DNA of 64,000 bases from Accumulibacter sp. Lineage in GTDB: Bacteria; Pseudomonadota; Gammaproteobacteria; Burkholderiales; Rhodocyclaceae. A program made the translations under genes and the position numbers. Position 1 is the first letter of the stretch. Each line of letters opens with the position of its first letter. The stretch covers positions 35,898 through 99,897 of the forward strand of contig JACKLX010000015.1 in the NCBI GenBank assembly GCA_024235695.1, in the 5' to 3' direction. Below, piece after piece: positions 1 through 64,000 of the stretch. Under the pieces are notes generated by a model that was not told where the DNA came from, made no database searches, and saw only the letters and a program-made list of their open reading frames with translations.

Positions 1-2459
1 CGGCGCAAAGCGACTTCGATTTCGTCCTGAGACAAATTGCCGGTGACGAAAGGCCGGTCGATCACCTGCAATGGATCCCGGACCCGACCCGGACCGCCAA
101 GATCCGCGCCTTGATCACCTCCGGCGCGACGCTCAAGGCCACCCACCAGGCCAATCTCAAGACTCAGCGCGAAAAGAAACTCGAGATCGATCAGCTCGAC
201 GCGGAAATTCTCAGCCTGGGGCAGGAATGTTCTTCGGAAGACCTGGCTGCCTACCTCGATTCGATTGCGGATTACGGCGATCCGGAAGTGCGAGCGCAAC
301 GGCTCGAAGACGAAGCGACAGCGACCGAAGCGAAACTCAATACCGACGCCCGGGGGCTGAAGATGGACTCGGCTGAAGCCGTGGCCCGGACGACGGTCCC
401 GCTGGATGCCGAACTGCAGGCCTTCAGGTCGGAAGACGAAGAGTTGCGCCGCCGCGCGCATTCGATCCGCGAGGCGATCGAAAAAATCGAGGACCATCTC
501 GCCACCCTGCAGGGCGATATCAAGGGGCTTGAAGTCCGCGGCGACGTGCCGACCAGGGAAGCCGTCGTCGGTGAGCGAGAAATCCGCAACACGCTGTGGC
601 TGGGTATTCGGCGCCGTTTCATGCCGCTCCCCGGCGAAGCCGGGTCGGCAGAGCCACCGCCACCGGCCGACCGCTACGAACAAGCCGTCACCAGCGCCGA
701 TGACGCTGCCGATGGCTTGTTCGCCGATGCTGAACGAGCCACCCGTTACGCCGAGTTTCGGGTACGCGAATCGCAGATGCAAAACGGCATCGCGCTGGCA
801 AGGGCACGCGAAGCAACGGCCGTCAGCGAACGGGACGATCTCGATCGGCGCTGGGCTGCCCTGCTCGCCGCGCACAGCTTGCCGCCCCTGAAAATCACCG
901 AAAGCGCGCAATGGCTCGCCAGGCGGGAAGCCTTCCTGCAGCAGTTCGATACCAGTCGGGCGAAGCAGCAGGAAGCACGGCTGTGCCGCACGCTTGCCCA
1001 GGACATCCGTAGCCGGATCACCGGAATCCATGGCGTGATGAATCTGCCTGCCCCGGCGGCGGCCGAGCGGCTCTCCGAAACCCTGGTACGTGCTCGTGGC
1101 ATCGCCAAACGGCACGCCGAGCAGCGGACTCAGCGACAACTGAAAGCGACTCACCGGGCGAACGCGGATGCCGCGCTGAAGCATGCCGATGCCGCCACCT
1201 CCGCGAGCGGCACGCAACTGGACGACTGGAAGGGACAATGGGCCCAAGCCATGGGCACCATTCGTCTCGCTGCCGACGCCAGTGAAGAAGAGGCGACGGC
1301 CCGGCTGCAACAATTGTCGGAACTCGCGCAGGCGCACGGCGCTCTCGATCGATCGAGGAACGAGCAACGCAACGCCCGCATCCAGATCGACGACTACCAA
1401 TCCCGTCTGGTCAGAGCCTGGCAGCGGGTACGCGACGAGAGACTTCCGGCCGACGAGCGCAGCGCTGATGTTCTGGCAGGAGAGCTCTATCGCGAACTGA
1501 TATTCACGCGCGCACGGCAGGAGAAGAAGAACACTCTGAGCCAGCAGATTGACGATGATCGGCAGGCCGTTGCCGAAGCTCGCCAGGCCGCCGACGAAGC
1601 CGCAAGGATCATCGACAAGCTCCTGGCCCAGGCCGATTGCCAGACGATCGAAAGTCTCGAACTGATCGAACAACAGAGCGCGCAACGTACCGCTCTGGCA
1701 GCCACGGTGCGCGAGACCGAGGCGCGCCTCGTCAAATCAACCGCCCTGTCGCTGGCAGAAGTGCTCAAGCAGGCCGAAGGCCAGGATCCCGACGCTGTCG
1801 CCGAAGCGCTGGATCGGAATTCGCAAGAAAACGAGCAGAACGCCGCCGACGTGCAGCAGCGGCATGCGGCTTACCTCACGGCCAGGCAGACGTTCGACAG
1901 GATGGATGGTTCTGCCGCTGCCGCCGACGCGCAGCAACAGACCGCACAGCACGCGGCACGGATCAGCGAACTCGGCGCCGACTACGCGGCGTCGCGGATC
2001 GCATCGGCGGTGCTCGCGCAGGTCATCGATACCTACCAGAAGCGTAACCAGGGGCCGCTCATCGACCAGGCATCAAAGCGCTTTGCCGCCATCACCGCCG
2101 GCCGCTACACCAGTGTGGTGGTGGACTACGACGAAGACAAGCAAATCCTCAAGGCAACGCGCGCCGACGGCGAGCGCCTGAGCATGGAGCAGTTGAGCAC
2201 CGGCCGCCGCGATCAGCTCTTTCTGGCCCTGCGGCTGGCTGCGATCGAAGGGCATCTCGACAACGGCGAACCCTTGCCGGTGATTGTCGACGACATCACT
2301 ATCCACTTCGACGATCAAGCCGCAGCGGCGACCTTCCAGGTGCTTGCTGACCTGTCGCGACGGACGCAGGTGCTGTTCCTGACGCACCACGAACATCTGC
2401 TCGATGTGGCCAAGGCGTCCATTGCTGGCACCTATCGGTCGCATCGTTTGTCATCGTGA
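1..2459 (+). CDS. YhaN-like AAA ATPase of SMC/Rad50 type, 5' partial
   Basis: The reading frame is open from base 3 to the TGA at 2457-2459, so the gene enters from the left and at least 818 codons are visible. A TTG at 111 is an internal codon, not the start. The middle is a long Glu/Ala/Arg/Gln-rich stretch typical of coiled coils. The C-terminus carries an ABC-type signature (LSTGRRDQLFLALRLA), a Walker B (LPVIVDDI) followed by DD, and a late His (LTHHEH), as in the C-terminal lobe of SMC/Rad50/YhaN ATPases. The N-terminal Walker A lobe lies outside the window. In this family the partner is usually a YhaO/SbcD-like nuclease, presumably upstream. A role in DNA end processing is inferred from the family. 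It converges on the dlt-like operon; bases 2460-2715 between them hold nothing I can recognise. Confidence 0.85.
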   Translation, partial: AQSDFDFVLRQIAGDERPVDHLQWIPDPTRTAKIRALITSGATLKATHQANLKTQREKKLEIDQLDAEILSLGQECSSEDLAAYLDSIADYGDPEVRAQRLEDEATATEAKLNTDARGLKMDSAEAVARTTVPLDAELQAFRSEDEELRRRAHSIREAIEKIEDHLATLQGDIKGLEVRGDVPTREAVVGEREIRNTLWLGIRRRFMPLPGEAGSAEPPPPADRYEQAVTSADDAADGLFADAERATRYAEFRVRESQMQNGIALARAREATAVSERDDLDRRWAALLAAHSLPPLKITESAQWLARREAFLQQFDTSRAKQQEARLCRTLAQDIRSRITGIHGVMNLPAPAAAERLSETLVRARGIAKRHAEQRTQRQLKATHRANADAALKHADAATSASGTQLDDWKGQWAQAMGTIRLAADASEEEATARLQQLSELAQAHGALDRSRNEQRNARIQIDDYQSRLVRAWQRVRDERLPADERSADVLAGELYRELIFTRARQEKKNTLSQQIDDDRQAVAEARQAADEAARIIDKLLAQADCQTIESLELIEQQSAQRTALAATVRETEARLVKSTALSLAEVLKQAEGQDPDAVAEALDRNSQENEQNAADVQQRHAAYLTARQTFDRMDGSAAAADAQQQTAQHAARISELGADYAASRIASAVLAQVIDTYQKRNQGPLIDQASKRFAAITAGRYTSVVVDYDEDKQILKATRADGERLSMEQLSTGRRDQLFLALRLAAIEGHLDNGEPLPVIVDDITIHFDDQAAAATFQVLADLSRRTQVLFLTHHEHLLDVAKASIAGTYRSHRLSS

Positions 2460-2715
2460 GTTTTCCCGGAAATTTCGTCTGTCAGGGGTGACATGGCATT
2501 GACGTCGGTCCTGGAAGTTGACTGACGACTGGCGGAGCCGCCGGCAACCGGGTTGCGAGCCGCTGAAAGTGGTCGGGCGGGGTCGCCAAGGTGGACTCGC
2601 ATGGCTCTGGTCCGCCTGTTCGGCAGATGTTCAGCCGGACAGGCCCGGTTTTCCGGCTGCTGGCTTTTTCGGCGTCTGGCATCTGGTGAACGGGACAGAA
2701 ACGGGCTGCGTACGT

Positions 2716-2964
2716 CTACCTTCTCGAGTCGACCAGGGCCTCGATATCATTTACGGAATCAACCAGATCGACATCGAAATCGAAATCGGAAAAATCCACT
2801 CCACAAGATTCTTCCAGGTACATGATGAGATTCATCATTGAGAACGAGTCCAGCCGGCCGCTGATGAAGATCGAATCGCTATCGGAAAAGTCCTTGTGAT
2901 CGCCGAGCTTGCCAAGGGATTCCTTGAGAAACTCGCGCAATTTCTGCTTGGCACCTGCGTCCAT
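2716..2964 (-). CDS. acyl/peptidyl carrier protein (DltC-like)
   Basis: An 82-residue acidic protein with the size and composition of a carrier protein. The motif GRLDSFSMMNLI, near residue 35, supplies the Ser expected to carry 4'-phosphopantetheine, in the usual D-S context. It is the third gene of a minus-strand operon. Its ATG (2964-2962) overlaps the TGA of the MBOAT gene by one base (TGATG), indicating coupled translation. By analogy with DltC, it would accept an activated amino or other acid from the adenylating ligase and present it to the membrane acyltransferase. Carrier identity is well supported; the cargo is unknown. Confidence 0.82.
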   Translation of the reverse strand: MDAGAKQKLREFLKESLGKLGDHKDFSDSDSIFISGRLDSFSMMNLIMYLEESCGVDFSDFDFDVDLVDSVNDIEALVDSRR

Positions 2965-4460
2965 CAGCTGACTCCAAAAAGGCTCGCCAGGAACGAGAAT
3001 CGCTCGCCCAGCGTGTGCTTACGTGACTCGTCGCCGAAAACGTGCAGACAGACGACGAACGACCAGACAAAAAGGAAGGAACAACACCTTCCGAAAAAAG
3101 TCGGCGAGGGGCGAATGCCCATATTTGCGCGGACCTGCGACAGGCCGATACCGGTCGCCAGTACGACACAGTAGAAAAGATAGCTGCTGTAGGTTTCGAC
3201 CGCCCCGACCAGGCCCATCGTCGCCAGGAGGTGAATTTCCCAGGTGAAATGCCAGATGGCATTGCCGACGCCGGCGGCCATGAAGGTGGCGAAGAACATC
3301 CGCAGGCGCGGGTGCTTGCGGAAGACCGCGAAGAACGTCGGTACGAAGAAGAAATCGACCAGCAGTTCCTTGAAATAGTAGTGAAAGCGATTGAAGTAAT
3401 CCATCAGGGTTCTGGATTCGAGCAGTCGCCAGCAGCCGCGCGGCAACCTGTAGGCAGCCAGCCGGGCAATGCCGATGAACAGGCCGGCCCACATGGCGAT
3501 CTTCAGCGCGTAGTTCGCGGTCGCCAGGATCAGGGCAGACCAGCCGAAGGCGATCGGGTACGGCTGGCTGCCGAGGAAGGCGTCGAGCGCCGCTTCGACG
3601 CTCGGGATTCGCATTTGCCCCTCGAACAGCCAGGCCATGGCTGTCTTCAACGCCAGCAGCGCGTTCGACCAGAGCAGCAGCTTGACTGCCTTGAGCTGCG
3701 TGATTGCCACCTCCCGGGGAGTCTTCGAGAGTTTCTTGCGCAGGAAGGCCGCGCCCTTGCCGAACGGCAGGTAGCTCGGACTCCAGAACGGTCGCAGCAA
3801 GGCCAGTTGCAGCAATGGTGGACTGGCGTCCCGCGCGCGCTGGTCGACAATGGCATAGGGCAGAAACCAGACGTACGGTGTCAGCACGACCAGCATCGAC
3901 CAAAGCAACACGCGCGGCAGCCCCTGCATGGCGTCGATCGTGGTCAGGCTGAACAGCAGCACTTCCAGCGCCAGCAGCGCCACCAGCGGTCGGCGCGCCA
4001 GGAAGGATTTCGGCCTTCGGCGGACCATCGCCAGGCTCCCCCAGGCAGCGATCATGACCAGCAGCAGAAACGCTGCCGCGAGCAGTATCGGGGAGAGGGT
4101 GGTGACGTGCTCCTGCTGCATGACGACCGCGATGTCCTTCAGGATGCGATTCTCGGCGAGTCCCATTTCGAGAAACGCTGCCAGCCAGGTCGCTGTGAAC
4201 AGGATCGGGTTGCGGAAAGTCGGCGCCAGGGCCGCAGCCATCGCTGCGCTGACGACCAGGGCCGACTCCCACCAGGGGAAGTAGCTGGCGACGGCAGTGA
4301 TCGCGGTCAGGCAGATCAGCAGCCGGCCGGTCAGCGTTTGCGCCCAGGCGATGAAATTCTCCCGTTCGTCTATCGCCAGGAAGCGGCGCCAGGGGCTGAC
4401 GCCCGGCGCCTCGGCGCTGCCCGGCGCGGCGCCGTCGGCTGTCGATGCCGGAGCGTTCAA
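2964..4460 (-). CDS. MBOAT-family membrane O-acyltransferase (DltB-like)
   Basis: A 498-residue polytopic membrane protein with many hydrophobic segments. Two MBOAT-like blocks are visible in the C-terminal half: a YFNRFHYYF segment resembling the FWNRWH block of DltB, and about 40 residues later GNAIWHFTW, matching the conserved catalytic-His region (WH). The apparent start is TTG at 4460-4458, overlapping the TGA of the ligase gene (TTGA), so it is probably translated by re-initiation. It sits between a DltA-like adenylating enzyme and a carrier protein, so transfer of a carrier-bound acyl or aminoacyl group to an envelope acceptor is the likely job. Acceptor and donor are not readable from sequence. 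Confidence 0.75.
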   Translation of the reverse strand: MNAPASTADGAAPGSAEAPGVSPWRRFLAIDERENFIAWAQTLTGRLLICLTAITAVASYFPWWESALVVSAAMAAALAPTFRNPILFTATWLAAFLEMGLAENRILKDIAVVMQQEHVTTLSPILLAAAFLLLVMIAAWGSLAMVRRRPKSFLARRPLVALLALEVLLFSLTTIDAMQGLPRVLLWSMLVVLTPYVWFLPYAIVDQRARDASPPLLQLALLRPFWSPSYLPFGKGAAFLRKKLSKTPREVAITQLKAVKLLLWSNALLALKTAMAWLFEGQMRIPSVEAALDAFLGSQPYPIAFGWSALILATANYALKIAMWAGLFIGIARLAAYRLPRGCWRLLESRTLMDYFNRFHYYFKELLVDFFFVPTFFAVFRKHPRLRMFFATFMAAGVGNAIWHFTWEIHLLATMGLVGAVETYSSYLFYCVVLATGIGLSQVRANMGIRPSPTFFGRCCSFLFVWSFVVCLHVFGDESRKHTLGERFSFLASLFGVS

Positions 4461-6040
4461 GCGGTTTCCGTGTCAAGCAATCGATGCAGCGCGCGACGGT
4501 CGACCTTGCCGCTCTGATTCAGCGGCATGTTCTCCAGGGCGAGAACCCGGTTGGGAACCATGTACGGTGGAATCTTGGCCTTGAGCTCACCGATCACGCG
4601 CGCGGCGTCGATCGTCTTCAGGCCGACGAAACTGACGATGCCGCGCGCCATGCCGTCCACCAGCGGCCAGGCCACTGAACCGACGACATCGGCACAGGTG
4701 ACGTGGCGCAGATGCGCGTCGATCTCCTCGAGTTCGACGCGATAGCCGAGGACCTTGACCTGGTTGTCGATTCGACCGAGGCAATGAAAACGTCCCGCGG
4801 CGTCCCGTATCGCGACGTCGCCGGTCAGGTACCAGCGCTTGCCATCGATCACGGGAAAGCGCGCCATCGTCAACTCGGCAGCGCCGAGATAGCCGTCCGC
4901 CAATTGCACGCCGGCAATGGCCAGTTCGCCCGCCACTCCGTCGGCCAGCTGCCGGCCCTGCGCGTCGACGATGGCCGCTTCGTTGCCTGGCAGCGGCCTG
5001 CCGATGGCCACGACACCGCGGCCGGGTGTCACTGGCAGCGGCTCGGTGATGGTCTGGCCGAGACAGAAGACGGTCGCTTCGGTGGGGCCGTAGAGATTGA
5101 CGATGCGGCTGTTCGGTGCGGCGCTCCGCCAGGTCGTGACCGTGTTCTCGGGCAGTTGTTCGCCGCCGAAGACGGTGACGCGAAGGCCGGCCAGGCTGGC
5201 CGGCCTGAGCGCGTTGACCTGGCGCAGCATGCCGGCCAGCGATGGCACGGAGTTCCACACGGTCAGTTCGCAACTGCGCGCGAACTTCACCGCATTCATC
5301 ACCGTCGTGGCGGGCAGGACGTACAGCGAGGCGCCGGCTTGCCAGGTCGAAAACATGTTGTGCACCGAGAAATCAAAGCCGAGCTCACAGGTTTCGAGGG
5401 CCCGGTCGCTCGGCTGCAGGCCGAGCTGGTCACCGATCATCAGCACGTAGTGCCGGACGGCAGCGGTCGGAATCACCACCCCTTTCGGGACGCCGGTCGT
5501 TCCCGAGGTGAAGATGATGTAGGCGCTCTCGTGGGCCGCCATGAACGCCGGCTCTTCTGGCGTGACCGGCGGCAGGGATGCCATGGCGATCAGTCTGACC
5601 GAGTCATTGCGCGGGCAGGCCGCTGGCTGGCCGGCGTGAATCACGATCGGAGGACAGGCATCGAGCAGACGGTCGGTCAATAGCTTCGCGCCTTCCTCAT
5701 CGGCGATGATCGCCGAGAGATTGCACAGCGAGAGCAGGGTCAGGATTCTTTCTTCGGGCAGCCTCAGGCCGATCGGCACGTAGGCGGCTCCCGCCCAGCA
5801 GGCTCCGATCAGGGCCACGCAGGCGTCTATCCCGCGTGAAGCGAGAATCCCGACGCGCAATGGGGCGGCGTTGCCGTGCGGCCAGGCGCGACTGCCTGCC
5901 AGGCACTTCGCCAGACGTGCAGCGCGGTCAGCCATCGCTCCATAGGTCAGTGTTCGCCCCCGGGAAACCACCGCTGGCGCGTCGGGGGTCGTCAAGCTGT
6001 GGCGATACACGGCAAGTGCCAGATTGTAGTTTATTGTCAT
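4457..6040 (-). CDS. amino-acid adenylation ligase (DltA-like, AMP-forming)
   Basis: A 527-residue stand-alone adenylation domain of the ANL superfamily. Core motifs appear in order: the phosphate-binding IIFTSGTTGVPKG (A3), NLYGPTEATV (A5), YLTGDVA (A7), GRIDNQVKVLGYRVELEEID (A8), and NQSGKVDRRAL with the catalytic Lys (A10). It would activate a carboxylic substrate, most likely an amino acid, as the AMP ester and load it on the carrier protein encoded two genes downstream. It is the first gene of the operon; ATG at 6040-6038 has only a weak ribosome site. Resemblance is to DltA and NRPS A domains; substrate specificity cannot be assigned by eye. Confidence 0.85.
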   Translation of the reverse strand: MTINYNLALAVYRHSLTTPDAPAVVSRGRTLTYGAMADRAARLAKCLAGSRAWPHGNAAPLRVGILASRGIDACVALIGACWAGAAYVPIGLRLPEERILTLLSLCNLSAIIADEEGAKLLTDRLLDACPPIVIHAGQPAACPRNDSVRLIAMASLPPVTPEEPAFMAAHESAYIIFTSGTTGVPKGVVIPTAAVRHYVLMIGDQLGLQPSDRALETCELGFDFSVHNMFSTWQAGASLYVLPATTVMNAVKFARSCELTVWNSVPSLAGMLRQVNALRPASLAGLRVTVFGGEQLPENTVTTWRSAAPNSRIVNLYGPTEATVFCLGQTITEPLPVTPGRGVVAIGRPLPGNEAAIVDAQGRQLADGVAGELAIAGVQLADGYLGAAELTMARFPVIDGKRWYLTGDVAIRDAAGRFHCLGRIDNQVKVLGYRVELEEIDAHLRHVTCADVVGSVAWPLVDGMARGIVSFVGLKTIDAARVIGELKAKIPPYMVPNRVLALENMPLNQSGKVDRRALHRLLDTETA

Positions 6041-6478
6041 TGGTGCCCAAAATGCAGGTAGTCAGGCAAGGCGGCCGGGAAAAATGGCCCGGGTCCGCCG
6101 TGGTGCCGGTGGTGATCGCGAGCGGGCGTCGATGACGCCGTGCCGGTGAGCGGCGGCGCACTGTCGCTGACGCCGCCCCCGCTGGCGAGGGGTTAACGTG
6201 CCAAGGCGGCAAGGCGATGACCTGGATCGCGTCGCGGCTGACTGCGGCGCTGTTCCGACCCAGGCCAGCGCCGCGTGCTTCCCGATCGCGCGACCGGCTT
6301 CGGTCGTCGCACGACGAGCGTGTTGTGGTGGCAGCAGGGGTGCGAGGACGGCTTCGGCGGCTTCGTTACCGGCGCCCGACGCCTGCCGGGCGCTGAACGG
6401 CTTGCCCGGGGGGGCGAAAGCGAACCGGGGCGACCGTCAGTCGATGGCCCCTGTTCGTAGGCGTACGCCGCAGCGCGA
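6041..6478. other. intergenic region upstream of the dlt-like operon
   Basis: This 438-bp GC-rich stretch lies between the stop of the PPi-phosphofructokinase gene and the start of the ligase gene, both on the minus strand. It should contain the promoter of the dlt-like operon, but I find no convincing -35/-10 pair, operator or hairpin. Reading frames crossing it lack family features and look like shadows. Confidence 0.6.
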
Positions 6479-8185
6479 TCAGCCGATCTTGAACATCAGT
6501 GAGTCGGAGCCCGAGTTCAAGGCGACGGTGATTGGTTGCTGGTGCGTCGTCGGACCCCAGAATTGCCGTGGCCCGGGCGATGCGAAGAGATCCTGCCGGG
6601 CCCATTCGTCGCGCCGCGAGGCGAAGAACTGCATCGCCGGCGAGTCCATCTTGACCAGCGCTTTCTCGATCACGAACTCGTCCTTGCCGTGGCGGCGTTC
6701 GATGTTCAGCAGACCGGCGAGCGGGATCGCCTGTGGCGTACCGCCGCTGGTCAGGCCGGTGACGGTTGCCATGTAGCCGCTGCGGCCGTCGAGGATCAGC
6801 GAGCCGGCGGTCAGGCCGAGGTTGTAGGTGTACGCGGCATCGAACAGCGTCGGTGCGCCGCAGCGGCCTTCGTAGCCGAGGAAGTGGCTGTGTGCGGCAA
6901 ACGGCACGTTGGCGTCGAGTTCCTTGACGCGCGCCTTGGTCATGTCGATCAGCAGCTGCTCGGTGGGAATCAGCGAGACCTGCAGGTTGCCGTGCGAGTC
7001 GCGCTCGGCGAGCAGCATGTTCACGATGTAATGCGGCAGCGACGCCAGCAGGTGAGCGTTGTCGGCGCTGAGCTTGCTCTCTACGAAAGCCGCTTTGGCG
7101 TCGTCGGCAAGCGCTGCGAAAGCGTTCGCTTCATGCGCCAGGACGTCGTTGAGTTCGGCGATCATGGCGTTCATTTCCGGGATGAACTCGATCAGCCCCT
7201 CGGGTGCCAGCAAGACGCCGTAGTTCATTCCCCTATGCGAGCGCTCGACGACGACCCTGGCGATGCCGTCGATGATGCTGGCCAGCGACATCTTCTTGGC
7301 GGACACTTCCTCGGAGATGATGGCGATCGCCGGTTTGGTCTGCAGCGTCACCTCGAGTGCCACGTGCGAAGCCGAGCGACCCATCAGCTTGACGAAGTGC
7401 CAGTACTTCAGCGACGAACTGGTGTCCTGCAGGATGTTGCCGACCATCTCGCTGTAGATTCTCGTCGCGGTATCGAAACCGAAGGAGATCGACAGCAGGT
7501 CGCCGAGCTGCAGGTCGCCGTCGATGGTCTTCGGCACGCCGATCACCTGGACGCCCGAGCCGTCGGACTTGACGCCGCTGTACAGCGACTCGGCGAGTAC
7601 CGCCGCGTTGGTGTTCGAGTCGTCACCGCCAACGACGACGATGGCGTCGAGCCGGTGCTTGATGCAGGTCTCCCTGACCTGCGCGAACTGCTCGTCGCTC
7701 TTGATCTTGGTGCGATCCGAACCAAGGAAGTCGAAACCGCCGGTGTTGAGGATGAAGTCCACATTGGCGTCGGTGATCTCGAACAGGGTGCCCTTGAGCA
7801 GACCCTTGGGTCCCGCCTTGACGCCGAACAGCGTGTTGCCGGCGCCGAGTACGCGCTTGAGGCCGCAGACGACGTTGTGACCACCGGCAGCAGGGCCACC
7901 CGAGAACAGGACGGCGACGCGCTTGCCCTGGACCCTGATGGTGCTGGTGCCGGCGGAAGTGAGGACGATGTTGCCCGACGCGGCCACCGTTTTCGGAAAC
8001 TGCTGGCGCACGGCATCGCTGTCCTTGGTGCTCAGGACGCGGTTGGTGTTGCTGAAGCTGACCGGCTGCGGGCTGTCGGACGAGCCGAATGCGGCGCAGA
8101 CGGGAAGGGGAAGTTGGCGTACGGCGGATTCGAAAATCGACCTGTGCGCTTCGGTCTTGACTAGCTGTTCTGGCAGAGTGCTCAT
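6479..8185 (-). CDS. pfp: pyrophosphate-dependent 6-phosphofructokinase
   Basis: Reversible phosphorylation of fructose 6-phosphate using PPi, a cytoplasmic glycolytic and gluconeogenic step. The frame could open at 8257, but ATG 8185-8183 is preferred because GAGGA sits 8 bases upstream and the protein then begins MSTLPEQ (568 residues). GGDDSNTNA near residue 185 has Asp where ATP-dependent enzymes have Gly, a mark of PPi specificity, and PKTIDGDLQ near residue 218 contains the catalytic TID segment. At about 560 residues it is the long PFP type. It lies downstream of the aldolase gene on the same strand but behind a terminator, so it is probably transcribed separately. Confidence 0.93.
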   Translation of the reverse strand: MSTLPEQLVKTEAHRSIFESAVRQLPLPVCAAFGSSDSPQPVSFSNTNRVLSTKDSDAVRQQFPKTVAASGNIVLTSAGTSTIRVQGKRVAVLFSGGPAAGGHNVVCGLKRVLGAGNTLFGVKAGPKGLLKGTLFEITDANVDFILNTGGFDFLGSDRTKIKSDEQFAQVRETCIKHRLDAIVVVGGDDSNTNAAVLAESLYSGVKSDGSGVQVIGVPKTIDGDLQLGDLLSISFGFDTATRIYSEMVGNILQDTSSSLKYWHFVKLMGRSASHVALEVTLQTKPAIAIISEEVSAKKMSLASIIDGIARVVVERSHRGMNYGVLLAPEGLIEFIPEMNAMIAELNDVLAHEANAFAALADDAKAAFVESKLSADNAHLLASLPHYIVNMLLAERDSHGNLQVSLIPTEQLLIDMTKARVKELDANVPFAAHSHFLGYEGRCGAPTLFDAAYTYNLGLTAGSLILDGRSGYMATVTGLTSGGTPQAIPLAGLLNIERRHGKDEFVIEKALVKMDSPAMQFFASRRDEWARQDLFASPGPRQFWGPTTHQQPITVALNSGSDSLMFKIG

Positions 8186-8370
8186 GCTTGGGTCCTCGGA
8201 TTGTTCGGTGTCAGGAGGGTCGGAAACGGGCGGCGTGGCATCGCCGGCGATGGGCAATCGTCACCCGCATCGCTTGCTGCGGCGCTCGCGCGGCGGCGTC
8301 GTGCCGACCGCGCCGGCATTCCCGCCAGCGGGCGGCGACGCGCCCTTGCGGCATCGCCGTTGAACGCGAA

Positions 8371-8397
8371 AACGGGCCAGCTTTCGGCCAGCCCGTT
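8371..8397 (-). terminator. rho-independent terminator after the aldolase gene
   Basis: On the minus strand AACGGGC and GCCCGTT form a 7-bp stem around a 13-base interval that can pair further, followed by TTTTCGC. It starts 21 bases past the aldolase stop codon. The T-run is short, so efficiency is uncertain. Confidence 0.55.
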
Positions 8398-8417
8398 GCG
8401 CTGTTCCCGGCAGGCGA

Positions 8418-9491
8418 TTATCCCAGCGTGCCGACGTTGTTGAGGTCGGCGAAAGCCTGCTTGAGCCGCGCCCGGAAGGCGTCCTCACCCTTGCGCAGCC
8501 AGGCGCGCGGATCGTAGTACTTCTTGTTCGGCTTGGAGTCGCCCTCGGGGTTGCCGATCTGACCCTGGAGATAGCCTTCGTTCTTCTTGTAGAAGCCCAT
8601 CACGCCGTCCCAGAAAGCCCACTGCAGGTCGGTGTCGAGGTTCATCTTGATGACGCCGTAGGAGATCGCCTCGCGGATTTCCTCGAGGCTCGATCCCGAT
8701 CCGCCGTGGAAAACGAAGTTCACCGGGTGGGCCTTGGTGCCGAACTTCTTCTGCACGTACTCCTGCGAGTTCTTGAGGATGATCGGCTGCAGCTTGACGT
8801 TGCCGGGCTTGTACACGCCGTGCACGTTGCCGAAGGCGGCGGCGACGGTGAAGCGGTCGCTGACCTTGGAGAGCTCTTCGTAGGCCAGCGCGACGTCTTC
8901 CGGCTGGGTGTAGAGCTTGGAGCTGTCGACATTGGTGTTGTCTACACCGTCTTCCTCGCCACCGGTGACACCGAGCTCGATTTCGAGGGTCATTCCCATC
9001 TTGCTCATCCGTTCGAGATAGCGCTTGCAGATCTCGATGTTTTCGCCGATCGGCTCTTCCGAGAGGTCAAGCATGTGCGAACTGTAAAGCGGCTTGCCAT
9101 GCAACTTGAAATACTGCTCGCCGGCGTCGAGCAGGCCGTCGATCCACGGCAGCAGTTTCTTGGCCGCGTGGTCGGTATGGGTTACCACCGTGCAGCCGTA
9201 CAACTCGGCCATCTGATGGATGTGTACGGCGCCCGAAACGGCGCCGGCGACGCAGGCACGCTGACCGGCGTTGTCGAGTCCCTTGCCGGCAAAGAACTGG
9301 GCCCCGCCATTGGAGAACTGGATGATCGCCGGCGAGTTGAGTTCGGCGGCGGTTTCCATGACCGCGTTTACAGTGCTGGTGTTGATGACGTTGACCGCCG
9401 GCAGCGCGAACTGCTTTTCCTTGGCCAGATCGAAGATGGCTTGCAGCTGGTCGCCAGTGGCGACGCCTGGTTTGATGTCTTTGGCATTCAT
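8418..9491 (-). CDS. fba: class II fructose-bisphosphate aldolase
   Basis: Cleaves fructose 1,6-bisphosphate to DHAP and glyceraldehyde 3-phosphate. The protein is 357 residues, the length of the E. coli FbaA subgroup, and starts MNAKDIKPGV. The zinc-binding HTDH lies at about residues 105-108, followed by AAKKLLPWIDGLLDAGE. The Gly-rich phosphate-binding block FHGGSGSS is present, as is NLDTDLQWAF. With pfp, GAPDH and enolase in the same 9 kb this looks like a glycolytic neighbourhood interrupted by an arsenic cluster. Confidence 0.96.
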   Translation of the reverse strand: MNAKDIKPGVATGDQLQAIFDLAKEKQFALPAVNVINTSTVNAVMETAAELNSPAIIQFSNGGAQFFAGKGLDNAGQRACVAGAVSGAVHIHQMAELYGCTVVTHTDHAAKKLLPWIDGLLDAGEQYFKLHGKPLYSSHMLDLSEEPIGENIEICKRYLERMSKMGMTLEIELGVTGGEEDGVDNTNVDSSKLYTQPEDVALAYEELSKVSDRFTVAAAFGNVHGVYKPGNVKLQPIILKNSQEYVQKKFGTKAHPVNFVFHGGSGSSLEEIREAISYGVIKMNLDTDLQWAFWDGVMGFYKKNEGYLQGQIGNPEGDSKPNKKYYDPRAWLRKGEDAFRARLKQAFADLNNVGTLG

Positions 9492-9653
9492 GGGTTCTTG
9501 TCCAGATTCGGTTGATCGAGAAGGTTCAGAAACGAGAGGAAGACGGCCGCTGAAGTTGACCGGTTCACTAGAAGTATCCGGTCCGAACCGCGCCTCGTCA
9601 AGCGCCGTCCGCCCAGGCCTTGCGGGCGCTGGTCCGGTCGCTCGGCGCCGCCT

Positions 9654-10697
9654 TCAAACGGGCTCCGGGCGGCGCAAACCAGCTTCGTACCAGCGCTTGC
9701 TGCGGTTGATCAGATGCACCAGCCAGAGCATCACCGGCACCTCGATCAGCACGCCGACGACGGTCGCCAGCGCTGCTCCGGAATCGAAGCCATACAGGAC
9801 AATCGCCACTGCCACAGCCAGCTCGAAGAAGTTTGATGCGCCTATCATTGTCGACGGGCCGGCGACGGCATGGGCGACGCAGAGTCGCCGGTTGAGCCAG
9901 TAACCAAGGGCGGCGATCAACAGGCCCTGCAGCAGGATCGGTACGGCGAGCATGGCGATGACCAGTGGCTGGTCGATGATCGCCTTGCCCTGGAAGGCAA
10001 AGAGCAGCACCAGGGTGGCCAGCAGGGCGCCGATCGAAAATGGGCCGATGCGCGCCAGGGCGTTTCTGAAAGCCGTTTCGCCGCCGCCGATGAGCAGTCG
10101 GCGGCGAGCCAGTTGGGCGATCGCCAGTGGCAACACGATATACATCACAACCGACAGGAACAGGGTCGCCCAGGGAACGGGAATCGCCGATACCCCCAGC
10201 AGCAGGGCGACGATCGGCGCGAAGGCAAAGACCATCACCAGGTCGTTGAGTGCCACCTGGGTGAGCGTGAAGTTGGCGTCGCCGCGGCACAGGTTGCTCC
10301 ATACGAAGACCATCGCCGTGCACGGCGCGGCGCCGAGCAGGATCAGGCCGGCGACATAGCTGTCGATCTGCGCGGCCGGCAGAAAAGGGGCGAAAACGTG
10401 CCGGATGAATATCCAGCCGAGCAGCGCCATGGAGAACGGCTTGACGGCCCAGTTGACGAACAGCGTAATAGCGATGCCGCTTTTCTGTCGCCGCACCTGG
10501 TGCAGCGAGTCGAAGTCGACCTTCATCAGCATCGGGATGATCATCACCCAGATCAGCAGGCCGACGGGGAGGTTGACCTGGGCAATTTCGAGACCTCCGA
10601 CGGTTTGAGCCAGTTCGGGCGCGGCGACTCCGACCATCGTTCCGGCGACGATGCACAGGAATACCCAGAGCGTCAGCCAGCGTTCGAAGAAACTCAT
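9654..10697 (-). CDS. acr3: ACR3-family arsenite efflux permease
   Basis: An inner-membrane carrier of 347 residues with about ten hydrophobic segments. Diagnostic ACR3 blocks include the GLILLGAAPCTAMVFVWSNL segment, whose Cys is the conserved arsenite-transport residue, NFTLTQVALNDLVMVF, and the GPSTMIGASNFFELAVAVAI region. It exports As(III), using the proton-motive force in this family. The start is ATG 10697-10695, which overlaps the arsR stop (ATGA). A longer frame reaching 11177 is not needed. It is co-transcribed with arsR. Confidence 0.95.
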   Translation of the reverse strand: MSFFERWLTLWVFLCIVAGTMVGVAAPELAQTVGGLEIAQVNLPVGLLIWVMIIPMLMKVDFDSLHQVRRQKSGIAITLFVNWAVKPFSMALLGWIFIRHVFAPFLPAAQIDSYVAGLILLGAAPCTAMVFVWSNLCRGDANFTLTQVALNDLVMVFAFAPIVALLLGVSAIPVPWATLFLSVVMYIVLPLAIAQLARRRLLIGGGETAFRNALARIGPFSIGALLATLVLLFAFQGKAIIDQPLVIAMLAVPILLQGLLIAALGYWLNRRLCVAHAVAGPSTMIGASNFFELAVAVAIVLYGFDSGAALATVVGVLIEVPVMLWLVHLINRSKRWYEAGLRRPEPV

Positions 10698-11017
10698 TGG
10701 CTGGCAGCCTCCTGCGGTTTGCAGATCTCGGGGTGGCCCCCGCAGCAGTTGTCGGTGAGGAAGCCGATCAGCCCGTCGATCTTGCCCATGTCGGCGCGAC
10801 AACGAACGAAGCGACCCTCCTGGACGGTGCTCACCAGGCCGGCGTGGGACAGTGTCTTGAGGTGGAAAGACAACGTCGGGGCGGGTAATTCCAGTTGTTC
10901 CGCGATCACGCCGACGGTCAGGCCGGCGGGCGCGTTCTGGACCAGCAGACGGAAGATGGCGAGGCGACTGTCCTGCGCCAGCGCGGCGAGCGCAGTGACG
11001 GCATCGGTATTGTTCAT
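10694..11017 (-). CDS. arsR: ArsR-family arsenic-responsive repressor
   Basis: A 107-residue winged-helix regulator beginning MNNTDAV; an upstream TTG frame start at 11053 is unlikely. The recognition helix reads [15 protein letters not shown]. It lacks the classical CxC site in the DNA-binding helix but has Cys91, Cys92 and Cys99 near the C-terminus ([10 protein letters not shown]). This resembles the Acidithiobacillus-type ArsR, whose As(III) site is a C-terminal Cys triad. It should repress its own acr3 operon until arsenite binds. The coding start lies inside a perfect inverted repeat (see the operator entry). Confidence 0.94.
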
Positions 11018-11033
11018 CTTTCCAACAATACCG
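11005..11033. promoter_or_regulatory. ArsR operator, perfect 10-bp inverted repeat over the arsR start codon
   Basis: CGGTATTGTT (11005-11014) and AACAATACCG (11024-11033) are perfect inverted arms separated by 9 bases. The arsR ATG lies in the spacer, codons 2-5 form one arm, and the other arm covers the likely -10 box. A repressor bound here would block its own promoter. Confidence 0.75.
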
Positions 11034-11053
11034 AAATATGGCTGACGCCGCAA
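11025..11053 (-). promoter_or_regulatory. predicted sigma-70 promoter of arsR-acr3
   Basis: On the minus strand a -35-like TTGCGG (11053-11048) is followed, after 17 bases, by a -10-like TATTGT (11030-11025). The predicted start point would fall near 11018, at or next to the arsR ATG, so the message could be leaderless. Confidence 0.5.
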
Positions 11054-11151
11054 AGCGTTTGCTCCGGGCGTCGATGTCCACGGGCGTTGCCAGCTCAGTC
11101 GCGAGCTGTCGTGCGGCGAGAAGGACCATCAGAGTTTTGCCCTGAAGGGGG

Positions 11152-11180
11152 TTTACAGGTTTCGAAGATTCTAGCAATAT
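11152..11180 (+). promoter_or_regulatory. possible sigma-70 promoter of GAPDH-arsJ
   Basis: TTTACA (11152-11157), a 17-base spacer and CAATAT (11175-11180) lie about 90 bases before the GAPDH start in the divergent arsR/GAPDH spacer. The -35 matches the consensus at 5 of 6 positions; the -10 is weak. Confidence 0.35.
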
Positions 11181-11269
11181 GGAAATGTTTTTGCGGCGCG
11201 CAGCGCTCGCGACGTGAACATTGTCGGCTCGCCGGAACCCGGCAGGGCCCCACCCAAGGAGGAGCGAGA

Positions 11270-12280
11270 ATGGCTATCAAGGTTGGTATCAACGGTTTTG
11301 GCCGCATGGGCCGGCTGGCGTTGCGCGCGGCGTGGGATTGTCCGGAGCTGGAGTTCGTCCACATCAACGAAGCCAACGGACCGGTGGAGTCCGCTGCGCA
11401 CCTGCTTGAATTCGATTCGGTGCAGGGGCGGTGGCGGCGTGACATTTCGGTCAGCAACGGGCGCATGCTGGTCGACGGCAAGGCGATCACCTATAGCAGC
11501 GCCAGGGACGTGGCCGGTGGTCCGTGGCGCGAAGCGGGCGTCGATATCGTTCTCGAAGCCAGCGGCAAATGGCGCACGGTCAATCAGTTGACGCCGTATC
11601 TGGACGCCGGCGTCAGGAAGGTGGTGGTTGCCGCGCCGGTCAAGGACGGCGGCGTGCTGAACGTGGTCATGGGGGTGAACGACCATCTCTACGATCCGGC
11701 GCGCGACCAGATCGTCACTGCCGCCTCGTGCACCACCAATTGCCTGGCGCCGGTGGTCAAGGTCGTCCATGAGGCGATCGGCATTACACGCGGGATGATC
11801 ACCACCATCCACAGCTCGACCAATACGCAGAGTGTGCACGATCAAATGCACAAGGATCTGCGTCGCGCCCGGGCTGCCAGTCTGTCACTGATACCGACGA
11901 CCACCGGTTCGGCGACCGCGATCGCGCTGATCTTCCCGGAATTGAAGGGCAAACTCGATGGCCATGCGGTGCGCGTCCCACTGCTCAACGCTTCGCTGAC
12001 TGATTGTGTCTTCGAGATGAAGCGCCCAACGACCGCCGCCGAAGTCAATGACCTGTTCAAGGCAGCTGCTGAAGGCCCGCTAAAGGGAATTCTCGGCTAC
12101 GAGGAGCGGCCGCTGGTTTCCATGGACTATCTGGCCGATCCGCGGTCGTCGATTGTTGACGCCGCGCATACGCTGGTGGTCGACGACACGATGCTCAAGA
12201 TCTACGCCTGGTATGACAATGAGTGGGGTTATGCCAATCGTTACGTCGAGCTGGCGCGCAAGTTGGCTGCGTCGCTCTAG
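11270..12280 (+). CDS. gap: glyceraldehyde-3-phosphate dehydrogenase of the ars cluster
   Basis: A 336-residue NAD(P)-dependent GAPDH. It has the Rossmann start [20 protein letters not shown], the catalytic motif [10 protein letters not shown] near residue 155, and the C-terminal [12 protein letters not shown]. The start is fixed by a strong AAGGAGGAG 5-6 bases before the ATG; the much longer open frame upstream is not coding. In ars clusters GAPDH followed by arsJ forms a detoxification pair: GAPDH uses arsenate in place of phosphate and yields 1-arseno-3-phosphoglycerate, which ArsJ exports. It could equally serve glycolysis, since pfp, fba and eno are neighbours. Confidence 0.95.
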
Positions 12281-12377
12281 GGACGTTTCGTCGAAGCCAG
12301 CCGCCCGCGGCAACTGAAGCGATGGTCCGGAGGGTGGTGCCGGTTTCGGCGCACGGCTACTCGAGAGGAGGAGATCG

Positions 12378-13676
12378 ATGAGCGATCCATCAGCCGGCCG
12401 GGCCGACGCGTCGCGTGCGGGCTTGCGCAACTACGTCCTGGTGACCGGCGCCTACTGGGCGGATACGGTAACCGATGGCGCGACGCGCATGCTGGTCCTG
12501 TTCTACTTCTACAATCTTGGCTACTCGCCTTTTGCGGTCGCTTCGCTGTTCATCTTCTACGAAGTCTTTGGCATCCTGACCAACCTCTTCGGTGGTTTCA
12601 TCGGCGCCCGCTTCGGGCTCAAGACGACGTTGTTCATCGGTCTCGGCACGCAGCTGGTGGCGCTGTCGATGCTCGCCTTCGCGCCGCAGGCCTGGCTGGT
12701 CGTCGCCTGGGTGATGGTTTCGCAGGCGCTGAGCGGCATCGCCAAGGACATGACCAAGATGAGCTCGAAGAGCGCGGTCAAGCTGATCGTCCCCGAGAAT
12801 GCTTCGGCGACGCTCTATCGCTGGGTGGCGATCCTGACCGGTTCGAAGAACGCCTTGAAAGGCGTCGGTTTCTTTCTCGGCGGCCTGCTGCTGACCGTGC
12901 TTGATTTCCAGACCGCGCTCCGACTGCTGGTCGTGCTGGTCGGCGTCACCCTGATCCTCGCCGCCCTGCTGATGCGCGGCGGTCTCGGCCAGGCCAACAA
13001 GAAGGCCAGGTTTTCGCAGGTCTTCTCGCACAATGCCTCGGTGAACAAGCTGGCCGCGGCGCGCATCTTCCTGTTCGGCGCCCGCGACGTCTGGTTCGTC
13101 GTCGGCCTGCCGGTGTTCCTGCGCAGCGTACTGGATTGGTCGTTCTGGCAGGCGGGCGGTTTCCTTGCCGTTTGGGTGATCGGTTACGGCATCGTCCAGG
13201 CCGCCACCCCGCGACTGCTGCGCAGCCGGGTCGAGGAGCAGCACGAACCCGACGGGCGGACGGCGACGATTCTCGCTTTCGTCCTCGCCGCGCTGCCGGC
13301 CGGCATCGCCGTGGCGCTGAGCGCCGGTGTCGCGCCGACGCTTGTCGTGGTCGCCGGTCTGATCGTTTTCGGGGTGGTGTTCGCGCTCAACTCGGCGGTG
13401 CACTCCTACCTGATCCTGGCCTATACCGACAGCGACAAGGTGGCGATGAACGTCGGCTTCTATTACATGGCCAACGCCGCCGGTCGTCTGGCCGGCACGG
13501 TCCTCTCGGGCGCGCTCTACCAGTGGGGTCTGCAGAGCGGCGAGAGCGGCGGTCTGGTCGCCTGCCTGTGGGCATCGACCGTCTTCGTCGTCGTTGCCGG
13601 CCTGCTGTCCTTGCTCTTGCCGCGGCACTGCGGTCCCCGCAGCAAGCCGATCATCATCGACGATGGCGGTGAATAG
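12378..13676 (+). CDS. arsJ: ArsJ organoarsenical efflux permease (MFS)
   Basis: A 432-residue major-facilitator-type protein with about 12 hydrophobic segments. ArsJ-like blocks include NYVLVTGAYWADTVTDGATR at the start of the first helix, GIAKDMTKMSSKSAVK, and SKNALKGVGFFLGG. The start has a strong GAGAGGAGGAG site just upstream of ATG 12378. It follows GAPDH by 97 bases on the same strand, the arrangement described for 1-arseno-3-phosphoglycerate export. It ends just before a strong bidirectional terminator shared with enolase. Confidence 0.94.
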   Translation: MSDPSAGRADASRAGLRNYVLVTGAYWADTVTDGATRMLVLFYFYNLGYSPFAVASLFIFYEVFGILTNLFGGFIGARFGLKTTLFIGLGTQLVALSMLAFAPQAWLVVAWVMVSQALSGIAKDMTKMSSKSAVKLIVPENASATLYRWVAILTGSKNALKGVGFFLGGLLLTVLDFQTALRLLVVLVGVTLILAALLMRGGLGQANKKARFSQVFSHNASVNKLAAARIFLFGARDVWFVVGLPVFLRSVLDWSFWQAGGFLAVWVIGYGIVQAATPRLLRSRVEEQHEPDGRTATILAFVLAALPAGIAVALSAGVAPTLVVVAGLIVFGVVFALNSAVHSYLILAYTDSDKVAMNVGFYYMANAAGRLAGTVLSGALYQWGLQSGESGGLVACLWASTVFVVVAGLLSLLLPRHCGPRSKPIIIDDGGE

Positions 13677-13689
13677 CGAACGGGGAAGA

Positions 13690-13719
13690 AAAAAGGCATC
13701 GCCGAGGCGATGCCTTTTT
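13690..13719. terminator. bidirectional terminator between arsJ and eno
   Basis: AAAAAGGCATCGC and GCGATGCCTTTTT form a 13-bp perfect stem around CGAG, with A-run and T-run flanks. It can therefore end transcription from arsJ (plus) and from enolase (minus), which converge here. Confidence 0.88.
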
Positions 13720-13739
13720 CATTGCGGCGATCCGCTCGG

Positions 13740-15229
<1,490 letters not shown>

Positions 15230-15515
15230 TGCTTGGCGGCAGTTAAACGCCGCAATCCGCCGGCTTCCCGACGACCGTCGATCAAGGGACGGCGAAAGCC
15301 CGGAAAGCGCACTCCGCTGGTGCAGGAACGGCGCGGGGAAGCCTCGCGCGGCGACGTCGGGTGAACTCGGCCGTCTGCCTTCGGCGACCGCTTCCGGCCC
15401 GTCAACGACAAATCTGATGGCATAAGTCTTGCGTTAACCGGGCTGTCGTTGTGCGCTCGGCAGGCGCCGATGCCACCGGCCTGCGCGCGCGGGCGACTTG
15501 CGCGCGCCGCCCTGG

Positions 15516-15761
15516 CTACTGGCTGTTCGCCAGCTCGGGCTGGCTCTCCTTTGGTTCGACAACGATGACGCGCGTATCGGTCTGTCCGATGCCTTCTTCG
15601 ACAGGCGTCGGCGCGTCTGGCCACAGGACTTCGCCCGCCTTGAACTCCCTCGTGATCACCTCGCCGTCCGGCAGCGTCATGGTGCGCTGGCACGGTGCAA
15701 TCGCGTAGCGGACGAAGGCCGGGTGTCGCTGCTGATGCGTCTTCGCTCGCCGTCGGTGGTG
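15516..15761 (-). pseudogene. C-terminal remnant of a small cupin-domain protein
   Basis: A short minus-strand frame ends with TAG at 15518-15516 and is open back to a stop at 15764-15762. Its best part starts at ATG 15680 (54 residues) and reads MTLPDGEVITREFKAGEVLW followed by a DAPTPVEEGIGQTDTRV-like stretch and VIVVEPKE. That is the pattern of the last beta-strands of small cupins (xxPDGxxxxxxxKAGEVxWxDAxxHxxENIGxTxxxxxxVE). About half the usual protein is missing upstream, so it looks like a decayed copy, though translation from 15680 is not excluded. Confidence 0.5.
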
Positions 15762-16551
15762 CTACTCGATAACGCTTGCACCACTCGACGGCAGCGGCGA
15801 TGGTGGCCCGCAGCGACCTCGGCGTCGAGTTGCGTCTTGAACGCTTCGGCAAAGTGCAGGAGGAGATCCCCTGCCTGTGCGAGGCGGCACACCAGCCGTT
15901 GATCTGGGCAACCCAGGTCCTCGAGTCGCTGGCCAAGGGCGGCATGCCATCGCGAGCGGAGGTCAGCGATGCCGCGACGGGCACCAGCGGCGAATGCGTG
16001 TTGCTCGACAAGGGCCGCTCCATCCGGCAAACGCCGAGCTTCCCGTGCGACGGCCTGAAGCGCATGGCGAGACACCACGAGACGAAGGCGGCGATGTAGC
16101 GCCGGGCGAGCATTTCGCAAGTCCCGCCATCGGAATCGTGGCTGCCACCTTGAACGGAGCAGGCAACGGCCGGCGGCATCATCGGACGCTGCTGATTCGG
16201 CCGCTGGAGCCAGCCGCAGGAGTCCGTAGACGGTGGCAGCAGCGAGCGGCGCGCACGCCCTGGTCTTGCTCTTCTCGCAATATCTCACCTTCCTTGCCGA
16301 GCGCCGAGTCGATTCCGGGTCGCACAGCCTCAGAACGTCGGCCGAAGGCATGCTCCCCGGCGGGATCGCTCGCCGGGCTTCCCCGTGACCCTGCAGATCT
16401 TGCCGGCGCTCGCCGCAAACGGTTTATCCTATACGGCCTGCGGCAACCGCCAACGGCCGGTGGGCCGCCCGCGCCAGAGCGCCTGGCCAGCCGAAAAGAG
16501 CTTCACGCTGCGGCCACGGTCCGCTGCCTGCCATTCGAGTATCCGATCCAA
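15762..16551. other. gene-poor stretch upstream of tamA
   Basis: Nearly 800 bp between the cupin remnant and tamA. Several overlapping open frames exist on both strands (for example plus 15776-16099 and minus 15677-16351), but none shows a recognisable family, signal or ribosome site. The tamA frame is also open far upstream without looking coding. Bases 15250-15515 likewise hold nothing clear. The region may be decayed accessory DNA. Confidence 0.5.
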
Positions 16552-18261
16552 ATGCACAAGTCCGTTGTTCTCGCAGCGCTGCTGTTCGCCCTGCCTGTCT
16601 CCGCCGCCGTGCCACAACTGCAGGCACCGGAGGAGGTGCGCGAACTGTTGACCAACTATCTGAATCTGGGCGAGGTCACCGACGCGCCGTCGCAAGCGGC
16701 TTTCGAACGCCGCGTGCGCCGCGAAGCCGGCAACCTGCTGGCGACAGAGGGCTATTTTTCGCCCGAAGTCACCGTGCACGAGCGTCATGGTGAACTGCTG
16801 GTCGACGTCCAGCCCGGTCCGCGTTCACTGGTTGGCAAGGTCGCCATCGAGATCGTCGGCGAGATCGAGCCGGCACGGCGCGAGGCCTTGCTGAGCGGCT
16901 GGAAACTCAAGAGCGGCCAGGCTTTCCGGCAGGCCGACTGGGACAACGCCAAGCAATCGCTGCTGGCCGAACTGCTGGCCGTCGACTACCCCGCTGGCCG
17001 CCTGCAGGACAGCCAGGCCGAAGTCGATCCCGAAGCGCACCGGGTAGACCTCAGGGTGCTGGTCGAGCCGGGTCCGCTCTACAGCTTCGGTGAACTGAAA
17101 ATCAGCGGCCTGAAACGCTACTCTCGGGAGCTGGTCGAGCGTTTCAATCGCACCGTCAAGCCTGGCGCCAACTACCGCGAGGACAAGCTGCTGGCATTTC
17201 AGGCCGCCTTGCAGGACACTCCCTATTTCGGATCGGTCACCGTTTCGCTGGAACGTGCAGAAGACGACGGCGTCGCGCCAGCGGTTGGCGAAGAGCGGGT
17301 CACGGCGCCGGTGCGCGTGCACGTTCGCGAGCGCGCGCCGTACCAGGTGGCGTTCGGCGTCGGCTACAGTACCAATACCGGCGCGCGCGTCGAAACCAGC
17401 TACCGCAGCAGCGACCTGTTCGGTCGTGCCTGGGAACTGCACACCGGTGTGCGCATCGAGCAGCTGCGCCAGACAGCTTATGCCGACGTCTTTTTTCCCC
17501 CCGATGACCGGCGTCGGCGTGACGGCGTCGGCATGGCCATCCAGAGTTCGGACATCGAGAACCTGGCGCTCGACAGCTACTCGCTCGGCGCCACGCGCGT
17601 CCAGCAGCGTGGCAGTGTCGAGCAACGTCTGGGGATCAACTGGCTGGAGGAAAAACAGACGCCGCAGGGCGCGCCGACGACCACCAACAAGGCCCTCACG
17701 GGGCAGGTCGGCTGGACCTGGCGGCATGCTCCGGAACCACTCGACCGCTCGCAGGGAATCTCGCTGCAGCTGCAGCTGGGCGGCGGCAGCAAGCAGCTTT
17801 TTTCCGATCAGGACTTCCTGCGCACCTATCTGCGCTATAACCAGGGCGTCGCCCTTGGTGCCAGCGACGGGCTGCTTTTTCGCGGCGAGCTCGGCGTCAC
17901 CTTCGCGCCTTCGCGTCAGGGCATACCGCAGGACTTCCTGTTCCGTACCGGCGGCAGCAACTCGGTGCGCGGTTACGCCTACCAGAGCCTCGGCGTGCCC
18001 GAAGGTTCGGCGGTGGTCGGTGGTCGTTATCTGATGACGGTCAGCGCCGAGTACACGCACTGGCTGACCTCGTCCTGGGGGGCGGCGGTCTTTGTCGATG
18101 CCGGCGACGCGCAGGACAGCCGCGAAGCCTTCGACATGGCGCTCGGCTACGGTCTTGGTGCGCGCTGGAAGAGTCCGGTCGGACCGCTCGGTCTCGACCT
18201 CGCGTACGGCCAGCGCGAAGGCAAGCTGCGCTTCGACTTTTCCCTGGCGATACCATTTTGA
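16552..18261 (+). CDS. tamA: TamA, Omp85-family outer-membrane assembly protein
   Basis: A 569-residue outer-membrane protein. The N-terminus MHKSVVLAALLFALPVSAAV is a signal peptide, and the preceding open frame back to 15877 is not part of it. Residues of about 25-270 resemble three POTRA domains, the last including FGELKISGLKRYSRELVE. The C-terminal half is a 16-strand-type Omp85 barrel with the conserved FRTGGSNSVRGY motif and a terminal Phe (SLAIPF). With TamB it forms the translocation and assembly module linking inner and outer membranes. Its TGA overlaps the tamB start (TTGA). Confidence 0.92.
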   Translation: MHKSVVLAALLFALPVSAAVPQLQAPEEVRELLTNYLNLGEVTDAPSQAAFERRVRREAGNLLATEGYFSPEVTVHERHGELLVDVQPGPRSLVGKVAIEIVGEIEPARREALLSGWKLKSGQAFRQADWDNAKQSLLAELLAVDYPAGRLQDSQAEVDPEAHRVDLRVLVEPGPLYSFGELKISGLKRYSRELVERFNRTVKPGANYREDKLLAFQAALQDTPYFGSVTVSLERAEDDGVAPAVGEERVTAPVRVHVRERAPYQVAFGVGYSTNTGARVETSYRSSDLFGRAWELHTGVRIEQLRQTAYADVFFPPDDRRRRDGVGMAIQSSDIENLALDSYSLGATRVQQRGSVEQRLGINWLEEKQTPQGAPTTTNKALTGQVGWTWRHAPEPLDRSQGISLQLQLGGGSKQLFSDQDFLRTYLRYNQGVALGASDGLLFRGELGVTFAPSRQGIPQDFLFRTGGSNSVRGYAYQSLGVPEGSAVVGGRYLMTVSAEYTHWLTSSWGAAVFVDAGDAQDSREAFDMALGYGLGARWKSPVGPLGLDLAYGQREGKLRFDFSLAIPF

Positions 18262-21200
18262 ACGAGCAGCCCGACATTTCCCGGCAGCCGGGTCAGCAAG
18301 CGCCGGCGACGCCGCCGCCACGTCGACGCCCTTACTGGCGATGGCTGGCGCTTCCCTTCGCCGTCGTGCTGGCGCTGCTTGTCGGCACCGCCTGGCTGGT
18401 CGGCAGCGAGAGCGGTCTGCAGGTCGTCTGCCGGGGAATAGAGCGGCTGGCCGGCGGCCAGCTTGTGCTGCAGGGGGCGAGCGGCTCGCTCGATCGATCG
18501 TTCGCCCTGCGCTCGCTGCATTGGCGCGACGCGACCCTGGATCTTCAGCTCGAGGATCTGCAGCTCGACTGGCGTCCGGCCGAATTGCTGCAGTCTCGTC
18601 TCGCCGTGATCCGCATTGCTGCGGCGACGCTGCGCATTGCCAGCCTGCCGAGCGACGAGCCGCTGACCGTCCCCGACAGCCTGCGCTTGCCGCTGGCGAT
18701 CGAGATCGGGCAGCTGCAACTCGGACGCCTCGAGATCGGTGAGTACGCGCATCCGGACGGCAAGGCGGCGACCGTCGTCGAGACGCTCGTGGCGAGCCTG
18801 TCGAGCGACGGCGTCCGGCATCACCTGAGCACGGCACGTGCCAGGGTCAGCGGTCTGGCGGTTACCGCCGAGGCGTCGCTCGGCGGCGACCAGCCGTATC
18901 CGCTGCAGGCCAGCGCACGCATCGAGGGTGAGGCGGCTGGCCGTGCGCTGGCTTTCGATCTCGCAGCCGACGGGTCGCTCGAGGAACTCGCCGTTCGCGG
19001 CAACGGCCGGCCGCTCGAAGCCCGGGCCGGCGAGAGCTTCGCCGGCGAAGTCTCGGCGCGGATCAGGCCTTTCCTGCCGCAACCGATCCGCGAACTGGTT
19101 GCCAAACTCGCCGGAATCGATCCCGCCGCCTGGAGCAAGGGCGCACCGCAGGCGGCGCTCGACCTGCATGCCGAATTGCAGCCGCTCGACGATTCGTCCG
19201 CTGCCCTGGCCGGGCGGCTGAGCGTCGTCAACCGGCAGCCGGGTGCCGCCGACCGGCAACGGTTGCCGCTTGAATCGCTGCAGACCGACCTGCAGCTGGG
19301 CGACGACCAGCTGGCGCTGGCCAATCTCGATCTGCGTCTGTCCGGTGGCGGTCGGCTGCGCGGCAGCGGCAAGCTGCGCGACGCCGAACTGACGCTGCGT
19401 CTGGCGGCCAGCGCGCTTGACGCAAGCGCGCTGGTCAGCGGTCTGCGGCGCACGCGGCTCGCCGGGCCGCTGCGCGCCAGCCTTGGCCTGAATCGGCAGG
19501 TGCTGGAAACCGAGCTGCGCGACCCACAATTCTCGATCGACAGCAAGCTGGCCATCGAGCCGACCGAAATCGTCGTCGACACCCTGCGTCTGGTCAGCGG
19601 TGACGCCATGCTGCTGGCCAGCGGCAAGCTCGGGCTGGTCGACTCTGGCAAGTTTGCCGTTCAGGGGAGCCTCAAGAATTTCGATCCCAGCCGCTTCGCC
19701 GACCTGCCGGCGGCGCGTCTCAATGCCGACTTCGACGCCAGCGGTAGCCGCCAGCCCGGGCTTGCGCTGGCCCTGCGCTTTCGCTTGCGCGACAGCCGCT
19801 TTCGTGGGCAGGCGCTTGCCGGTAGCGGCGAGATCGACCTCGCCGGCGAACGCTTGCGCAAGGCCGACGTCGAGCTCGATGCCGCGGGCAACCGCTTGCA
19901 GGCGAAAGGGGCATTCGGTGCACGTGGCGACCTGCTGACGGTCGTCATCGCCGCGCCCAGACTCGATCCGCTGGGGGTGGACGGCGATCTCAAGGGTACG
20001 CTGGTTGTCGGTGGCAGCAGCAAGTTGCCCGAACTGTCGGCCGAACTGCGATCGACGCGTCTGGCGGCCAGGGGTATTGGTGAAATTCGTGGCTTGGCGC
20101 TCGATGCGCGCCTCGGCGATGGCTCGCAGGGTGTGCTGTCGGGCAGGCTGCGACTCACCGGCGTCGACCTGCCCGACGGCAAGAACGTGTTGACCGGGCT
20201 GGCGCTCGACGCCGAAGGCGTGCGCAGTGCGCACCGACTGAGCGGCCAGATCGACCTGCCCGGCAAACGCCATCTGCAGTTGCTGCTCGAGGGTGGCCTG
20301 ACGGCGCCGGCGGCTGGCATGGTCTGGTCGGGCAAGCTGAGCGAGCTGACGCTCTCGTCGCTGGTCGACCAGGGCAAGCCTTTCGTTCGCCTGGCCGGCG
20401 CTCTGCCGCTGCAGGCGGCCGCCGAGCGTTTCAGTGCGGGCCCCGGCGAGTTGCTTGGCAGTGGCTGGTCGGCACGCCTCGAACGCGCCGATTACCAGAG
20501 CGGGCGCTGGCAGACGGCCGGAAATCTGCGCGCTTTGCCGGTGCTGGCGACGCTGGCCGAATTCCCGGAGTGGTTCGAGGCGCTGCTCGACGCCACCAGG
20601 GGCAGCCAGGAGACGCTGCGTTTGAACGCCGAGTGGGATATCTCGAACACCGCCAAATCGAGCGGTCAGCGCAAGGCGTCGACCGCCGGCCTGCCAAGCG
20701 GTCGCCTGCGGCTGTGGCGGGAGAGTGGCGACCTGGCGATCGGTTCGCTGCCCCTGGGTCTGCAGGAAGGCTCGCTGAGCCTGCTCGCCAGGGACGGTCG
20801 TCTCGAGACGCAGCTCGCGCTGCGCGGCAAGAAGCTCGGTGAAGTGGCCGGCGAACTGAGCGCGACGAGTTCGGCAGATACTCTGATCAACCCGCAGGCG
20901 CCCTGGCGCGGCCAGCTCAAACTGAACATGCCGGATCTGGCGTGGGCAGCACGACTGGTCGGCGATGGCTGGCAACTCGGCGGCGAGTTGGCCGGCGATC
21001 TGCGGATTGCCGGAACGCCGGCCTTGCCTGAACTCGGTGGCGAACTGCGTGGCGACGGGCTGGTGGTGCGTGCGCTGGATCACGGGATGCGGCTGGAGCG
21101 CGGCAAGTTGCGGCTGCAACTGAGCGGCGAGGCCGCCGGCGATATTCGTCTGGTTCTCAAGCAACTGGTTTTCGAGAGCGATTTCCAGCCGATGCCGCGC

Positions 21201-22310
21201 ATCCTGGCGCTCGAGCCGGGCATCGATGCGAGCAGTCTGACCGGCAAACCGGGGCGGCTCGAGGCCAGTGGTCAGTTGCATCTCGGGCATACCGACGGCG
21301 TCCTCGAACTGCGCGCCGATCGTCTCGGAGTGACCCAGCGCCCGGAGCAATGGATGCTCGTTTCCGGCGACGCCAAGCTGACGCTGGGTGCCAAGGCGCT
21401 CGACGTCCTCGGCAGCTTCAAGGTCGACGCGGGTTACTGGGAACTTGCCAAGAGCGGCACGCCGCAACTGTCCGAGGATGTGGTGATCAAGCGTCCGGGC
21501 TCGGTCAAGCCGCGGGTGCCGCCGCCCGCGCGGCTGTTGTCGGTGAATCTGGAGGTCGACCTCGGACGCCATTTCCGCTTTCGCGGCGCCGGTGTCGAAA
21601 GCCGCCTGGCGGGTGACGTGCGGCTTCGTTCGGATGGCACGGGACTGCCGCGGGCAACCGGTTCGATCCGCACCGTTGGCGGCCGTTTCGACGCCTACGG
21701 CCAGAAGTTGGCTATCGAGCGCGGCATTCTCAATTTCCAGGGCCTGCTCGACAATCCCGGCCTGAATATTCGTGCCATGCGCACCAACCTGCCGGTCGAG
21801 GCCGGCGTCGAGGTGACCGGCACAGCCAGACGGCCGATCGTCAAACTGGTCTCCGAACCGTCGGTGCCCGACGCCGAGAAGCTCTCCTGGCTGGTGCTCG
21901 GACACGCGTCCGATCAGCCGGGCAGCGGTGCCGACCCGTCGACACTGCTGGCGGCGGCGCAGACCATTCTCGGCGGTCAGGACGGGGGAGCATTGAGCAA
22001 GCTGCAGCGCAGCCTGGGGATAGACGAGTTCGGCATCAGCAGCGGCAACATCGACGGCTCGGGTCGGCAGGAGACCAGCCGCATCGCCAGCAGCAGTTCC
22101 TTCGGCTCGAGCAACACCACCAGCGGCCAGATCGTCAGCGTCGGCAAGCGCTTGTCGTCGGACGTGCTGGTCAGCTACGACCAGTCGCTGACCACTGCCG
22201 AAAGCGTCGTCAAGCTGACCGTGCACCTCAACCGCAACTTCTACCTCGTCGGACGGGCCGGTTCCGACAACGCCCTGGACTTCTTCTGGAACTACCGTTT
22301 CGGCCGATAG
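18258..22310 (+). CDS. tamB: TamB, inner-membrane-anchored translocation/assembly subunit
   Basis: A 1350-residue protein starting at TTG 18258, overlapping the tamA stop by 4 bases. An N-terminal basic segment and one membrane helix (WLALPFAVVLALLVGTAWLV) anchor it. The rest is a long, repetitive beta-rich periplasmic region (AsmA/TamB type) ending in the TamB C-terminal domain, which contains VEVTGTARRPIVKLVSEPSV and ends FFWNYRFGR. The family forms a hydrophobic groove spanning the periplasm, implicated in outer-membrane protein insertion and phospholipid transport. Antisense frames over the gene are shadows. Confidence 0.93.
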   Translation: MNEQPDISRQPGQQAPATPPPRRRPYWRWLALPFAVVLALLVGTAWLVGSESGLQVVCRGIERLAGGQLVLQGASGSLDRSFALRSLHWRDATLDLQLEDLQLDWRPAELLQSRLAVIRIAAATLRIASLPSDEPLTVPDSLRLPLAIEIGQLQLGRLEIGEYAHPDGKAATVVETLVASLSSDGVRHHLSTARARVSGLAVTAEASLGGDQPYPLQASARIEGEAAGRALAFDLAADGSLEELAVRGNGRPLEARAGESFAGEVSARIRPFLPQPIRELVAKLAGIDPAAWSKGAPQAALDLHAELQPLDDSSAALAGRLSVVNRQPGAADRQRLPLESLQTDLQLGDDQLALANLDLRLSGGGRLRGSGKLRDAELTLRLAASALDASALVSGLRRTRLAGPLRASLGLNRQVLETELRDPQFSIDSKLAIEPTEIVVDTLRLVSGDAMLLASGKLGLVDSGKFAVQGSLKNFDPSRFADLPAARLNADFDASGSRQPGLALALRFRLRDSRFRGQALAGSGEIDLAGERLRKADVELDAAGNRLQAKGAFGARGDLLTVVIAAPRLDPLGVDGDLKGTLVVGGSSKLPELSAELRSTRLAARGIGEIRGLALDARLGDGSQGVLSGRLRLTGVDLPDGKNVLTGLALDAEGVRSAHRLSGQIDLPGKRHLQLLLEGGLTAPAAGMVWSGKLSELTLSSLVDQGKPFVRLAGALPLQAAAERFSAGPGELLGSGWSARLERADYQSGRWQTAGNLRALPVLATLAEFPEWFEALLDATRGSQETLRLNAEWDISNTAKSSGQRKASTAGLPSGRLRLWRESGDLAIGSLPLGLQEGSLSLLARDGRLETQLALRGKKLGEVAGELSATSSADTLINPQAPWRGQLKLNMPDLAWAARLVGDGWQLGGELAGDLRIAGTPALPELGGELRGDGLVVRALDHGMRLERGKLRLQLSGEAAGDIRLVLKQLVFESDFQPMPRILALEPGIDASSLTGKPGRLEASGQLHLGHTDGVLELRADRLGVTQRPEQWMLVSGDAKLTLGAKALDVLGSFKVDAGYWELAKSGTPQLSEDVVIKRPGSVKPRVPPPARLLSVNLEVDLGRHFRFRGAGVESRLAGDVRLRSDGTGLPRATGSIRTVGGRFDAYGQKLAIERGILNFQGLLDNPGLNIRAMRTNLPVEAGVEVTGTARRPIVKLVSEPSVPDAEKLSWLVLGHASDQPGSGADPSTLLAAAQTILGGQDGGALSKLQRSLGIDEFGISSGNIDGSGRQETSRIASSSSFGSSNTTSGQIVSVGKRLSSDVLVSYDQSLTTAESVVKLTVHLNRNFYLVGRAGSDNALDFFWNYRFGR

Positions 22311-22359
22311 CTTACGAGTTCGAGGCAAGGGGCCAACAGCTCCAGCACTTGTCAGCGGT

Positions 22360-22457
22360 GCCGCAGGTGCTTCTCGATGGCGAGGTCGAGGTGAGTGGTA
22401 ACACCTGTTACTTCGCCTTCGCAGGCACTGCTCGATAGCAAAATCGATGTGAGTGTT
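22360..22457. repeat. two diverged ~40-bp direct copies
   Basis: Segments 22360-22399 and 22418-22457 align with conserved GCAGG, CTCGAT and GTGAGTG blocks. Read on the minus strand, the copies encode similar peptides (HIDFAIEQCLRRR and HLDLAIEKHLRHR) whose differences are largely silent or conservative. This suggests duplicated relics of a coding sequence. Between them GTAACA-CC-TGTTAC (22398-22411) is a small inverted repeat. Confidence 0.45.
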
Positions 22458-22533
22458 TGGGCAATCGTTCCCTGAATTGGGGTCGATGATCCCTTTTGTG
22501 GGGAAATCCATTGGCGTCCAAACCACGTCGGCA

Positions 22534-22569
22534 TCCCCAAATCAGGTACCATGGTACCCACTATGGGGA
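22534..22569. promoter_or_regulatory. 36-bp concentric palindrome over the nucleotidyltransferase start codon
   Basis: A perfect 14-bp palindrome GGTACCATGGTACC (22545-22558) is centred at 22551.5. Around it, TCCCCA (22534-22539) and TGGGGA (22564-22569) are inverted and exactly concentric, each separated from the core by five unpaired bases. It overlaps the proposed ATG at 22551, so it is a strong candidate operator for autoregulation by the HTH protein it precedes. Confidence 0.6.
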
Positions 22570-23207
22570 GTAATGCGACTGCGTCAATTTCGGATGTCCT
22601 GTTCTCGGGGGTACAGCAGAGGGTGCTTGGGCTGCTCTTCGGCCAGCCGGATCGATCTTTCTACGGCAACGAAATCGCCAGGCTTGGCTTGACCGGGCGC
22701 GGGGCGCTGCAGCGAGAACTGGAAAGGATGCACTCTTCCGGTCTGGTCACGATGAGCCAGGTCGGCCGGCAGAAGCACTATCAGGCCAATCGGAATTCGC
22801 CCATCTTTAACGAATTGAGGGGCATTGTGCTCAAGACTTTCGGATTGGCAGATGTCTTGCGCGCCGCCTTGGCCGAAGATGCCAATCATGTTCGTTGCGC
22901 ATTCATTTATGGTTCCGTGGCCAAGGGGACGGATAGTGCGGCGAGCGATATCGATCTCATGCTTATCGCCGAGGGCTTGAGCTACAGCCATCTGTTCGAA
23001 GTTCTGGCCAAGGCCGAGGAGATGCTGGGCCGCAAGGTGAACCCCACCCTCTACGCGCCAGAAGACTTTTCAAGGAAGCTGCGTGACGACAACCACTTCG
23101 TTACTCGCGTCGTCGATCAACCGAAAATCATGTTGATTGGAAGCGCAGATGACATCCCCTCGGGCAGCCCTGCAAGATCTGGTGAAGGTTCGCAGCCTCA
23201 AGGCTGA
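22551..23207 (+). CDS. HTH-nucleotidyltransferase fusion protein (MNT-type)
   Basis: A 218-residue protein. Residues 15-90 form a winged-helix-like region (VQQRVLGLLFGQPDRSFYGN ... EIARLGLTGRGALQRELERM), and residues of about 115-200 a minimal nucleotidyltransferase with GSVAKGTDSAASDIDLML, the Gx-S-x10-DxD signature. Starts at 22551 and at 22563 (both ATG) are possible. The following HEPN-like gene overlaps it by 59 bases, and such pairs are typical toxin-antitoxin-like modules in which the MNT protein neutralises, often by AMPylating, the HEPN partner. The HTH fused to the MNT domain suggests it also represses the operon. The functional assignment is inferred from pairing. Confidence 0.8.
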   Translation: MVPTMGSNATASISDVLFSGVQQRVLGLLFGQPDRSFYGNEIARLGLTGRGALQRELERMHSSGLVTMSQVGRQKHYQANRNSPIFNELRGIVLKTFGLADVLRAALAEDANHVRCAFIYGSVAKGTDSAASDIDLMLIAEGLSYSHLFEVLAKAEEMLGRKVNPTLYAPEDFSRKLRDDNHFVTRVVDQPKIMLIGSADDIPSGSPARSGEGSQPQG

Positions 23208-23490
23208 GCCTCCTGATCAAGCGGAGTTCGATGGACTGCTCAGGTCGGCCATGAACGAACTGCCGGACGCGCAGAACGTTGGACTGAGCCTCGAAAGCCG
23301 CTTCACTCTCGCCTACGACGCGGCACACTCTCTCGCCCTGGCGGCGCTGCGCTGGCATGGGTATCGCTCGGAGAACCGCTATACGGTCTTCCAGGTCCTG
23401 GACAAGACAGTGTCGTTCCCTGCCGGCAAATGGCGTTTCCTCGATAACTGCCACCAGAAGCGCAATGTTGCCCTGTACGATGGCGGCTAG
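23149..23490 (+). CDS. HEPN-like partner protein, cut short by an in-frame TAG
   Basis: A 113-residue helical protein read from ATG 23149; an upstream in-frame TTG at 23137 is less likely. Its start lies within the nucleotidyltransferase gene. The central segment FTLAYDAAHSLALAALRWHG and the tail CHQKRNVALYDG resemble HEPN proteins of the type paired with MNT enzymes. It stops at TAG 23488-23490, but the same frame continues for 29 more codons with a plausible helix before TGA 23578-23580. The original protein therefore probably had about 143 residues. Truncation could leave it active, weakened or dead. Confidence 0.65.
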   Translation: MTSPRAALQDLVKVRSLKAEPPDQAEFDGLLRSAMNELPDAQNVGLSLESRFTLAYDAAHSLALAALRWHGYRSENRYTVFQVLDKTVSFPAGKWRFLDNCHQKRNVALYDGG

Positions 23491-23580
23491 GTGGAAGACG
23501 AACCGTTGCTCCTCGAACTGATCGCAGTCACCACGGAACTCCAGGCCGCCGTGATTGCCCTGGGCCCTGTCGCGGCCTGA
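23491..23580 (+). other. in-frame C-terminal tail beyond the premature stop
   Basis: Directly after TAG the frame reads VEDEPLLLELIAVTTELQA and then 10 further residues to TGA. It is acidic, amphipathic and helix-like, as expected for the last helix of such HEPN-like proteins. This supports a recent nonsense mutation or a single-base sequencing error at 23488-23490. Confidence 0.55.
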
Positions 23581-23701
23581 GCACCGTTGCCATGACCGCC
23601 CGGAGATGCGTCAGCACGACGATTTTCCGCCATCGCGGTCGGCTCGACTTCCGGCAAATAGCCGCTCGGCGGATAGTGTTCAACCGGCAGGGACCGAGTC
23701 G

Positions 23702-24745
23702 TTACGGGCGATTCAAGGAATCCGCCGGCAGACCGGCTCCGCAGGCGGCCCGACGCAGGCGGTCAGCGACGGCAGCCCACTCCGGCGTTGCCGGAATTTC
23801 CTCGACGACGATCAGGTCGGCTGCCGTTTGATCGAGCTCGCGCAGCGCTGCGTAGAGCGCGCGGGCGTAACGCTGCGGATCGACCGGCAGACTGACCAGG
23901 GCATGTGGCGCGGTGGCGTCGGCCAGCTCGCTGTGACAGAGGACGGCGCAGCGGCGCTCGGTAGCGCGAAGGATGCCGATGACTTCGGCAAGACGCGCCG
24001 ACGGTACCAGGCGCATCGGCGTCGCCGGCGCATAGTGCGCTTCGAGCGATCCCGAAACGCGCGGCGCCGTTTCGGCCGACGGCGGCTGGGGCGCCTCCGG
24101 CCAGACGCCGATCACCGCCGCGATCTGCTCGGGAGTGATGCGGCCGGGACGCAGCAGGCGTGGCGGCAGAGCGCCGTCGCGCGAGAGGTCGACAATCGTC
24201 GATTCGATGCCGACCTGGCAGCGGCCACCGTCAAGGATCAGTCGCACCTTGTCGCCCAGTTCCTCGCGAACGTGCGCGGCGTCGGTCGGGCTGATTCGCC
24301 CGAAGCGGTTGGCCGACGGTGCCGCCAGGCCGCACATGCCGCCAAGCCCGCCGCCGGCGGCGGCATAGGCGCGCAGCAAGGCCAGCGCCAGTGGATGCCC
24401 GGGGACGCGCACGCCGACCGTCTCCTGGCCGCCGGTGACGGCGGTCGGCACCGCCGGGGTACGTTTGAGGACCAGCGTCAGCGGTCCTGGCCAGAAGGCC
24501 TCCGCCAGTTCCCAGGCCAGCGATGGAATGTCGCGTGCCCAGCGGTCGAGGCAGCCGGCACCGGCCAGGTGCACGATCAGCGGGTGATCGACGGGCCGTC
24601 CCTTGGCTGCGAAGATTCTGCGCACGGCGACCGGGTTGGCGGCGTCGGCGGCGAGCCCGTAGACGGTCTCGGTCGGCAAGGCGACCAATTCGCCGGCCTG
24701 CAGCAGGGCAACGGCGCGCGCGATCTCGTTTTCGTCAGGGGGCAT
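23702..24745 (-). CDS. tsaC: Sua5/TsaC L-threonylcarbamoyladenylate synthase
   Basis: Makes threonylcarbamoyl-AMP from Thr, bicarbonate and ATP for the t6A modification of ANN-decoding tRNAs. At 347 residues it is the long Sua5 form: a YrdC domain (LPTETVYGLAADA, KGRPVDHPLIVHL, TVGVRVPGHPLA, PSANRFGRISPT) plus a C-terminal Sua5 domain after the linker at about residue 210 (GSLEAHYAPATP). The ATG at 24745-24743 lies inside the 3' end of purK (11-bp overlap), so it is the last gene of the folD-purE-purK-sua5 set. An open frame extending to 25063 is antisense-free but not needed. Confidence 0.93.
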   Translation of the reverse strand: MPPDENEIARAVALLQAGELVALPTETVYGLAADAANPVAVRRIFAAKGRPVDHPLIVHLAGAGCLDRWARDIPSLAWELAEAFWPGPLTLVLKRTPAVPTAVTGGQETVGVRVPGHPLALALLRAYAAAGGGLGGMCGLAAPSANRFGRISPTDAAHVREELGDKVRLILDGGRCQVGIESTIVDLSRDGALPPRLLRPGRITPEQIAAVIGVWPEAPQPPSAETAPRVSGSLEAHYAPATPMRLVPSARLAEVIGILRATERRCAVLCHSELADATAPHALVSLPVDPQRYARALYAALRELDQTAADLIVVEEIPATPEWAAVADRLRRAACGAGLPADSLNRP

Positions 24746-25892
24746 CGACGATCCCGATCGCGGCCCGCGCCGCCATCGCCAGTTGCCGGGCCCTTTCCGG
24801 GTCGGCGTCGACGACCGTGAAATGCCCCATCTTTCGTCCGTGCCGGGCGTGGTGCTTGCCGTAGAGATGCAGCTTGAGGCCGGCAAAGGCGTGCAACCGT
24901 GCCCAGTCGGGCTCGCGGTAACGTTGTCCGGCGGTACCGTTTTCGTACCAGATGTCGCCGAGCAGGTTGACCATCGCCGCCGCCGAGTGCGCCCGCGGGT
25001 CGCCGAGCGGCAGGCCGCAGAGGGCGCGCACCTGCTGCTCGAATTGGCTGGTCTGACAGGCATCGAGCGTGTAGTGGCCGCTGTTGTGCGGGCGTGGCGC
25101 CATTTCGTTGACCACCAGTTGATCGTTGACGACGAAGAACTCGACCGCCAGCGTGCCGATGTAGGCGAGCCCCTCGGCGATTCGACCGGCCAGTTCGGCG
25201 GCCTCGGCGCGCAAGGCTTCGGGCGTCCGTGCCGGCACCAGCGAGACGTCCAGGATGCCCTTGCGATGGCTGTTTTCGGCCGTCGGAAAGCTCCTGATCT
25301 GGCCCGTTTCGTCGCGTGTCAGGACCACCGACAGTTCGCTGCCGAGTTCGAGTTTCTGCTCGAGGACGCTGGTCTCACCCCTGAAGTGCTGGAACGCGGC
25401 GATCGCTTCCTCGGCGCTGCCGACGGTCGCCTGTCCCTTGCCGTCGTAACCGAAGCGGGCGACTTTCAGGATCCCCGGAAAGAGCCGCGGCGGCGCATCG
25501 CGCAGGTCGCGCTCGTCGTGCACGGCGACGAAATCGGCAATTGGCAGGCCGTGTTGACGCAGGAAGTTCTTTTCGGCGATGCGGTTTTGGCAGACGCTGA
25601 CCGCCGCTGCCGATGGTCGCACCACAACGAATTTGGCCAGGTAGTCGAGCGTGCCGGCCGGCACGTTCTCGAATTCGGTGCTGATCGCCAGGCAGCCCTG
25701 CGCCAGTTCATCGAGCGCCGTGAAGTCCTCGTAGCCGGCCACCAGGTGACGGTCGGCGATCAGCCCGGCAGGACTGTGCGGGTCGGGGTCGAGAACCCAC
25801 ACCGGATAGCCCAACTCGTGCGCGGCGGCGACGAAGAAGCGGCCGAGCTGGCCGCCGCCAAGCATGCCGAGGGTTGCCGGAGGAAGGATCAT
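24735..25892 (-). CDS. purK: PurK, N5-carboxyaminoimidazole ribonucleotide synthase
   Basis: A 385-residue ATP-grasp enzyme of purine biosynthesis that carboxylates AIR at N5 with ATP and bicarbonate. Visible features are the N-terminal LGMLGGGQLGRFF, STEFENVP, the ATP-grasp core (KVARFGYDGKGQ, ELGSELSVVL), and EMAPRPHNSGHYTLDAC near the metal and nucleotide site. It lies 31 bp downstream of purE, which uses its product, and overlaps sua5 at its 3' end. Confidence 0.96.
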   Translation of the reverse strand: MILPPATLGMLGGGQLGRFFVAAAHELGYPVWVLDPDPHSPAGLIADRHLVAGYEDFTALDELAQGCLAISTEFENVPAGTLDYLAKFVVVRPSAAAVSVCQNRIAEKNFLRQHGLPIADFVAVHDERDLRDAPPRLFPGILKVARFGYDGKGQATVGSAEEAIAAFQHFRGETSVLEQKLELGSELSVVLTRDETGQIRSFPTAENSHRKGILDVSLVPARTPEALRAEAAELAGRIAEGLAYIGTLAVEFFVVNDQLVVNEMAPRPHNSGHYTLDACQTSQFEQQVRALCGLPLGDPRAHSAAAMVNLLGDIWYENGTAGQRYREPDWARLHAFAGLKLHLYGKHHARHGRKMGHFTVVDADPERARQLAMAARAAIGIVDAP

Positions 25893-25923
25893 GGTGCGGA
25901 TCGGTGAAGCCGCGCGCGGGCGT

Positions 25924-26421
25924 TCACACCTCGGGCAGCTTCATCGCCCGGACCTTGTCGGTCTGGGCCTGGCGAAACCGTTCGAGACGCCTGGCCAGCA
26001 CGGCGTCGCCGGTGGCCAGCATGGCGACGGCGAACAGCGCAGCGTTGGCGGCGCCGGCCTCGCCGATCGCGAAAGTGGCCACCGGTATGCCTTTCGGCAT
26101 CTGCACGATCGACAGCAGCGAATCCTGTCCTGACAGAGCTTTCGACTGTACCGGCACGCCGAGCACCGGCACGATGGTCTTGGCGGCGAGCATCCCCGGC
26201 AGGTGCGCGGCGCCACCGGCACCGGCGATGATCGCCTTAAGGCCGCGCTCGCTTGCCGCTGCGGCGTATTCGAACAGCAGGTCGGGAGTCCGGTGCGCCG
26301 AAACGACGCGCGCCTCGAAGGGCACGTCGAATTCCTTGAGCATCACGGCGGCGGCCTGCATGGTCGGCCAATCGGAATCGGACCCCATGACGACGCCGAC
26401 CAGGGGCTGCGGCCCAGCCAT
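25924..26421 (-). CDS. purE: PurE, N5-CAIR mutase (class I)
   Basis: A 165-residue enzyme converting N5-CAIR to CAIR. The phosphate- and carboxylate-binding motifs [14 protein letters not shown] and [14 protein letters not shown] are present, as is the Gly/Ala-rich [14 protein letters not shown] loop. Presence of purK directly downstream confirms the bacterial class I two-enzyme route. Its ATG overlaps the folD stop (TGATG), indicating coupled translation. Confidence 0.97.
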
Positions 26422-27272
26422 CAGCTGACCTCCCGTTCGGCCGCTTCGAGCGTATTGGCCAGCAGCATGGTGATGGTCATCGGCCCGACGCCGCCGGGGA
26501 CCGGCGTGATCGCCGAGGCGATTTCGCTGACCGGCCCGAAATCGACATCGCCGCAGAGCTTGCCGTCGGGCAGGCGATTGATGCCGACGTCGATGACCAC
26601 CGCGCCCGGCTTGACCATTTCGGCGGTGACGAAGCGCGCCCGGCCGAGCGCGGCGACCAGGATGTCGGCCCGGCGGGTGTGGAACAGCAGGTCACGGGTC
26701 TGCGAATGACAGATGGTGACCGTCGCGCTGGCCTGCATCAGCAGCATCGCCATCGGCTTGCCGACGATGTTCGAGCGTCCGAGGACGACCGCTTCCTTGC
26801 CCTTCAGTTCGATGCCGGCGTCGGCAAAGAACTTCATGATGCCGTAGGGCGTACAGGGGATGAAGCGCGGATTGCCCTGCATCAGCGCGCCGACGTTCTC
26901 GGCGTGAAAACCGTCGACGTCCTTCTCGGGAGCGATCGCCTTGAGTACCGCCTCGCTGTCGAAGTGTCCGGGCAACGGCAGTTGCACCAGGATGCCATGA
27001 ATCTGCGGATCGGCGTTGAGTTCGGCGATCCTGGCGAGTACCCGTCGCGGCTCGACATCCGGCGGATAGACGATCTTTTCCGAGTGAAAGGCGGCCTGCG
27101 CGCAGGCGTTGACCTTGTTTCGCACATAGACCTGCGAAGCGGCGTCTTCGCCGACCAGAATCACCGCCAGTCCGGGGCGGGTGCCGCGCGCGGCGAGCGC
27201 TTCGGCACGGGTCTTGAAATCGGCGCGCAGCTTCTGCGCCAGCAGGTTGCCGTCGAGGATTTTTGCCGTCAT
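26421..27272 (-). CDS. folD: FolD, methylene-THF dehydrogenase/cyclohydrolase
   Basis: A 283-residue bifunctional enzyme interconverting 5,10-methylene-THF and 10-formyl-THF, the formyl donor of purine synthesis. It starts MTAKILDGN at ATG 27272-27270. Motifs include [11 protein letters not shown] with the catalytic Lys, [11 protein letters not shown], the Rossmann block [17 protein letters not shown], and the terminal [15 protein letters not shown]. It heads the folD-purE-purK-sua5 set, linking one-carbon supply to purine synthesis. Confidence 0.97.
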
Positions 27273-27417
27273 CTTGATGTCTTGTCGGTTGGCCAGAAGG
27301 AAGAAGGTTGGCGGCACGTTGAACGACGCGGCCGACGTTCGGGAAAGAACGCCAAGCGCCGCAGTTGCGGCGCCGGTACGGATTGCGATTGGGGAAGGAG
27401 CGGAATTTTATCGCAAA

Positions 27418-28059
27418 TCAGGCGGCGCCGGCGGCCGTTGCCGACTGCGCCGCCTGCTCGGCGGCTGCCCGGCCAGCGGCGAAAGCGAGTCGGTTGAGCT
27501 CGATCAGTTCCGCCCTCTTGTGCGCGAAGCGTTGCAGCACGCAGCGTTCGAGGACCTCGGCCGGGAACGACAAGTGGTCTGAAATGGCGCCGAGCATCAC
27601 CGTATTGCCGAGGCGGATGTCACCAAGTTGCTGCGCGATCGATGACGCGTCGAAGGAGTAGACGCGCGTTCCGGTGGCACGCATGGCGGCTACCGGGTCG
27701 TCCGGGTAGTCGTAGAGGCCCAGTTCGACGACTGGCGGCACCAGGCGGCCGGTATTCATCAGCACCAGCCCGCTGGCCCGCAGCATGTGCCGCCAGCGCA
27801 TCGCCTCGGCGGCTTCGAAGCCGAGCAGCACGTCGGCGGCGCCCGGATTGATCTGTGGTGACAGCACCCTTGGGCCAAAGCGCAGATGCGACGAAACGAC
27901 GCCGCCGCGCTGGGCCATGCCCGCCACTTCGGTCTTCTTGACGTCGTGCCCGAGGGCGATCGCTGCCTCGGCGAGGATCTCGGTGGCGGTCATCACGCCC
28001 TGGCCACCGGTGCCGACGACGAGGATATTGGTGGTGTCGTACTTGCCTGTTGCGGACAT
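27418..28059 (-). CDS. iorB: indolepyruvate ferredoxin oxidoreductase beta subunit
   Basis: A 213-residue gamma-type pyruvate:ferredoxin-oxidoreductase domain. The nucleotide-binding-like start NILVVGTGGQGVMTATEILA and AGMAQRGGVVSSHLRFG are the characteristic blocks. ATG 28059 is preferred over a TTG at 28077 because the latter lacks a ribosome site. It pairs with the alpha subunit 74 bp upstream and oxidatively decarboxylates aryl 2-oxo acids to acyl-CoA with reduction of ferredoxin, in breakdown of aromatic amino acids. Confidence 0.92.
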   Translation of the reverse strand: MSATGKYDTTNILVVGTGGQGVMTATEILAEAAIALGHDVKKTEVAGMAQRGGVVSSHLRFGPRVLSPQINPGAADVLLGFEAAEAMRWRHMLRASGLVLMNTGRLVPPVVELGLYDYPDDPVAAMRATGTRVYSFDASSIAQQLGDIRLGNTVMLGAISDHLSFPAEVLERCVLQRFAHKRAELIELNRLAFAAGRAAAEQAAQSATAAGAA

Positions 28060-28133
28060 CGGATCAGAACCTTTCAAGATGGGCGGCGCGGGCGAATTCC
28101 GTCGCCGACGCCGTTACGCCGCCGGACTGCGCG

Positions 28134-30038
28134 CTACGCCTGCGGCGCCGGCTCGGCGCTCTTCCTGATCACCTTGATCGGCATCGCCAGGGTGTCGACA
28201 TGGACGATGGCGTCCGGCGCGCAGGGTTTCAGGCAGAGACCGCAACCGGTGCAGGCGGCGCTTTCAATGCGTACGAAGGCGAGGTCGACTTCACGGCCGC
28301 TGGCCTTCCTGACCCGATCGCGGCGAGTAACGTGGATCGCCGGGCAGCCGACGTCGACGCAGTTGCCGCAGCCGGTGCATTTGTCCTCGACCACCGTGTA
28401 CGGTTTGAGCGCGTGGTAGTCCTTGATCAGCACGCAGGGCTGGCTGGTGATGATTACCGATGGCTCGGGAATCCTGGTCTCGTCGCGTAGTGTCCGCAGC
28501 AGCACTGGCAATTCGTAGGCGTCGACGACGTGCACACGTTCCTCACGCACGCCGAGCGCTTTCACCAGCGTCGCGAAATCGACGCGCGGCGCTTCCTTGC
28601 CATGGATGTCGCGGCCGTTGCCGGGATTGTCCTGGCCGCCGGTCATGCCGACCGCGCGGTTGTCGAGCAGCAGGACGGTGACGTTGCCGCGGTTGTAAAC
28701 GATGTCCAGCAAGCCCTGCATGCCCATGTGCAGGAAGGTCGAATCGCCAATCACGGCGACCACTTTCTGGTTCTGCTCGGCTTCGCTGCGACCCTTGTCG
28801 AGACCCAGCGCCATGCCCATCGAAGCGCCCATCGAGATGCACGCGTCGAGGGCGTTCCATGGCTGGCCGAAGCCGAGGGTATAGCAGCCGATATCGCCCG
28901 AGATGGTGACGTTGCGCAATTGCGAGAGGGTGTAATAGACGCCCAGGTGCGGACAGGCGACGCACATCGTCGGCGGCCGCGGAAAGACCGACATCGGCGC
29001 CGCTCTGGCGGCTTCCGGCACGGCTTCGCCGAGCAGTCGGGCAACCGCCGGTTTGAGCACCTGCGGTGACAGTTCGCCGGACTGCGGCAGGATGTCCTTG
29101 CCACTCAGCGCGATTCCCTGTGCCTTGAGTTCGGTCTCGATCAGCGGCTCGACCTCCTCGACGACGACCAGCTGTTCGCACTGTTCGGCGAACTTGCGGA
29201 CGCTGTCGAAGGGCAGCGGGAAGGACAGGCCGAGCTTGAACACCGGTGCGTCGGGGAAACTCTCGCGGACGTGCATGTACGCCGGACCGGAGGTGACGAA
29301 ACCGATCCGGCGGTCGCTGCCGGTTTCGACGACGTTGAGCGGCGAGACCTCGGCCTCGGCGCGCAAACGACGTTCGCGGTCGAACATCATCGGCAGCCGG
29401 CGGCCGGCGGCACTGGGCACCATTACCCAGCGGCCGACGTCCTTGTGGAAACCGGCGGCGGGCCGTTCGCTGCGCTCGCCGACGGCAACCAGACCCTTGA
29501 CGTGACAGATCCGTGTCGTCAGACGCAGGATCGCCGGTGTCTCGAAGCGTTCGGAAAGTTCGAATGCGGCCAGCGTGAAATCGTGCGCTTCCTGCGAATC
29601 GGCCGGCTCAAGAATCGGCACGTGCGCGAAGCGTCCCCAGAAGCGCGAATCCTGCTCGTTCTGCGAAGACGACAGGCCGACGTCGTCGGCGATGGCGATC
29701 ACCAGGCCGGCGGCGACGCCGGTCAGGGTCATGGTCATCAGCGCGTCGGAAGCGACGTTCATGCCCACGTGCTTCATTGCGCAGAAGCTGCGCGAACCCG
29801 CCATCGCAGCACCGAAAGCGACTTCCAGCGAGACTTTCTCGTTGACCGACCATTCGGCGTAGATCTCCGGGTAGGTGGCGACGCATTCGAGCATTTCGGT
29901 TGCCGGCGTTCCCGGATACGCCGCGGCGACCCGCACTCCCGCTTCCCATACGGCGCGTGCCACGGCCTCGTTGCCGGACATCAGTAGTCGGCTGGCTGCC
30001 GCCACCGGGCGGTCGGACACCACTGCGTCTGCGCTCAT
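28134..30038 (-). CDS. iorA: indolepyruvate ferredoxin oxidoreductase alpha subunit
   Basis: A 634-residue catalytic subunit. The N-terminal PFOR domain includes AYPGTPATEMLE. A TPP domain follows, with GDSTFLHMGMQGLLDIVYN and NRAVGMTGGQDNPG. Two C-terminal 4Fe-4S ferredoxin motifs complete it: CTGCGNCVDVGCPAIH and CTGCGLCLKPCAPDAI. The first cluster has the spacing CxxCxxCxxxxCP with an extra residue, as in other IorA proteins. The ATG at 30038 has AGGAGA upstream. The complex acts in the cytoplasm with ferredoxin as acceptor. The gene is divergent from aceE. Confidence 0.94.
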   Translation of the reverse strand: MSADAVVSDRPVAAASRLLMSGNEAVARAVWEAGVRVAAAYPGTPATEMLECVATYPEIYAEWSVNEKVSLEVAFGAAMAGSRSFCAMKHVGMNVASDALMTMTLTGVAAGLVIAIADDVGLSSSQNEQDSRFWGRFAHVPILEPADSQEAHDFTLAAFELSERFETPAILRLTTRICHVKGLVAVGERSERPAAGFHKDVGRWVMVPSAAGRRLPMMFDRERRLRAEAEVSPLNVVETGSDRRIGFVTSGPAYMHVRESFPDAPVFKLGLSFPLPFDSVRKFAEQCEQLVVVEEVEPLIETELKAQGIALSGKDILPQSGELSPQVLKPAVARLLGEAVPEAARAAPMSVFPRPPTMCVACPHLGVYYTLSQLRNVTISGDIGCYTLGFGQPWNALDACISMGASMGMALGLDKGRSEAEQNQKVVAVIGDSTFLHMGMQGLLDIVYNRGNVTVLLLDNRAVGMTGGQDNPGNGRDIHGKEAPRVDFATLVKALGVREERVHVVDAYELPVLLRTLRDETRIPEPSVIITSQPCVLIKDYHALKPYTVVEDKCTGCGNCVDVGCPAIHVTRRDRVRKASGREVDLAFVRIESAACTGCGLCLKPCAPDAIVHVDTLAMPIKVIRKSAEPAPQA

Positions 30039-30190
30039 CGAGTCTCCTGGAGGGACAAAAATGCCCGGACAAAGCGACGAAGTTAGCGGCTGAATCGCTT
30101 TTTCACGTTGACGCAGATCAACTTCCGCGGCGCGCGGCGGTCAATAGAAAGTGCCGCCGCTGCCGCAGGCGACGGCGTCGCGGCCGAAAA

Positions 30191-30219
30191 TTGCGCGATG
30201 CAAAAAGCTATCTTACAAT
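30191..30219 (+). promoter_or_regulatory. sigma-70 promoter of the aceE-aceF-lpdA operon
   Basis: TTGCGC (30191-30196), a 17-base spacer and TACAAT (30214-30219) lie about 130 bp before the aceE ATG. The rest of the 312-bp iorA/aceE spacer shows no other clear element. Confidence 0.55.
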
Positions 30220-30350
30220 GCGGGATTTGGTCGATTGCTGCGCTGCGGTACCGCGACGCCGGACAACGTATTACCCTCGCTGCTGCCGTCCACCGTTGGC
30301 GAGCAGCACGACCTTCCACTTCACGATTCTGCAGACCAGGAGACAAGTTC

Positions 30351-33044
30351 ATGGCAGCTCTGCCCGAAAACGCGCTGTCGGCCGGCATCACCGATGCGGA
30401 CCCGCAAGAGACTCAGGAATGGCAAGACGCACTTAATGGCGTGATCGACCGGGAGGGCGCCGAGCGTGCCCACTTCCTGATCGATGGCCTGATTTCGCAG
30501 GCACGGCAGGCGGGGATCGACATCCCCTACAGCGCCACCACCGAATACGTCAATACCATCCCGGTGGACCAGCAGCCGAAGTACCCCGGCAACGCCGATC
30601 TGGAAATCAAGATCCACAACTACATTCGCTGGAACGCCATGGCGATGGTCGTGCGCGCCAACCGGAACAGCAACGTTGGTGGCCATATCGCATCCTTCGC
30701 GTCGGCAGCGGCGCTCTACGACGTCGGCTTCTCGTGGTTCTGGCACGCGCCCTCCGAGCAGCACGGCGGCGATCTGATCTTCTTCCAGGGGCACTCGGTG
30801 CCGGGCGTATACGCCCGCGCGCACCTGCTCGGACGGCTGACCGACGAGCAGATGGACTGCTTCCGGCAGGAGGTCGACGGCAAGGGCGTCTCGTCGTATC
30901 CGCACCCCTGGCTGATGCCCGACTTCTGGCAGTTCCCGACGGTCTCGATGGGCCTCGGCCCGATCCAGGCGATCTACCAGGCGCGCTTCATGAAGTACCT
31001 CGACAGTCGTGGCTTCATCCAGGCCGGCGACCGCAAGGTCTGGGCTTTCCTCGGCGACGGCGAGACCGACGAGGTCGAGTCGCTCGGCGCGATCGGCATG
31101 GCGGCGAGAGAGAAACTCGACAACCTGATCTTCGTCATCAACTGCAACCTGCAGCGTCTCGACGGGCCGGTGCGCGGCAATGGCAAGATCATCCAGGAAC
31201 TCGAAGGGACCTTCCGTGGCGCCGGCTGGAACGTCATCAAGCTGGTCTGGGGAACGCAATGGGACACGCTCCTGCTGCGCGACAAGAAGGGCATCCTCAA
31301 GCAGCGCATGATGGATGCGGTGGACGGCGAGTACCAGACTTTCAAGGCCAAGGACGGCGCCTATGTCCGTGAGCACTTCTTCAACACCCCGGAACTCAAG
31401 GAACTGGTCGCCGACTGGACCGACGAGCAGGTCTGGGCGCTGAACCGGGGTGGCCACGACATCTTCAAGATCTTCAGCGCCTACAAGGCGGCGGTCGAAC
31501 ACCAGGGCCAGCCGACGCTGATCCTGGCCAAGACGATCAAGGGCTTCGGCATGGGCCAGGCCGGCGAGGCGATGAACATCTCGCATCAGCAGAAGAAACT
31601 CGACTACGACGCCATCAAGCGCTTCCGTGATCGCTTCAACCTGCCGGTTGCCGACGGCCAGCTCAAGGAGCTGCCCTATCTGAAATTTGAGGAAGGCTCG
31701 CCCGAACTGACCTACATGCGGCAGCGGCGGATGGACCTCGGGGGCTACCTGCCGAAACGCCGCCGTACGGCAGCGGCGCTGGAAATCCCGGCCCTTGCGG
31801 CCTTCGACGCGCTGCTCAAGGCTTCCGGCGAGGGGCGCGAGGTGTCGACCACCATGTCGATCGTCCGCTTCCTCAACATCCTGCTCAAGGACAAGAAGAT
31901 CGGCCGCCACGTCGTCCCGATCGTTCCCGACGAATCGCGCACCTTCGGCATGGAAGGGCTTTTCCGGCAGATCGGCATCTGGAATCAGCAGGGTCAGAAA
32001 TACGTCCCGGAAGACCATGACCAGCTGATGTTCTACAAGGAGTCGATCGACGGCCAGGTGTTGCAGGAGGGGATCAACGAAGCCGGCGCGATGAGCGACT
32101 GGATCGCCGCGGCGACCTCGTACTCGGTGCACGGCGTGCAGATGATCCCCTTCTACATCTGTTATTCGATGTTCGGCTTTCAGCGCGTCATGGATCTCTG
32201 CTGGGCGGCTGGCGACCAGCGCGCGCGCGGTTTCCTGATCGGCGGCACGGCCGGCCGGACGACGCTGAACGGCGAAGGCCTGCAGCACGAAGACGGCCAT
32301 TCGCTGATCCTCTCCGGACTGATCCCGAACTGCATCAGCTACGACCCGACCTTCTCCTTCGAGGTCGCGGTGATCATGCGCGAAGGCCTGCGCCGGATGT
32401 ACCAGGAGCAGGAGGATGTCTTCTACTACATCACCGTGATGAACGAGAACTACGAGCATCCGGAAATGCCGGAAGGCGCCGAGGCCGACATCCTCAAGGG
32501 CATGTACCTGCTGCACCGCGGCCAGACATCCGACGCCAAGGCGCCGGCGCCGCGCGTGCAGCTTCTCGGTTCGGGAACGATCTTCCGCGAAGTCATCGCC
32601 GCCGCCGAGTTGCTGAGGAACGACTGGGGCGTCGATGCCGATCTCTGGGGCTGCCCGGGCTTCGGCGAACTGGCCCGTGACGGCAACGACGTGCAGCGCT
32701 GGAACATGCTCAATCCGACCGAGCCGCCGCGCCAGTCGCACGTCGAGAAGTGCCTTGCCGACAGCCGCGGTCCGGTGATCGCCGCGACCGATTACGTGCG
32801 GCTGTTCGCCGAGCAGATTCGTCCCTTCATCAACCGTCGCTACGTGACGCTGGGGACCGATGGCTTCGGCCGTTCGGACACCCGCGAGAAGCTGCGCCAC
32901 TTCTTTGAAGTCGATCGCCGCTGGGTTACCGTCGCCGCGCTGAAGGCGCTCGCCGACGAGGGAACCATCGAGCGGGAAACGGTCGCCACGGCGATTGCCA
33001 GGTACGGCATCGACGTGAACAAACCCAACCCGATGACGGTTTAA
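30351..33044 (+). CDS. aceE: pyruvate dehydrogenase E1 (homodimeric AceE)
   Basis: An 897-residue TPP enzyme that decarboxylates pyruvate and acetylates the E2 lipoyl groups. ATG 30351 follows CAGGAGACAAGTTC; the frame is open further upstream but without start signals. The segment GDGETDEVESLGAI about 240 residues in, followed by FVINCNLQRLDGPV, is the TPP/Mg motif of the homodimeric E1 family; the N-terminal IHNYIRWNAMAMVVRANR and EGLQHEDGHS are also typical. It is the first gene of the PDH operon, 12 bp from aceF. Confidence 0.97.
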   Translation: MAALPENALSAGITDADPQETQEWQDALNGVIDREGAERAHFLIDGLISQARQAGIDIPYSATTEYVNTIPVDQQPKYPGNADLEIKIHNYIRWNAMAMVVRANRNSNVGGHIASFASAAALYDVGFSWFWHAPSEQHGGDLIFFQGHSVPGVYARAHLLGRLTDEQMDCFRQEVDGKGVSSYPHPWLMPDFWQFPTVSMGLGPIQAIYQARFMKYLDSRGFIQAGDRKVWAFLGDGETDEVESLGAIGMAAREKLDNLIFVINCNLQRLDGPVRGNGKIIQELEGTFRGAGWNVIKLVWGTQWDTLLLRDKKGILKQRMMDAVDGEYQTFKAKDGAYVREHFFNTPELKELVADWTDEQVWALNRGGHDIFKIFSAYKAAVEHQGQPTLILAKTIKGFGMGQAGEAMNISHQQKKLDYDAIKRFRDRFNLPVADGQLKELPYLKFEEGSPELTYMRQRRMDLGGYLPKRRRTAAALEIPALAAFDALLKASGEGREVSTTMSIVRFLNILLKDKKIGRHVVPIVPDESRTFGMEGLFRQIGIWNQQGQKYVPEDHDQLMFYKESIDGQVLQEGINEAGAMSDWIAAATSYSVHGVQMIPFYICYSMFGFQRVMDLCWAAGDQRARGFLIGGTAGRTTLNGEGLQHEDGHSLILSGLIPNCISYDPTFSFEVAVIMREGLRRMYQEQEDVFYYITVMNENYEHPEMPEGAEADILKGMYLLHRGQTSDAKAPAPRVQLLGSGTIFREVIAAAELLRNDWGVDADLWGCPGFGELARDGNDVQRWNMLNPTEPPRQSHVEKCLADSRGPVIAATDYVRLFAEQIRPFINRRYVTLGTDGFGRSDTREKLRHFFEVDRRWVTVAALKALADEGTIERETVATAIARYGIDVNKPNPMTV

Positions 33045-33056
33045 GGGAGCCCACTG

Positions 33057-34727
33057 ATGAGTCAAGTGATCGAAGTAACAGTCCCCGACATCGGTGAGTA
33101 CGCCGACGTGCCGGTGATCGACATCTGTGTCAAGGCTGGCGACGTCGTCAAGGTCGATGACGCCCTGGTCACGCTGGAATCGGACAAGGCGACGATGGAC
33201 GTGCCGTCTTCCGCGGCGGGTGTGGTCAAGGAAGTCCGCGTTCAGCTCGGTGACAAGGTTTCGCAAGGCACCGTGGTGGTGGTCCTCGAGGCGTCTGCCG
33301 GCGAGGCGGCGCCGGTTGCTGCCACCGGCGCTGCGACAGCGGTCGCCGCCGCGCCCCCCCCGACAGCGGCTCCGGCCACCGCAAGTGGCGGCGGCGCCGT
33401 CGAAGTCGTGGTGCCGGATATTGGCGACTACCACGACGTGCCGGTGATCGACGTCTGCGTCAAGGTCGGCGACAGCGTCAGGGTGGACGACGCACTGGTA
33501 ACGCTGGAATCCGACAAGGCGACAATGGACGTGCCGTCTTCGGCGGCCGGGGTGGTCAGGGAGATCAGGGTCAAGCTCGGCGACAAGGTTTCCGCCGGGA
33601 CCGTCGTCGTCCTGCTCGACGGCGCCGCTGGCGCTGCGGCGGCCAGCCTGTCGCCCGCGTCGGCGACCGTCACTGCCGCCGCCAGCGCACCGCCGGCGGT
33701 ACCCGCTGCGGCCAGCGCCGCGCCTGCGCCGGTGCCGGCCGCCGCACCAGCCGCACCAGCCGCACCAGCCGCCGGTCTGGCGCTCGGCGCCAGGACGCAC
33801 GCCAGTCCATCGGTGCGCCTGCTGGCGCGCGAACTGGGCGTCGATCTTGCGCGTGTCACGCCCACCGGCCCCAAGAACCGGATCCTCAAGGAAGACGTCA
33901 CTGCCTACGTCAAGGGCGTCTTGAGCGCGGCGCCGGCAGCGGCGGCCGCAGGCGCCTCGCTCGGCGGCGGTCTCGACCTGCTGCCCTGGCCGAAGGTCGA
34001 CTTCAGCAGGTTCGGCGCGGTGGAAGTCAAGCCACTGGCGCGGATCAAGAAGATCTCGGCGCAGAATCTGGCACGCAACTGGGTGATGATCCCGGCGGTC
34101 ACCTACCACGAAGACGCCGACATCACCGACCTCGAAGCCTTCCGCGTGGCGATGAACAAGGAAAACGAGAAGTCCGCGCAGTTTGCTAACGTCAAGATCA
34201 CCATGCTCGCTTTCCTGATCAAGGCCAGCGTCATGGCGCTCAAGAAGTTCCCCGAGTTCAACAGCTCGCTCGACGTCCAGAATGGCGAAATGAGTTTGGT
34301 GATGAAGCAGTATTTCAATATTGCCTTTGCCGCCGACACGCCGAACGGCCTGGTCGTACCGGTGGTCAAGAACGCCGACCAGAAATCGGTGACGCAGATC
34401 GTCGTCGAAAGCGGCGAGCTGGCACGCAAGGCGCGCGACGGCAAGCTCGGCCCGGCCGACATGTCCGGTGCTTGTTTCACCATCTCCAGTCTCGGCGGCA
34501 TCGGCGGTACCTACTTCTCGCCAATCGTCAATGCGCCGGAAGTGGCCATCCTGGGCGTCAACAAGTCGGTCATGAAACCCGTCTGGAACGGCCGCGAGTT
34601 CGCGCCGCGCCTGATCCTGCCCCTGTCGCTGACCGCCGACCACCGCGTCATCGACGGCGCCTTGGCCACCCGCTTCAACGTCTATCTTGCGCAGTTGCTC
34701 GCCGACATGCGACGCGTGCTGCTTTGA
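33057..34727 (+). CDS. aceF: dihydrolipoyl acetyltransferase (AceF) with two lipoyl domains
   Basis: A 556-residue E2 core. Lipoyl domain 1 (residues 4-78, Lys44 in ESDKATMD) and lipoyl domain 2 (about 117-192) are joined by Ala/Pro-rich linkers. The E1/E3-binding domain (SPSVRLLARELGVDLARVTP, about 250-285) precedes the acetyltransferase domain, whose catalytic DHRVIDG is near residue 528. A third, near-identical lipoyl domain is fused to the E3 gene downstream. ATG 33057 has AAGGGAG upstream. Confidence 0.97.
   Translation: MSQVIEVTVPDIGEYADVPVIDICVKAGDVVKVDDALVTLESDKATMDVPSSAAGVVKEVRVQLGDKVSQGTVVVVLEASAGEAAPVAATGAATAVAAAPPPTAAPATASGGGAVEVVVPDIGDYHDVPVIDVCVKVGDSVRVDDALVTLESDKATMDVPSSAAGVVREIRVKLGDKVSAGTVVVLLDGAAGAAAASLSPASATVTAAASAPPAVPAAASAAPAPVPAAAPAAPAAPAAGLALGARTHASPSVRLLARELGVDLARVTPTGPKNRILKEDVTAYVKGVLSAAPAAAAAGASLGGGLDLLPWPKVDFSRFGAVEVKPLARIKKISAQNLARNWVMIPAVTYHEDADITDLEAFRVAMNKENEKSAQFANVKITMLAFLIKASVMALKKFPEFNSSLDVQNGEMSLVMKQYFNIAFAADTPNGLVVPVVKNADQKSVTQIVVESGELARKARDGKLGPADMSGACFTISSLGGIGGTYFSPIVNAPEVAILGVNKSVMKPVWNGREFAPRLILPLSLTADHRVIDGALATRFNVYLAQLLADMRRVLL
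33742..33768 (+). repeat. three 9-bp tandem repeats in the aceF linker
   Basis: CCGCACCAG is repeated three times perfectly, encoding the AP(A) units of the flexible linker before the E3-binding domain. Such a tract can change copy number by slippage without a frameshift. Confidence 0.8.
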
Positions 34728-34740
34728 TCGGGAGAACATC

Positions 34741-36492
34741 ATGAGCCAGATCATTGAAGCAACAGTGCCCGACATCGGCGACTATCACGACGTGCCGGTA
34801 ATCGACGTCTGCGTGGCGGTCGGCGATACCATCAAGGTCGACGACGCGCTGGTCACCCTCGAATCCGACAAGGCGACGATGGACGTTCCAAGCAGCGTCG
34901 CCGGCGTCGTCAAGGAAGTAAAGGTCAAGCTGGGCGACAAGGTCTCCGAAGGGACGGTGGTGGTGCTGATCGAGGCCAGTGATGCCGTGTCGGCCTCGGC
35001 AGTACCGGCGTCGGCGACCGCCGCTGTCGCGCCAGCGGCAAGTGCCGCTCCGGTACCACAGGCCGCCGCGCCGGTCAGCGGCAGTGCCGACAGCGAGTGC
35101 GAGATGCTGGTTCTCGGTGCGGGTCCGGGCGGCTATTCGGCCGCTTTCCGCAGCGCCGACCTGGGCATGAAGACAGTTCTCGTCGAGCGCTACGCGACGC
35201 TCGGCGGCGTTTGTCTGAACGTCGGCTGCATTCCCTCGAAAGCCTTGCTGCACATTTCCGGCGTGATCGAGGAAGCGCAGCACATGGCCGACAGTGGCGT
35301 TAGTTTTGGCGCCCCGATCATCGACCTCGACAAGCTGCGCGCGCACAAGGACAAGGTCGTCGGCAAGCTGACCGGTGGCCTCGCCGGCATGGCCAAGGGC
35401 CGCAAGGTCGAAGTCGTGCAGGGTGTCGGTAAGTTCCTCGATCCACAGCACGTCGAAGTGACGCTTGCCGACGGCGGCAAGAAGGTCGTCCGCTTCCAGA
35501 AAGCGATCATCGCCGCCGGTTCGCAAGCCATTGCGCTGCCGTTCATGCCCAATGACGACCCGCGGGTGGTCGACTCGACCGGTGCGCTCGAACTGCGGCA
35601 GGTACCGAAACGCATGCTGGTCGTCGGTGCCGGGATCATTGGCCTCGAAATGGCCAGCGTCTACTCGGCGCTCGGTTCGCGAATCACCGTCGTCGAACTA
35701 GGGCCGATCGTCATGCCCGGCGCTGACCGCGACCTGGTCAAGGTCTGGGAAAAGAAGAACGCGCACCGTTTCGATCGCATCATGCTCAATACCGGCGTCG
35801 TCGGCTCCAGCGCAAGCGCTGCCGGGATCGAGGTCACCTACAGCACGGACGAGAAGGAAAGCTTCGATCTGGTGCTGGTCGCGGTTGGCCGCTCGCCCAA
35901 CGGCAACAAGCTCGCGGCCGAGAAGGCGGGTGTCGCGGTCAGCGACCGCGGTTTCATTCCGGTCGATACGCAACAGCGCACCAACGTGCCGCACATCTTC
36001 GCCATTGGCGACCTCGTCGGGCAACCGATGCTGGCACACAAGGCGGTGCACGAGGCGCACGTCGCCGCCGAAGCCGCCAACGGCGGCAAGCGCTGCTTCG
36101 ACGCCCTGCAGATCCCGTCGGTGGCCTACACCGACCCGGAAATCGCCTGGGCCGGCAAGACCGAGGAGCAGTGCCGTGCCGAAGGCATCAAGTACGGCAA
36201 GAGCGTCTTCCCCTGGGCGGCATCGGGTCGTGCGCTGGCCAACGGTCGGGAGGAGGGCTTCACCAAGCTGATCTTCGACCAAGAAACCCATCGCATCATC
36301 GGTGGCGGCATCGTCGGCACCCAAGCAGGCGACCTGATCGGCGAAATCTGCCTGGCGATCGAGATGGGCTGCGATGCAACCGACATCGGCCACACGATCC
36401 ACCCGCACCCGACTCTGGGCGAGTCGGTCGGCATGGCTGCCGAGGTGTACGAGGGCGTGTGCACCGACCTGCCGGCGGTGAAGAAGAAGTAA
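34741..36492 (+). CDS. lpdA: dihydrolipoamide dehydrogenase with N-terminal lipoyl domain
   Basis: A 583-residue E3, about 110 longer than plain Lpd. Residues 1-80 are a lipoyl domain (VPDIGDYHDVPVIDVCV, Lys44 in ESDKATMD), joined by an Ala/Pro linker to a flavoprotein. The latter has the FAD motif VLGAGPGGYSAAF, the redox-active disulfide GGVCLNVGCIPSKA near residues 157-163, the NAD motif VVGAGIIGLEMASVY, and the C-terminal active site HPHPTLGE. It starts at ATG 34741 after GGGAG, 13 bp beyond aceF, and reoxidises dihydrolipoyl groups of the PDH complex with NAD+. Confidence 0.97.
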   Translation: MSQIIEATVPDIGDYHDVPVIDVCVAVGDTIKVDDALVTLESDKATMDVPSSVAGVVKEVKVKLGDKVSEGTVVVLIEASDAVSASAVPASATAAVAPAASAAPVPQAAAPVSGSADSECEMLVLGAGPGGYSAAFRSADLGMKTVLVERYATLGGVCLNVGCIPSKALLHISGVIEEAQHMADSGVSFGAPIIDLDKLRAHKDKVVGKLTGGLAGMAKGRKVEVVQGVGKFLDPQHVEVTLADGGKKVVRFQKAIIAAGSQAIALPFMPNDDPRVVDSTGALELRQVPKRMLVVGAGIIGLEMASVYSALGSRITVVELGPIVMPGADRDLVKVWEKKNAHRFDRIMLNTGVVGSSASAAGIEVTYSTDEKESFDLVLVAVGRSPNGNKLAAEKAGVAVSDRGFIPVDTQQRTNVPHIFAIGDLVGQPMLAHKAVHEAHVAAEAANGGKRCFDALQIPSVAYTDPEIAWAGKTEEQCRAEGIKYGKSVFPWAASGRALANGREEGFTKLIFDQETHRIIGGGIVGTQAGDLIGEICLAIEMGCDATDIGHTIHPHPTLGESVGMAAEVYEGVCTDLPAVKKK

Positions 36493-36516
36493 GCGAACCG
36501 ACCACCGGTCGACCAG

Positions 36517-36539
36517 CGCCGCCGCAGCATGCGGCGGCG
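36517..36539 (+). terminator. stem-loop after lpdA
   Basis: CGCCGCCGCA and TGCGGCGGCG form a perfect 10-bp stem around GCA, 25 bases past the lpdA stop. No T-run follows, so it is either a poor terminator or an mRNA 3'-end stabiliser. Confidence 0.5.
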
Positions 36540-36680
36540 AATCGCTTCCGGCGCTTTGCTTTCCCGCGCCGGCTTGGTGAAAAGATGGTCCAGCAGCCCG
36601 CGCTGCTGTCAGCGCGCCGCCTTTGCACCTGACATGAAGACTGACCACCCATCACGCAGTCCAACCACCGGAGAGGCCCG

Positions 36681-37301
36681 ATGAAACTGTATACCTACGA
36701 CCGTGCTCCAAACCCCCGTCGCCTGGCCATGTTCATGAAATACAAGGGCATCGCGCTCGAGACGCAGCAGGTGGATCTGATGAAAGGGGAACAACGCGGC
36801 GAGCCGTACCGCGCGATCAACCCGGATCAGACCGTACCGGCGCTGCTGCTCGATGACGGCAGCGTGCTCAGCGAAGTGATCGGCATCTGTACCTACCTCG
36901 AGGGACTCCACCCCGACAGACCGCTGCTCGGCACCACCCCGCTGGAAAAAGCACGCGTCATCAGCTGGGATCATCGCCTGTTCGCTGCCCTGGTCGTGCC
37001 CATTGCCGACATCCTGCGAAACAGTGCGGAGGCCTTCCGCAACCGCGCCCTGCCTGGCCCCTACGATGTCCCGCAGCTTCCCGAAATGGTCGAACGCGGG
37101 CGTTTGCAGCTGCATTGCATTCTGCCCGACCTGGACGCGCAGCTGGCGGGCCGCACATGGCTGGCCGGTGACAGGTTCAGTTTTGCCGATATCGATCTGC
37201 TGGCCGCCATCGATTTCATGGCCTGGGTGAAGGAGTCCGTGCCGGAGGACTGCCGCCATCTCAAGGCCTGGTATGAGCGGGCGAAAGCCGAGCTGGGCTG
37301 A
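36681..37301 (+). CDS. glutathione S-transferase family protein
   Basis: A 206-residue cytoplasmic GST. The N-terminal thioredoxin-like domain shows the cis-Pro region QTVPALLLDDGSVLSEVIGI and its glutathione-binding ES-like turn. The C-terminal helical domain contains WLAGDRFSFADIDLLAAIDF, the conserved N-capping/hydrophobic-staple motif. ATG 36681 has GGAGAGG upstream. Substrate is unknown. It stands alone between the PDH operon and a PEP-CTERM gene. Confidence 0.9.
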   Translation: MKLYTYDRAPNPRRLAMFMKYKGIALETQQVDLMKGEQRGEPYRAINPDQTVPALLLDDGSVLSEVIGICTYLEGLHPDRPLLGTTPLEKARVISWDHRLFAALVVPIADILRNSAEAFRNRALPGPYDVPQLPEMVERGRLQLHCILPDLDAQLAGRTWLAGDRFSFADIDLLAAIDFMAWVKESVPEDCRHLKAWYERAKAELG

Positions 37302-37425
37302 ACCCCGCCGGGCCGGGGCTTGCCTGAGCGATTGCTTTCGGGGAGCGGTGGCGTCACCAGCGCGCATTCAGCGGCGTTCGCGGCGCGAGGCGTACGCGCG
37401 TCGGCAGACAAGAAAGCCGACCAGA

Positions 37426-37443
37426 CTGTCGGTTTTTCTTACA
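37426..37443 (+). promoter_or_regulatory. conserved PEP-CTERM upstream element, copy A
   Basis: CTGTCGGTTTTTCTTACA, one of four copies of CTGTCGG-N4-TYTTACA in the window. It ends 100 bp before the -24 box of a sigma-54 promoter, a distance suited to an enhancer-binding protein site. Confidence 0.65.
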
Positions 37444-37542
37444 CTTGTTTTCTGGATTGGCGATGCGCGGCCACCGAAAGATCATCGACAAGAAGTCCAT
37501 ATATCTGATTTAACGGGATTGGTTGTTTTTTTCGATGAGTTC

Positions 37543-37557
37543 TGGCACAGGGCTTGC
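37543..37557 (+). promoter_or_regulatory. sigma-54 promoter of the PEP-CTERM lectin gene
   Basis: TGGCACAGGGCTTGC matches the -24/-12 consensus (TGGCAC-N5-TTGC, GG-N10-GC) almost perfectly. It is about 120 bp upstream of the start codon. Confidence 0.75.
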
Positions 37558-37675
37558 TTGACAGGAAGTGCCTGGAGGATGGCCGTGGTTTCATTGGTGA
37601 ACCGGCTGCCCTTCGCTGCCTTGAGCGGCTTCCCTCGGATGGTTGGGATAGCTGGCTGACCCAGAAAGGACGATC

Positions 37676-38512
37676 ATGAAAAAGACCCTGTCGCAACTTG
37701 CAACCGCCGCTGCGCTGATGACCATGGCGACCTACGCCAGCGCGGCCGTCATCGACTACCCGGACTTCTCCAGCGTTGCCGGCTTGACGCTCAACAACGA
37801 CGCCGCGCAGGTCGGCAATGTCCTGCGCGTGACTCCCGCGACCTTCGGTCAGGCGGGTAGCGCCTTTTCGACGAGTACCGTCTCGCTGGCGGCCGATGCG
37901 TCGTTCAGCACCTTCTTCAAGTTCCGTTTTACCAACGCCGGTGGCTCTTGTGACGGCCAAGGTTGCGGTGCCGACGGTCTGGTCTTCGTCGTGCAAACCA
38001 ACAGCAACAACGTCGGTGGTGCTGGCGGCGGCATCGGTTATCTCGGGATCGGCAACAGCGTCGGTGTCGAGTTCGATACCTGGAACAACGGCAGTGTGGA
38101 CAACGGCAGCAGCAACCACGTCGGCATCGACGTCAATGGTGACATCGCGTCGGTCGTGCTGAGCGAAGTCACCGAGGCCGACATGAACGATGGCGACACC
38201 TGGAATGCCTGGGTCGACTACGACGGTGCCAGCACCCTGCTGGAAGTGCGGCTGACGCGTGCGGCGGCTCGTCCGGCGGCCGCCATGCTGTCGCTGACAC
38301 GCGACCTGGCGGCCGATCTCGGGACGCCGAACGCCTTTGTCGGCTTTACCTCGGGAACGGGTTCAGCTTTCGCCGACCACGACGTCCTGAGCTGGACGCT
38401 GGAGAACCGTTTTGCGCCGATCGGCGGCGGCCCGGTGCCGGAGCCCGCATCGCTGGCGCTCCTCGGTCTGGGTCTGGCCGGTCTTGGATTCGCTCGGCGC
38501 AGAAAAGCCTGA
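37676..38512 (+). CDS. PEP-CTERM-anchored legume-lectin-like surface protein
   Basis: A 278-residue secreted protein. Signal peptide MKKTLSQLATAAALMTMATYASA is followed by an L-type lectin-like beta-sandwich; DGLVFVVQ, GYLGIGNSVGVEFDTWNNG and NHVGID are the legume-lectin strand motifs with metal- and sugar-binding Asp/Asn. The C-terminus is a complete PEP-CTERM tail: VPEPASLALLGLGLAGLGFA then RRRK. Such tails are cut by exosortase at the surface, and the proteins are linked to exopolysaccharide and floc matrix. AGAAAGGACG precedes ATG 37676. It is monocistronic with its own terminator and a sigma-54 promoter. Confidence 0.9.
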   Translation: MKKTLSQLATAAALMTMATYASAAVIDYPDFSSVAGLTLNNDAAQVGNVLRVTPATFGQAGSAFSTSTVSLAADASFSTFFKFRFTNAGGSCDGQGCGADGLVFVVQTNSNNVGGAGGGIGYLGIGNSVGVEFDTWNNGSVDNGSSNHVGIDVNGDIASVVLSEVTEADMNDGDTWNAWVDYDGASTLLEVRLTRAAARPAAAMLSLTRDLAADLGTPNAFVGFTSGTGSAFADHDVLSWTLENRFAPIGGGPVPEPASLALLGLGLAGLGFARRRKA

Positions 38513-38533
38513 GTACGTCGCTGTTGAAGGAAG

Positions 38534-38558
38534 ACCCCGCCACGGCGGGGTTTTTTTT
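38534..38558 (+). terminator. rho-independent terminator of the PEP-CTERM lectin gene
   Basis: CCCCGC-CACG-GCGGGG followed by eight T, starting about 20 bases past the stop codon. Confidence 0.88.
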
Positions 38559-38728
38559 CGTGGTGCGAAACGGTGAGGGAGAGGGAGAGGGCGCCGGCGC
38601 TATTGACAGCGCTGGCGTCGGTCGCTCGGGCCTGCGCCTGGTGCCATCCGACGAGGCACTCCATCGGCATGCGGTGATTGCTGCAACCGCCACTCTCAGC
38701 CGACAGTCGCGAGTCCTCGCGAGAAAGT

Positions 38729-38750
38729 GGCGCCGCTCGCTCGCGGCGCC
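38729..38750. repeat. 8-bp perfect inverted repeat upstream of the BPSS1780-type gene
   Basis: GGCGCCGC and GCGGCGCC flank TCGCTC, 74 bp before the start codon. A -10-like TATAGT lies at 38762-38767. It may be an operator or an mRNA hairpin; function is unknown. Confidence 0.35.
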
Positions 38751-38823
38751 GATTCTGGGGTTATAGTGTGCGCCGCGTCGCCGGGCAACCCGTTTCCGGC
38801 ATTTCGGACCGCGTGAGGTAGCA

Positions 38824-39591
38824 ATGAACGTCGAGCAGAAAACCGTCGAGGTGCCCGTGGCGAGGGTCGATGACCACCGGCAAACGGTCACCGGCAATTT
38901 CGTTCCCGAAGGGCGGTGCCTGCCGGTCAGCCATGGCTACCAGTGGCTGCTGCGTGGCTGGCAGACCTTTCGCATGGCGCCGGCCACCTGGATGGGCATC
39001 GCCGTCGCCTTCATGGTCTTCACGCTGGTGATCAGCGCCATCCCTTTCGTCAATCTCGCCGTTAACCTCTTGATACCGGTGTTCATCGGCGGCATCAGCA
39101 TCGGCTGCAAAGCGATCGAGGACGGCCAAGACCTTCGCTTTACTCACCTGCTTGCCGGTTTCTCCAGTAACCCGGGCGGGCTGCTGCTGATCGGCCTGCT
39201 GTACCTGCTGGCGATGCTGCTGATCGCCGCGGTGGTCGGCGTGGTGAGCGCGCTGGGCGCCATGGTTGCCGGCTCGCGCTACGACGCCGCTTCCTTTCCA
39301 CTGCTTGCCCTGGGTTTCATGACCACCCTGCTGCTCTTCGTGCCGCTGGCGATGGCGATCTGGCTGGCGCCGCCGCTGGTGGTGTTTCACCGCTTGTCCG
39401 CCGCCCAGGCGGTCAAGACCAGTTTCTTCGCCTCGTGGCACAATTTTGCGCCGTTCTGTCTGTATGGCCTTCTGGTCGTGCTCGCCGCGGTGATCGCCAG
39501 CCTGCCGCTGCTGCTAGGCTGGCTGGTGGTGCTGCCGGTACTGTACGCTTCGCTGTACGCCTTTTATCGAGACGTCTTCTTCGAACAATGA
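38824..39591 (+). CDS. BPSS1780-family inner-membrane protein
   Basis: A 255-residue protein with about six hydrophobic segments. A soluble N-terminus is followed by HGYQWLLRGWQTFRMAPATW, the characteristic opening of this betaproteobacterial family of unknown function. Membrane segments cover residues of about 55-95, 115-155, 160-190 and 205-245. It starts at ATG 38824 with a modest GAGGTAG-like site. No partner is evident; the next gene, a MAPEG protein, lies 82 bp downstream on the same strand. Confidence 0.8.
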   Translation: MNVEQKTVEVPVARVDDHRQTVTGNFVPEGRCLPVSHGYQWLLRGWQTFRMAPATWMGIAVAFMVFTLVISAIPFVNLAVNLLIPVFIGGISIGCKAIEDGQDLRFTHLLAGFSSNPGGLLLIGLLYLLAMLLIAAVVGVVSALGAMVAGSRYDAASFPLLALGFMTTLLLFVPLAMAIWLAPPLVVFHRLSAAQAVKTSFFASWHNFAPFCLYGLLVVLAAVIASLPLLLGWLVVLPVLYASLYAFYRDVFFEQ

Positions 39592-39673
39592 ACGCCGGGG
39601 CGCTTGCCGCATTGCCGGCCGACCGGGTCCGGTTGGCCGCACCCCGACTGCAAACCAACTGTGGATCGACGCC

Positions 39674-40069
39674 ATGAACGCCTACCCCGGAGCCACCCTG
39701 TTGACCCTCGGCAGTTCGCTGCTACTGTTCGCCTGCGCCGCGTACGTCGGCCGTTGCCGGATGAAGTTCGGAATCGTGGCGCCGGCGACCAGCGGTCACC
39801 CGCAGTTCGAGATTGCCTACCGGATCCAGATGAACACGCTCGAAAACACCGTCGCCTTCCTGCCGGTGCTGTGGGTGTTCGCGCTCAACCTGTCGAGCCT
39901 GTGGGCGACCGTCTTCGGCAGCGGCTGGTTGCTGGCGCGAATCTGGTACGCGCTGGCCTACGCCCGGGATCCGAAGACGCGAAGCGGCGGCTTTGGCTTG
40001 TCGATGCTGTGCTTCGGAGCGCTCGGACTCGGTGGTGCCTGGGGTGTTGTCCGCGGGATGCTCGGCTGA
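39674..40069 (+). CDS. MAPEG-family membrane protein
   Basis: A 131-residue protein with four membrane segments. The segment FEIAYRIQMNTLENTVAFLP is the MAPEG core (conserved Arg/Asn/Glu in the second helix), followed by RIWYALAYARDP. The family comprises glutathione-dependent transferases and peroxidases of membranes, but bacterial members are mostly uncharacterised. Its stop lies 62 bp before the likely start of the ABC exporter gene, so the two may be co-transcribed. Confidence 0.85.
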   Translation: MNAYPGATLLTLGSSLLLFACAAYVGRCRMKFGIVAPATSGHPQFEIAYRIQMNTLENTVAFLPVLWVFALNLSSLWATVFGSGWLLARIWYALAYARDPKTRSGGFGLSMLCFGALGLGGAWGVVRGMLG

Positions 40070-40131
40070 ACCCGCCGCTTCCCCGCCCGCCGCTTGCGCC
40101 GACTGACGGCGCCGCTGCGGGCGTCGCGGGC

Positions 40132-41925
40132 GTGGCTGACGTCGACCAGCGGCGCCCCACGGCGCGCAGGCTGCGGCCGCTGCGCGACCTGCTGCCTTAC
40201 GTCGCGCCGTACGGCAGGCGGATCGTTGTCGCCCTGTTGCTGTTGCTGCTCGCCGCCTCGGCAACCTTGACGCTCCCCTATGCGGTGAAATTGCTGGTCG
40301 ATGGCGGCCTCGCCCAGCCCGCCGGCAGTGGCCTCGGCGAACGGATGCAGGCGATCCGCGAGCACTTCCTGCTGCTGTTCGCGGTCGCCGTCGTCCTCGG
40401 TCTGGCGACCGCCGCGCGCTTCTACATGGTCAGCTGGATCGGCGAGCGGGTGACCACCGATCTGCGCCAGGCGGTCTACGCGCATGTGCTGCGGCAGAGT
40501 CCGCAATTCTTCGAGACCCTGAAAACGGGCGAGGTGCTGTCGCGCCTGACCACCGACACGACGGTGATCCACAGCGCGGTCGGTTCGAGCATCAGCATGG
40601 GCCTGCGCAGCATCGTCCTGTTTGCTGGCGGACTGACCATGCTGGTCACCACGACGCCACGCCTGATGCTCACCGTTGCCGGGATCATCGTCCTCTTCGT
40701 CCTGCCGGCGGCGCTCATCGGTCGGCGTGTGCGCAAGCTGTCGCGCGCCAGCCAGGACCGCATCGCCGATACCAGCGGCATCGCCGGCGAGATCCTCAAC
40801 GCCATCCCGATCGTCCAGAGCTATACCCAGGAGCAGGCCGAGGCGGTACGCTTTTCGGCCGCCAACGAAAAGGCGTTCGCGACGTCGATTCGCCGCACCG
40901 GCACACGCTCGGCATTCACCGCATTCGTCATCATCGGCGTCTTCGGCTCCCTGCTTTACGGCCTGTACGGTGGCGTCCAGGCGGTCCTGGTCGGCGAGCT
41001 GAGCGCCGGTCAATTGAGCCAGACGGCCTTGTACGTGATGGTCGTCGCTGGCAGCGTCGCGGTGCTGGCCGAGGTCTGGGGCGACCTGTTGCGTGCCTCT
41101 GGGGCGACCGAGCGGCTGATGGAACTGCTGGACTCGCGTTCGCCGATCGACGAACCGCCGCTGCCGGTGATCCTGCCGGCGCCAGCCGGCGGCCTGCGCG
41201 TGGTCTTCGACAAGGTCCGTTTCGCCTACCCTGCGCGTCCCGAACAGGCCGTTCTGCAGGGCCTCGAGCTGACCATCGATACCGGCCAAACGGTCGCTCT
41301 GGTCGGGCCGTCGGGCGCCGGCAAGACGACCGTCTTCCAGTTGCTGCAACGCTTCTACGAGGTCAGCGAAGGCGCCATCCTGATCGATGGCATCGACCTG
41401 CGCGACGCGCGTCTGGCCGAACTGCGCGCGCGCATCGCGGTGGTGCCGCAGGAGGCGGTGATTTTCTCGGGCAGCATCGCCGACAACATCCGCTATGGCC
41501 GACCCGGCGCAAGCGATCAGGAAACGCGCGCCGCCGCCGCCGCTGCCTTCGTCGACGAATTCGTCCAGCGCCTGCCCGAGGGCTACGCCACCTTCGTCGG
41601 CGAGCGCGGCGTTCGCCTGTCGGGTGGGCAGCGCCAACGGATCGCCATCGCCCGGGCGATCCTCAAGGATGCGCCGCTGCTGTTGCTCGACGAAGCGACC
41701 AGCAGCCTCGACGCCGAGAGCGAGCGGGTCGTGCAGGCGGCGCTGGAGGCGGCGATGAGCGGCCGGACGACGATCGTCATCGCCCACCGCCTGGCGACCG
41801 TACAGCGTGCCGACCGGATCGTCGTGCTCGACCACGGCCAACTGATCGACGCTGGCACGCACCTGCAACTGGTCGAGCGCGGCGGTCTCTACGCGCGACT
41901 GGCAGCGCTGCAATTCGGCTTGTGA
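40132..41925 (+). CDS. ABC exporter half-transporter (MsbA/ABCB-like)
   Basis: About 597 residues from GTG 40132. The frame is open back to 39604, but that part overlaps the MAPEG gene in another frame and is not membrane-like; no ATG lies close to the first helix, so the start is uncertain. The N-terminal six-helix exporter domain (about residues 25-320) is joined to a nucleotide-binding domain with Walker A GPSGAGKT, Q-loop VVPQEAVIFSGS, signature RLSGGQRQR, Walker B LLLLDEATSSLD and H-loop IAHRL. It probably works as a homodimer exporting lipid, peptide or drug; the substrate is unknown. Confidence 0.9.
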   Translation: MADVDQRRPTARRLRPLRDLLPYVAPYGRRIVVALLLLLLAASATLTLPYAVKLLVDGGLAQPAGSGLGERMQAIREHFLLLFAVAVVLGLATAARFYMVSWIGERVTTDLRQAVYAHVLRQSPQFFETLKTGEVLSRLTTDTTVIHSAVGSSISMGLRSIVLFAGGLTMLVTTTPRLMLTVAGIIVLFVLPAALIGRRVRKLSRASQDRIADTSGIAGEILNAIPIVQSYTQEQAEAVRFSAANEKAFATSIRRTGTRSAFTAFVIIGVFGSLLYGLYGGVQAVLVGELSAGQLSQTALYVMVVAGSVAVLAEVWGDLLRASGATERLMELLDSRSPIDEPPLPVILPAPAGGLRVVFDKVRFAYPARPEQAVLQGLELTIDTGQTVALVGPSGAGKTTVFQLLQRFYEVSEGAILIDGIDLRDARLAELRARIAVVPQEAVIFSGSIADNIRYGRPGASDQETRAAAAAAFVDEFVQRLPEGYATFVGERGVRLSGGQRQRIAIARAILKDAPLLLLDEATSSLDAESERVVQAALEAAMSGRTTIVIAHRLATVQRADRIVVLDHGQLIDAGTHLQLVERGGLYARLAALQFGL

Positions 41926-41953
41926 GCGCCGTCCTGCGCGAACATCGTCTCCG

Positions 41954-43564
41954 TCAGCCGCGGTCGACGCTGATCGAGGAAACCAGCTCGCGTTCGTCGA
42001 GTTCGGTTTCGATGATGCGCAGCGTTTCGTCGTTGATCGCGTCGCTGGCGTGCAGCTCATGCAGGCGCTGGCGTTCGGCGCTGATCGCGGCGAGCCGCAG
42101 TCGTCGGCGCAGGGTGATGTGCGCTGCGCGTAGACGAGCGTGCTGGGGCTCGCCTTCGAGCAGTTCGAGCTTGCCCTGGTAGCGGCCGGCCAGCTGCCTG
42201 GCGAAGGCAAGGTCTTCCGGGTCGGCCAGCTCGCTCTCAGCGACGGTCACGGCAGCCAAGGCGGCGCGCGCGATTTCGGCGCGCGCGGCGTGCTCCTCGT
42301 GCAGGCTTTCTTCGCCGCTGCCGACTGCCAGTTTGCGGATCAGCCATGGCAGCGGCAGACCATTGAAGGCCAGCGTCAGGATGATTGTTGCTGCGGCGAG
42401 GAAGACGACCAGGTCACGTTCGGGGAAAGGCGTCCCGGCGGCGATCACTGCCGGCACCGAGAGCGCTGTCGCCAAGGTGATCGATCCGCGTACCGCCGCC
42501 CAGCTGACCAGCAACATCCGCCGGGGGTCGGGACCCGAGCTGCTGCCACTCCAACCCCAGCCCAGGCGGTATCGCAGATGTGCGGAGATCCACACCCAGG
42601 CGATACGGAGGACCATCAGCAGGGCCCACAAGACCAGCGCGTACCAGGCAAGATCGAGCGGCGCGTATTCGTCAACACTGGTCAACATGCGGCGCAATTG
42701 GAGACCGAGCAACACGAAGACCAGGCCGTTCAGCACGTAGGACAGCATCCGCCAGACCTCGCGGGCATGCTGGCGCGCGTCGGCGGTTAGTCCCTTGACT
42801 TCCTGGCCGCTGGCCCACAGCCCGGCCGCGACCACCGCAAGTATCCCCGAGACGTGCAGTGCCTCGGCGGCGAGGTATGCGCCATAGGGCATCAGCACGG
42901 TCAGCAGTGTCTGCAGGACGGGGTCACCGGCATGGAGGTGGATCAGGTGCTGCCGCAGTTCGCGTCCCAGCCATTCGAAGAAGATCCCGATGATGATGCC
43001 GCCGCCGGCCAGATGGACGAAGTTTCCGGCGACCGCGGTCGAGGAGAACAGCCCGGTGGCCGCGGCCGCCACGGCGAGCTTGAAGGCAACCAGCCCCGAG
43101 GCGTCGTTCAGCAGACTCTCGGCATTGACGATGAGCACGATCTTGGCCGGCAGGGGCAGTGTCTGGGTGGTGGCCACCGTCGCGACCGCGTCGGTCGGCG
43201 AGACGATGGCTCCGAGCGTGAAGGCGACGGCCAGGGGCATCGCCGGAATCAGCCAGTGCATCACGTAGCCGACCGCGACGACGGTCAGGACGACCAGTCC
43301 GAGAGCCAGCAGCAGAACCGGCTTGAGCGTGCTGACGAAGTCGCGGCGTGGCAATACCCACGCGTCGGCAAAAAGAATCGGCGGGATGAACAACAGCAGG
43401 AACAGTTCCGGATCGACGACGATGCCGTCGAGTCCGGGCACGAAGGAGGCCGCCACGCCGACCACCACCAGCAGGATCGGCAAGGGCAGCGGCGTCCAAT
43501 GCACGAGCGCACCGCCGACGGCAATGGCTAGCAGCAGCAGCAGGGTCAGTTCGACGACAGGCAT
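41954..43564 (-). CDS. CPA1-family Na+/H+ antiporter
   Basis: A 536-residue protein starting at ATG 43564 (MPVVELTLLLLLAI); the frame extending to 43786 has no start signal. There are about 12 hydrophobic segments; GAIVSPTDAVAT and NAESLLNDASGLVAFK are the ion-binding motifs of NhaP/NHE-type antiporters, the second with the essential ND. A cytoplasmic C-terminal tail of about 130 residues is rich in Glu/Arg and probably helical. Exchanges Na+ (or K+) for H+. It converges on the ABC exporter gene. Confidence 0.92.
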   Translation of the reverse strand: MPVVELTLLLLLAIAVGGALVHWTPLPLPILLVVVGVAASFVPGLDGIVVDPELFLLLFIPPILFADAWVLPRRDFVSTLKPVLLLALGLVVLTVVAVGYVMHWLIPAMPLAVAFTLGAIVSPTDAVATVATTQTLPLPAKIVLIVNAESLLNDASGLVAFKLAVAAAATGLFSSTAVAGNFVHLAGGGIIIGIFFEWLGRELRQHLIHLHAGDPVLQTLLTVLMPYGAYLAAEALHVSGILAVVAAGLWASGQEVKGLTADARQHAREVWRMLSYVLNGLVFVLLGLQLRRMLTSVDEYAPLDLAWYALVLWALLMVLRIAWVWISAHLRYRLGWGWSGSSSGPDPRRMLLVSWAAVRGSITLATALSVPAVIAAGTPFPERDLVVFLAAATIILTLAFNGLPLPWLIRKLAVGSGEESLHEEHAARAEIARAALAAVTVAESELADPEDLAFARQLAGRYQGKLELLEGEPQHARLRAAHITLRRRLRLAAISAERQRLHELHASDAINDETLRIIETELDERELVSSISVDRG

Positions 43565-43914
43565 GCGCGATTGTAGCGTATGGCCATGACGAATGCTGAA
43601 GTCTGGCCGCTGGCTGCGTGCTGGCCAATACCTGCTGCCGTCGGCTTTGCGGCCCGCGAAACGGCGGCGACGGTGACCATCGCCGATGACCGGCCAACCC
43701 TTGCGTCGCGACGGCGCTGCGGGTAGTGCGTCGGCGGCAGCGCCGCTGCTGCGATCCGGGGCAGGTGGACAGTGGGTGAACTTCAACGTTAGGGTCTGCT
43801 TCGGCGCAGCGAGCTACAATGGATGGCGTAGCGAGCCCGATTTCTCAAACCTGGTCGCCAGCGCCCTGTTCAGGGGAGCGCGCCAGGACACCGCAGCTGA
43901 CCGGCCGGACCCTC
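43565..43914. other. intergenic region between antiporter and beta-propeller genes
   Basis: The 350 bp separate divergent genes. A TACAAT hexamer at 43815-43820 could be a -10 box for the beta-propeller gene, but no -35 partner is seen. No hairpins or repeats of note. Confidence 0.5.
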
Positions 43915-44814
43915 ATGCCCTTCACCTCGACGCCCTCGTTCGCCCGGCGCGGGCCGACCGCAAGGAAACTGCGGCTCGTCGCGTTGGCCTTCGCCGGCAC
44001 GCTGGCCGGCGCGTTGGGCTTTTTTTCCTGGCAACATCTCTTTCCGGTGACCGCCGCAGAAGGCTGGTCGTACAGCGTTCTGGTCGACGCCGTACCGTCG
44101 GTCAGCGCGCTGGTCAGGGACACCCAGGGCGTCCTCTACATCACGCAGGAACTGAAGGACGAACGCGGCAGCGTGTTCACGCTGGCTGCCGACGGTAGCC
44201 GCAAGGTGGTGATTGACGGCCTGTCCAAGCCGGACGGACTGGCGGCGCTACTGGATGGCGTGGTCGTCAGCCAGGAAGCCGGCGATCATCCTCTGCTGTG
44301 GCTGCATGGCGGCAAACTCGAAGCGCTTTTTTCGGGGACCAACGTCGAAGGGGTCGCCAGTGACGGTCGCGTCCTGTTTGTCATCGAAGATCGCGCCGGC
44401 GACGGCCGCCTGCTGCGTTTCGACCCCCAGACCCGCGAAGTGAGCGTGCTGCGCGACGGGCTGAGCGCCGGCGAGGGCGTCGCGGTATGCCCGAACGGCG
44501 AACTGTTCTATGCCGAGAAGGGCAAGGGGTCGGTCAAGCGCTGGCGAGCCGGCGGGCTCGACGAAGTGCTTGTCGGTGGCCTCAACGCGCCGGGTTTCCT
44601 GATGTGCGACGATGAAGGACTATGGATCACCGAAGACGCCACGCATCAGGCGCGGCTGTTGCTGCTCGACAGCCGTGGCAGCTTGCAGGTCCTGCTGCGT
44701 CATCTGCGCTCGGCGCAAACGGTGCTGCCGCTGGCGCCGGGGCATCTGCTGGTGGCCGAGCAGGGGCGTGGGCGAGTCCTGGAGGTCAGGCGCGTGCGCA
44801 AACCGTCGAGCTGA
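43915..44814 (+). CDS. membrane-anchored SMP-30/NHL-like beta-propeller protein
   Basis: A 299-residue protein. After a basic start one hydrophobic segment (LRLVALAFAGTLAGALGFFS) acts as anchor or uncleaved signal. The rest is a repeated beta-strand pattern with ALVRDTQGVLYITQE, DGLSKPDGLAAL, VEGVASDGRVLFVIED, AGEGVAVCPNGELFYAE and GGLNAPGFLMCDDEGLWITE, the blades of an SMP-30/gluconolactonase-like propeller. ATG 43915 is chosen because the anchor follows directly; the open frame from 43819 lacks signals. Likely periplasmic, with unknown ligand or lactonase activity. Confidence 0.75.
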   Translation: MPFTSTPSFARRGPTARKLRLVALAFAGTLAGALGFFSWQHLFPVTAAEGWSYSVLVDAVPSVSALVRDTQGVLYITQELKDERGSVFTLAADGSRKVVIDGLSKPDGLAALLDGVVVSQEAGDHPLLWLHGGKLEALFSGTNVEGVASDGRVLFVIEDRAGDGRLLRFDPQTREVSVLRDGLSAGEGVAVCPNGELFYAEKGKGSVKRWRAGGLDEVLVGGLNAPGFLMCDDEGLWITEDATHQARLLLLDSRGSLQVLLRHLRSAQTVLPLAPGHLLVAEQGRGRVLEVRRVRKPSS

Positions 44815-45006
44815 CGGTCATCAACAGCGACCAGACGTCCCGGATCATCAACGCCACGGCCGTCTCCGCTGTACGCCTCGCGTCGCCCGACGGACCGACC
44901 GATTGCGTGGCCCGGAAGAAAGCCGCGGGCGGCGGCGAGTCGTCGCTTGCCGTCAATGTTTTCGCGATAAGCTATTCACCGTCAGCCATTGCCAGCGGAG
45001 AAAGAC

Positions 45007-45684
45007 ATGAACGACGCCAGCGGCAGCGACTGCTGCCAGCTTCTCGGTCTCTACGATTCGCCGTTCACTCGGCGCGTGGCGATCACCCTGACGCTCTACG
45101 GAATGCCCTTCGAGCATCTTTCGCTGTCGGTCTTTCGGCAGATGGACGCCATGCGTCCGCTCAATCCGCTGTTCAAGGTGCCGATGCTGACGCTGCCCGA
45201 CGGCGAGAAGCTCTACGAGAGCGCCTATCTGCTCGACTACCTCGACGAACTCGCCGCCGACCGCGGTCTCGAGCCATTGACGCCGCGTGCCGGGCCGGCG
45301 CGGCGACGGGTCCTGCAGACGGTGGCGCTGGCGATCGTTGCCACCGAAAAAGCGGTGGCCATCGAATACGAGCGCAAGCGTCCGCTTGAACGGCAGTGGC
45401 CGGACTGGACCAGCCGCCTGCGTGGCCAGATGCGGCAGGCGCTGGCGATGCTCGAAGAGCAACTGGCCACGGTCGCGCGAAACGCCGGCGGCGCGTCCGC
45501 CAGCGACCACTTCCTGGTCGGCGGCCGCCTGACGCAGGCCGACATCAGCACGGCCGTCGGTATCGGCTTCGTCCGCTACGTCCTGCCGCACGAATGGCCG
45601 GCCGACGAGTACCCGGCGCTGGCGGCGCTGGCGGCCAGACTCGAAGCCAGCGACGCTTTCCGGGCGGTGCCGATCGACCAGTGA
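45007..45684 (+). CDS. glutathione S-transferase family protein
   Basis: A 225-residue GST distinct from the one at 36.7 kb. The thioredoxin-like domain contains LYDSPFTRRVAITLTLYGMP with Ser as likely catalytic residue, PLFKVPMLTLPDGEKLYES with cis-Pro and the GSH-binding ES. The C-terminal domain has GGRLTQADISTAVGIGF. ATG 45007 follows GCGGAGAAAGAC. Substrate unknown; flanked by unrelated genes. Confidence 0.9.
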   Translation: MNDASGSDCCQLLGLYDSPFTRRVAITLTLYGMPFEHLSLSVFRQMDAMRPLNPLFKVPMLTLPDGEKLYESAYLLDYLDELAADRGLEPLTPRAGPARRRVLQTVALAIVATEKAVAIEYERKRPLERQWPDWTSRLRGQMRQALAMLEEQLATVARNAGGASASDHFLVGGRLTQADISTAVGIGFVRYVLPHEWPADEYPALAALAARLEASDAFRAVPIDQ

Positions 45685-45706
45685 CGGCCGGCGCCGCGCT
45701 GAGCGG

Positions 45707-47125
45707 TCAGGACGCCATCAACGCTCCCAGGCGGCGTACGGCGTCTTCGATTTCCGGCGTATGCGGATTGCCGCAGTTCAGCCGCAGGCAGTTGCGATAC
45801 ATGCCGCTGGCCGAAAACAGCTCCCCCGGCACGTAGGCGACACCGGCGGCGATCGCGCGGTCATAGAGCGCCGTGGTGTCGATATCGTCCGGCAGTTCGA
45901 CCCACAGCACGAAGCCTCCCTGTGGCTGGGTGATCCGGGTGGCCGCCGGGAAGTGTCGTGCCACCGCCGCCCGCATGGCATCGGCCTGGTGTTCGTAGCT
46001 GCGCCGCAGGCCGCGCATGTGACGGTCGTACGATCCCGACTCGAGGTACTCGGCGAGGACGTGCTGGGTAACCGGATTGGTGCCGCCGCTGGTCACCGTC
46101 TTCTGCAGGGCGACCTGCCGCCGGTAGCGGCCGGCGGCGACGAAACCGATCCGCAGCGCTGGCGACAGGCACTTGGAAAACGACGAGCAAAGCATCACGT
46201 TGCCGGCCTTGTCGAAGGCCTTGATGGTGCTCGGCGGGGTGCTGCCGAAGTACAGGTCGCCGTAGATGTCGTCTTCGATCACCGCCACGCCGCGTTCCGC
46301 CGTCAGCTTGGCGAGGCGGCGCTTGTGCTCGTCTGGCATGATGCTGCCCAGCGGGTTGCTGGCGTTCGGCACCAGCAGGCAGGCCGCGACCTGGCCGTCG
46401 CGAGTGGCCAGTTCGAGTGCTTCGATCGACAGCCCGGTGCGTGGATCGGTCGGCATTTCGAGCGCTTTCAGGCCGAGGATCTCGAGTAGCTGGAGCATCA
46501 GGTAGTAGGCCGGCGATTCGACCGCCACGGTGTCACCCGGGCGGGTCACCGCTCGCAGGCAGATGGCGAGGGCCTCGGTGCACGAATTGGTGATGACGAA
46601 TTCGCGCGCCGCCAGCGGTCCTGCCCAGCCGACCGAGCGCATCACCAGTTGGCGGACCAGCGCCGCTTCGTCCATGTTGATGTGGCTGCCGCCCTCGAGC
46701 AGCTGCGGGTTGCGTCGCACGACGCCGCCATACAAGCGCTGCAGGGCGGCCAGCGGCAGCAGGGTGGACGACGGCAGGGCGGCGCCGAGCGGCGCGACGC
46801 CCGGCTTGATGCCGGTCTGCAGGACGCGCATCAGGCGCTGGCTGACATCGACCGGAACCGCTTCCTCCGGCGTCGAGCGGACGTGCGGCTGCGCTCGTCG
46901 CGCCGGCGCATGGCGAACGAAATACCCGGACTGCGGGCGCGCTTCGACCAGGCCACTGCTCTCGAGCTGGCGAAGCGCCTGCAGCACGGTGGATACCGAC
47001 AAACGTCGCTCGCGCGACAGGCGTCGCACCGAGGGCAGCCGTTCGCCCGGCCGCAGGTTGCCGGCGGCGATGATGCCGCTGAGATCCGCGGCCAGCCGCT
47101 CGTAGCGCAAGAGTTCGTTTTCCAT
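45707..47125 (-). CDS. MocR-type GntR/aminotransferase transcriptional regulator
   Basis: A 472-residue regulator starting at ATG 47125 (MENELLRYERLA). The N-terminal 75 residues form a GntR winged helix (RPGERLPSVRRLSRERRLSV), and after a linker residues 110-470 are a type I aminotransferase fold. The PLP Lys lies in SSFSKCLSPALRIGF, with further fold motifs NASNPLGSIMP and EDDIYGDLYFG. Such proteins sense PLP-amino acid adducts and regulate divergent genes. A triple half-site operator lies directly upstream, and the divergent gene is a DUF2917 protein, a recurring neighbour in betaproteobacteria. Confidence 0.93.
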   Translation of the reverse strand: MENELLRYERLAADLSGIIAAGNLRPGERLPSVRRLSRERRLSVSTVLQALRQLESSGLVEARPQSGYFVRHAPARRAQPHVRSTPEEAVPVDVSQRLMRVLQTGIKPGVAPLGAALPSSTLLPLAALQRLYGGVVRRNPQLLEGGSHINMDEAALVRQLVMRSVGWAGPLAAREFVITNSCTEALAICLRAVTRPGDTVAVESPAYYLMLQLLEILGLKALEMPTDPRTGLSIEALELATRDGQVAACLLVPNASNPLGSIMPDEHKRRLAKLTAERGVAVIEDDIYGDLYFGSTPPSTIKAFDKAGNVMLCSSFSKCLSPALRIGFVAAGRYRRQVALQKTVTSGGTNPVTQHVLAEYLESGSYDRHMRGLRRSYEHQADAMRAAVARHFPAATRITQPQGGFVLWVELPDDIDTTALYDRAIAAGVAYVPGELFSASGMYRNCLRLNCGNPHTPEIEDAVRRLGALMAS

Positions 47126-47132
47126 CGCCTTT

Positions 47133-47193
47133 ACCGATACAGTTGCCCGTGCTTGTAACCGGTACAGTTGCACGCTCGTTCAACTGTACCGGT
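47133..47193. promoter_or_regulatory. MocR operator, two direct and one inverted half-site
   Basis: ACCGATACAGTTG (47133-47145) and ACCGGTACAGTTG (47158-47170) are direct repeats 25 bp apart. CAACTGTACCGGT (47181-47193) is the perfect inverse of the second. Direct-plus-inverted half-sites on helical spacing are typical of MocR binding. Confidence 0.75.
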
Positions 47194-47215
47194 CACAATT
47201 ATGCATTTTTGTGAC
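47192..47215. repeat. 7-bp inverted repeat in the mocR/DUF2917 spacer
   Basis: GTCACAA (47192-47198) and TTGTGAC (47209-47215) flank 10 bases, the same spacer length as the adjacent MocR palindrome. It may bind a second regulator acting on the DUF2917 gene. Confidence 0.45.
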
Positions 47216-47285
47216 TGTTTTATCAATGCCTGCTCGCGTACACTGCTCTCATCGAAACAGGCAAGCGACGAAAGGAGAGACGGCC

Positions 47286-47645
47286 ATGAACTTCGAGCTC
47301 TGCAACAGCGAACTATGTCTTGCCGACAATGCGCCGATTCGCCTGACGTCGGCCAGCGGCGTGCGCATCGTCTGCACGGCCGGCAGGGTCTGGCTGACCG
47401 TCGAAGGCGAGGCCGGCGATTTCTTCCTGGCGGCCGGCGATAGCCATCTCGTCAGTGGCCGCGGCTTGGCCTTGCTGGAAGCGATCGGTAGTGGGCGAGT
47501 ACGCTTCGAGAATGCCGCCAGCGCGGTCCACGGGCGCATCCTGGCGACCTGGCAAAGCGGCTGGCAGGCGGTGCGCGCCCTGGCGCTGCTCGACCGGCGC
47601 CCGGCAAGCCTGCTGCGGGTCTGTTCGCCGCAAGTCGGCGGCTAG
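47286..47645 (+). CDS. DUF2917 domain-containing protein
   Basis: A 119-residue soluble protein. The segment RIVCTAGRVWLTVEGEAGDF followed by FLAAGDSH is the signature of DUF2917, a small beta-rich, cupin-like domain of unknown function. Strong AAAGGAGA precedes ATG 47286. It is transcribed away from the MocR-type regulator across a 160-bp spacer with several operators and is presumably its target. Confidence 0.82.
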   Translation: MNFELCNSELCLADNAPIRLTSASGVRIVCTAGRVWLTVEGEAGDFFLAAGDSHLVSGRGLALLEAIGSGRVRFENAASAVHGRILATWQSGWQAVRALALLDRRPASLLRVCSPQVGG

Positions 47646-47760
47646 ATCTGGTTGTCGCCTGGCGTTGCGCGGCGCCGATCATCGCCAGGACAGAATCGGC
47701 AAGCGCAAGCGATCTGCGTTCATAATTGCCGCTTGTTCACAACCGTGGCGGTGTGTGCTG

Positions 47761-48831
47761 ATGGGCGAGGATGAGCAGAGAACGCTGGTAGACCGGGTCG
47801 CGCAGGCGCTGCGCGAGAACGGGCTGACGGTCAGCGTGCAGGCCGAAGCCGAGGCCGAGCTTGAATCCGGGCAGCGGCGGGTGTGGCTGCGCGTCAGCCG
47901 GGATGGCAACGAGCTTGCTTACACGGCGCTGGTCAAGCGCCGGCTGACGCCGCTTTCGCTGGTGGAGTTGCTGGCGCAGCTGCGTCAGCCGGCCGACGCC
48001 GGCGGGCCGTTGCCGCTACTGCTCTGCGAACACGTCACGGCGCCGCTGGCCGACCAGCTGCGCGAGCAACAGCAGCCATTCGCCGACGCGGCGGGCAACG
48101 CCTTCCTCGAGGGCGGCGGCCTCTATGTGTACGTGCGCGGCCGCAAGTTGCACCCGAAGCAACTGGCGTTACGCGCCAGCAGCGGCTTTATCGCGACCCG
48201 GCTCAAGGTGTTGTTCGCGCTGATCTGCGATGCCGAGTTGGCCGGCGCAGCCAATCGCGAGATTGCCGCTGCCGCGGACGTCGCCCTTGACGCCATGCCG
48301 GCGGTGATCGCCGACCTCGTGCGGCACGGCTTGCTGCGCGTCATCGATCAGCAGCGATTCGTCGATGCCGGCAGGCGACTGCTCGACGAGTGGGCACAGG
48401 CCTATGCGCTCGGCCTGCGCGGCAAGACGCTGAGCGGCCGCTATCTGACCCCGGAATTCGACCACTGGCGCGACTGGCAGCTGCATCCGGGACACACGCG
48501 CTGGGGCGGCGAAGCGGCGGCGGCCCTGCTGCTTGGCGAACAACTCCCGGCTCCGCCGCGTCCGTGCGTGTTGACGATCTATGGCGACAAGCTGCCGGCA
48601 CGCCTGGTCGATGAACAGCGATTCGAAGCCGCCAGCCCGGCGGCCTACGAAGGGCTGGTCGAAGTGCGCAAACCCTTCTGGGGGAAATCACTGGCCTTCG
48701 ACGCGCAGGCCGAGACGGTCGCGCCAGCGCTGATCTATGCCGATCTGCTGGCGACCGGCAAGGCGCAGTGCATCGAAATGGCCGAGATGATCTACAACGC
48801 CCTTCTCGCCGAGCGTTTTCCGCCGGCCTGA
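47761..48831 (+). CDS. AbiEi-family antitoxin-like protein, orphan
   Basis: A 356-residue protein from ATG 47761 (MGEDEQRTLVDRV); an upstream extension to 47455 overlaps the DUF2917 gene. A central winged-helix-like segment (residues of about 140-205; FALICDAELAGAANREIAAA and AVIADLVRHGLLRVID) and the C-terminal AbiEi-like region (GEAAAALLLGEQLPAP, YADLLATGKAQCIEMAE) match proteins annotated as type IV AbiEi antitoxins. No AbiEii nucleotidyltransferase toxin is adjacent: the next gene is yaeQ on the other strand. It may be a solitary regulator. Confidence 0.6.
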   Translation: MGEDEQRTLVDRVAQALRENGLTVSVQAEAEAELESGQRRVWLRVSRDGNELAYTALVKRRLTPLSLVELLAQLRQPADAGGPLPLLLCEHVTAPLADQLREQQQPFADAAGNAFLEGGGLYVYVRGRKLHPKQLALRASSGFIATRLKVLFALICDAELAGAANREIAAAADVALDAMPAVIADLVRHGLLRVIDQQRFVDAGRRLLDEWAQAYALGLRGKTLSGRYLTPEFDHWRDWQLHPGHTRWGGEAAAALLLGEQLPAPPRPCVLTIYGDKLPARLVDEQRFEAASPAAYEGLVEVRKPFWGKSLAFDAQAETVAPALIYADLLATGKAQCIEMAEMIYNALLAERFPPA

Positions 48832-48920
48832 GCACGCTACGAGGCAGTTGACCCCGGCCGCCGGCCGCGGCTCGCCAGCGCCGCCGCCAGGGGCCGTGAA
48901 AGGGCTCGACGGGCTGCGGA

Positions 48921-49478
48921 TCATTGCTTGCCGAGGCTGGCATTCAGCCAGCAGGCCGGTTCCACACAGACGTTGTTGCCGGCGTCGCTCAGCCAGATGC
49001 TGCCATCGCTGATCAGGCAGCCGAGGTTCATGCCGCGCTGCGCCAGCGCCGCCAGCTCGACGGTCGTTTGCCGCGACAGCTCGAACACGCTCAGCCGGTC
49101 GAGGCGGCCGAGCGAATCGCGCAGCCGCTGCCACCAGATGCCTGCCTTGCTGCCGCCGTAGGCATAGACGATCACCTGCTGCGCACGACCGCAGGCCTTG
49201 CGGAGGTGCTTTTCATCGGGCAAGCCGACATCGATCCACAGCTCGATCTCTCCGGTCGGCGATCTCTGCCACAGATCGGGCTCGCCCTCGGTCGACAGTC
49301 CGGTGGTGAATTGCAGGCGGTCGCTGGCATGCACGGCGAAGGCCAGCAGGCGCACCATCATCCGCTCGTCCGTTTCCGATGGGTGGCGGGCGATGGTCAG
49401 CGTGTGCGTCGCGTAGTAGCCGCGATCGGTGTCCGACAGCGTGAGCTCGGCTTTGAAAATGGTTGCTTTCAGTGCCAT
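48921..49478 (-). CDS. yaeQ: YaeQ family protein
   Basis: A 185-residue protein of YaeQ length and pattern: MALKATIFKAELTLSDTDRG, LTIARHPSETDERMMVRLLA, EPDLWQRSPTGEIELWIDVG. The D...E.WIDVG-type arrangement belongs to the PD-(D/E)XK-like fold of this family. Function is unknown beyond a reported suppressor phenotype of E. coli YaeQ. Divergent from the CHASE kinase gene. Confidence 0.93.
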   Translation of the reverse strand: MALKATIFKAELTLSDTDRGYYATHTLTIARHPSETDERMMVRLLAFAVHASDRLQFTTGLSTEGEPDLWQRSPTGEIELWIDVGLPDEKHLRKACGRAQQVIVYAYGGSKAGIWWQRLRDSLGRLDRLSVFELSRQTTVELAALAQRGMNLGCLISDGSIWLSDAGNNVCVEPACWLNASLGKQ

Positions 49479-49799
49479 CGACAGGCTCTCTTGAAGACGG
49501 CCAGTGTGGGGGAAACCCGGCCATCGGACAAGGCGCCCGCGCGTCTTTCCCGAGCGCCTCGCATTGCCCTGATGATCGCTGGCGGCCAGTCACGAGCGAT
49601 GCCCGCAGAGTGGCGGCGTTGGCCGCAAGATCGTCGGCACAATCGTCGATTGACCACGGTTGACGCGGGAAACTATACTCATCGCAGGGCCACTAGCCTG
49701 CGCCGTTCTTGCCTTCATGCTCGAGCTCGAAGGGTTGTCGGCGCAGCTCGGACGGCGCATCGCGCGGCGGTCGGCAGGGGCAGTGGCGGAGGGATGGCA
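49479..49799. other. spacer between yaeQ and the CHASE histidine kinase gene
   Basis: The 321 bp between divergent genes contain one good plus-strand promoter (next entry). I see no operator or hairpin, and the short frame at 49660-49854 overlaps the kinase start in another register without coding features. Confidence 0.55.
49650..49679 (+). promoter_or_regulatory. sigma-70 promoter of the signalling cluster
   Basis: TTGACC (49650-49655), an 18-base spacer and TATACT (49674-49679) precede the kinase start by about 120 bp. Confidence 0.6.
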
Positions 49800-52346
49800 A
49801 TGTTCGGGATGCAACGGAGCGCGCTGTTCGCTCTGTTCGGTGGCTTGGTGCTGACCGTATGGGCGGGCCAATGGGCTGCCGGGGTCGCCGAAAACGAGGC
49901 CCGCTACGCGTTCGACCAGGCCGCCGCGGCGCGTTTCCTGCAGCTCAAGGAGCGACTCGATGCCTGCGAAGGTGTCCTGCGCGGCTTGCAGGGATTTTTC
50001 GCCGGCTCGGCCGAAGTCGGTCGCGACGAGTTCCGCAGCTACGTCCAGCGCCTTGACCTGGAAACCCGTCTGCCCGGCGTCCAGGTCATCGGCTTCGCAC
50101 GCCGCGTGCCGTTCGCCGCACGTGAAGCCTACGTCGACGCCGTTCGCGCGGATCGTCGTCTCGCTGCCACGGCTGGTCCGGCATTTTCGATTCAGCCGGC
50201 GGGCGAGCGGCCGGAGTACCTGGTGATCGAATACGCCGAACCGGCGACAGGCAACGAAGCCGCCCTCGGCTTCGACCTGCTCAGCGAAAGCGCGCGTCGC
50301 AGCGCCGTCGAGCGGGCGCGCACAGACGCCGCGCCGGCCGCCAGCGCGCCGGTAAAGCTGGTGCAGGAGGTCGCCGATCAGGCGAGCTTCCTGCTGATCA
50401 TGCCGATTTACGCCAACGGTGCGCCGATCGCCACCGGCGCCGAACGGCAGGAAGCCTTCGTCGGCGTGGTTTATGCGGCCTTTCGCATGGAAGACCTGGC
50501 GCGCGCCGTCTTCGGGCACGATGCCGACCGTGTTGCCCTGACGGTGCTTGATCTCGGCCAGACCGGTGGCGGCGATGGCATTGCGCTGCCGCTGCTGCGT
50601 CTCGCGCCGGCCGGCAGGCCGTCGCCGACCTCGGCCTACAGCCGGCAAACGACTCTCGCCTTCGGCGGCCGGCAGTGGCGAATGCAGACCGAGGCGGCGG
50701 ATGCGCCGGTGGCCATCGGGCGAACGGTTGCCGTGGTCCTGGCCGGCGGTGCGCTGATCAGCGTCCTCCTGTTCGCTCTCCTGCAGGCGGCTGCCGGCGC
50801 CCGCGCGCGCGCGCTCAAGCTGGCCGACGGCATGACTTGCGAATTGCGCGAAGCCGAGGCGCGCACCCGGGCGGTGCTCGACAATACCCTCGACGCGATC
50901 ATCACCATCGACGAGCAGGGCTTGATCGAAAGCTTCAACCTGGCAGCCGAGCGCCTCTTCGGTCACAACGCGCAGGCGGTACTCGGGCGCAACGTCAAGC
51001 TGCTGATGCCCGAACCCTATGCCGGCGAGCACGACAACTACCTTCGCGCCTATCGCGACAGCGGGGTGCGCAAGATCATCGGTAGCGGTCGCGAAGTCGT
51101 CGGCCGGCGCGCCGACGGCAGCTGTTTTCCGATCGACCTCGCGGTCACCGAGGTGGTGGTCAACGATCGTCGCCGTTTCATCGGCCTGATACGCGACATT
51201 ACCGAACGCAAGGGCGCCGAAGAGCGGTTGCTCGAAATCAATCGGCGTTTCGACCACGCCGCGGAGGCGGCCGGTCTTGGCGTTTGGGATTGGGACATTG
51301 CGACCGACAAGCTGCTCTGGGACGAGCGGATGTACGCGCTCTATGGCGTTCGCCGCGAGGACTTCGATGGCGCCTACGCCGCCTGGGAAAACGCCGTTCA
51401 TCCGGACGATCGCCAGACGGCGGTGGCTGCGCTGCAGGCGGCGGTTCGCGGCGACGCGCCTTTCGACTGCGAGTTCCGCATCCGCATTCGCGTCCGCCGG
51501 CCGCCTGGCGAGCAGATACGCCATATCAAGGCCAATGGTCTGGTGCTGCGAAACACTCAGGGGCAGGCGCAGCGAATGATCGGCATCAACTACGACATTT
51601 CCGAACGCAAGCAGATGGAGCAAATGAAGAACGAGTTCGTGTCGACGGTCAGTCACGAATTGCGCACGCCACTGACGTCGATTCGGGGATCGCTGGGCCT
51701 GCTCGACGGCGGCGCCGCCGGCCAACTTCCGGACGCCGCGAAATCGCTGATCGCCATTGCCGCCGGCAACTGCGAGCGGCTGGTGACGCTGATCAACGAC
51801 ATCCTCGACATGGAGAAGATTGCCTCGGAGCGGATGAGCTTCGCCTTGACGACGCAGCCGCTGATGCCACTCGTCGAGCAGGCGGTCGAGGCCAATCAGG
51901 GCTACGCGGTGCAGCACGACGTGTGCCTCGAGATCGTCGCGCGCCTGCCGGCGGCCTGCGCGCAAGTCGACCCCGACCGCTTCCTCCAGGTGCTCGCCAA
52001 CCTGCTCTCGAACGCCGCCAAGTTCTCGCCGCCGGGCGAGACCGTCGGCGTCTCCTTGCAGCGCCGTGGCGAGTGCCTGCGCGTCGAGGTCGTCGATCGC
52101 GGCCCGGGAGTCCCGGAAGAGTTTCGCGCGCGCCTTTTCGAGAAGTTTTCGCAGGCCGACGGATCGACGACGCGCGACAAGGGCGGCAGCGGTCTCGGCC
52201 TGTCGATCTCGCGCGCGCTGGTCGAGCGGATGGGTGGCGAGATCGGCTTCTCGAGCGCTGCCGGCGAGGGCTGCTGCTTCTGGTTCGAACTGCCGGAGGT
52301 GCCAGCCGAAGCGCGGGCGCCCGCGAGCCTTGGCGCGCCGCGATGA
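49800..52346 (+). CDS. CHASE-PAS-PAS hybrid-input sensor histidine kinase
   Basis: About 848 residues from ATG 49800, chosen because GGAGG lies 7 bases upstream; an ATG at 49794 abuts that site. TM1 (residues 5-22), a periplasmic CHASE domain (about 35-245) and TM2 (about 303-328) are followed by a FixL-like PAS (LLMPEPYAGEHDNYLRAYRD), a second PAS with PAC (AGLGVWDWDIATDKLLWDER), HisKA with SHELRTPLTSI (His near 619), and HATPase with NLLSNAAKF, DRGPGVP and GGSGLGLSI. It senses an unknown extracellular small molecule. Candidate partners are the receiver proteins encoded just downstream. Confidence 0.93.
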   Translation: MFGMQRSALFALFGGLVLTVWAGQWAAGVAENEARYAFDQAAAARFLQLKERLDACEGVLRGLQGFFAGSAEVGRDEFRSYVQRLDLETRLPGVQVIGFARRVPFAAREAYVDAVRADRRLAATAGPAFSIQPAGERPEYLVIEYAEPATGNEAALGFDLLSESARRSAVERARTDAAPAASAPVKLVQEVADQASFLLIMPIYANGAPIATGAERQEAFVGVVYAAFRMEDLARAVFGHDADRVALTVLDLGQTGGGDGIALPLLRLAPAGRPSPTSAYSRQTTLAFGGRQWRMQTEAADAPVAIGRTVAVVLAGGALISVLLFALLQAAAGARARALKLADGMTCELREAEARTRAVLDNTLDAIITIDEQGLIESFNLAAERLFGHNAQAVLGRNVKLLMPEPYAGEHDNYLRAYRDSGVRKIIGSGREVVGRRADGSCFPIDLAVTEVVVNDRRRFIGLIRDITERKGAEERLLEINRRFDHAAEAAGLGVWDWDIATDKLLWDERMYALYGVRREDFDGAYAAWENAVHPDDRQTAVAALQAAVRGDAPFDCEFRIRIRVRRPPGEQIRHIKANGLVLRNTQGQAQRMIGINYDISERKQMEQMKNEFVSTVSHELRTPLTSIRGSLGLLDGGAAGQLPDAAKSLIAIAAGNCERLVTLINDILDMEKIASERMSFALTTQPLMPLVEQAVEANQGYAVQHDVCLEIVARLPAACAQVDPDRFLQVLANLLSNAAKFSPPGETVGVSLQRRGECLRVEVVDRGPGVPEEFRARLFEKFSQADGSTTRDKGGSGLGLSISRALVERMGGEIGFSSAAGEGCCFWFELPEVPAEARAPASLGAPR

Positions 52347-52598
52347 CTCTCGAGATCGCCTTGCCGGGCAACTCCTGCAGTGAAAGTTGCTGGTGTGAAG
52401 CGCGCATTGCCGTTCTCGCGTACGCGGCAGAAGGGCCGGGGAGTGAGGCGGGGAATTCACGAAGCCCGCTTCCTGTCCCGCGAACGATTGCCGTGCGCCC
52501 GCGGGAGTGCACACGGCAAGTGAGTGAAACCGGCACGACATGCGTGATCGGGGGCCTCTCGACAGATCATGACCGCCAGCAAGGACAGGAGAGCGATG

Positions 52599-52988
52599 AT
52601 GAGTCGTAGCTTGCAGAAAATTCTTTGCGTCGAGGACGACGCCGATATTCGCACCATCGCCAAACTGGCGCTCGAAGCCGTCGGTGGCATCGACGTCGAG
52701 CTGGCCGCTTCCGGCGAGGACGCGCTGCGGCTGGCCGGCGAGGTTCATCCCGACCTTCTCCTGCTCGACGTGATGATGCCGGGCATGGACGGGCCGGCGA
52801 CGCTGCGGGCCCTGCACGCCATGCCGGAGACCGCCGAGCTGCCGGCGATCTTTCTGACCGCGCGCACCCAGGCCGGCGAGGTGGCGGCGTTGCGCGCCCT
52901 GGGTGCAGTCGGCGTGATCACCAAGCCCTTCGACCCGATGACTCTGGCCGATCAGATACGCGACATCTGGGAGACTCTCGATGCCTGA
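52599..52988 (+). CDS. single-domain response regulator (CheY-like)
   Basis: A 129-residue receiver. Acidic pocket CVEDD, phospho-acceptor LLLLDVMMPGMDG (Asp near residue 54), the switch Thr in FLTAR and the Lys in ITKPFDP are all present, so it should be phosphorylatable. ATG 52599 has AGGAG 7 bases upstream; 52596 or 52569 are alternatives. It overlaps the Hpt-REC-REC-GGDEF gene by 8 bases, suggesting a coupled phosphorelay step between the CHASE kinase and the Hpt protein. Confidence 0.93.
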   Translation: MSRSLQKILCVEDDADIRTIAKLALEAVGGIDVELAASGEDALRLAGEVHPDLLLLDVMMPGMDGPATLRALHAMPETAELPAIFLTARTQAGEVAALRALGAVGVITKPFDPMTLADQIRDIWETLDA

Positions 52989-54639
52989 GCTTGCCGTCGC
53001 TGCCGCTGCCGAACTGGCGGCGCAACTGGCTGACCTGGCGACGGAGTTTCAGCGCTCCCTGCCCGCCAGGCTGGCCGAAATCGAGCTCGCTCTCGCCGGC
53101 CTCGGCAACGGTCGGGACGAACAGGCGCTGGTCGAGCTACGCGGCGCGGTGCATCGGCTGGCCGGCGCGGCGGGAACCTTCAGCCAGGTTGCCGTGGGCG
53201 ACGCGGCGCGGCGACTGGCAGAGCTGCTGCAGCAACTCCTGCGCGCGCCGTCGGCGGCGCGTGGCGGTGACCTTCGGGCCGCGCTGCAGGGCGCGCTGGC
53301 CAACCTGCGGGCGGCGGTTGCGGCGGCGGTACCGGCAGTTGCCAGGACGGCGGTGGAGCTGCCGGGAGCGCCGGCGCCGCGGCGGATTTTCCTGATCGAT
53401 GGCGACACGCCACCGGCTGCCGAGATAGCCGAGCGATTGACCCACTACGGCTACCAGGCGCGCCTCTTCGCGACGCCGGATGAGATCGTCGATGCGGTGC
53501 GCCGGATGCCACCCGATGCCTTGGTGTTCGACCTCGGTTCGGCCGGCGAGCTGCTCGACGGCACGCTGGTCGCCAGGCTGCGGGCGCTGGCGCCATTGCC
53601 GGTGCTGGTGGTTTCGGCGCGCACCGACATCGACGCGCGCTTGCACGCCCTGCGTGCCGGTTGCGATGCCTACCTCACCCGGCCACTCGATATAGCCGCA
53701 CTGGTCGAGCGGCTCGACGACCTCCTGCACAAGACCGATCACCGGCCGGCGCGCGTGCTGGTCGTCGAGGACGACCCGATCACCGCCAGGGCGCTGCTGG
53801 CGATCCTGGGCAGCGCCGGGATCCTCGCCGAAGTCGTCGGCGACCCGGGGCAGGTACTGCCCAGGATGCAGGAGACGCTGCCCGACCTGATCGTCATGGA
53901 GATGCAGCTGCCGGGGTGCCGGGGCGATGAACTGGTAGCGGTGATCCGCCAGGTCGACGCCTGGCAGGGGGTGCCGATCGTCTACCTGTCGGTCGAGATC
54001 GACCGCGATCGACAGCTGCTGGCGCTCGAGCAGGGCGGCGACGACTTCCTGGCGAAGCCGATCGACCCCGAGCGCCTGGTGCGCGTCGTCGGTGCCCGCA
54101 TCGAACGCGCGCGACGATTGCGCTCGCTGATGACCCGCGACAGTCTTACCGGTCTGCTCAATCACGCGCGCTTCATGGAGCAGTTCGAGATCGAGGCGAC
54201 GCGCGCCAGGCGCGCGGGTGCGCCGATGTCGGTGGCGATGATCGACATCGACCATTTCAAGGCGGTCAATGACAACCACGGCCATGCCGCCGGCGATGTC
54301 GTGATCAAGAGCCTGGCACGCCTGCTGCAGCAGCGCCTTCGCCAGGTCGATGTGATCGGCCGCTACGGCGGCGAGGAGTTCGCCGTGGTTTTTCCCGAGA
54401 CGCCGCGCGACGCCGCGCGCTGCGTCCTCGAGGAGATCGGTCGCGTCTTCGCGACCCTGTGTTTCCGTCGCCCCGAAGGCAACTTTACCGTCAGTTTCAG
54501 TGCCGGCGTCGCGTCGCTCGAGGAAAATGACGAGCCGCGGCAGCTGATCGAAGCAGCCGACCGCGCGCTCTACGAGGCCAAGCGCCTCGGTCGCCAGCGC
54601 GTCGAGGTCGCCACCGCAGGTCCCGGAGGTGTCGCATGA
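52981..54639 (+). CDS. Hpt-REC-REC-GGDEF diguanylate cyclase
   Basis: 552 residues with four domains. Hpt (about 10-120) carries His58 in GAVHRLAGAAGTF. REC1 (about 133-245) keeps an acceptor Asp184 in ALVFDLG but has a reduced acidic pocket. REC2 (about 257-375) has VVEDD, yet Glu307 in LIVMEMQLPG replaces the acceptor Asp. GGDEF (about 380-545) has an active GGEEF (463-467) and an inhibitory I-site RQVD exactly five residues before it. It should make c-di-GMP with product inhibition, gated by phosphorelay through Hpt and REC1. It overlaps both neighbouring genes. Confidence 0.92.
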   Translation: MPELAVAAAAELAAQLADLATEFQRSLPARLAEIELALAGLGNGRDEQALVELRGAVHRLAGAAGTFSQVAVGDAARRLAELLQQLLRAPSAARGGDLRAALQGALANLRAAVAAAVPAVARTAVELPGAPAPRRIFLIDGDTPPAAEIAERLTHYGYQARLFATPDEIVDAVRRMPPDALVFDLGSAGELLDGTLVARLRALAPLPVLVVSARTDIDARLHALRAGCDAYLTRPLDIAALVERLDDLLHKTDHRPARVLVVEDDPITARALLAILGSAGILAEVVGDPGQVLPRMQETLPDLIVMEMQLPGCRGDELVAVIRQVDAWQGVPIVYLSVEIDRDRQLLALEQGGDDFLAKPIDPERLVRVVGARIERARRLRSLMTRDSLTGLLNHARFMEQFEIEATRARRAGAPMSVAMIDIDHFKAVNDNHGHAAGDVVIKSLARLLQQRLRQVDVIGRYGGEEFAVVFPETPRDAARCVLEEIGRVFATLCFRRPEGNFTVSFSAGVASLEENDEPRQLIEAADRALYEAKRLGRQRVEVATAGPGGVA

Positions 54640-56648
54640 GCCACAGACCATCCACCAGCAAGCGCATCCTGATCGTCGAGGATGACCCACTCGTTGCCCG
54701 CGCTCTGGCGCTGCGGCTCAGCGCCATGGGCCATGGCGTCGTCGGCCCGGTGGCCGGCGGCGGCGAGGCCGTCGCGCTGGCGGCGCGCGAACGGCCCGAC
54801 CTGGTCCTGATGGACATCGTCCTGTCCGGTGGCGTCGACGGTATCGAGGCGGCGCGGGTGATTCTCGAAGAGCAGCGGGTGCCGCTGCTCTACCTGACTG
54901 CCCACGCCGACGACGAGCGCTTCGCGCGCGCCCGCATAACGGCGCCGTACGCCTACCTGCTCAAGCCGTACAACGATCGCGAACTGGAACTGGCGATCGA
55001 GCTGGCGCTGCAGCGGCACCAGCACGACAGCCTGTTGCGTGGCGAGGCCGCACGGCAGGACCGCCGCATCGACGAACTGGCGACGATGCTCGGGGCACTG
55101 GTCGAAGGGTCGACCGACTGCATCATGGCCAAGGACGCCGACGGCCGCTACCTGCTCTGCAACCGGGCGTTCGAGCAATTGCTCGGCAGATCGCGCAGCG
55201 AAATCCTCGGCCACGGCGACGACGAGCTGTTGCCGCCCGAGCTGGCGGCACGCTGCCACGCCGACGAACAGCGGATCGTCGCCAGTGGCAGGACCGAAAC
55301 CTACGAGGAAGCATACCCTTCCGCCGACGGCGCGCGCACCCTGCTGACCACCAAGGGCTGCCTGAGGATTGCCGGCGAGCTGCGCGGCGTCTTTGCGATC
55401 GCCCGCGACATCAGCGACCGCAAGGACGCCGAGCTGCGGCTGCGGCGGCTGAGTGGCTTCTACAACGCGCTTGCCCAGACCAATCAGGCGATCATGCACG
55501 CCGCGTCGGCCGAGGCGCTGCTCGAGCGTGCCTGCGAGATCGTCGTCTGTCATGGCGGCGTCAGCGCCGCCTGGATCGGCCTGCTTGACGGTGACGGCTG
55601 GCTGCGCGTCGCCGCCCAGCGCAGCATGGCCAGGGAGTTTCTTGACGGCCTGCGGATCTCGATCGACGGGCAGCGGCAGGAGGGGCACGGTCCGGTCGGC
55701 ACCGCGATGCGCGAGGGCGGCACCGCGGTCTGCAACGACTACCTCCTCGATCCGCGCACCCGCACCTGGCAGCAGCGCGCGCGTGCCGCCGGGATCCGCG
55801 CTTCTGCCGCCTTCCCGCTGCGACGCGGCGGGCAGGTGGTCGGCGCTTTCTGCCTGTATGCCGGGCAGGTGGGCTTTTTCGACCAGGGCCTGGTCGACCT
55901 GCTCGGTCAACTGGCCAACGACATCTCGTTTGCCCTCGACACCTTCGACGCCGATCGCCGCCGGCAGCTTGCCGAGGCCGAGTTGCGCGGCGCGAACGAG
56001 CGCCTGCAACGGCTCTCGACACGACTGATCGGCGTCCAGGAGGCCGAAAGGCGGCGCCTGGCGCACGATCTGCACGCCGATGTCGGGCAGAACCTGGCGA
56101 TGATCAAGATGGTTCTGCAGGGCCTCTCACGGTGGAGTGGCGGCAACGACGACGGCATCAGCGAGGCCGGCGAGATAGCCGACCGGACGCTGCAGCAGGT
56201 GCGTGCGCTGTCGACCACTTTGCGCCCGCCGCAACTCGACGATTTCGGTCTGGTGCCGGCGCTGCGCGCGCATTTCGACAGCCGCTGCCGCCATGCCGCG
56301 ATCAAGGGATCCTTCGTCGCCGACCCGTGTCCGTCGACGCTGCCAGAAGAGACCGCAATCGCCTGTTTTCGTATCGCTCAGGAGGCTTTGGGCAACGTCG
56401 TTCGCCATGCCGCGGCGAGCGCAGTGGCGCTGGAGTTGCGACTGACCGGCGACGCGCTGACGCTGTCGGTGCGTGACGACGGCGGCGGTTTCGACGCGCC
56501 GGCGGCGCTCGCCGGTGCGGCGCGTGGCGAGAACCTCGGTCTGCTGTCGATGCAGGAGCGCGCCGAGCTTGCCGGCGGGCAGTTGACGGTGCTCTCGAGC
56601 GCCGCCGGCAGCGAAGTTCGCGTGCTCCTGCCGCTGTCCCTTCGCTAG
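54636..56648 (+). CDS. REC-PAS-GAF-HisKA_3 sensor histidine kinase
   Basis: A 670-residue cytoplasmic kinase without membrane segments. The N-terminal receiver has VEDD and acceptor Asp60 (LVLMDIVLSGG). PAS (about 145-265; MAKDADGRYLLCNRAFEQLL) and GAF (about 290-435) follow. HisKA_3 has His480 in RRRLAHDLHADVGQ, and a NarL-type HATPase contains EALGNVVRHA, DDGGGFD and GENLGLLSMQERAELAGG. The ATG overlaps the cyclase gene stop (ATGA). HisKA_3 kinases normally pair with LuxR-type regulators; none is encoded here, so the partner is elsewhere. Confidence 0.92.
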   Translation: MSHRPSTSKRILIVEDDPLVARALALRLSAMGHGVVGPVAGGGEAVALAARERPDLVLMDIVLSGGVDGIEAARVILEEQRVPLLYLTAHADDERFARARITAPYAYLLKPYNDRELELAIELALQRHQHDSLLRGEAARQDRRIDELATMLGALVEGSTDCIMAKDADGRYLLCNRAFEQLLGRSRSEILGHGDDELLPPELAARCHADEQRIVASGRTETYEEAYPSADGARTLLTTKGCLRIAGELRGVFAIARDISDRKDAELRLRRLSGFYNALAQTNQAIMHAASAEALLERACEIVVCHGGVSAAWIGLLDGDGWLRVAAQRSMAREFLDGLRISIDGQRQEGHGPVGTAMREGGTAVCNDYLLDPRTRTWQQRARAAGIRASAAFPLRRGGQVVGAFCLYAGQVGFFDQGLVDLLGQLANDISFALDTFDADRRRQLAEAELRGANERLQRLSTRLIGVQEAERRRLAHDLHADVGQNLAMIKMVLQGLSRWSGGNDDGISEAGEIADRTLQQVRALSTTLRPPQLDDFGLVPALRAHFDSRCRHAAIKGSFVADPCPSTLPEETAIACFRIAQEALGNVVRHAAASAVALELRLTGDALTLSVRDDGGGFDAPAALAGAARGENLGLLSMQERAELAGGQLTVLSSAAGSEVRVLLPLSLR

Positions 56649-56710
56649 CGGCGACTTCGCGACGACACGATCGGCTTGGGTCTCGCCTGCGGAACGGGCG
56701 GTAGCCGGCG

Positions 56711-57724
56711 CTACTCGTCGCTGACCCGCAGCAGCAGCTTGCCGGTGTTGGCACCGGTGAACAGCTTGTGCAGTGCCGCAGGCGCCGATTCCAGCCCGTC
56801 GGAGACGTCGAGGCGGTACTTCAGGCGCCCGGCGAGGTGCCAGGCGATCAGCTTTTCCGCCGCCTCCTGGGCGCGATCCAGGTAGTCGAGGACGATGAAG
56901 CCCTGCATCCGGCCGCGCTGCATCAGTAGCTGACCGAGGTTGGACGGCCCTGGCTCGGGAGCGCTGGCGTTGTACTGCGAGATCAGGCCGCACAGCGCGA
57001 TCCGGGCGCCGCGATTGATCCGCGCCAGCACGGCGTCCAGCGTGCGTCCGCCGACGTTCTCGAAGTCGACGTCGATCCCCTCCGGGCAGGCGCGCGCCAG
57101 CCCCGCGGCGAGATCCTCGGCCTTGTAGTCGATGACCGCGTCGGCGCCGAGTTCCTCGCTCAGCCAGCGGCACTTTTCGGCACCGCCAGCGATCGCCACG
57201 ACGCGCAGGCCGAGGACCTTGCCGATCTGCACCGCCAGCGAGCCAACCGCGCCGGCCGCCGCCGAAACCACCAGCGTTTCGCCGGCTCTCGCCTGCGCCA
57301 CGTCGGTCAGTCCGAAGTACGCGGTCAGACCGATATGGCCGAGCAGTCCGAAGTGGGCGCTCAGCGGCAGCGGTATCGGCGGCAGCCGGGTCAACGCCCT
57401 GGCCGGGCTGAGGCAGTAGCGCTGCCAGCCGAGCATGCCCTGGACGACGTCGCCGACGCGCAGGCTGGCGTCGCGCGACTCCTCGACGACGCCGATGCCG
57501 ATGCCGCGCATCACCTCGCCCAGGGCGAGCTTTGGCAGGTAGCTGTCGGCGTCGTTCATCCAGATGCGGTTGGTCGGGTCGATCGACAACCAGATCGTGC
57601 GCACCCTGACCTGGCCGTCGGCCAGCTCGGGCAGTGCCGTCTCGCGCCACTCGAAGTTCGCCGCGCTGGCCAGGCCAGTGGGCCTGGTCGCCAGATGCCA
57701 GGCGGTATTGATCGTCGCGCTCAT
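56711..57724 (-). CDS. zinc-independent MDR-family NADP-dependent oxidoreductase
   Basis: A 337-residue medium-chain reductase of the prostaglandin-reductase/curcumin-reductase type. LSIDPTNRIWMNDADSYLP is the family's substrate-domain block, HIGLTAYFGLTDVAQARAGE leads into the NADP site VVSAAAGAVGSLAVQIGKVLG, and VDFENVGGRTLDAVLARI follows. No structural-zinc Cys cluster. ATG 57724 has CAGGAGA upstream. Reduces activated C=C bonds of unknown substrates. It converges on the kinase gene. Confidence 0.92.
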   Translation of the reverse strand: MSATINTAWHLATRPTGLASAANFEWRETALPELADGQVRVRTIWLSIDPTNRIWMNDADSYLPKLALGEVMRGIGIGVVEESRDASLRVGDVVQGMLGWQRYCLSPARALTRLPPIPLPLSAHFGLLGHIGLTAYFGLTDVAQARAGETLVVSAAAGAVGSLAVQIGKVLGLRVVAIAGGAEKCRWLSEELGADAVIDYKAEDLAAGLARACPEGIDVDFENVGGRTLDAVLARINRGARIALCGLISQYNASAPEPGPSNLGQLLMQRGRMQGFIVLDYLDRAQEAAEKLIAWHLAGRLKYRLDVSDGLESAPAALHKLFTGANTGKLLLRVSDE

Positions 57725-57851
57725 GATTTCTCCTGTTTCTCGTCGGATTGCCAGCATGCCTCACGCGGCATGCCCGGCGCAATCTTTCGTCGCCTGTTGC
57801 CGCCCGCCCAATGGCGGCGTCGGCGTGCTACCGGGCCCGGCCTGGCGCCGG

Positions 57852-57869
57852 CTGTCGGGAATTTTTACA
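57852..57869 (+). promoter_or_regulatory. conserved PEP-CTERM upstream element, copy B
   Basis: CTGTCGGGAATTTTTACA, matching CTGTCGG-N4-TYTTACA. It ends 98 bp before the -24 box of the sigma-54 promoter. Confidence 0.65.
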
Positions 57870-57966
57870 CGTGGTCTCGCGAGGTCCTTGCAAGAGTCCC
57901 GACGAATGAATCCAGGCCAATGAATTAACAGCGATAATGTCTGTTGCGTGGCAAGTTTTCCGGCCG

Positions 57967-57981
57967 TGGCACGGATAATGC
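57967..57981 (+). promoter_or_regulatory. sigma-54 promoter of the second PEP-CTERM gene
   Basis: TGGCACGGATAATGC keeps TGGCACG and GG-N10-GC exactly. It lies about 120 bp before the start codon, as for the lectin gene. Confidence 0.7.
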
Positions 57982-58100
57982 TTGATGCTGCACAGACGGA
58001 ATCGTCAGCATCCCCCGCTACACCTGACAAACGGCGTCCCGAAGATGATCGCCTCGTTGCAGGTCCGGCAAGTTCAGCAAGTTCAGCAAGGAGTGTCCAC

Positions 58101-58805
58101 ATGAAAAAAATTGCTATCGCGGTCATTGCCGCCCTCTCGATCGGCGGCTCGGTGCAAGCCGCGCAGATCTTTTCCACCAGCTATGACATGCCCAATGGCG
58201 ATGGTCAGGCGAGCGGCGGGTCTTACAACTACTGGGACAAGGAATACAACGGTGCCGGTTCCACGACGACCGACGGCGCGGCCCTGTCGGGTGGGCAGGG
58301 CAACCTCACCGATGGCGTGATTGCAAGCGATTACTGGTACAACGTGGAGAACGCCGCAGGCACCGGCCCCTATGTCGGCTGGTATGGGCCACGCACGCTG
58401 AATCCACTGCTCACTTTCAATTTCTCGGGCAGTCCGGTCATCGACCGGGTGGTCTTTTATATTGACGACAGTCAATTTGGAGGTGTGTATGCGCCGGCGG
58501 CGATCTGGATCGACGGCGTCAATAGCTCCTACACCCCGCCGGCAAACCCTTCCTTGCTGACGGTGGACCTGACCGGCTTGAACCTCACCGGCAACCAGCA
58601 TTCGATTCAGTTCTTCCAGGAGTTTTCCGGCAACAGCTGGACCTTCGTCAGCGAGATCGAATTCTTCGGCAATAGCGGGCGCGTGCCCGAGCCGGCGAGT
58701 CTGGCGCTGGTGCTGACTGGCCTTGGCCTGTTTGGCGCCGCCGCTCTGCGCCGCCGCCAGACGATGTCGTGCGAGTCGCTTCAGGATCGTTGCAGCGGCG
58801 CCTGA
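58101..58805 (+). CDS. PEP-CTERM-anchored secreted protein
   Basis: A 234-residue protein: signal peptide MKKIAIAVIAALSIGGSVQA, then a beta-rich domain of about 165 residues (VIDRVVFYIDDSQFGGVYAP, HSIQFFQEFSGNSWTFVSEI) resembling carbohydrate-binding or discoidin-like sandwiches. The sorting tail is VPEPASLALVLTGLGLFGAA then LRRRQ. Unusually, 14 further residues with two Cys follow the basic cluster, where most PEP-CTERM tails end. ATG 58101 has AAGGAG upstream. Expected to be processed by an exosortase encoded elsewhere. Confidence 0.85.
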   Translation: MKKIAIAVIAALSIGGSVQAAQIFSTSYDMPNGDGQASGGSYNYWDKEYNGAGSTTTDGAALSGGQGNLTDGVIASDYWYNVENAAGTGPYVGWYGPRTLNPLLTFNFSGSPVIDRVVFYIDDSQFGGVYAPAAIWIDGVNSSYTPPANPSLLTVDLTGLNLTGNQHSIQFFQEFSGNSWTFVSEIEFFGNSGRVPEPASLALVLTGLGLFGAAALRRRQTMSCESLQDRCSGA

Positions 58806-59094
58806 CGCCGGCGTGACCGCGGCCCCGGGCGGTTGCCGCCGGTAGTCCTCCCGGCATGCCGCCTGGTACCTGTCTGTCGCTGTCCGGTCCCGGGTCGTCG
58901 CGACCAACGACGGCGGGCGGCGATTCCTTCCCCTGCATCGCGAAGCAGGGTCGTCCTGCGCTCTGGGCGCGGTTTGCTCGCCCTGCGGTATCCGGGTAAT
59001 TTCCCTGTCGGCGTCGGCGATCGACGCGCTGCGTCGTCCGCTGGTCAGCAGCCGCTATACTGCTCGTTCCGGAAGCCCAGTCAGGAGGCCGATC
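58806..59094. other. spacer after the second PEP-CTERM gene
   Basis: GC-rich, without recognisable terminator. A -10-like TATACT lies at 59056-59061, but there is no good -35. It would serve the small frame starting at GTG 59095. Confidence 0.4.
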
Positions 59095-59337
59095 GTGGCA
59101 GAACCTGTGCGCACCCGGCCGCCGCTGTTCGCAGTTCGCCAGGCTCGAGGAACAGCGCGCATCGGTGGCGTCAGCAGCGCGCGCGCGGCGCCGGCGCAAG
59201 GCCGTCGGTCACCTTGTCGGCTCTTGCCTGCCGGCTGCTGCTTCTGCTGCCATTTCCACTTCGCCCAACGCTCGCAGCGGATCGCACGCGCCTGCCGCGC
59301 CGCTGGCGGTGCGCACGCTCGGGCTGGCCCGGCGTGA
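59095..59337 (+). CDS. possible 80-residue ORF, doubtful
   Basis: GTG 59095 is preceded by CAGGAGG at good spacing and by a TATACT box. Its TGA overlaps the lipoprotein ATG (TGATG), a coupling geometry. However, the product (MAEPVRTRPPLFAVRQARG and an Arg/Ala/Cys-rich rest) resembles no family and has the composition of random GC-rich DNA. It could be a leader ORF or the decayed start of another gene. Confidence 0.25.
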   Translation: MAEPVRTRPPLFAVRQARGTARIGGVSSARAAPAQGRRSPCRLLPAGCCFCCHFHFAQRSQRIARACRAAGGAHARAGPA

Positions 59338-60041
59338 TGCGCTGGCTGCCGGTATTGCTGGCCTTGCTGGTCGTCGCCTGCGCCACGCGTCTGGGCAGGG
59401 ACGGCCGCAGCGAGTCGACCGTCGACCTCAAGTATCTCGCCAAGACCGAGGTCGACCGCATCGCCGATACCGATCGTACCGAGGTGGTCGGCAGCTTGAT
59501 GCTGATCGCCGACAAGCTCTACAAGCGCAACCCGAAGGAGTGGAAAAAGGCCGGCCTGAGCAGTCGCGAGGCCGCGCTGGAGCGTTTGCGACAGCGTCGC
59601 CAACGCAGTCTGCCGGAACTCGGTGGATTGCGCGAAGGGCAGGCCGCGGCGCTGGCCTTCAGCGATAGCTATACCGGCGACCGCGTCGCGGCGCTGATGT
59701 TCGGCCTGCTGACGATGGTCGACGCGGCCTTCGAGTACAAGGAGGAGTTCTACATTCTCGACGGCCTCAACGAGACGAAGCTCTTCAACTGCGCGCGCAA
59801 CATGGACGTCGCGGTCTGGAAGCTGGGTCACGACCGCGACCCGGCGGGGGAACTCTACCTGCTCTCGAACGCCATCGACGGTAACGGCCGCAACCTGTCC
59901 TTCGAGCGCGAGTTCGGCCGTGCGATGGGTCTGCTCGACCTGATGGCGCAGGTGGTGGCCGATCGCAACGGGCGCGGTTTCTCGCGTTTGAGCCAGGCGG
60001 TGGTGACCACCATCTTCCTGCCGGTCGGCCTGGTGAAGTAG
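59337..60041 (+). CDS. putative lipoprotein of unknown function
   Basis: A 234-residue protein with a lipoprotein signal, MRWLPVLLALLVVAC, giving a lipobox Cys15 after VVA. The mature part is mostly helical and charged (EVDRIADTDRTEVVGSLMLI, LYKRNPKEWKK, REGQAAALAFSDSYTGDRVA, LFNCARNMDVAVWKLGHDRD). I do not recognise a named domain. ATG 59337 is chosen because the lipoprotein signal starts there; the frame is open upstream to 58833 without signal. It converges on the chemoreceptor gene across 200 bp with no clear terminator. Confidence 0.7.
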   Translation: MRWLPVLLALLVVACATRLGRDGRSESTVDLKYLAKTEVDRIADTDRTEVVGSLMLIADKLYKRNPKEWKKAGLSSREAALERLRQRRQRSLPELGGLREGQAAALAFSDSYTGDRVAALMFGLLTMVDAAFEYKEEFYILDGLNETKLFNCARNMDVAVWKLGHDRDPAGELYLLSNAIDGNGRNLSFEREFGRAMGLLDLMAQVVADRNGRGFSRLSQAVVTTIFLPVGLVK

Positions 60042-60245
60042 AGGGCCAGCGTCGAGCGGCCGGCGCCGAGCAGTGGCTGGCGTCGGCAAGGCGCGACGCG
60101 GTGTTTGGCGCAGCCTGGCGCTGCCACACGCCGGGCGTGAAGTCGCCGGCCGTTGCCAGGCGGGTGAAGGATCTTGCCGGTTGCGGCAAGCGCGCTGGAA
60201 ACCGTTTTGGCGACCGCTGGCGCATGCAGCCGCGGTTCGCGAAGC

Positions 60246-61886
60246 TCAGACCTTGAAGTAGGAAACTGCGGCCTGCAGCCGGCCGGCCAGCCCCTTCAGC
60301 TGCTCGGCGGCCTCGGCGTTGCTGCGTGTTGCGGCATCGCTTTCTTCGGTCATCGAAGCGATGTTCTGCACGTGCCCGGCGATTTCGGTGGCGGCGACCG
60401 CCTGTTCCCGGGTGGCGTTGGCCACTTCGCGCGCCCTGGCCAGCGAATCCTCGGCGTGGCGCTGGATTTCGTCGAGCACGCCGGTCGCCTGTACGGCCAG
60501 TTGCTGTCCCTTGCTCACCCGCGGTCCGGCGCTCTGCATCGCCACCACCGCCTCGCCGGTATCGCCCTGGATCGTCGCCACCGTCTCGCTGATCTGGGCC
60601 GTTGCCTTCCTCGTTCGTTCGGCAAGCTTGCGCACTTCGTCGGCGACGACCGCGAAGCCGCGCCCCTGTTCGCCGGCGCGCGCCGCCTCGATGGCGGCGT
60701 TCAACGCCAGCAAGTTGGTCTGGTCGGCGATCTCCTTGATGACGTTGCTGATCGTGCCGATTTCCTGCGACCGACCGACCAGGGCATCAATCCGGCCGGC
60801 GGAATCGTTCACCGAAGCGGCGATGCTTTCGATTTCGCCGGCCGCCAATCGGACGACGCCGGCGCCCTGATTGGCCAGCTCTGCGGTCTTGCGGGAGTTG
60901 GCCTCGGTGAGCCGGGCGATCTCGGAGACCTCGCTGATGCTGGTCGTCAGTTGCTCGATCGACGCGGCGGTGGCGGCGCTGGAATCTGCCTGCTGCCGCA
61001 CCGCGGCGCTGATTTCACTGGCCGCCAGCGCGAGCTCGCCGGATTCCCTGGCCAGCGATTCGGTGCCCTGGTTGATGTCGCGAACGACGCCATGCAGTCT
61101 GCCTTGCATCGTCGCCAGCGCGCCGAGCAGGTTACCGGGAAGCTTGCTGTGCGTGCTGATCTGCTGGGTCAGGTTGCCTTCGGCAAACTGCTCGACCTGC
61201 GCCGCCGCCGCCGCCGGTTCGCCGCCGAGCTGTTGCTGGACGCTGCGGTTGATGTTCCAGCCGAAAACGCCCAGCACGACGCCGAGCAACAGCACGAAGG
61301 CAATGCTCTGGCCGGCGCTGCGCCAGAACGCGGCGTCCACGTCCTCGATATACACGCCGGTGGCGACCCACCAGCCCCAGGGCGCAAAGACCTTGGCGTA
61401 GGCGATCTTGGCGATCGGCTTGTCGGAACCGGGCTTGGCGAAGGCGTAATCCATGCTTGCCTCGCCGTCGCGCTTGAGCAGGTCCAGCCAATCCTTGATG
61501 TAGGCCTTGCCGGTCGGATCCCTGGTGTCGAGCGTGTTCTTTCCCTCGCGTTCGGGGCGGGTGCCGTGCATCATCGTCGTGCCGCTCAAGTCGTAGATGA
61601 ACAGGTAGTCGTCTTCGTTGAAGCGGCTCTTGCGCAGTGCGTCCCTGGCCATGTGCTGCGCTTCGTCCATCGTCAGCCTGCCCGCTTGCTGCAGGTCGTA
61701 CTGGTGCTGCAGGACGCCCATCGCGCTATTGACCACGGCGCGGATCGCCAGGCGCTTCTCGGCCAGCACCTGCTGGCGCAGTTCCAACACCGAATGGGCT
61801 CCCAGGGCAAGCAGGCCGAGCAGCATGCTGGCGAGCAGTGCATAAAGGCGAGTGGTGAGCGTCAGTTTGCGCAGCAATTCGAGCAT
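60246..61886 (-). CDS. methyl-accepting chemotaxis protein with single Cache domain
   Basis: A 546-residue receptor. TM1 (about residues 13-33), a periplasmic sCache_2 domain (about 35-190; [35 protein letters not shown]), TM2 (about 192-212), a HAMP-like linker, and the signalling domain with the hairpin tip [20 protein letters not shown] and [13 protein letters not shown] follow. sCache_2 domains usually bind small organic acids. No che genes are nearby, so this is an orphan receptor. ATG at 61886 lies 85 bp from the EamA gene on the same strand. Confidence 0.94.
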
Positions 61887-61971
61887 CAGTGTCTCTCCCG
61901 CTTGTTGTTCAGGGGTCGCCGACCAGCGTGAGAACGGCTTGTCGACATCATCGGCCGAAAACCGGAATTCT

Positions 61972-62847
61972 TTACCGCTGGCGGTTGCCCGCGATGCCCG
62001 GCGGGTCGGCCGGCGGTGTCCGCGAAAGGCCTGTCGCCGCCAGGCCGGAAGCGATGATCAGTCCGGTCGCCAGCCACCACCAGCCATCGTGCGTTTCATC
62101 CCACAGCGCGATGCCGAAGACGCTGGCGAAGACCACCGTGCTGTACGCCAGGGCAGCCGCGGCCAGTGTCCGGCTTCTGGCGTAGGCGCGGGTCATCGCC
62201 AGTTGGGCGGCGGTGGCGAAGGCGGCGACGCCGAGCAACAGCGCGCCGCTGCGCAGGTCCACCGGATGGCTTTCGGAAAACAGCAGCCAGACGCCGGCGC
62301 CGATCGAAGACAACAGCCCGAAATAGAAGACCGTGCGCGTTTCCGGCTCGCCCCGCGCGCCCAGTTCGCGAATGCTGAAGTAGGCCAACGCGGCCAGCGC
62401 ACCGGAGAGTAGTCCGAGCAGGCCGCCCATCCACTGGTCGGCGTGCAAGGTCGGTCTGAGCAACAGCGCGACGCCGCCCAGACCCAGGGCCAGTGCGCCG
62501 ACGGTACCGGCGCTCAGGCGCAGGCCGCCGAGCGCCAGGTAGAGCGCCAGGAAGATCGCCGAGGTGTAGTTGAGCGTCACCGCCGTGGCCAGCGGCAGCA
62601 GGGTGATCGCCGAGAAGTAGCTGATCACCGCTGCGAAGCCGAAGGCGCCGCGGCTGAACTGCCAGCGCCAATGCGGCGTCCGCAGCGCGACGCCGCGCAG
62701 CCTGACCAGCGCCAGGACCAGCGGCAACGAGAGGACGCTGCGGTAGAAGACGATCTCGACCGCCGAGTGGCTGGCCGCGACCAGCTTGACGCAGACCCCC
62801 ATGCAGGCGAACAGGAAACTGGCCAGGACCATCCAGAGTGCTTGCAT
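61972..62847 (-). CDS. EamA/DMT-family transporter
   Basis: A 291-residue protein with ten predicted helices in two EamA repeats ([20 protein letters not shown] and [20 protein letters not shown] begin the halves). Typical of drug/metabolite exporters of the RhaT/YdcZ type; the substrate is unknown. ATG 62847 is favoured over TTG 62862, both with weak ribosome sites. Confidence 0.88.
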
Positions 62848-63079
62848 GGCGGTGCCGGGCAAGAGCGAAGCGTCGCATTCTATCCGAAGCGCGCCAGGGA
62901 CAGTGCTTGCCGTCGAGTTGCTGCCGGGCTCTGGCGACCGTCGACAGTGCGTCGTACCGAGTCATCGAGGCTGCCTGCAGGCGACAGGCCTGAAGCCTGT
63001 GAGTGACGGCAAGTCTGGCTTGCCCCAGCCAAGGCGACGCCGCGGCAGGGACCGTCGTTTTCATATCCGGGCGTGCCGG

Positions 63080-63097
63080 CTGTCGGTAAGTCTTACA
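63080..63097 (+). promoter_or_regulatory. conserved PEP-CTERM upstream element, copy C1
   Basis: CTGTCGGTAAGTCTTACA. With the next base (G) it shows dyad character, CTGT...ACAG and GTAAG...CTTAC. It lies 214 bp upstream of copy C2. Confidence 0.6.
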
Positions 63098-63103
63098 GTC
63101 AAT

Positions 63104-63128
63104 CGGTCGCGGTCGTTCACCGCGACCG
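63104..63128. repeat. 10-bp perfect inverted repeat beside element C1
   Basis: CGGTCGCGGT and ACCGCGACCG flank CGTTC. It has no T-run, so it is more likely an operator or structural element than a terminator. Confidence 0.5.
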
Positions 63129-63293
63129 GACATCCTTGCCGTTGGCGGTGGCGGCTCGTGCCTGGCAGCGGAAAGCGCTCCGGGCCTCGGGATGGCGGGC
63201 TGCGCGCCGGCGAGTGGCGGGCCTGGCGTGCCCGCGCATGGCGCGCGCAAGCCGCCGCAGCCCTTCTCATTTTTCGGCGACTTGCCCACTCAA

Positions 63294-63311
63294 CTGTCGG
63301 AAAATTTTACA
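63294..63311 (+). promoter_or_regulatory. conserved PEP-CTERM upstream element, copy C2
   Basis: CTGTCGGAAAATTTTACA, followed by G so that CTGT...ACAG is again symmetric. It ends 88 bp before the sigma-54 -24 box. Confidence 0.65.
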
Positions 63312-63398
63312 GTGTCCGCCTTGCGGTGCGCGTTGGGCACTTTCATCTTGCTCCCAACCGACTGTTTTGTAGCTGATTATTTCTATTTTATCAATGCC

Positions 63399-63413
63399 TG
63401 GCTCGATTCTTGC
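63399..63413 (+). promoter_or_regulatory. sigma-54 promoter of the right-edge surface-protein gene
   Basis: TGGCTCGATTCTTGC fits GG-N10-GC with TTGC intact; one mismatch in TGGCAC. It is about 150 bp before the start codon. Confidence 0.65.
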
Positions 63414-63561
63414 GAGCGGGCCAATGTCGTAGCCGTGGGCCTCGCCGACGACGCGGCTCCGCGTTCTGCTGTTTGCTGTTGGAAGTTGCTTGAAGCGGGT
63501 TTCGTCGCTGCAACGCGACGGGTCAGTGGGAAAGACGTTTCACTTGACGGAGCGCAGGCAA

Positions 63562-64000
63562 ATGAAGAACAACGACGCACACGGTGTTTCGGTGAAGCCC
63601 GTTGTACGGCTTCTGGTCTTGCCCATGGCTCTGGCAATGATCGGGGTGGTGCCCGATGCACGGGCTGCCCCGGTCAGCTGGGTTCTCGATGCCGACGGCA
63701 ACTGGGCCACTGCGACGAACTGGAGCAGCAATCCCTTGCTGCCGGGTGCCGCCGATGCGGTGACCATCGATGTTGGCGGTGCGACGCTGCGAACCATCAC
63801 CTTCAGCAGCGGCAGCAGCATGATTTCCTCGCTGACCAGCGCCGAGAACCTGATTGTCTCGGGCGGCACACTTGCTGCCAGCGGCGCCTTCGACAACACC
63901 GCGGCAACAACCATTTCTGGCACCGGCACGCTTACGCTGAACGGCGTCTCGAACCTCTCGATGCTGACGCAAGGCGGCGGCACCATCGGCGGAAGTGGCA
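63562..64000 (+). CDS. secreted beta-helix-like surface protein, 3' partial
   Basis: The frame is open from ATG 63562 to the window end (146 residues visible). A signal peptide occupies about residues 1-36 (basic start, hydrophobic PVVRLLVLPMALAMIGVV, cleavage after ARA). The mature start has DADGNWATATNWSSNPLLPG then AADAVTIDVGGATLR, the NWSS-xxPGAADxVxID pattern seen at the start of large autotransporter-like or PEP-CTERM beta-helix proteins, followed by Ser/Thr/Gly-rich repeats. AGCGCAGG is a weak ribosome site. The sigma-54 promoter and two upstream elements are shared with the PEP-CTERM genes, so a PEP-CTERM tail is expected beyond the window. Confidence 0.75.
   Translation, partial: MKNNDAHGVSVKPVVRLLVLPMALAMIGVVPDARAAPVSWVLDADGNWATATNWSSNPLLPGAADAVTIDVGGATLRTITFSSGSSMISSLTSAENLIVSGGTLAASGAFDNTAATTISGTGTLTLNGVSNLSMLTQGGGTIGGSG

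Follow-up and report, generated by a model that had tools for sequence, protein, structure and literature searches.

The 18-bp element CTGTCGG-N4-TYTTACA was found in a 64-kb stretch of DNA (the window) from a sludge bacterium of the genus Candidatus Accumulibacter. It corresponds to the sequence that Haft et al. 2006 called 'motif 1' (PMC1569441), the box at which PrsR is predicted to act on PEP-CTERM genes. It very probably acts as the enhancer box of PrsK/PrsR, with PrsR, an IHF-induced bend and sigma-54 together switching PEP-CTERM genes. The sequence itself shows the box, the promoter and the IHF-like element, as well as the quantised distances, the regulator genes and the association with PrsR. 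A broader reading is also quite probable: that PrsR promoters of Gammaproteobacteria have a hitherto undescribed three-part layout, consisting of a box, an IHF hinge in either orientation and a sigma-54 promoter, with arms of ∼33+11a and ∼20+11b bp.

The box in the window and in the genome

Exact copies of the 18-mer begin at 37426, 57852, 63080 and 63294, all on the forward strand; these are the four claimed by a first-pass annotation of the window, and 100 dinucleotide shuffles of the window gave no match. As a unit the 18-mer holds within the window, but at some other sites in the genome the leading C is replaced by G, T or A: the essential box is the 17-nt sequence TGTCRR-N5-YTTACA. This relaxed form occurs at 30 sites in the genome as opposed to one for the reversed control. 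PEP-CTERM genes lie downstream of 19 of the 30, and several of the remainder sit ahead of other secreted or regulatory genes. Placement is thus non-random, and the suggestion that the element defines a surface-matrix regulon is borne out. A strong −24/−12 promoter (score of at least 23) stands beside 27 of the 30 boxes. Viewed from the genes, a TIGR02595 search of the same genome places 29 PEP-CTERM genes over cut-off, although some of these calls may be false because two of the 14 control genomes also gave matches over it; 19 carry the box and 10 do not, from which it follows that PrsR is not the sole control of PEP-CTERM genes.

The motif is short and degenerate, and might in principle be a repeat scattered through the genome, or have arisen by chance, with no regulatory role. 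One box (C20:4253, among those examined for coding overlap) lies within a long open frame and lacks a convincing promoter, as expected of a random match. Nonetheless, such an origin is very improbable: 27 of the 30 boxes are followed by a strong promoter at phased distances, and in six genomes sharing one promoter the upstream sequence is best conserved at the box, at the IHF-like block and at the −24/−12 element. The shuffles, the reversed control and the class-wide phasing described below rule it out.

Three promoters in the window

Details of the three promoter regions, all on the forward strand, are as follows (each spacer is measured between the end of the box and the T that opens TGG).

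37427..37443, +, PrsR box of target 1 (motif 1 of Haft et al.); the 18-mer begins at 37426
37498..37513, +, IHF-like element of target 1, CATATATCTGATTTAA, a weak match scoring 5.8; its axis is 66 bp past the box and 33 bp ahead of the −24
37543..37558, +, sigma-54 −24/−12 promoter of target 1, TGGCACAGGGCTTGC, exact; spacer 99
37676..38512, +, target 1, a PEP-CTERM protein of 278 aa carrying a legume-lectin domain
57853..57869, +, PrsR box of target 2
57913..57928, +, IHF-like element of target 2, CAGGCCAATGAATTAA, scoring 8.4; its axis is 55 bp past the box and 42 bp ahead of the −24
57967..57982, +, sigma-54 promoter of target 2, TGGCACGGATAATGC, differing from TGGC-N7-TTGC at one position; spacer 97
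58101..58805, +, target 2, a PEP-CTERM protein of 234 aa carrying a discoidin-like (DS-like) domain
63081..63097, +, second PrsR box of target 3, 214 bp upstream of the proximal box
63295..63311, +, proximal PrsR box of target 3
63355..63370, +, IHF-like element of target 3, CAACCGACTGTTTTGT, scoring 9.2; its axis is 55 bp past the proximal box and 32 bp ahead of the −24
63399..63414, +, sigma-54 promoter of target 3, TGGCTCGATTCTTGC, exact; spacer 87
63562..64000, +, target 3, the first part of a large secreted protein, truncated where the contig ends

The promoters had been proposed at 37543, 57967 and 63399, and all three are present, with a single mismatch at 57967. The spacers agree with the earlier figure of 88–100 bp, which was counted to the GG, and the distance from the −12 GC to the ATG (at 37676, 58101 and 63562) is 118, 119 and 148 bases, close to the 120–150 bp given before. 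The copy at 63080, although an exact match, is only an extra upstream copy that lacks a convincing promoter of its own. Since the sigma-54 pattern by itself is common (133 matches in the window with one mismatch allowed, 83 expected), the evidence lies in the pairing of box and promoter rather than in the promoter alone.

Profile scores place two of the targets among PEP-CTERM proteins, as first annotated: target 1 (Pfam PF00139, 119 bits; PEP-CTERM, 35 bits; TIGR02595, 32.5 bits) and target 2 (Pfam PF21114, 28.6 bits; PEP-CTERM, 26.4 bits; TIGR02595, 29.2 bits). Setting the third apart from these was probably mistaken. A protein of 2877 aa encoded on contig C8 is a paralogue of target 3 (115 positions aligned, 43% of them identical), and because this paralogue ends in a C-terminal PEP-CTERM signal (Pfam, 25.0 bits, cut-off 20.7; TIGR02595, 14.3 bits, below the cut-off of 16), target 3 may well be a PEP-CTERM protein too.

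Regulators and co-occurrence with PrsR

The host genome carries prsK-prsR-prsT, rpoN and ihfA. A single cluster on C20 encodes PrsR (740.6 bits; the cut-off of 502.6 was exceeded in none of 14 control genomes), PrsK (845 bits), PrsT (908 bits) and EpsB2 (516 bits). RpoN scores 469 bits, and IHF-alpha, from which the presence of IHF in the genome is judged, is over cut-off at 150.5 bits. Across 276 genomes of Gammaproteobacteria the combination of box and promoter co-occurs with PrsR (Fisher p 1.5e-36): 67 genomes have both, 13 have box and promoter only and 14 have PrsR only. The mean number of box-promoter pairs per genome is 2.30 with PrsR and 0.10 without.

Together the genome scan and this co-occurrence support the earlier proposal that a sigma-54 activator, probably PrsR, uses the 18-mer as its enhancer, although the binding is predicted from sequence and the idea is not new, being already present in Haft et al. 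2006 (PMC1569441). Another NtrC-type activator of the host could bind the box instead: eight more proteins match the PrsR model at 280–371 bits, and 13 genomes have box and promoter but no PrsR over cut-off. We consider this improbable given the association with PrsR across the 276 genomes, the low mean box-promoter count where PrsR is missing, and the co-occurrence in the 13 species of Haft et al. 2006 (PMC1569441).

Spacers are quantised

Neither helical quantisation nor an IHF-like element featured in the first-pass annotation; both were found here. A single fixed spacer is rejected: distances from box to promoter cluster near 52, 63, 74, 85 and 97 bp, a step of 11.3 bp. In the host genome the 27 spacers with a clear promoter (range 41–99; L088, L090 and L096 excluded from the 30 sites for want of one) give R 0.90 at 11.4 bp. 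Within the genus R is 0.78 (122 rows among the matches listed, from seven genomes; three of the listed rows repeat a box with a second promoter reading, and G015 and G000 rows were excluded). Two genomes, G010 and G002, show less marked phasing at 11.4 (R 0.60 and 0.62, respectively). For other families R is 0.67, as against a null maximum of 0.31 in 5000 (136 rows among the matches listed, from 56 genomes; G000 rows excluded). Trough spacers number 5 of 128 among the listed other-family rows, a fairer figure than the 2 of 206 obtained from selected stretches: 103 of the 136 rows fall in 100 hand-chosen stretches, and the latter count is flattered because hand choice dropped ∼11 off-peak spacers among the 33 excluded.

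An IHF-like element in the spacer

Most spacers contain an IHF-like site, found de novo and in either orientation. Expectation maximisation on records with a promoter score of at least 23 and a spacer of at least 48 (206 of 243) returned a motif with a log-likelihood of 539, compared with 90–110 in eight shuffles. Its reverse complement, TWAAAWCAAnnnnTTA, has the two-part layout of IHF sites with four free bases, and fits the published consensus WATCARNNNNTTR with an upstream A-tract (PMC9519438, PMC8421141). Measured from the box, the axis of the element lies at ∼33, 44, 55 or 65 bp; measured from the −24, it lies at 20 or 31 bp, with both orientations sharing a common axis at 20 bp. A match of score at least 5 is present in 174 of the 206 spacers and absent from 32, so that the IHF consensus holds for most, but not all.

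A matrix trained on Accumulibacter alone placed 58 of 72 matches from other families in phase on both arms, while random placement gave at most 17; beside boxes an IHF-like match was found in 88 of 131 cases as opposed to 13 of 130 upstream control pieces, the phase-count windows of both tests having been set after the two-arm axis analysis was seen. The former is the cleaner hold-out, because the matrix for the control pieces came from EM positions fitted on all sets. With the IHF consensus alone, 51 of 126 spacers scored strongly at the expected place (−32), while ten other places gave 2–22 of 126. The peak is clear, if modest; we therefore relied on the motif found without positional information and on the hold-out. 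The second arm mostly takes one step (20 bp), and its period is consequently poorly determined (in the class set the best fit is at 12.95, and a period of 11 gives R 0.78). Two loci with a candidate small RNA gave no match in Rfam.

In a less probable view, only the box and promoter of Haft et al. are at work, the spacer element is AT-rich DNA with an intrinsic curve or else binds HU or some other protein, and the phasing arises from loop mechanics alone. The motif is indeed degenerate and AT-rich, the IHF site is a prediction, and the 32 spacers lacking a match are as expected of such a view. Against it stand the two-part layout with its four free bases, the coincident axis of the two orientations and the rarity of the motif in control pieces. 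A further point concerns the kinks, one of which we take to lie at the CAA step of the consensus. If so, the axis offset falls at the midpoint of two kinks 9 bp apart. This offset, 12, was picked so that the two orientations would coincide; in the hold-out training set it came to 2.5 when counted from the opposite end. A 9-bp separation is that described for IHF (PMC8421141).

A putative mechanism

An IHF hinge is the preferred reading, and we infer the remaining steps: binding of PrsR, binding and bending by IHF, and activation. PrsR, an NtrC-type activator, would bind the 17-bp box TGT-N11-ACA, and IHF would bind the AT-rich site in the spacer and bend it sharply. The bend would deliver PrsR, on the correct helical face, to sigma-54 RNA polymerase waiting at the −24/−12, whereupon the PrsR ATPase would open the promoter and many dispersed PEP-CTERM surface-protein genes would come on together. 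Because the DNA would be folded at the hinge, the arm leading to it from the box and the arm running on to the promoter could each accept whole helical turns only, and the spacer would therefore change in steps of ∼11.3 bp.

The box is known; its geometry turns a vague spacer of 'about 63 bp' into a sequence rule that predicts functional PrsR promoters, and names IHF as a probable partner in the making of extracellular matrix by floc- and granule-forming bacteria such as Accumulibacter. If the three-part layout is true, IHF would co-regulate the PEP-CTERM surface matrix globally, and nature would have recorded, across a whole class, the helical repeat (∼11.3 bp) that an activating DNA fold has in vivo. 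More than 200 natural promoters provide a data set on the twist tolerance of the activator-polymerase fold in living cells, which to our knowledge has so far been studied mainly on single engineered promoters.

Comparison with known systems

Haft et al. 2006, in their account of the motif, describe motif 1, its sigma-54 partner motif 2 and PrsR as the predicted binder (PMC1569441). Their 17-nt motif ends in TTTACA and has a sigma-54 motif downstream, as here; it lies in large intergenic regions, is sometimes repeated, and co-occurs with PrsK, PrsR and PrsT, all three of which the host possesses. That account gives a spacer of mean 62.8 (SD 10.6, range 32–92) and includes neither an IHF site nor helical quantisation; two window spacers (97 and 99) exceed its maximum, though motif edges may be counted differently (PMC1569441). 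The pepA gene of Aquincola tertiaricarbonis RN12 has a mapped −24/−12, rpoN1-dependent transcription and a predicted upstream enhancer; the text of that report dealing with regulation does not mention IHF and calls for more experiments (PMC9850573).

Titles and abstract openings in the open-access literature yielded no link between PEP-CTERM and IHF, and next to nothing on RpoN, IHF binding sites, periodicity or a regulon for PEP-CTERM. On that basis, mostly titles and abstract openings, the quantised spacer and the IHF-like element appear to be new.

At IHF-assisted sigma-54 promoters (nifH, Pu and others) an IHF bend lies between activator site and promoter, and activity depends on helical phase. 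The orp promoter of D. vulgaris is a further example (PMC3897727). The promoters described here resemble this type in having, in most spacers, an IHF-like consensus between enhancer and promoter, and ihfA in the genome. The cases of IHF assistance known to us are single promoters. In contrast, here it is the promoters of one activator, across a whole class of bacteria, that share the arrangement, with the two arms separately phased.

The predicted PrsR box and its putative regulon

The first-pass annotation read an 18-mer, CTGTCGG-N4-TYTTACA, as a regulatory element, and read it correctly, though it had been described before. All four copies lie where claimed, beginning at 37426, 57852, 63080 and 63294 (0 matches in 100 shuffles), and -24/-12 promoters stand 87–99 bp downstream of three of them. 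This is the predicted PrsR box, motif 1 of Haft et al. 2006 (PMC1569441). That paper describes a 17-nt motif with TTTACA at its end, followed after a spacer (mean 62.8 bp, SD 10.6, range 32–92) by the sigma-54 motif 2; the site occurs at 99 of 167 proteobacterial PEP-CTERM genes, occasionally repeated, and the co-occurring proteins are PrsR, PrsK and PrsT. For Aquincola pepA, PMC9850573 reports rpoN1-dependent transcription and a mapped -24/-12 promoter. The window is the terminal part of contig C15 in a draft genome of 3.83 Mb. Its targets are listed here with the spacer (box end to the T of the -24 TGG) and its two arms (box to axis, and axis to -24, of an IHF-like element within it).

Window targets of the PrsR box
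Target 1, gene at 37676: PEP-CTERM protein with a legume-lectin domain; spacer 99; arms 66 + 33; IHF-like element weak
Target 2, gene at 58101: PEP-CTERM protein, discoidin-like; spacer 97; arms 55 + 42
Target 3, gene at 63562: first part of a large secreted protein, cut by the contig end; its paralogue matches the Pfam PEP-CTERM model; spacer 87; arms 55 + 32

These spacers occupy the long end of the observed range. Elsewhere in the genome prsK, prsR, prsT and epsB2 are clustered on contig C20, and rpoN and ihfA are present; PrsR is 55–59% identical (best segment) to that of four named Accumulibacter records, and the host belongs to Candidatus Accumulibacter. Among 276 gammaproteobacterial genomes, box plus promoter was found in 80, PrsR above cut-off in 81 and both in 67.

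The exact 18-mer occurs ten times in the source genome (reversed control 0). With two mismatches there are 40 matches against 18 in the control; in these the first C is variable and position 7 is G or A. The 17-mer TGTCRR-N5-YTTACA gives 30 sites against one for the reversed pattern. The annotation had proposed a whole-genome scan; in this one, 19 of the sites precede PEP-CTERM genes: 18 are upstream of genes above the TIGR02595 cut-off, and C8:124159 is upstream of a gene whose 2877-aa product matches the Pfam PEP-CTERM model. The remaining 11 include both boxes of target 3.

Other boxes in the source genome
C6:10801: ahead of a giant open frame (6262 aa or more)
C11:28401: ahead of a 534-aa frame with no family match
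C11:85715: without a clear gene
C20:4253: inside a long open frame and lacking a convincing promoter; probably a chance occurrence

Of the 29 PEP-CTERM genes above cut-off, 19 have a box (one reads TGTCGC and so lies outside the 30 sites), although a few of the 29 may be false, since TIGR02595 also passes in 2 of 14 control genomes. No box was found for the other ten: nine have none in the upstream stretch tested (short for some), and the tenth, on C9, has none of the 30 sites nearby.

Box-to-promoter spacing is quantised

Spacers in the source genome cluster at 41, 52, 64, 75, 86 and 98 bp. A Rayleigh scan of 27 sites gave R = 0.90 at 11.4 bp, a value reached in 0 of 20,000 smoothed-null samples; the combined pattern search favours no phase because it allowed all gaps of 41 to 101. 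Among the rows listed, 122 from the same genus gave R = 0.78 at 11.15 (only 0.60–0.62 in two of seven genomes), and 136 from 56 genomes of other families gave 0.67 at 11.35 (null maximum 0.31), or 0.63 with one listed row drawn per genome. Peak means for 206 selected spacers are 52.0, 63.2, 74.0, 85.5 and 97.3, with a slope of 11.28 bp, and 5 of the 128 listed class spacers of at least 48 bp lie no more than 2 bp from the centre of a trough. Phasing is alike across target types (R at 11.2: PEP 0.77, VPxPA-like 0.83, others 0.84). This quantised spacing appears to be new.

An IHF-like element in the spacer

Expectation maximisation on the 206 spacers, given no positional information, returned the motif TAAnnnnTTGWTTTWA (log-likelihood 539, against 90–110 in eight dinucleotide shuffles). 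Its reverse complement, TWAAAWCAAnnnnTTA, matches the IHF consensus WATCARNNNNTTR with an A-tract to its left, as given in PMC9519438 and PMC8421141. Matches scoring at least 5 number 174, split 108/66 by orientation; their starts differ by orientation, yet the two sets coincide when measured from one axis, at offset 12 of the 16-mer. The two IHF kinks are separated by 9 bp (PMC8421141); should one of them lie at the consensus ApA step, their midpoint has the same offset.

Box-to-axis distances peak at 33, 43–44, 54–55 and (few) 64–66 bp, and axis-to-minus-24 distances at 19–21 and 30–32 bp, with 42 once (target 2). Five main combinations of arm steps take 80, 26, 24, 16 and 8 of the 174 matches. 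Since the second arm is 20 bp long in most cases, its period is not well constrained (12.95 fits best in the class set, with R 0.78 at 11).

A matrix trained on Accumulibacter only found a match in 72 of 100 held-out spacers, and in 58 of these both arms are in phase (mean 7.5, maximum 17, for randomly placed sites). Of 130 pieces taken 200–300 nt upstream of the same boxes, 13 had a match, compared with 88 of the 131 stretches beside the boxes; in-phase matches numbered 2 and 71, respectively. At boxes without a good promoter, 3 of 14 matches were in phase. The main rival explanation is that intrinsic curvature may serve some promoters that have no recognisable IHF-like site. The IHF-like hinge, like the quantised spacing, appears to be new.

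DNA under 100 bp is too stiff for free looping, and the NtrC site has the same outer spacing as TGT-N11-ACA. PrsR would sit on TGT-N11-ACA and would have to contact the closed sigma-54 complex; an IHF bend in the spacer would overcome the stiffness, and a bend at the hinge would then require whole helical turns in each arm. The presence of each part of this layout (box, IHF-like element, promoter) is supported at the level of sequence; from it we infer PrsR and IHF binding, bending and activation.

Candidate targets beyond PEP-CTERM genes

Further PrsR promoters in the source genome (coordinates within the examined locus in brackets)
C1:205328 (L280:329-3466): box ahead of a serralysin-like RTX metalloprotease with cadherin-like domains, a non-PEP member
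C19:6043 (L287:3432-5060): ahead of a 489-aa LuxR-type regulator
C19:25085 (L288:286-3254): ahead of a small protein (116 aa) whose signal looks Tat-like by eye
C14:104205 (L285:306-950): well formed, without a clear gene
C16:4769 (L286:3770-4070): box, IHF-like block and sigma-54 promoter without a clear gene; conserved between species

The metalloprotease scores 160 bits, under the NCBIfam cut-off of 500, and its promoter has the shortest spacer in the genome (41). With a LuxR-type regulator behind a PrsR promoter, the regulon may extend to a second tier. Downstream of the 116-aa protein lies an HprK-related kinase A (TIGR04352, 360 bits); boxes at L168 and L197, loci from two other families, are likewise upstream of small proteins with Tat-like signals. 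At C14:104205 a start codon with a Shine-Dalgarno sequence opens a short frame with no clear product; the target may have decayed.

Downstream of 102 strong box promoters in other families of the class (L099-L198), 39 proteins carry classical PEP signals and 20 a VPxPA-type C-terminal signal (regular expression); the rest are 33 other, 1 xEP-like, 8 that run off and 1 with no frame. PrsR thus seems to serve the VPxPA sorting class too.

Across six Accumulibacter genomes sharing one intergenic promoter, upstream conservation is strongest in three blocks, namely the box, the IHF-like block and the promoter. A stretch of about 190–230 nt after the C16:4769 promoter is common to 6 of 28 genus genomes searched (relatives L294-L298). 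It holds AGCGATCGGGA, exact in four of the six, and GCAAAGGAGGAGG, in five. A hairpin with a T-rich tail closes the stretch in the five aligned, some pairs being altered on both sides; a terminator scan gave a weak signal (1 found against 0.6 in shuffles), and an Rfam search of the stretch gave no match. The stretch is a candidate for a small RNA or leader peptide under PrsR control.

Relation to the known system

The hinge geometry is open to direct experimental test. The regulatory element is confirmed but was known already from Haft et al. 2006; searches of the open-access literature turned up no description of how it is laid out about a probable IHF hinge.
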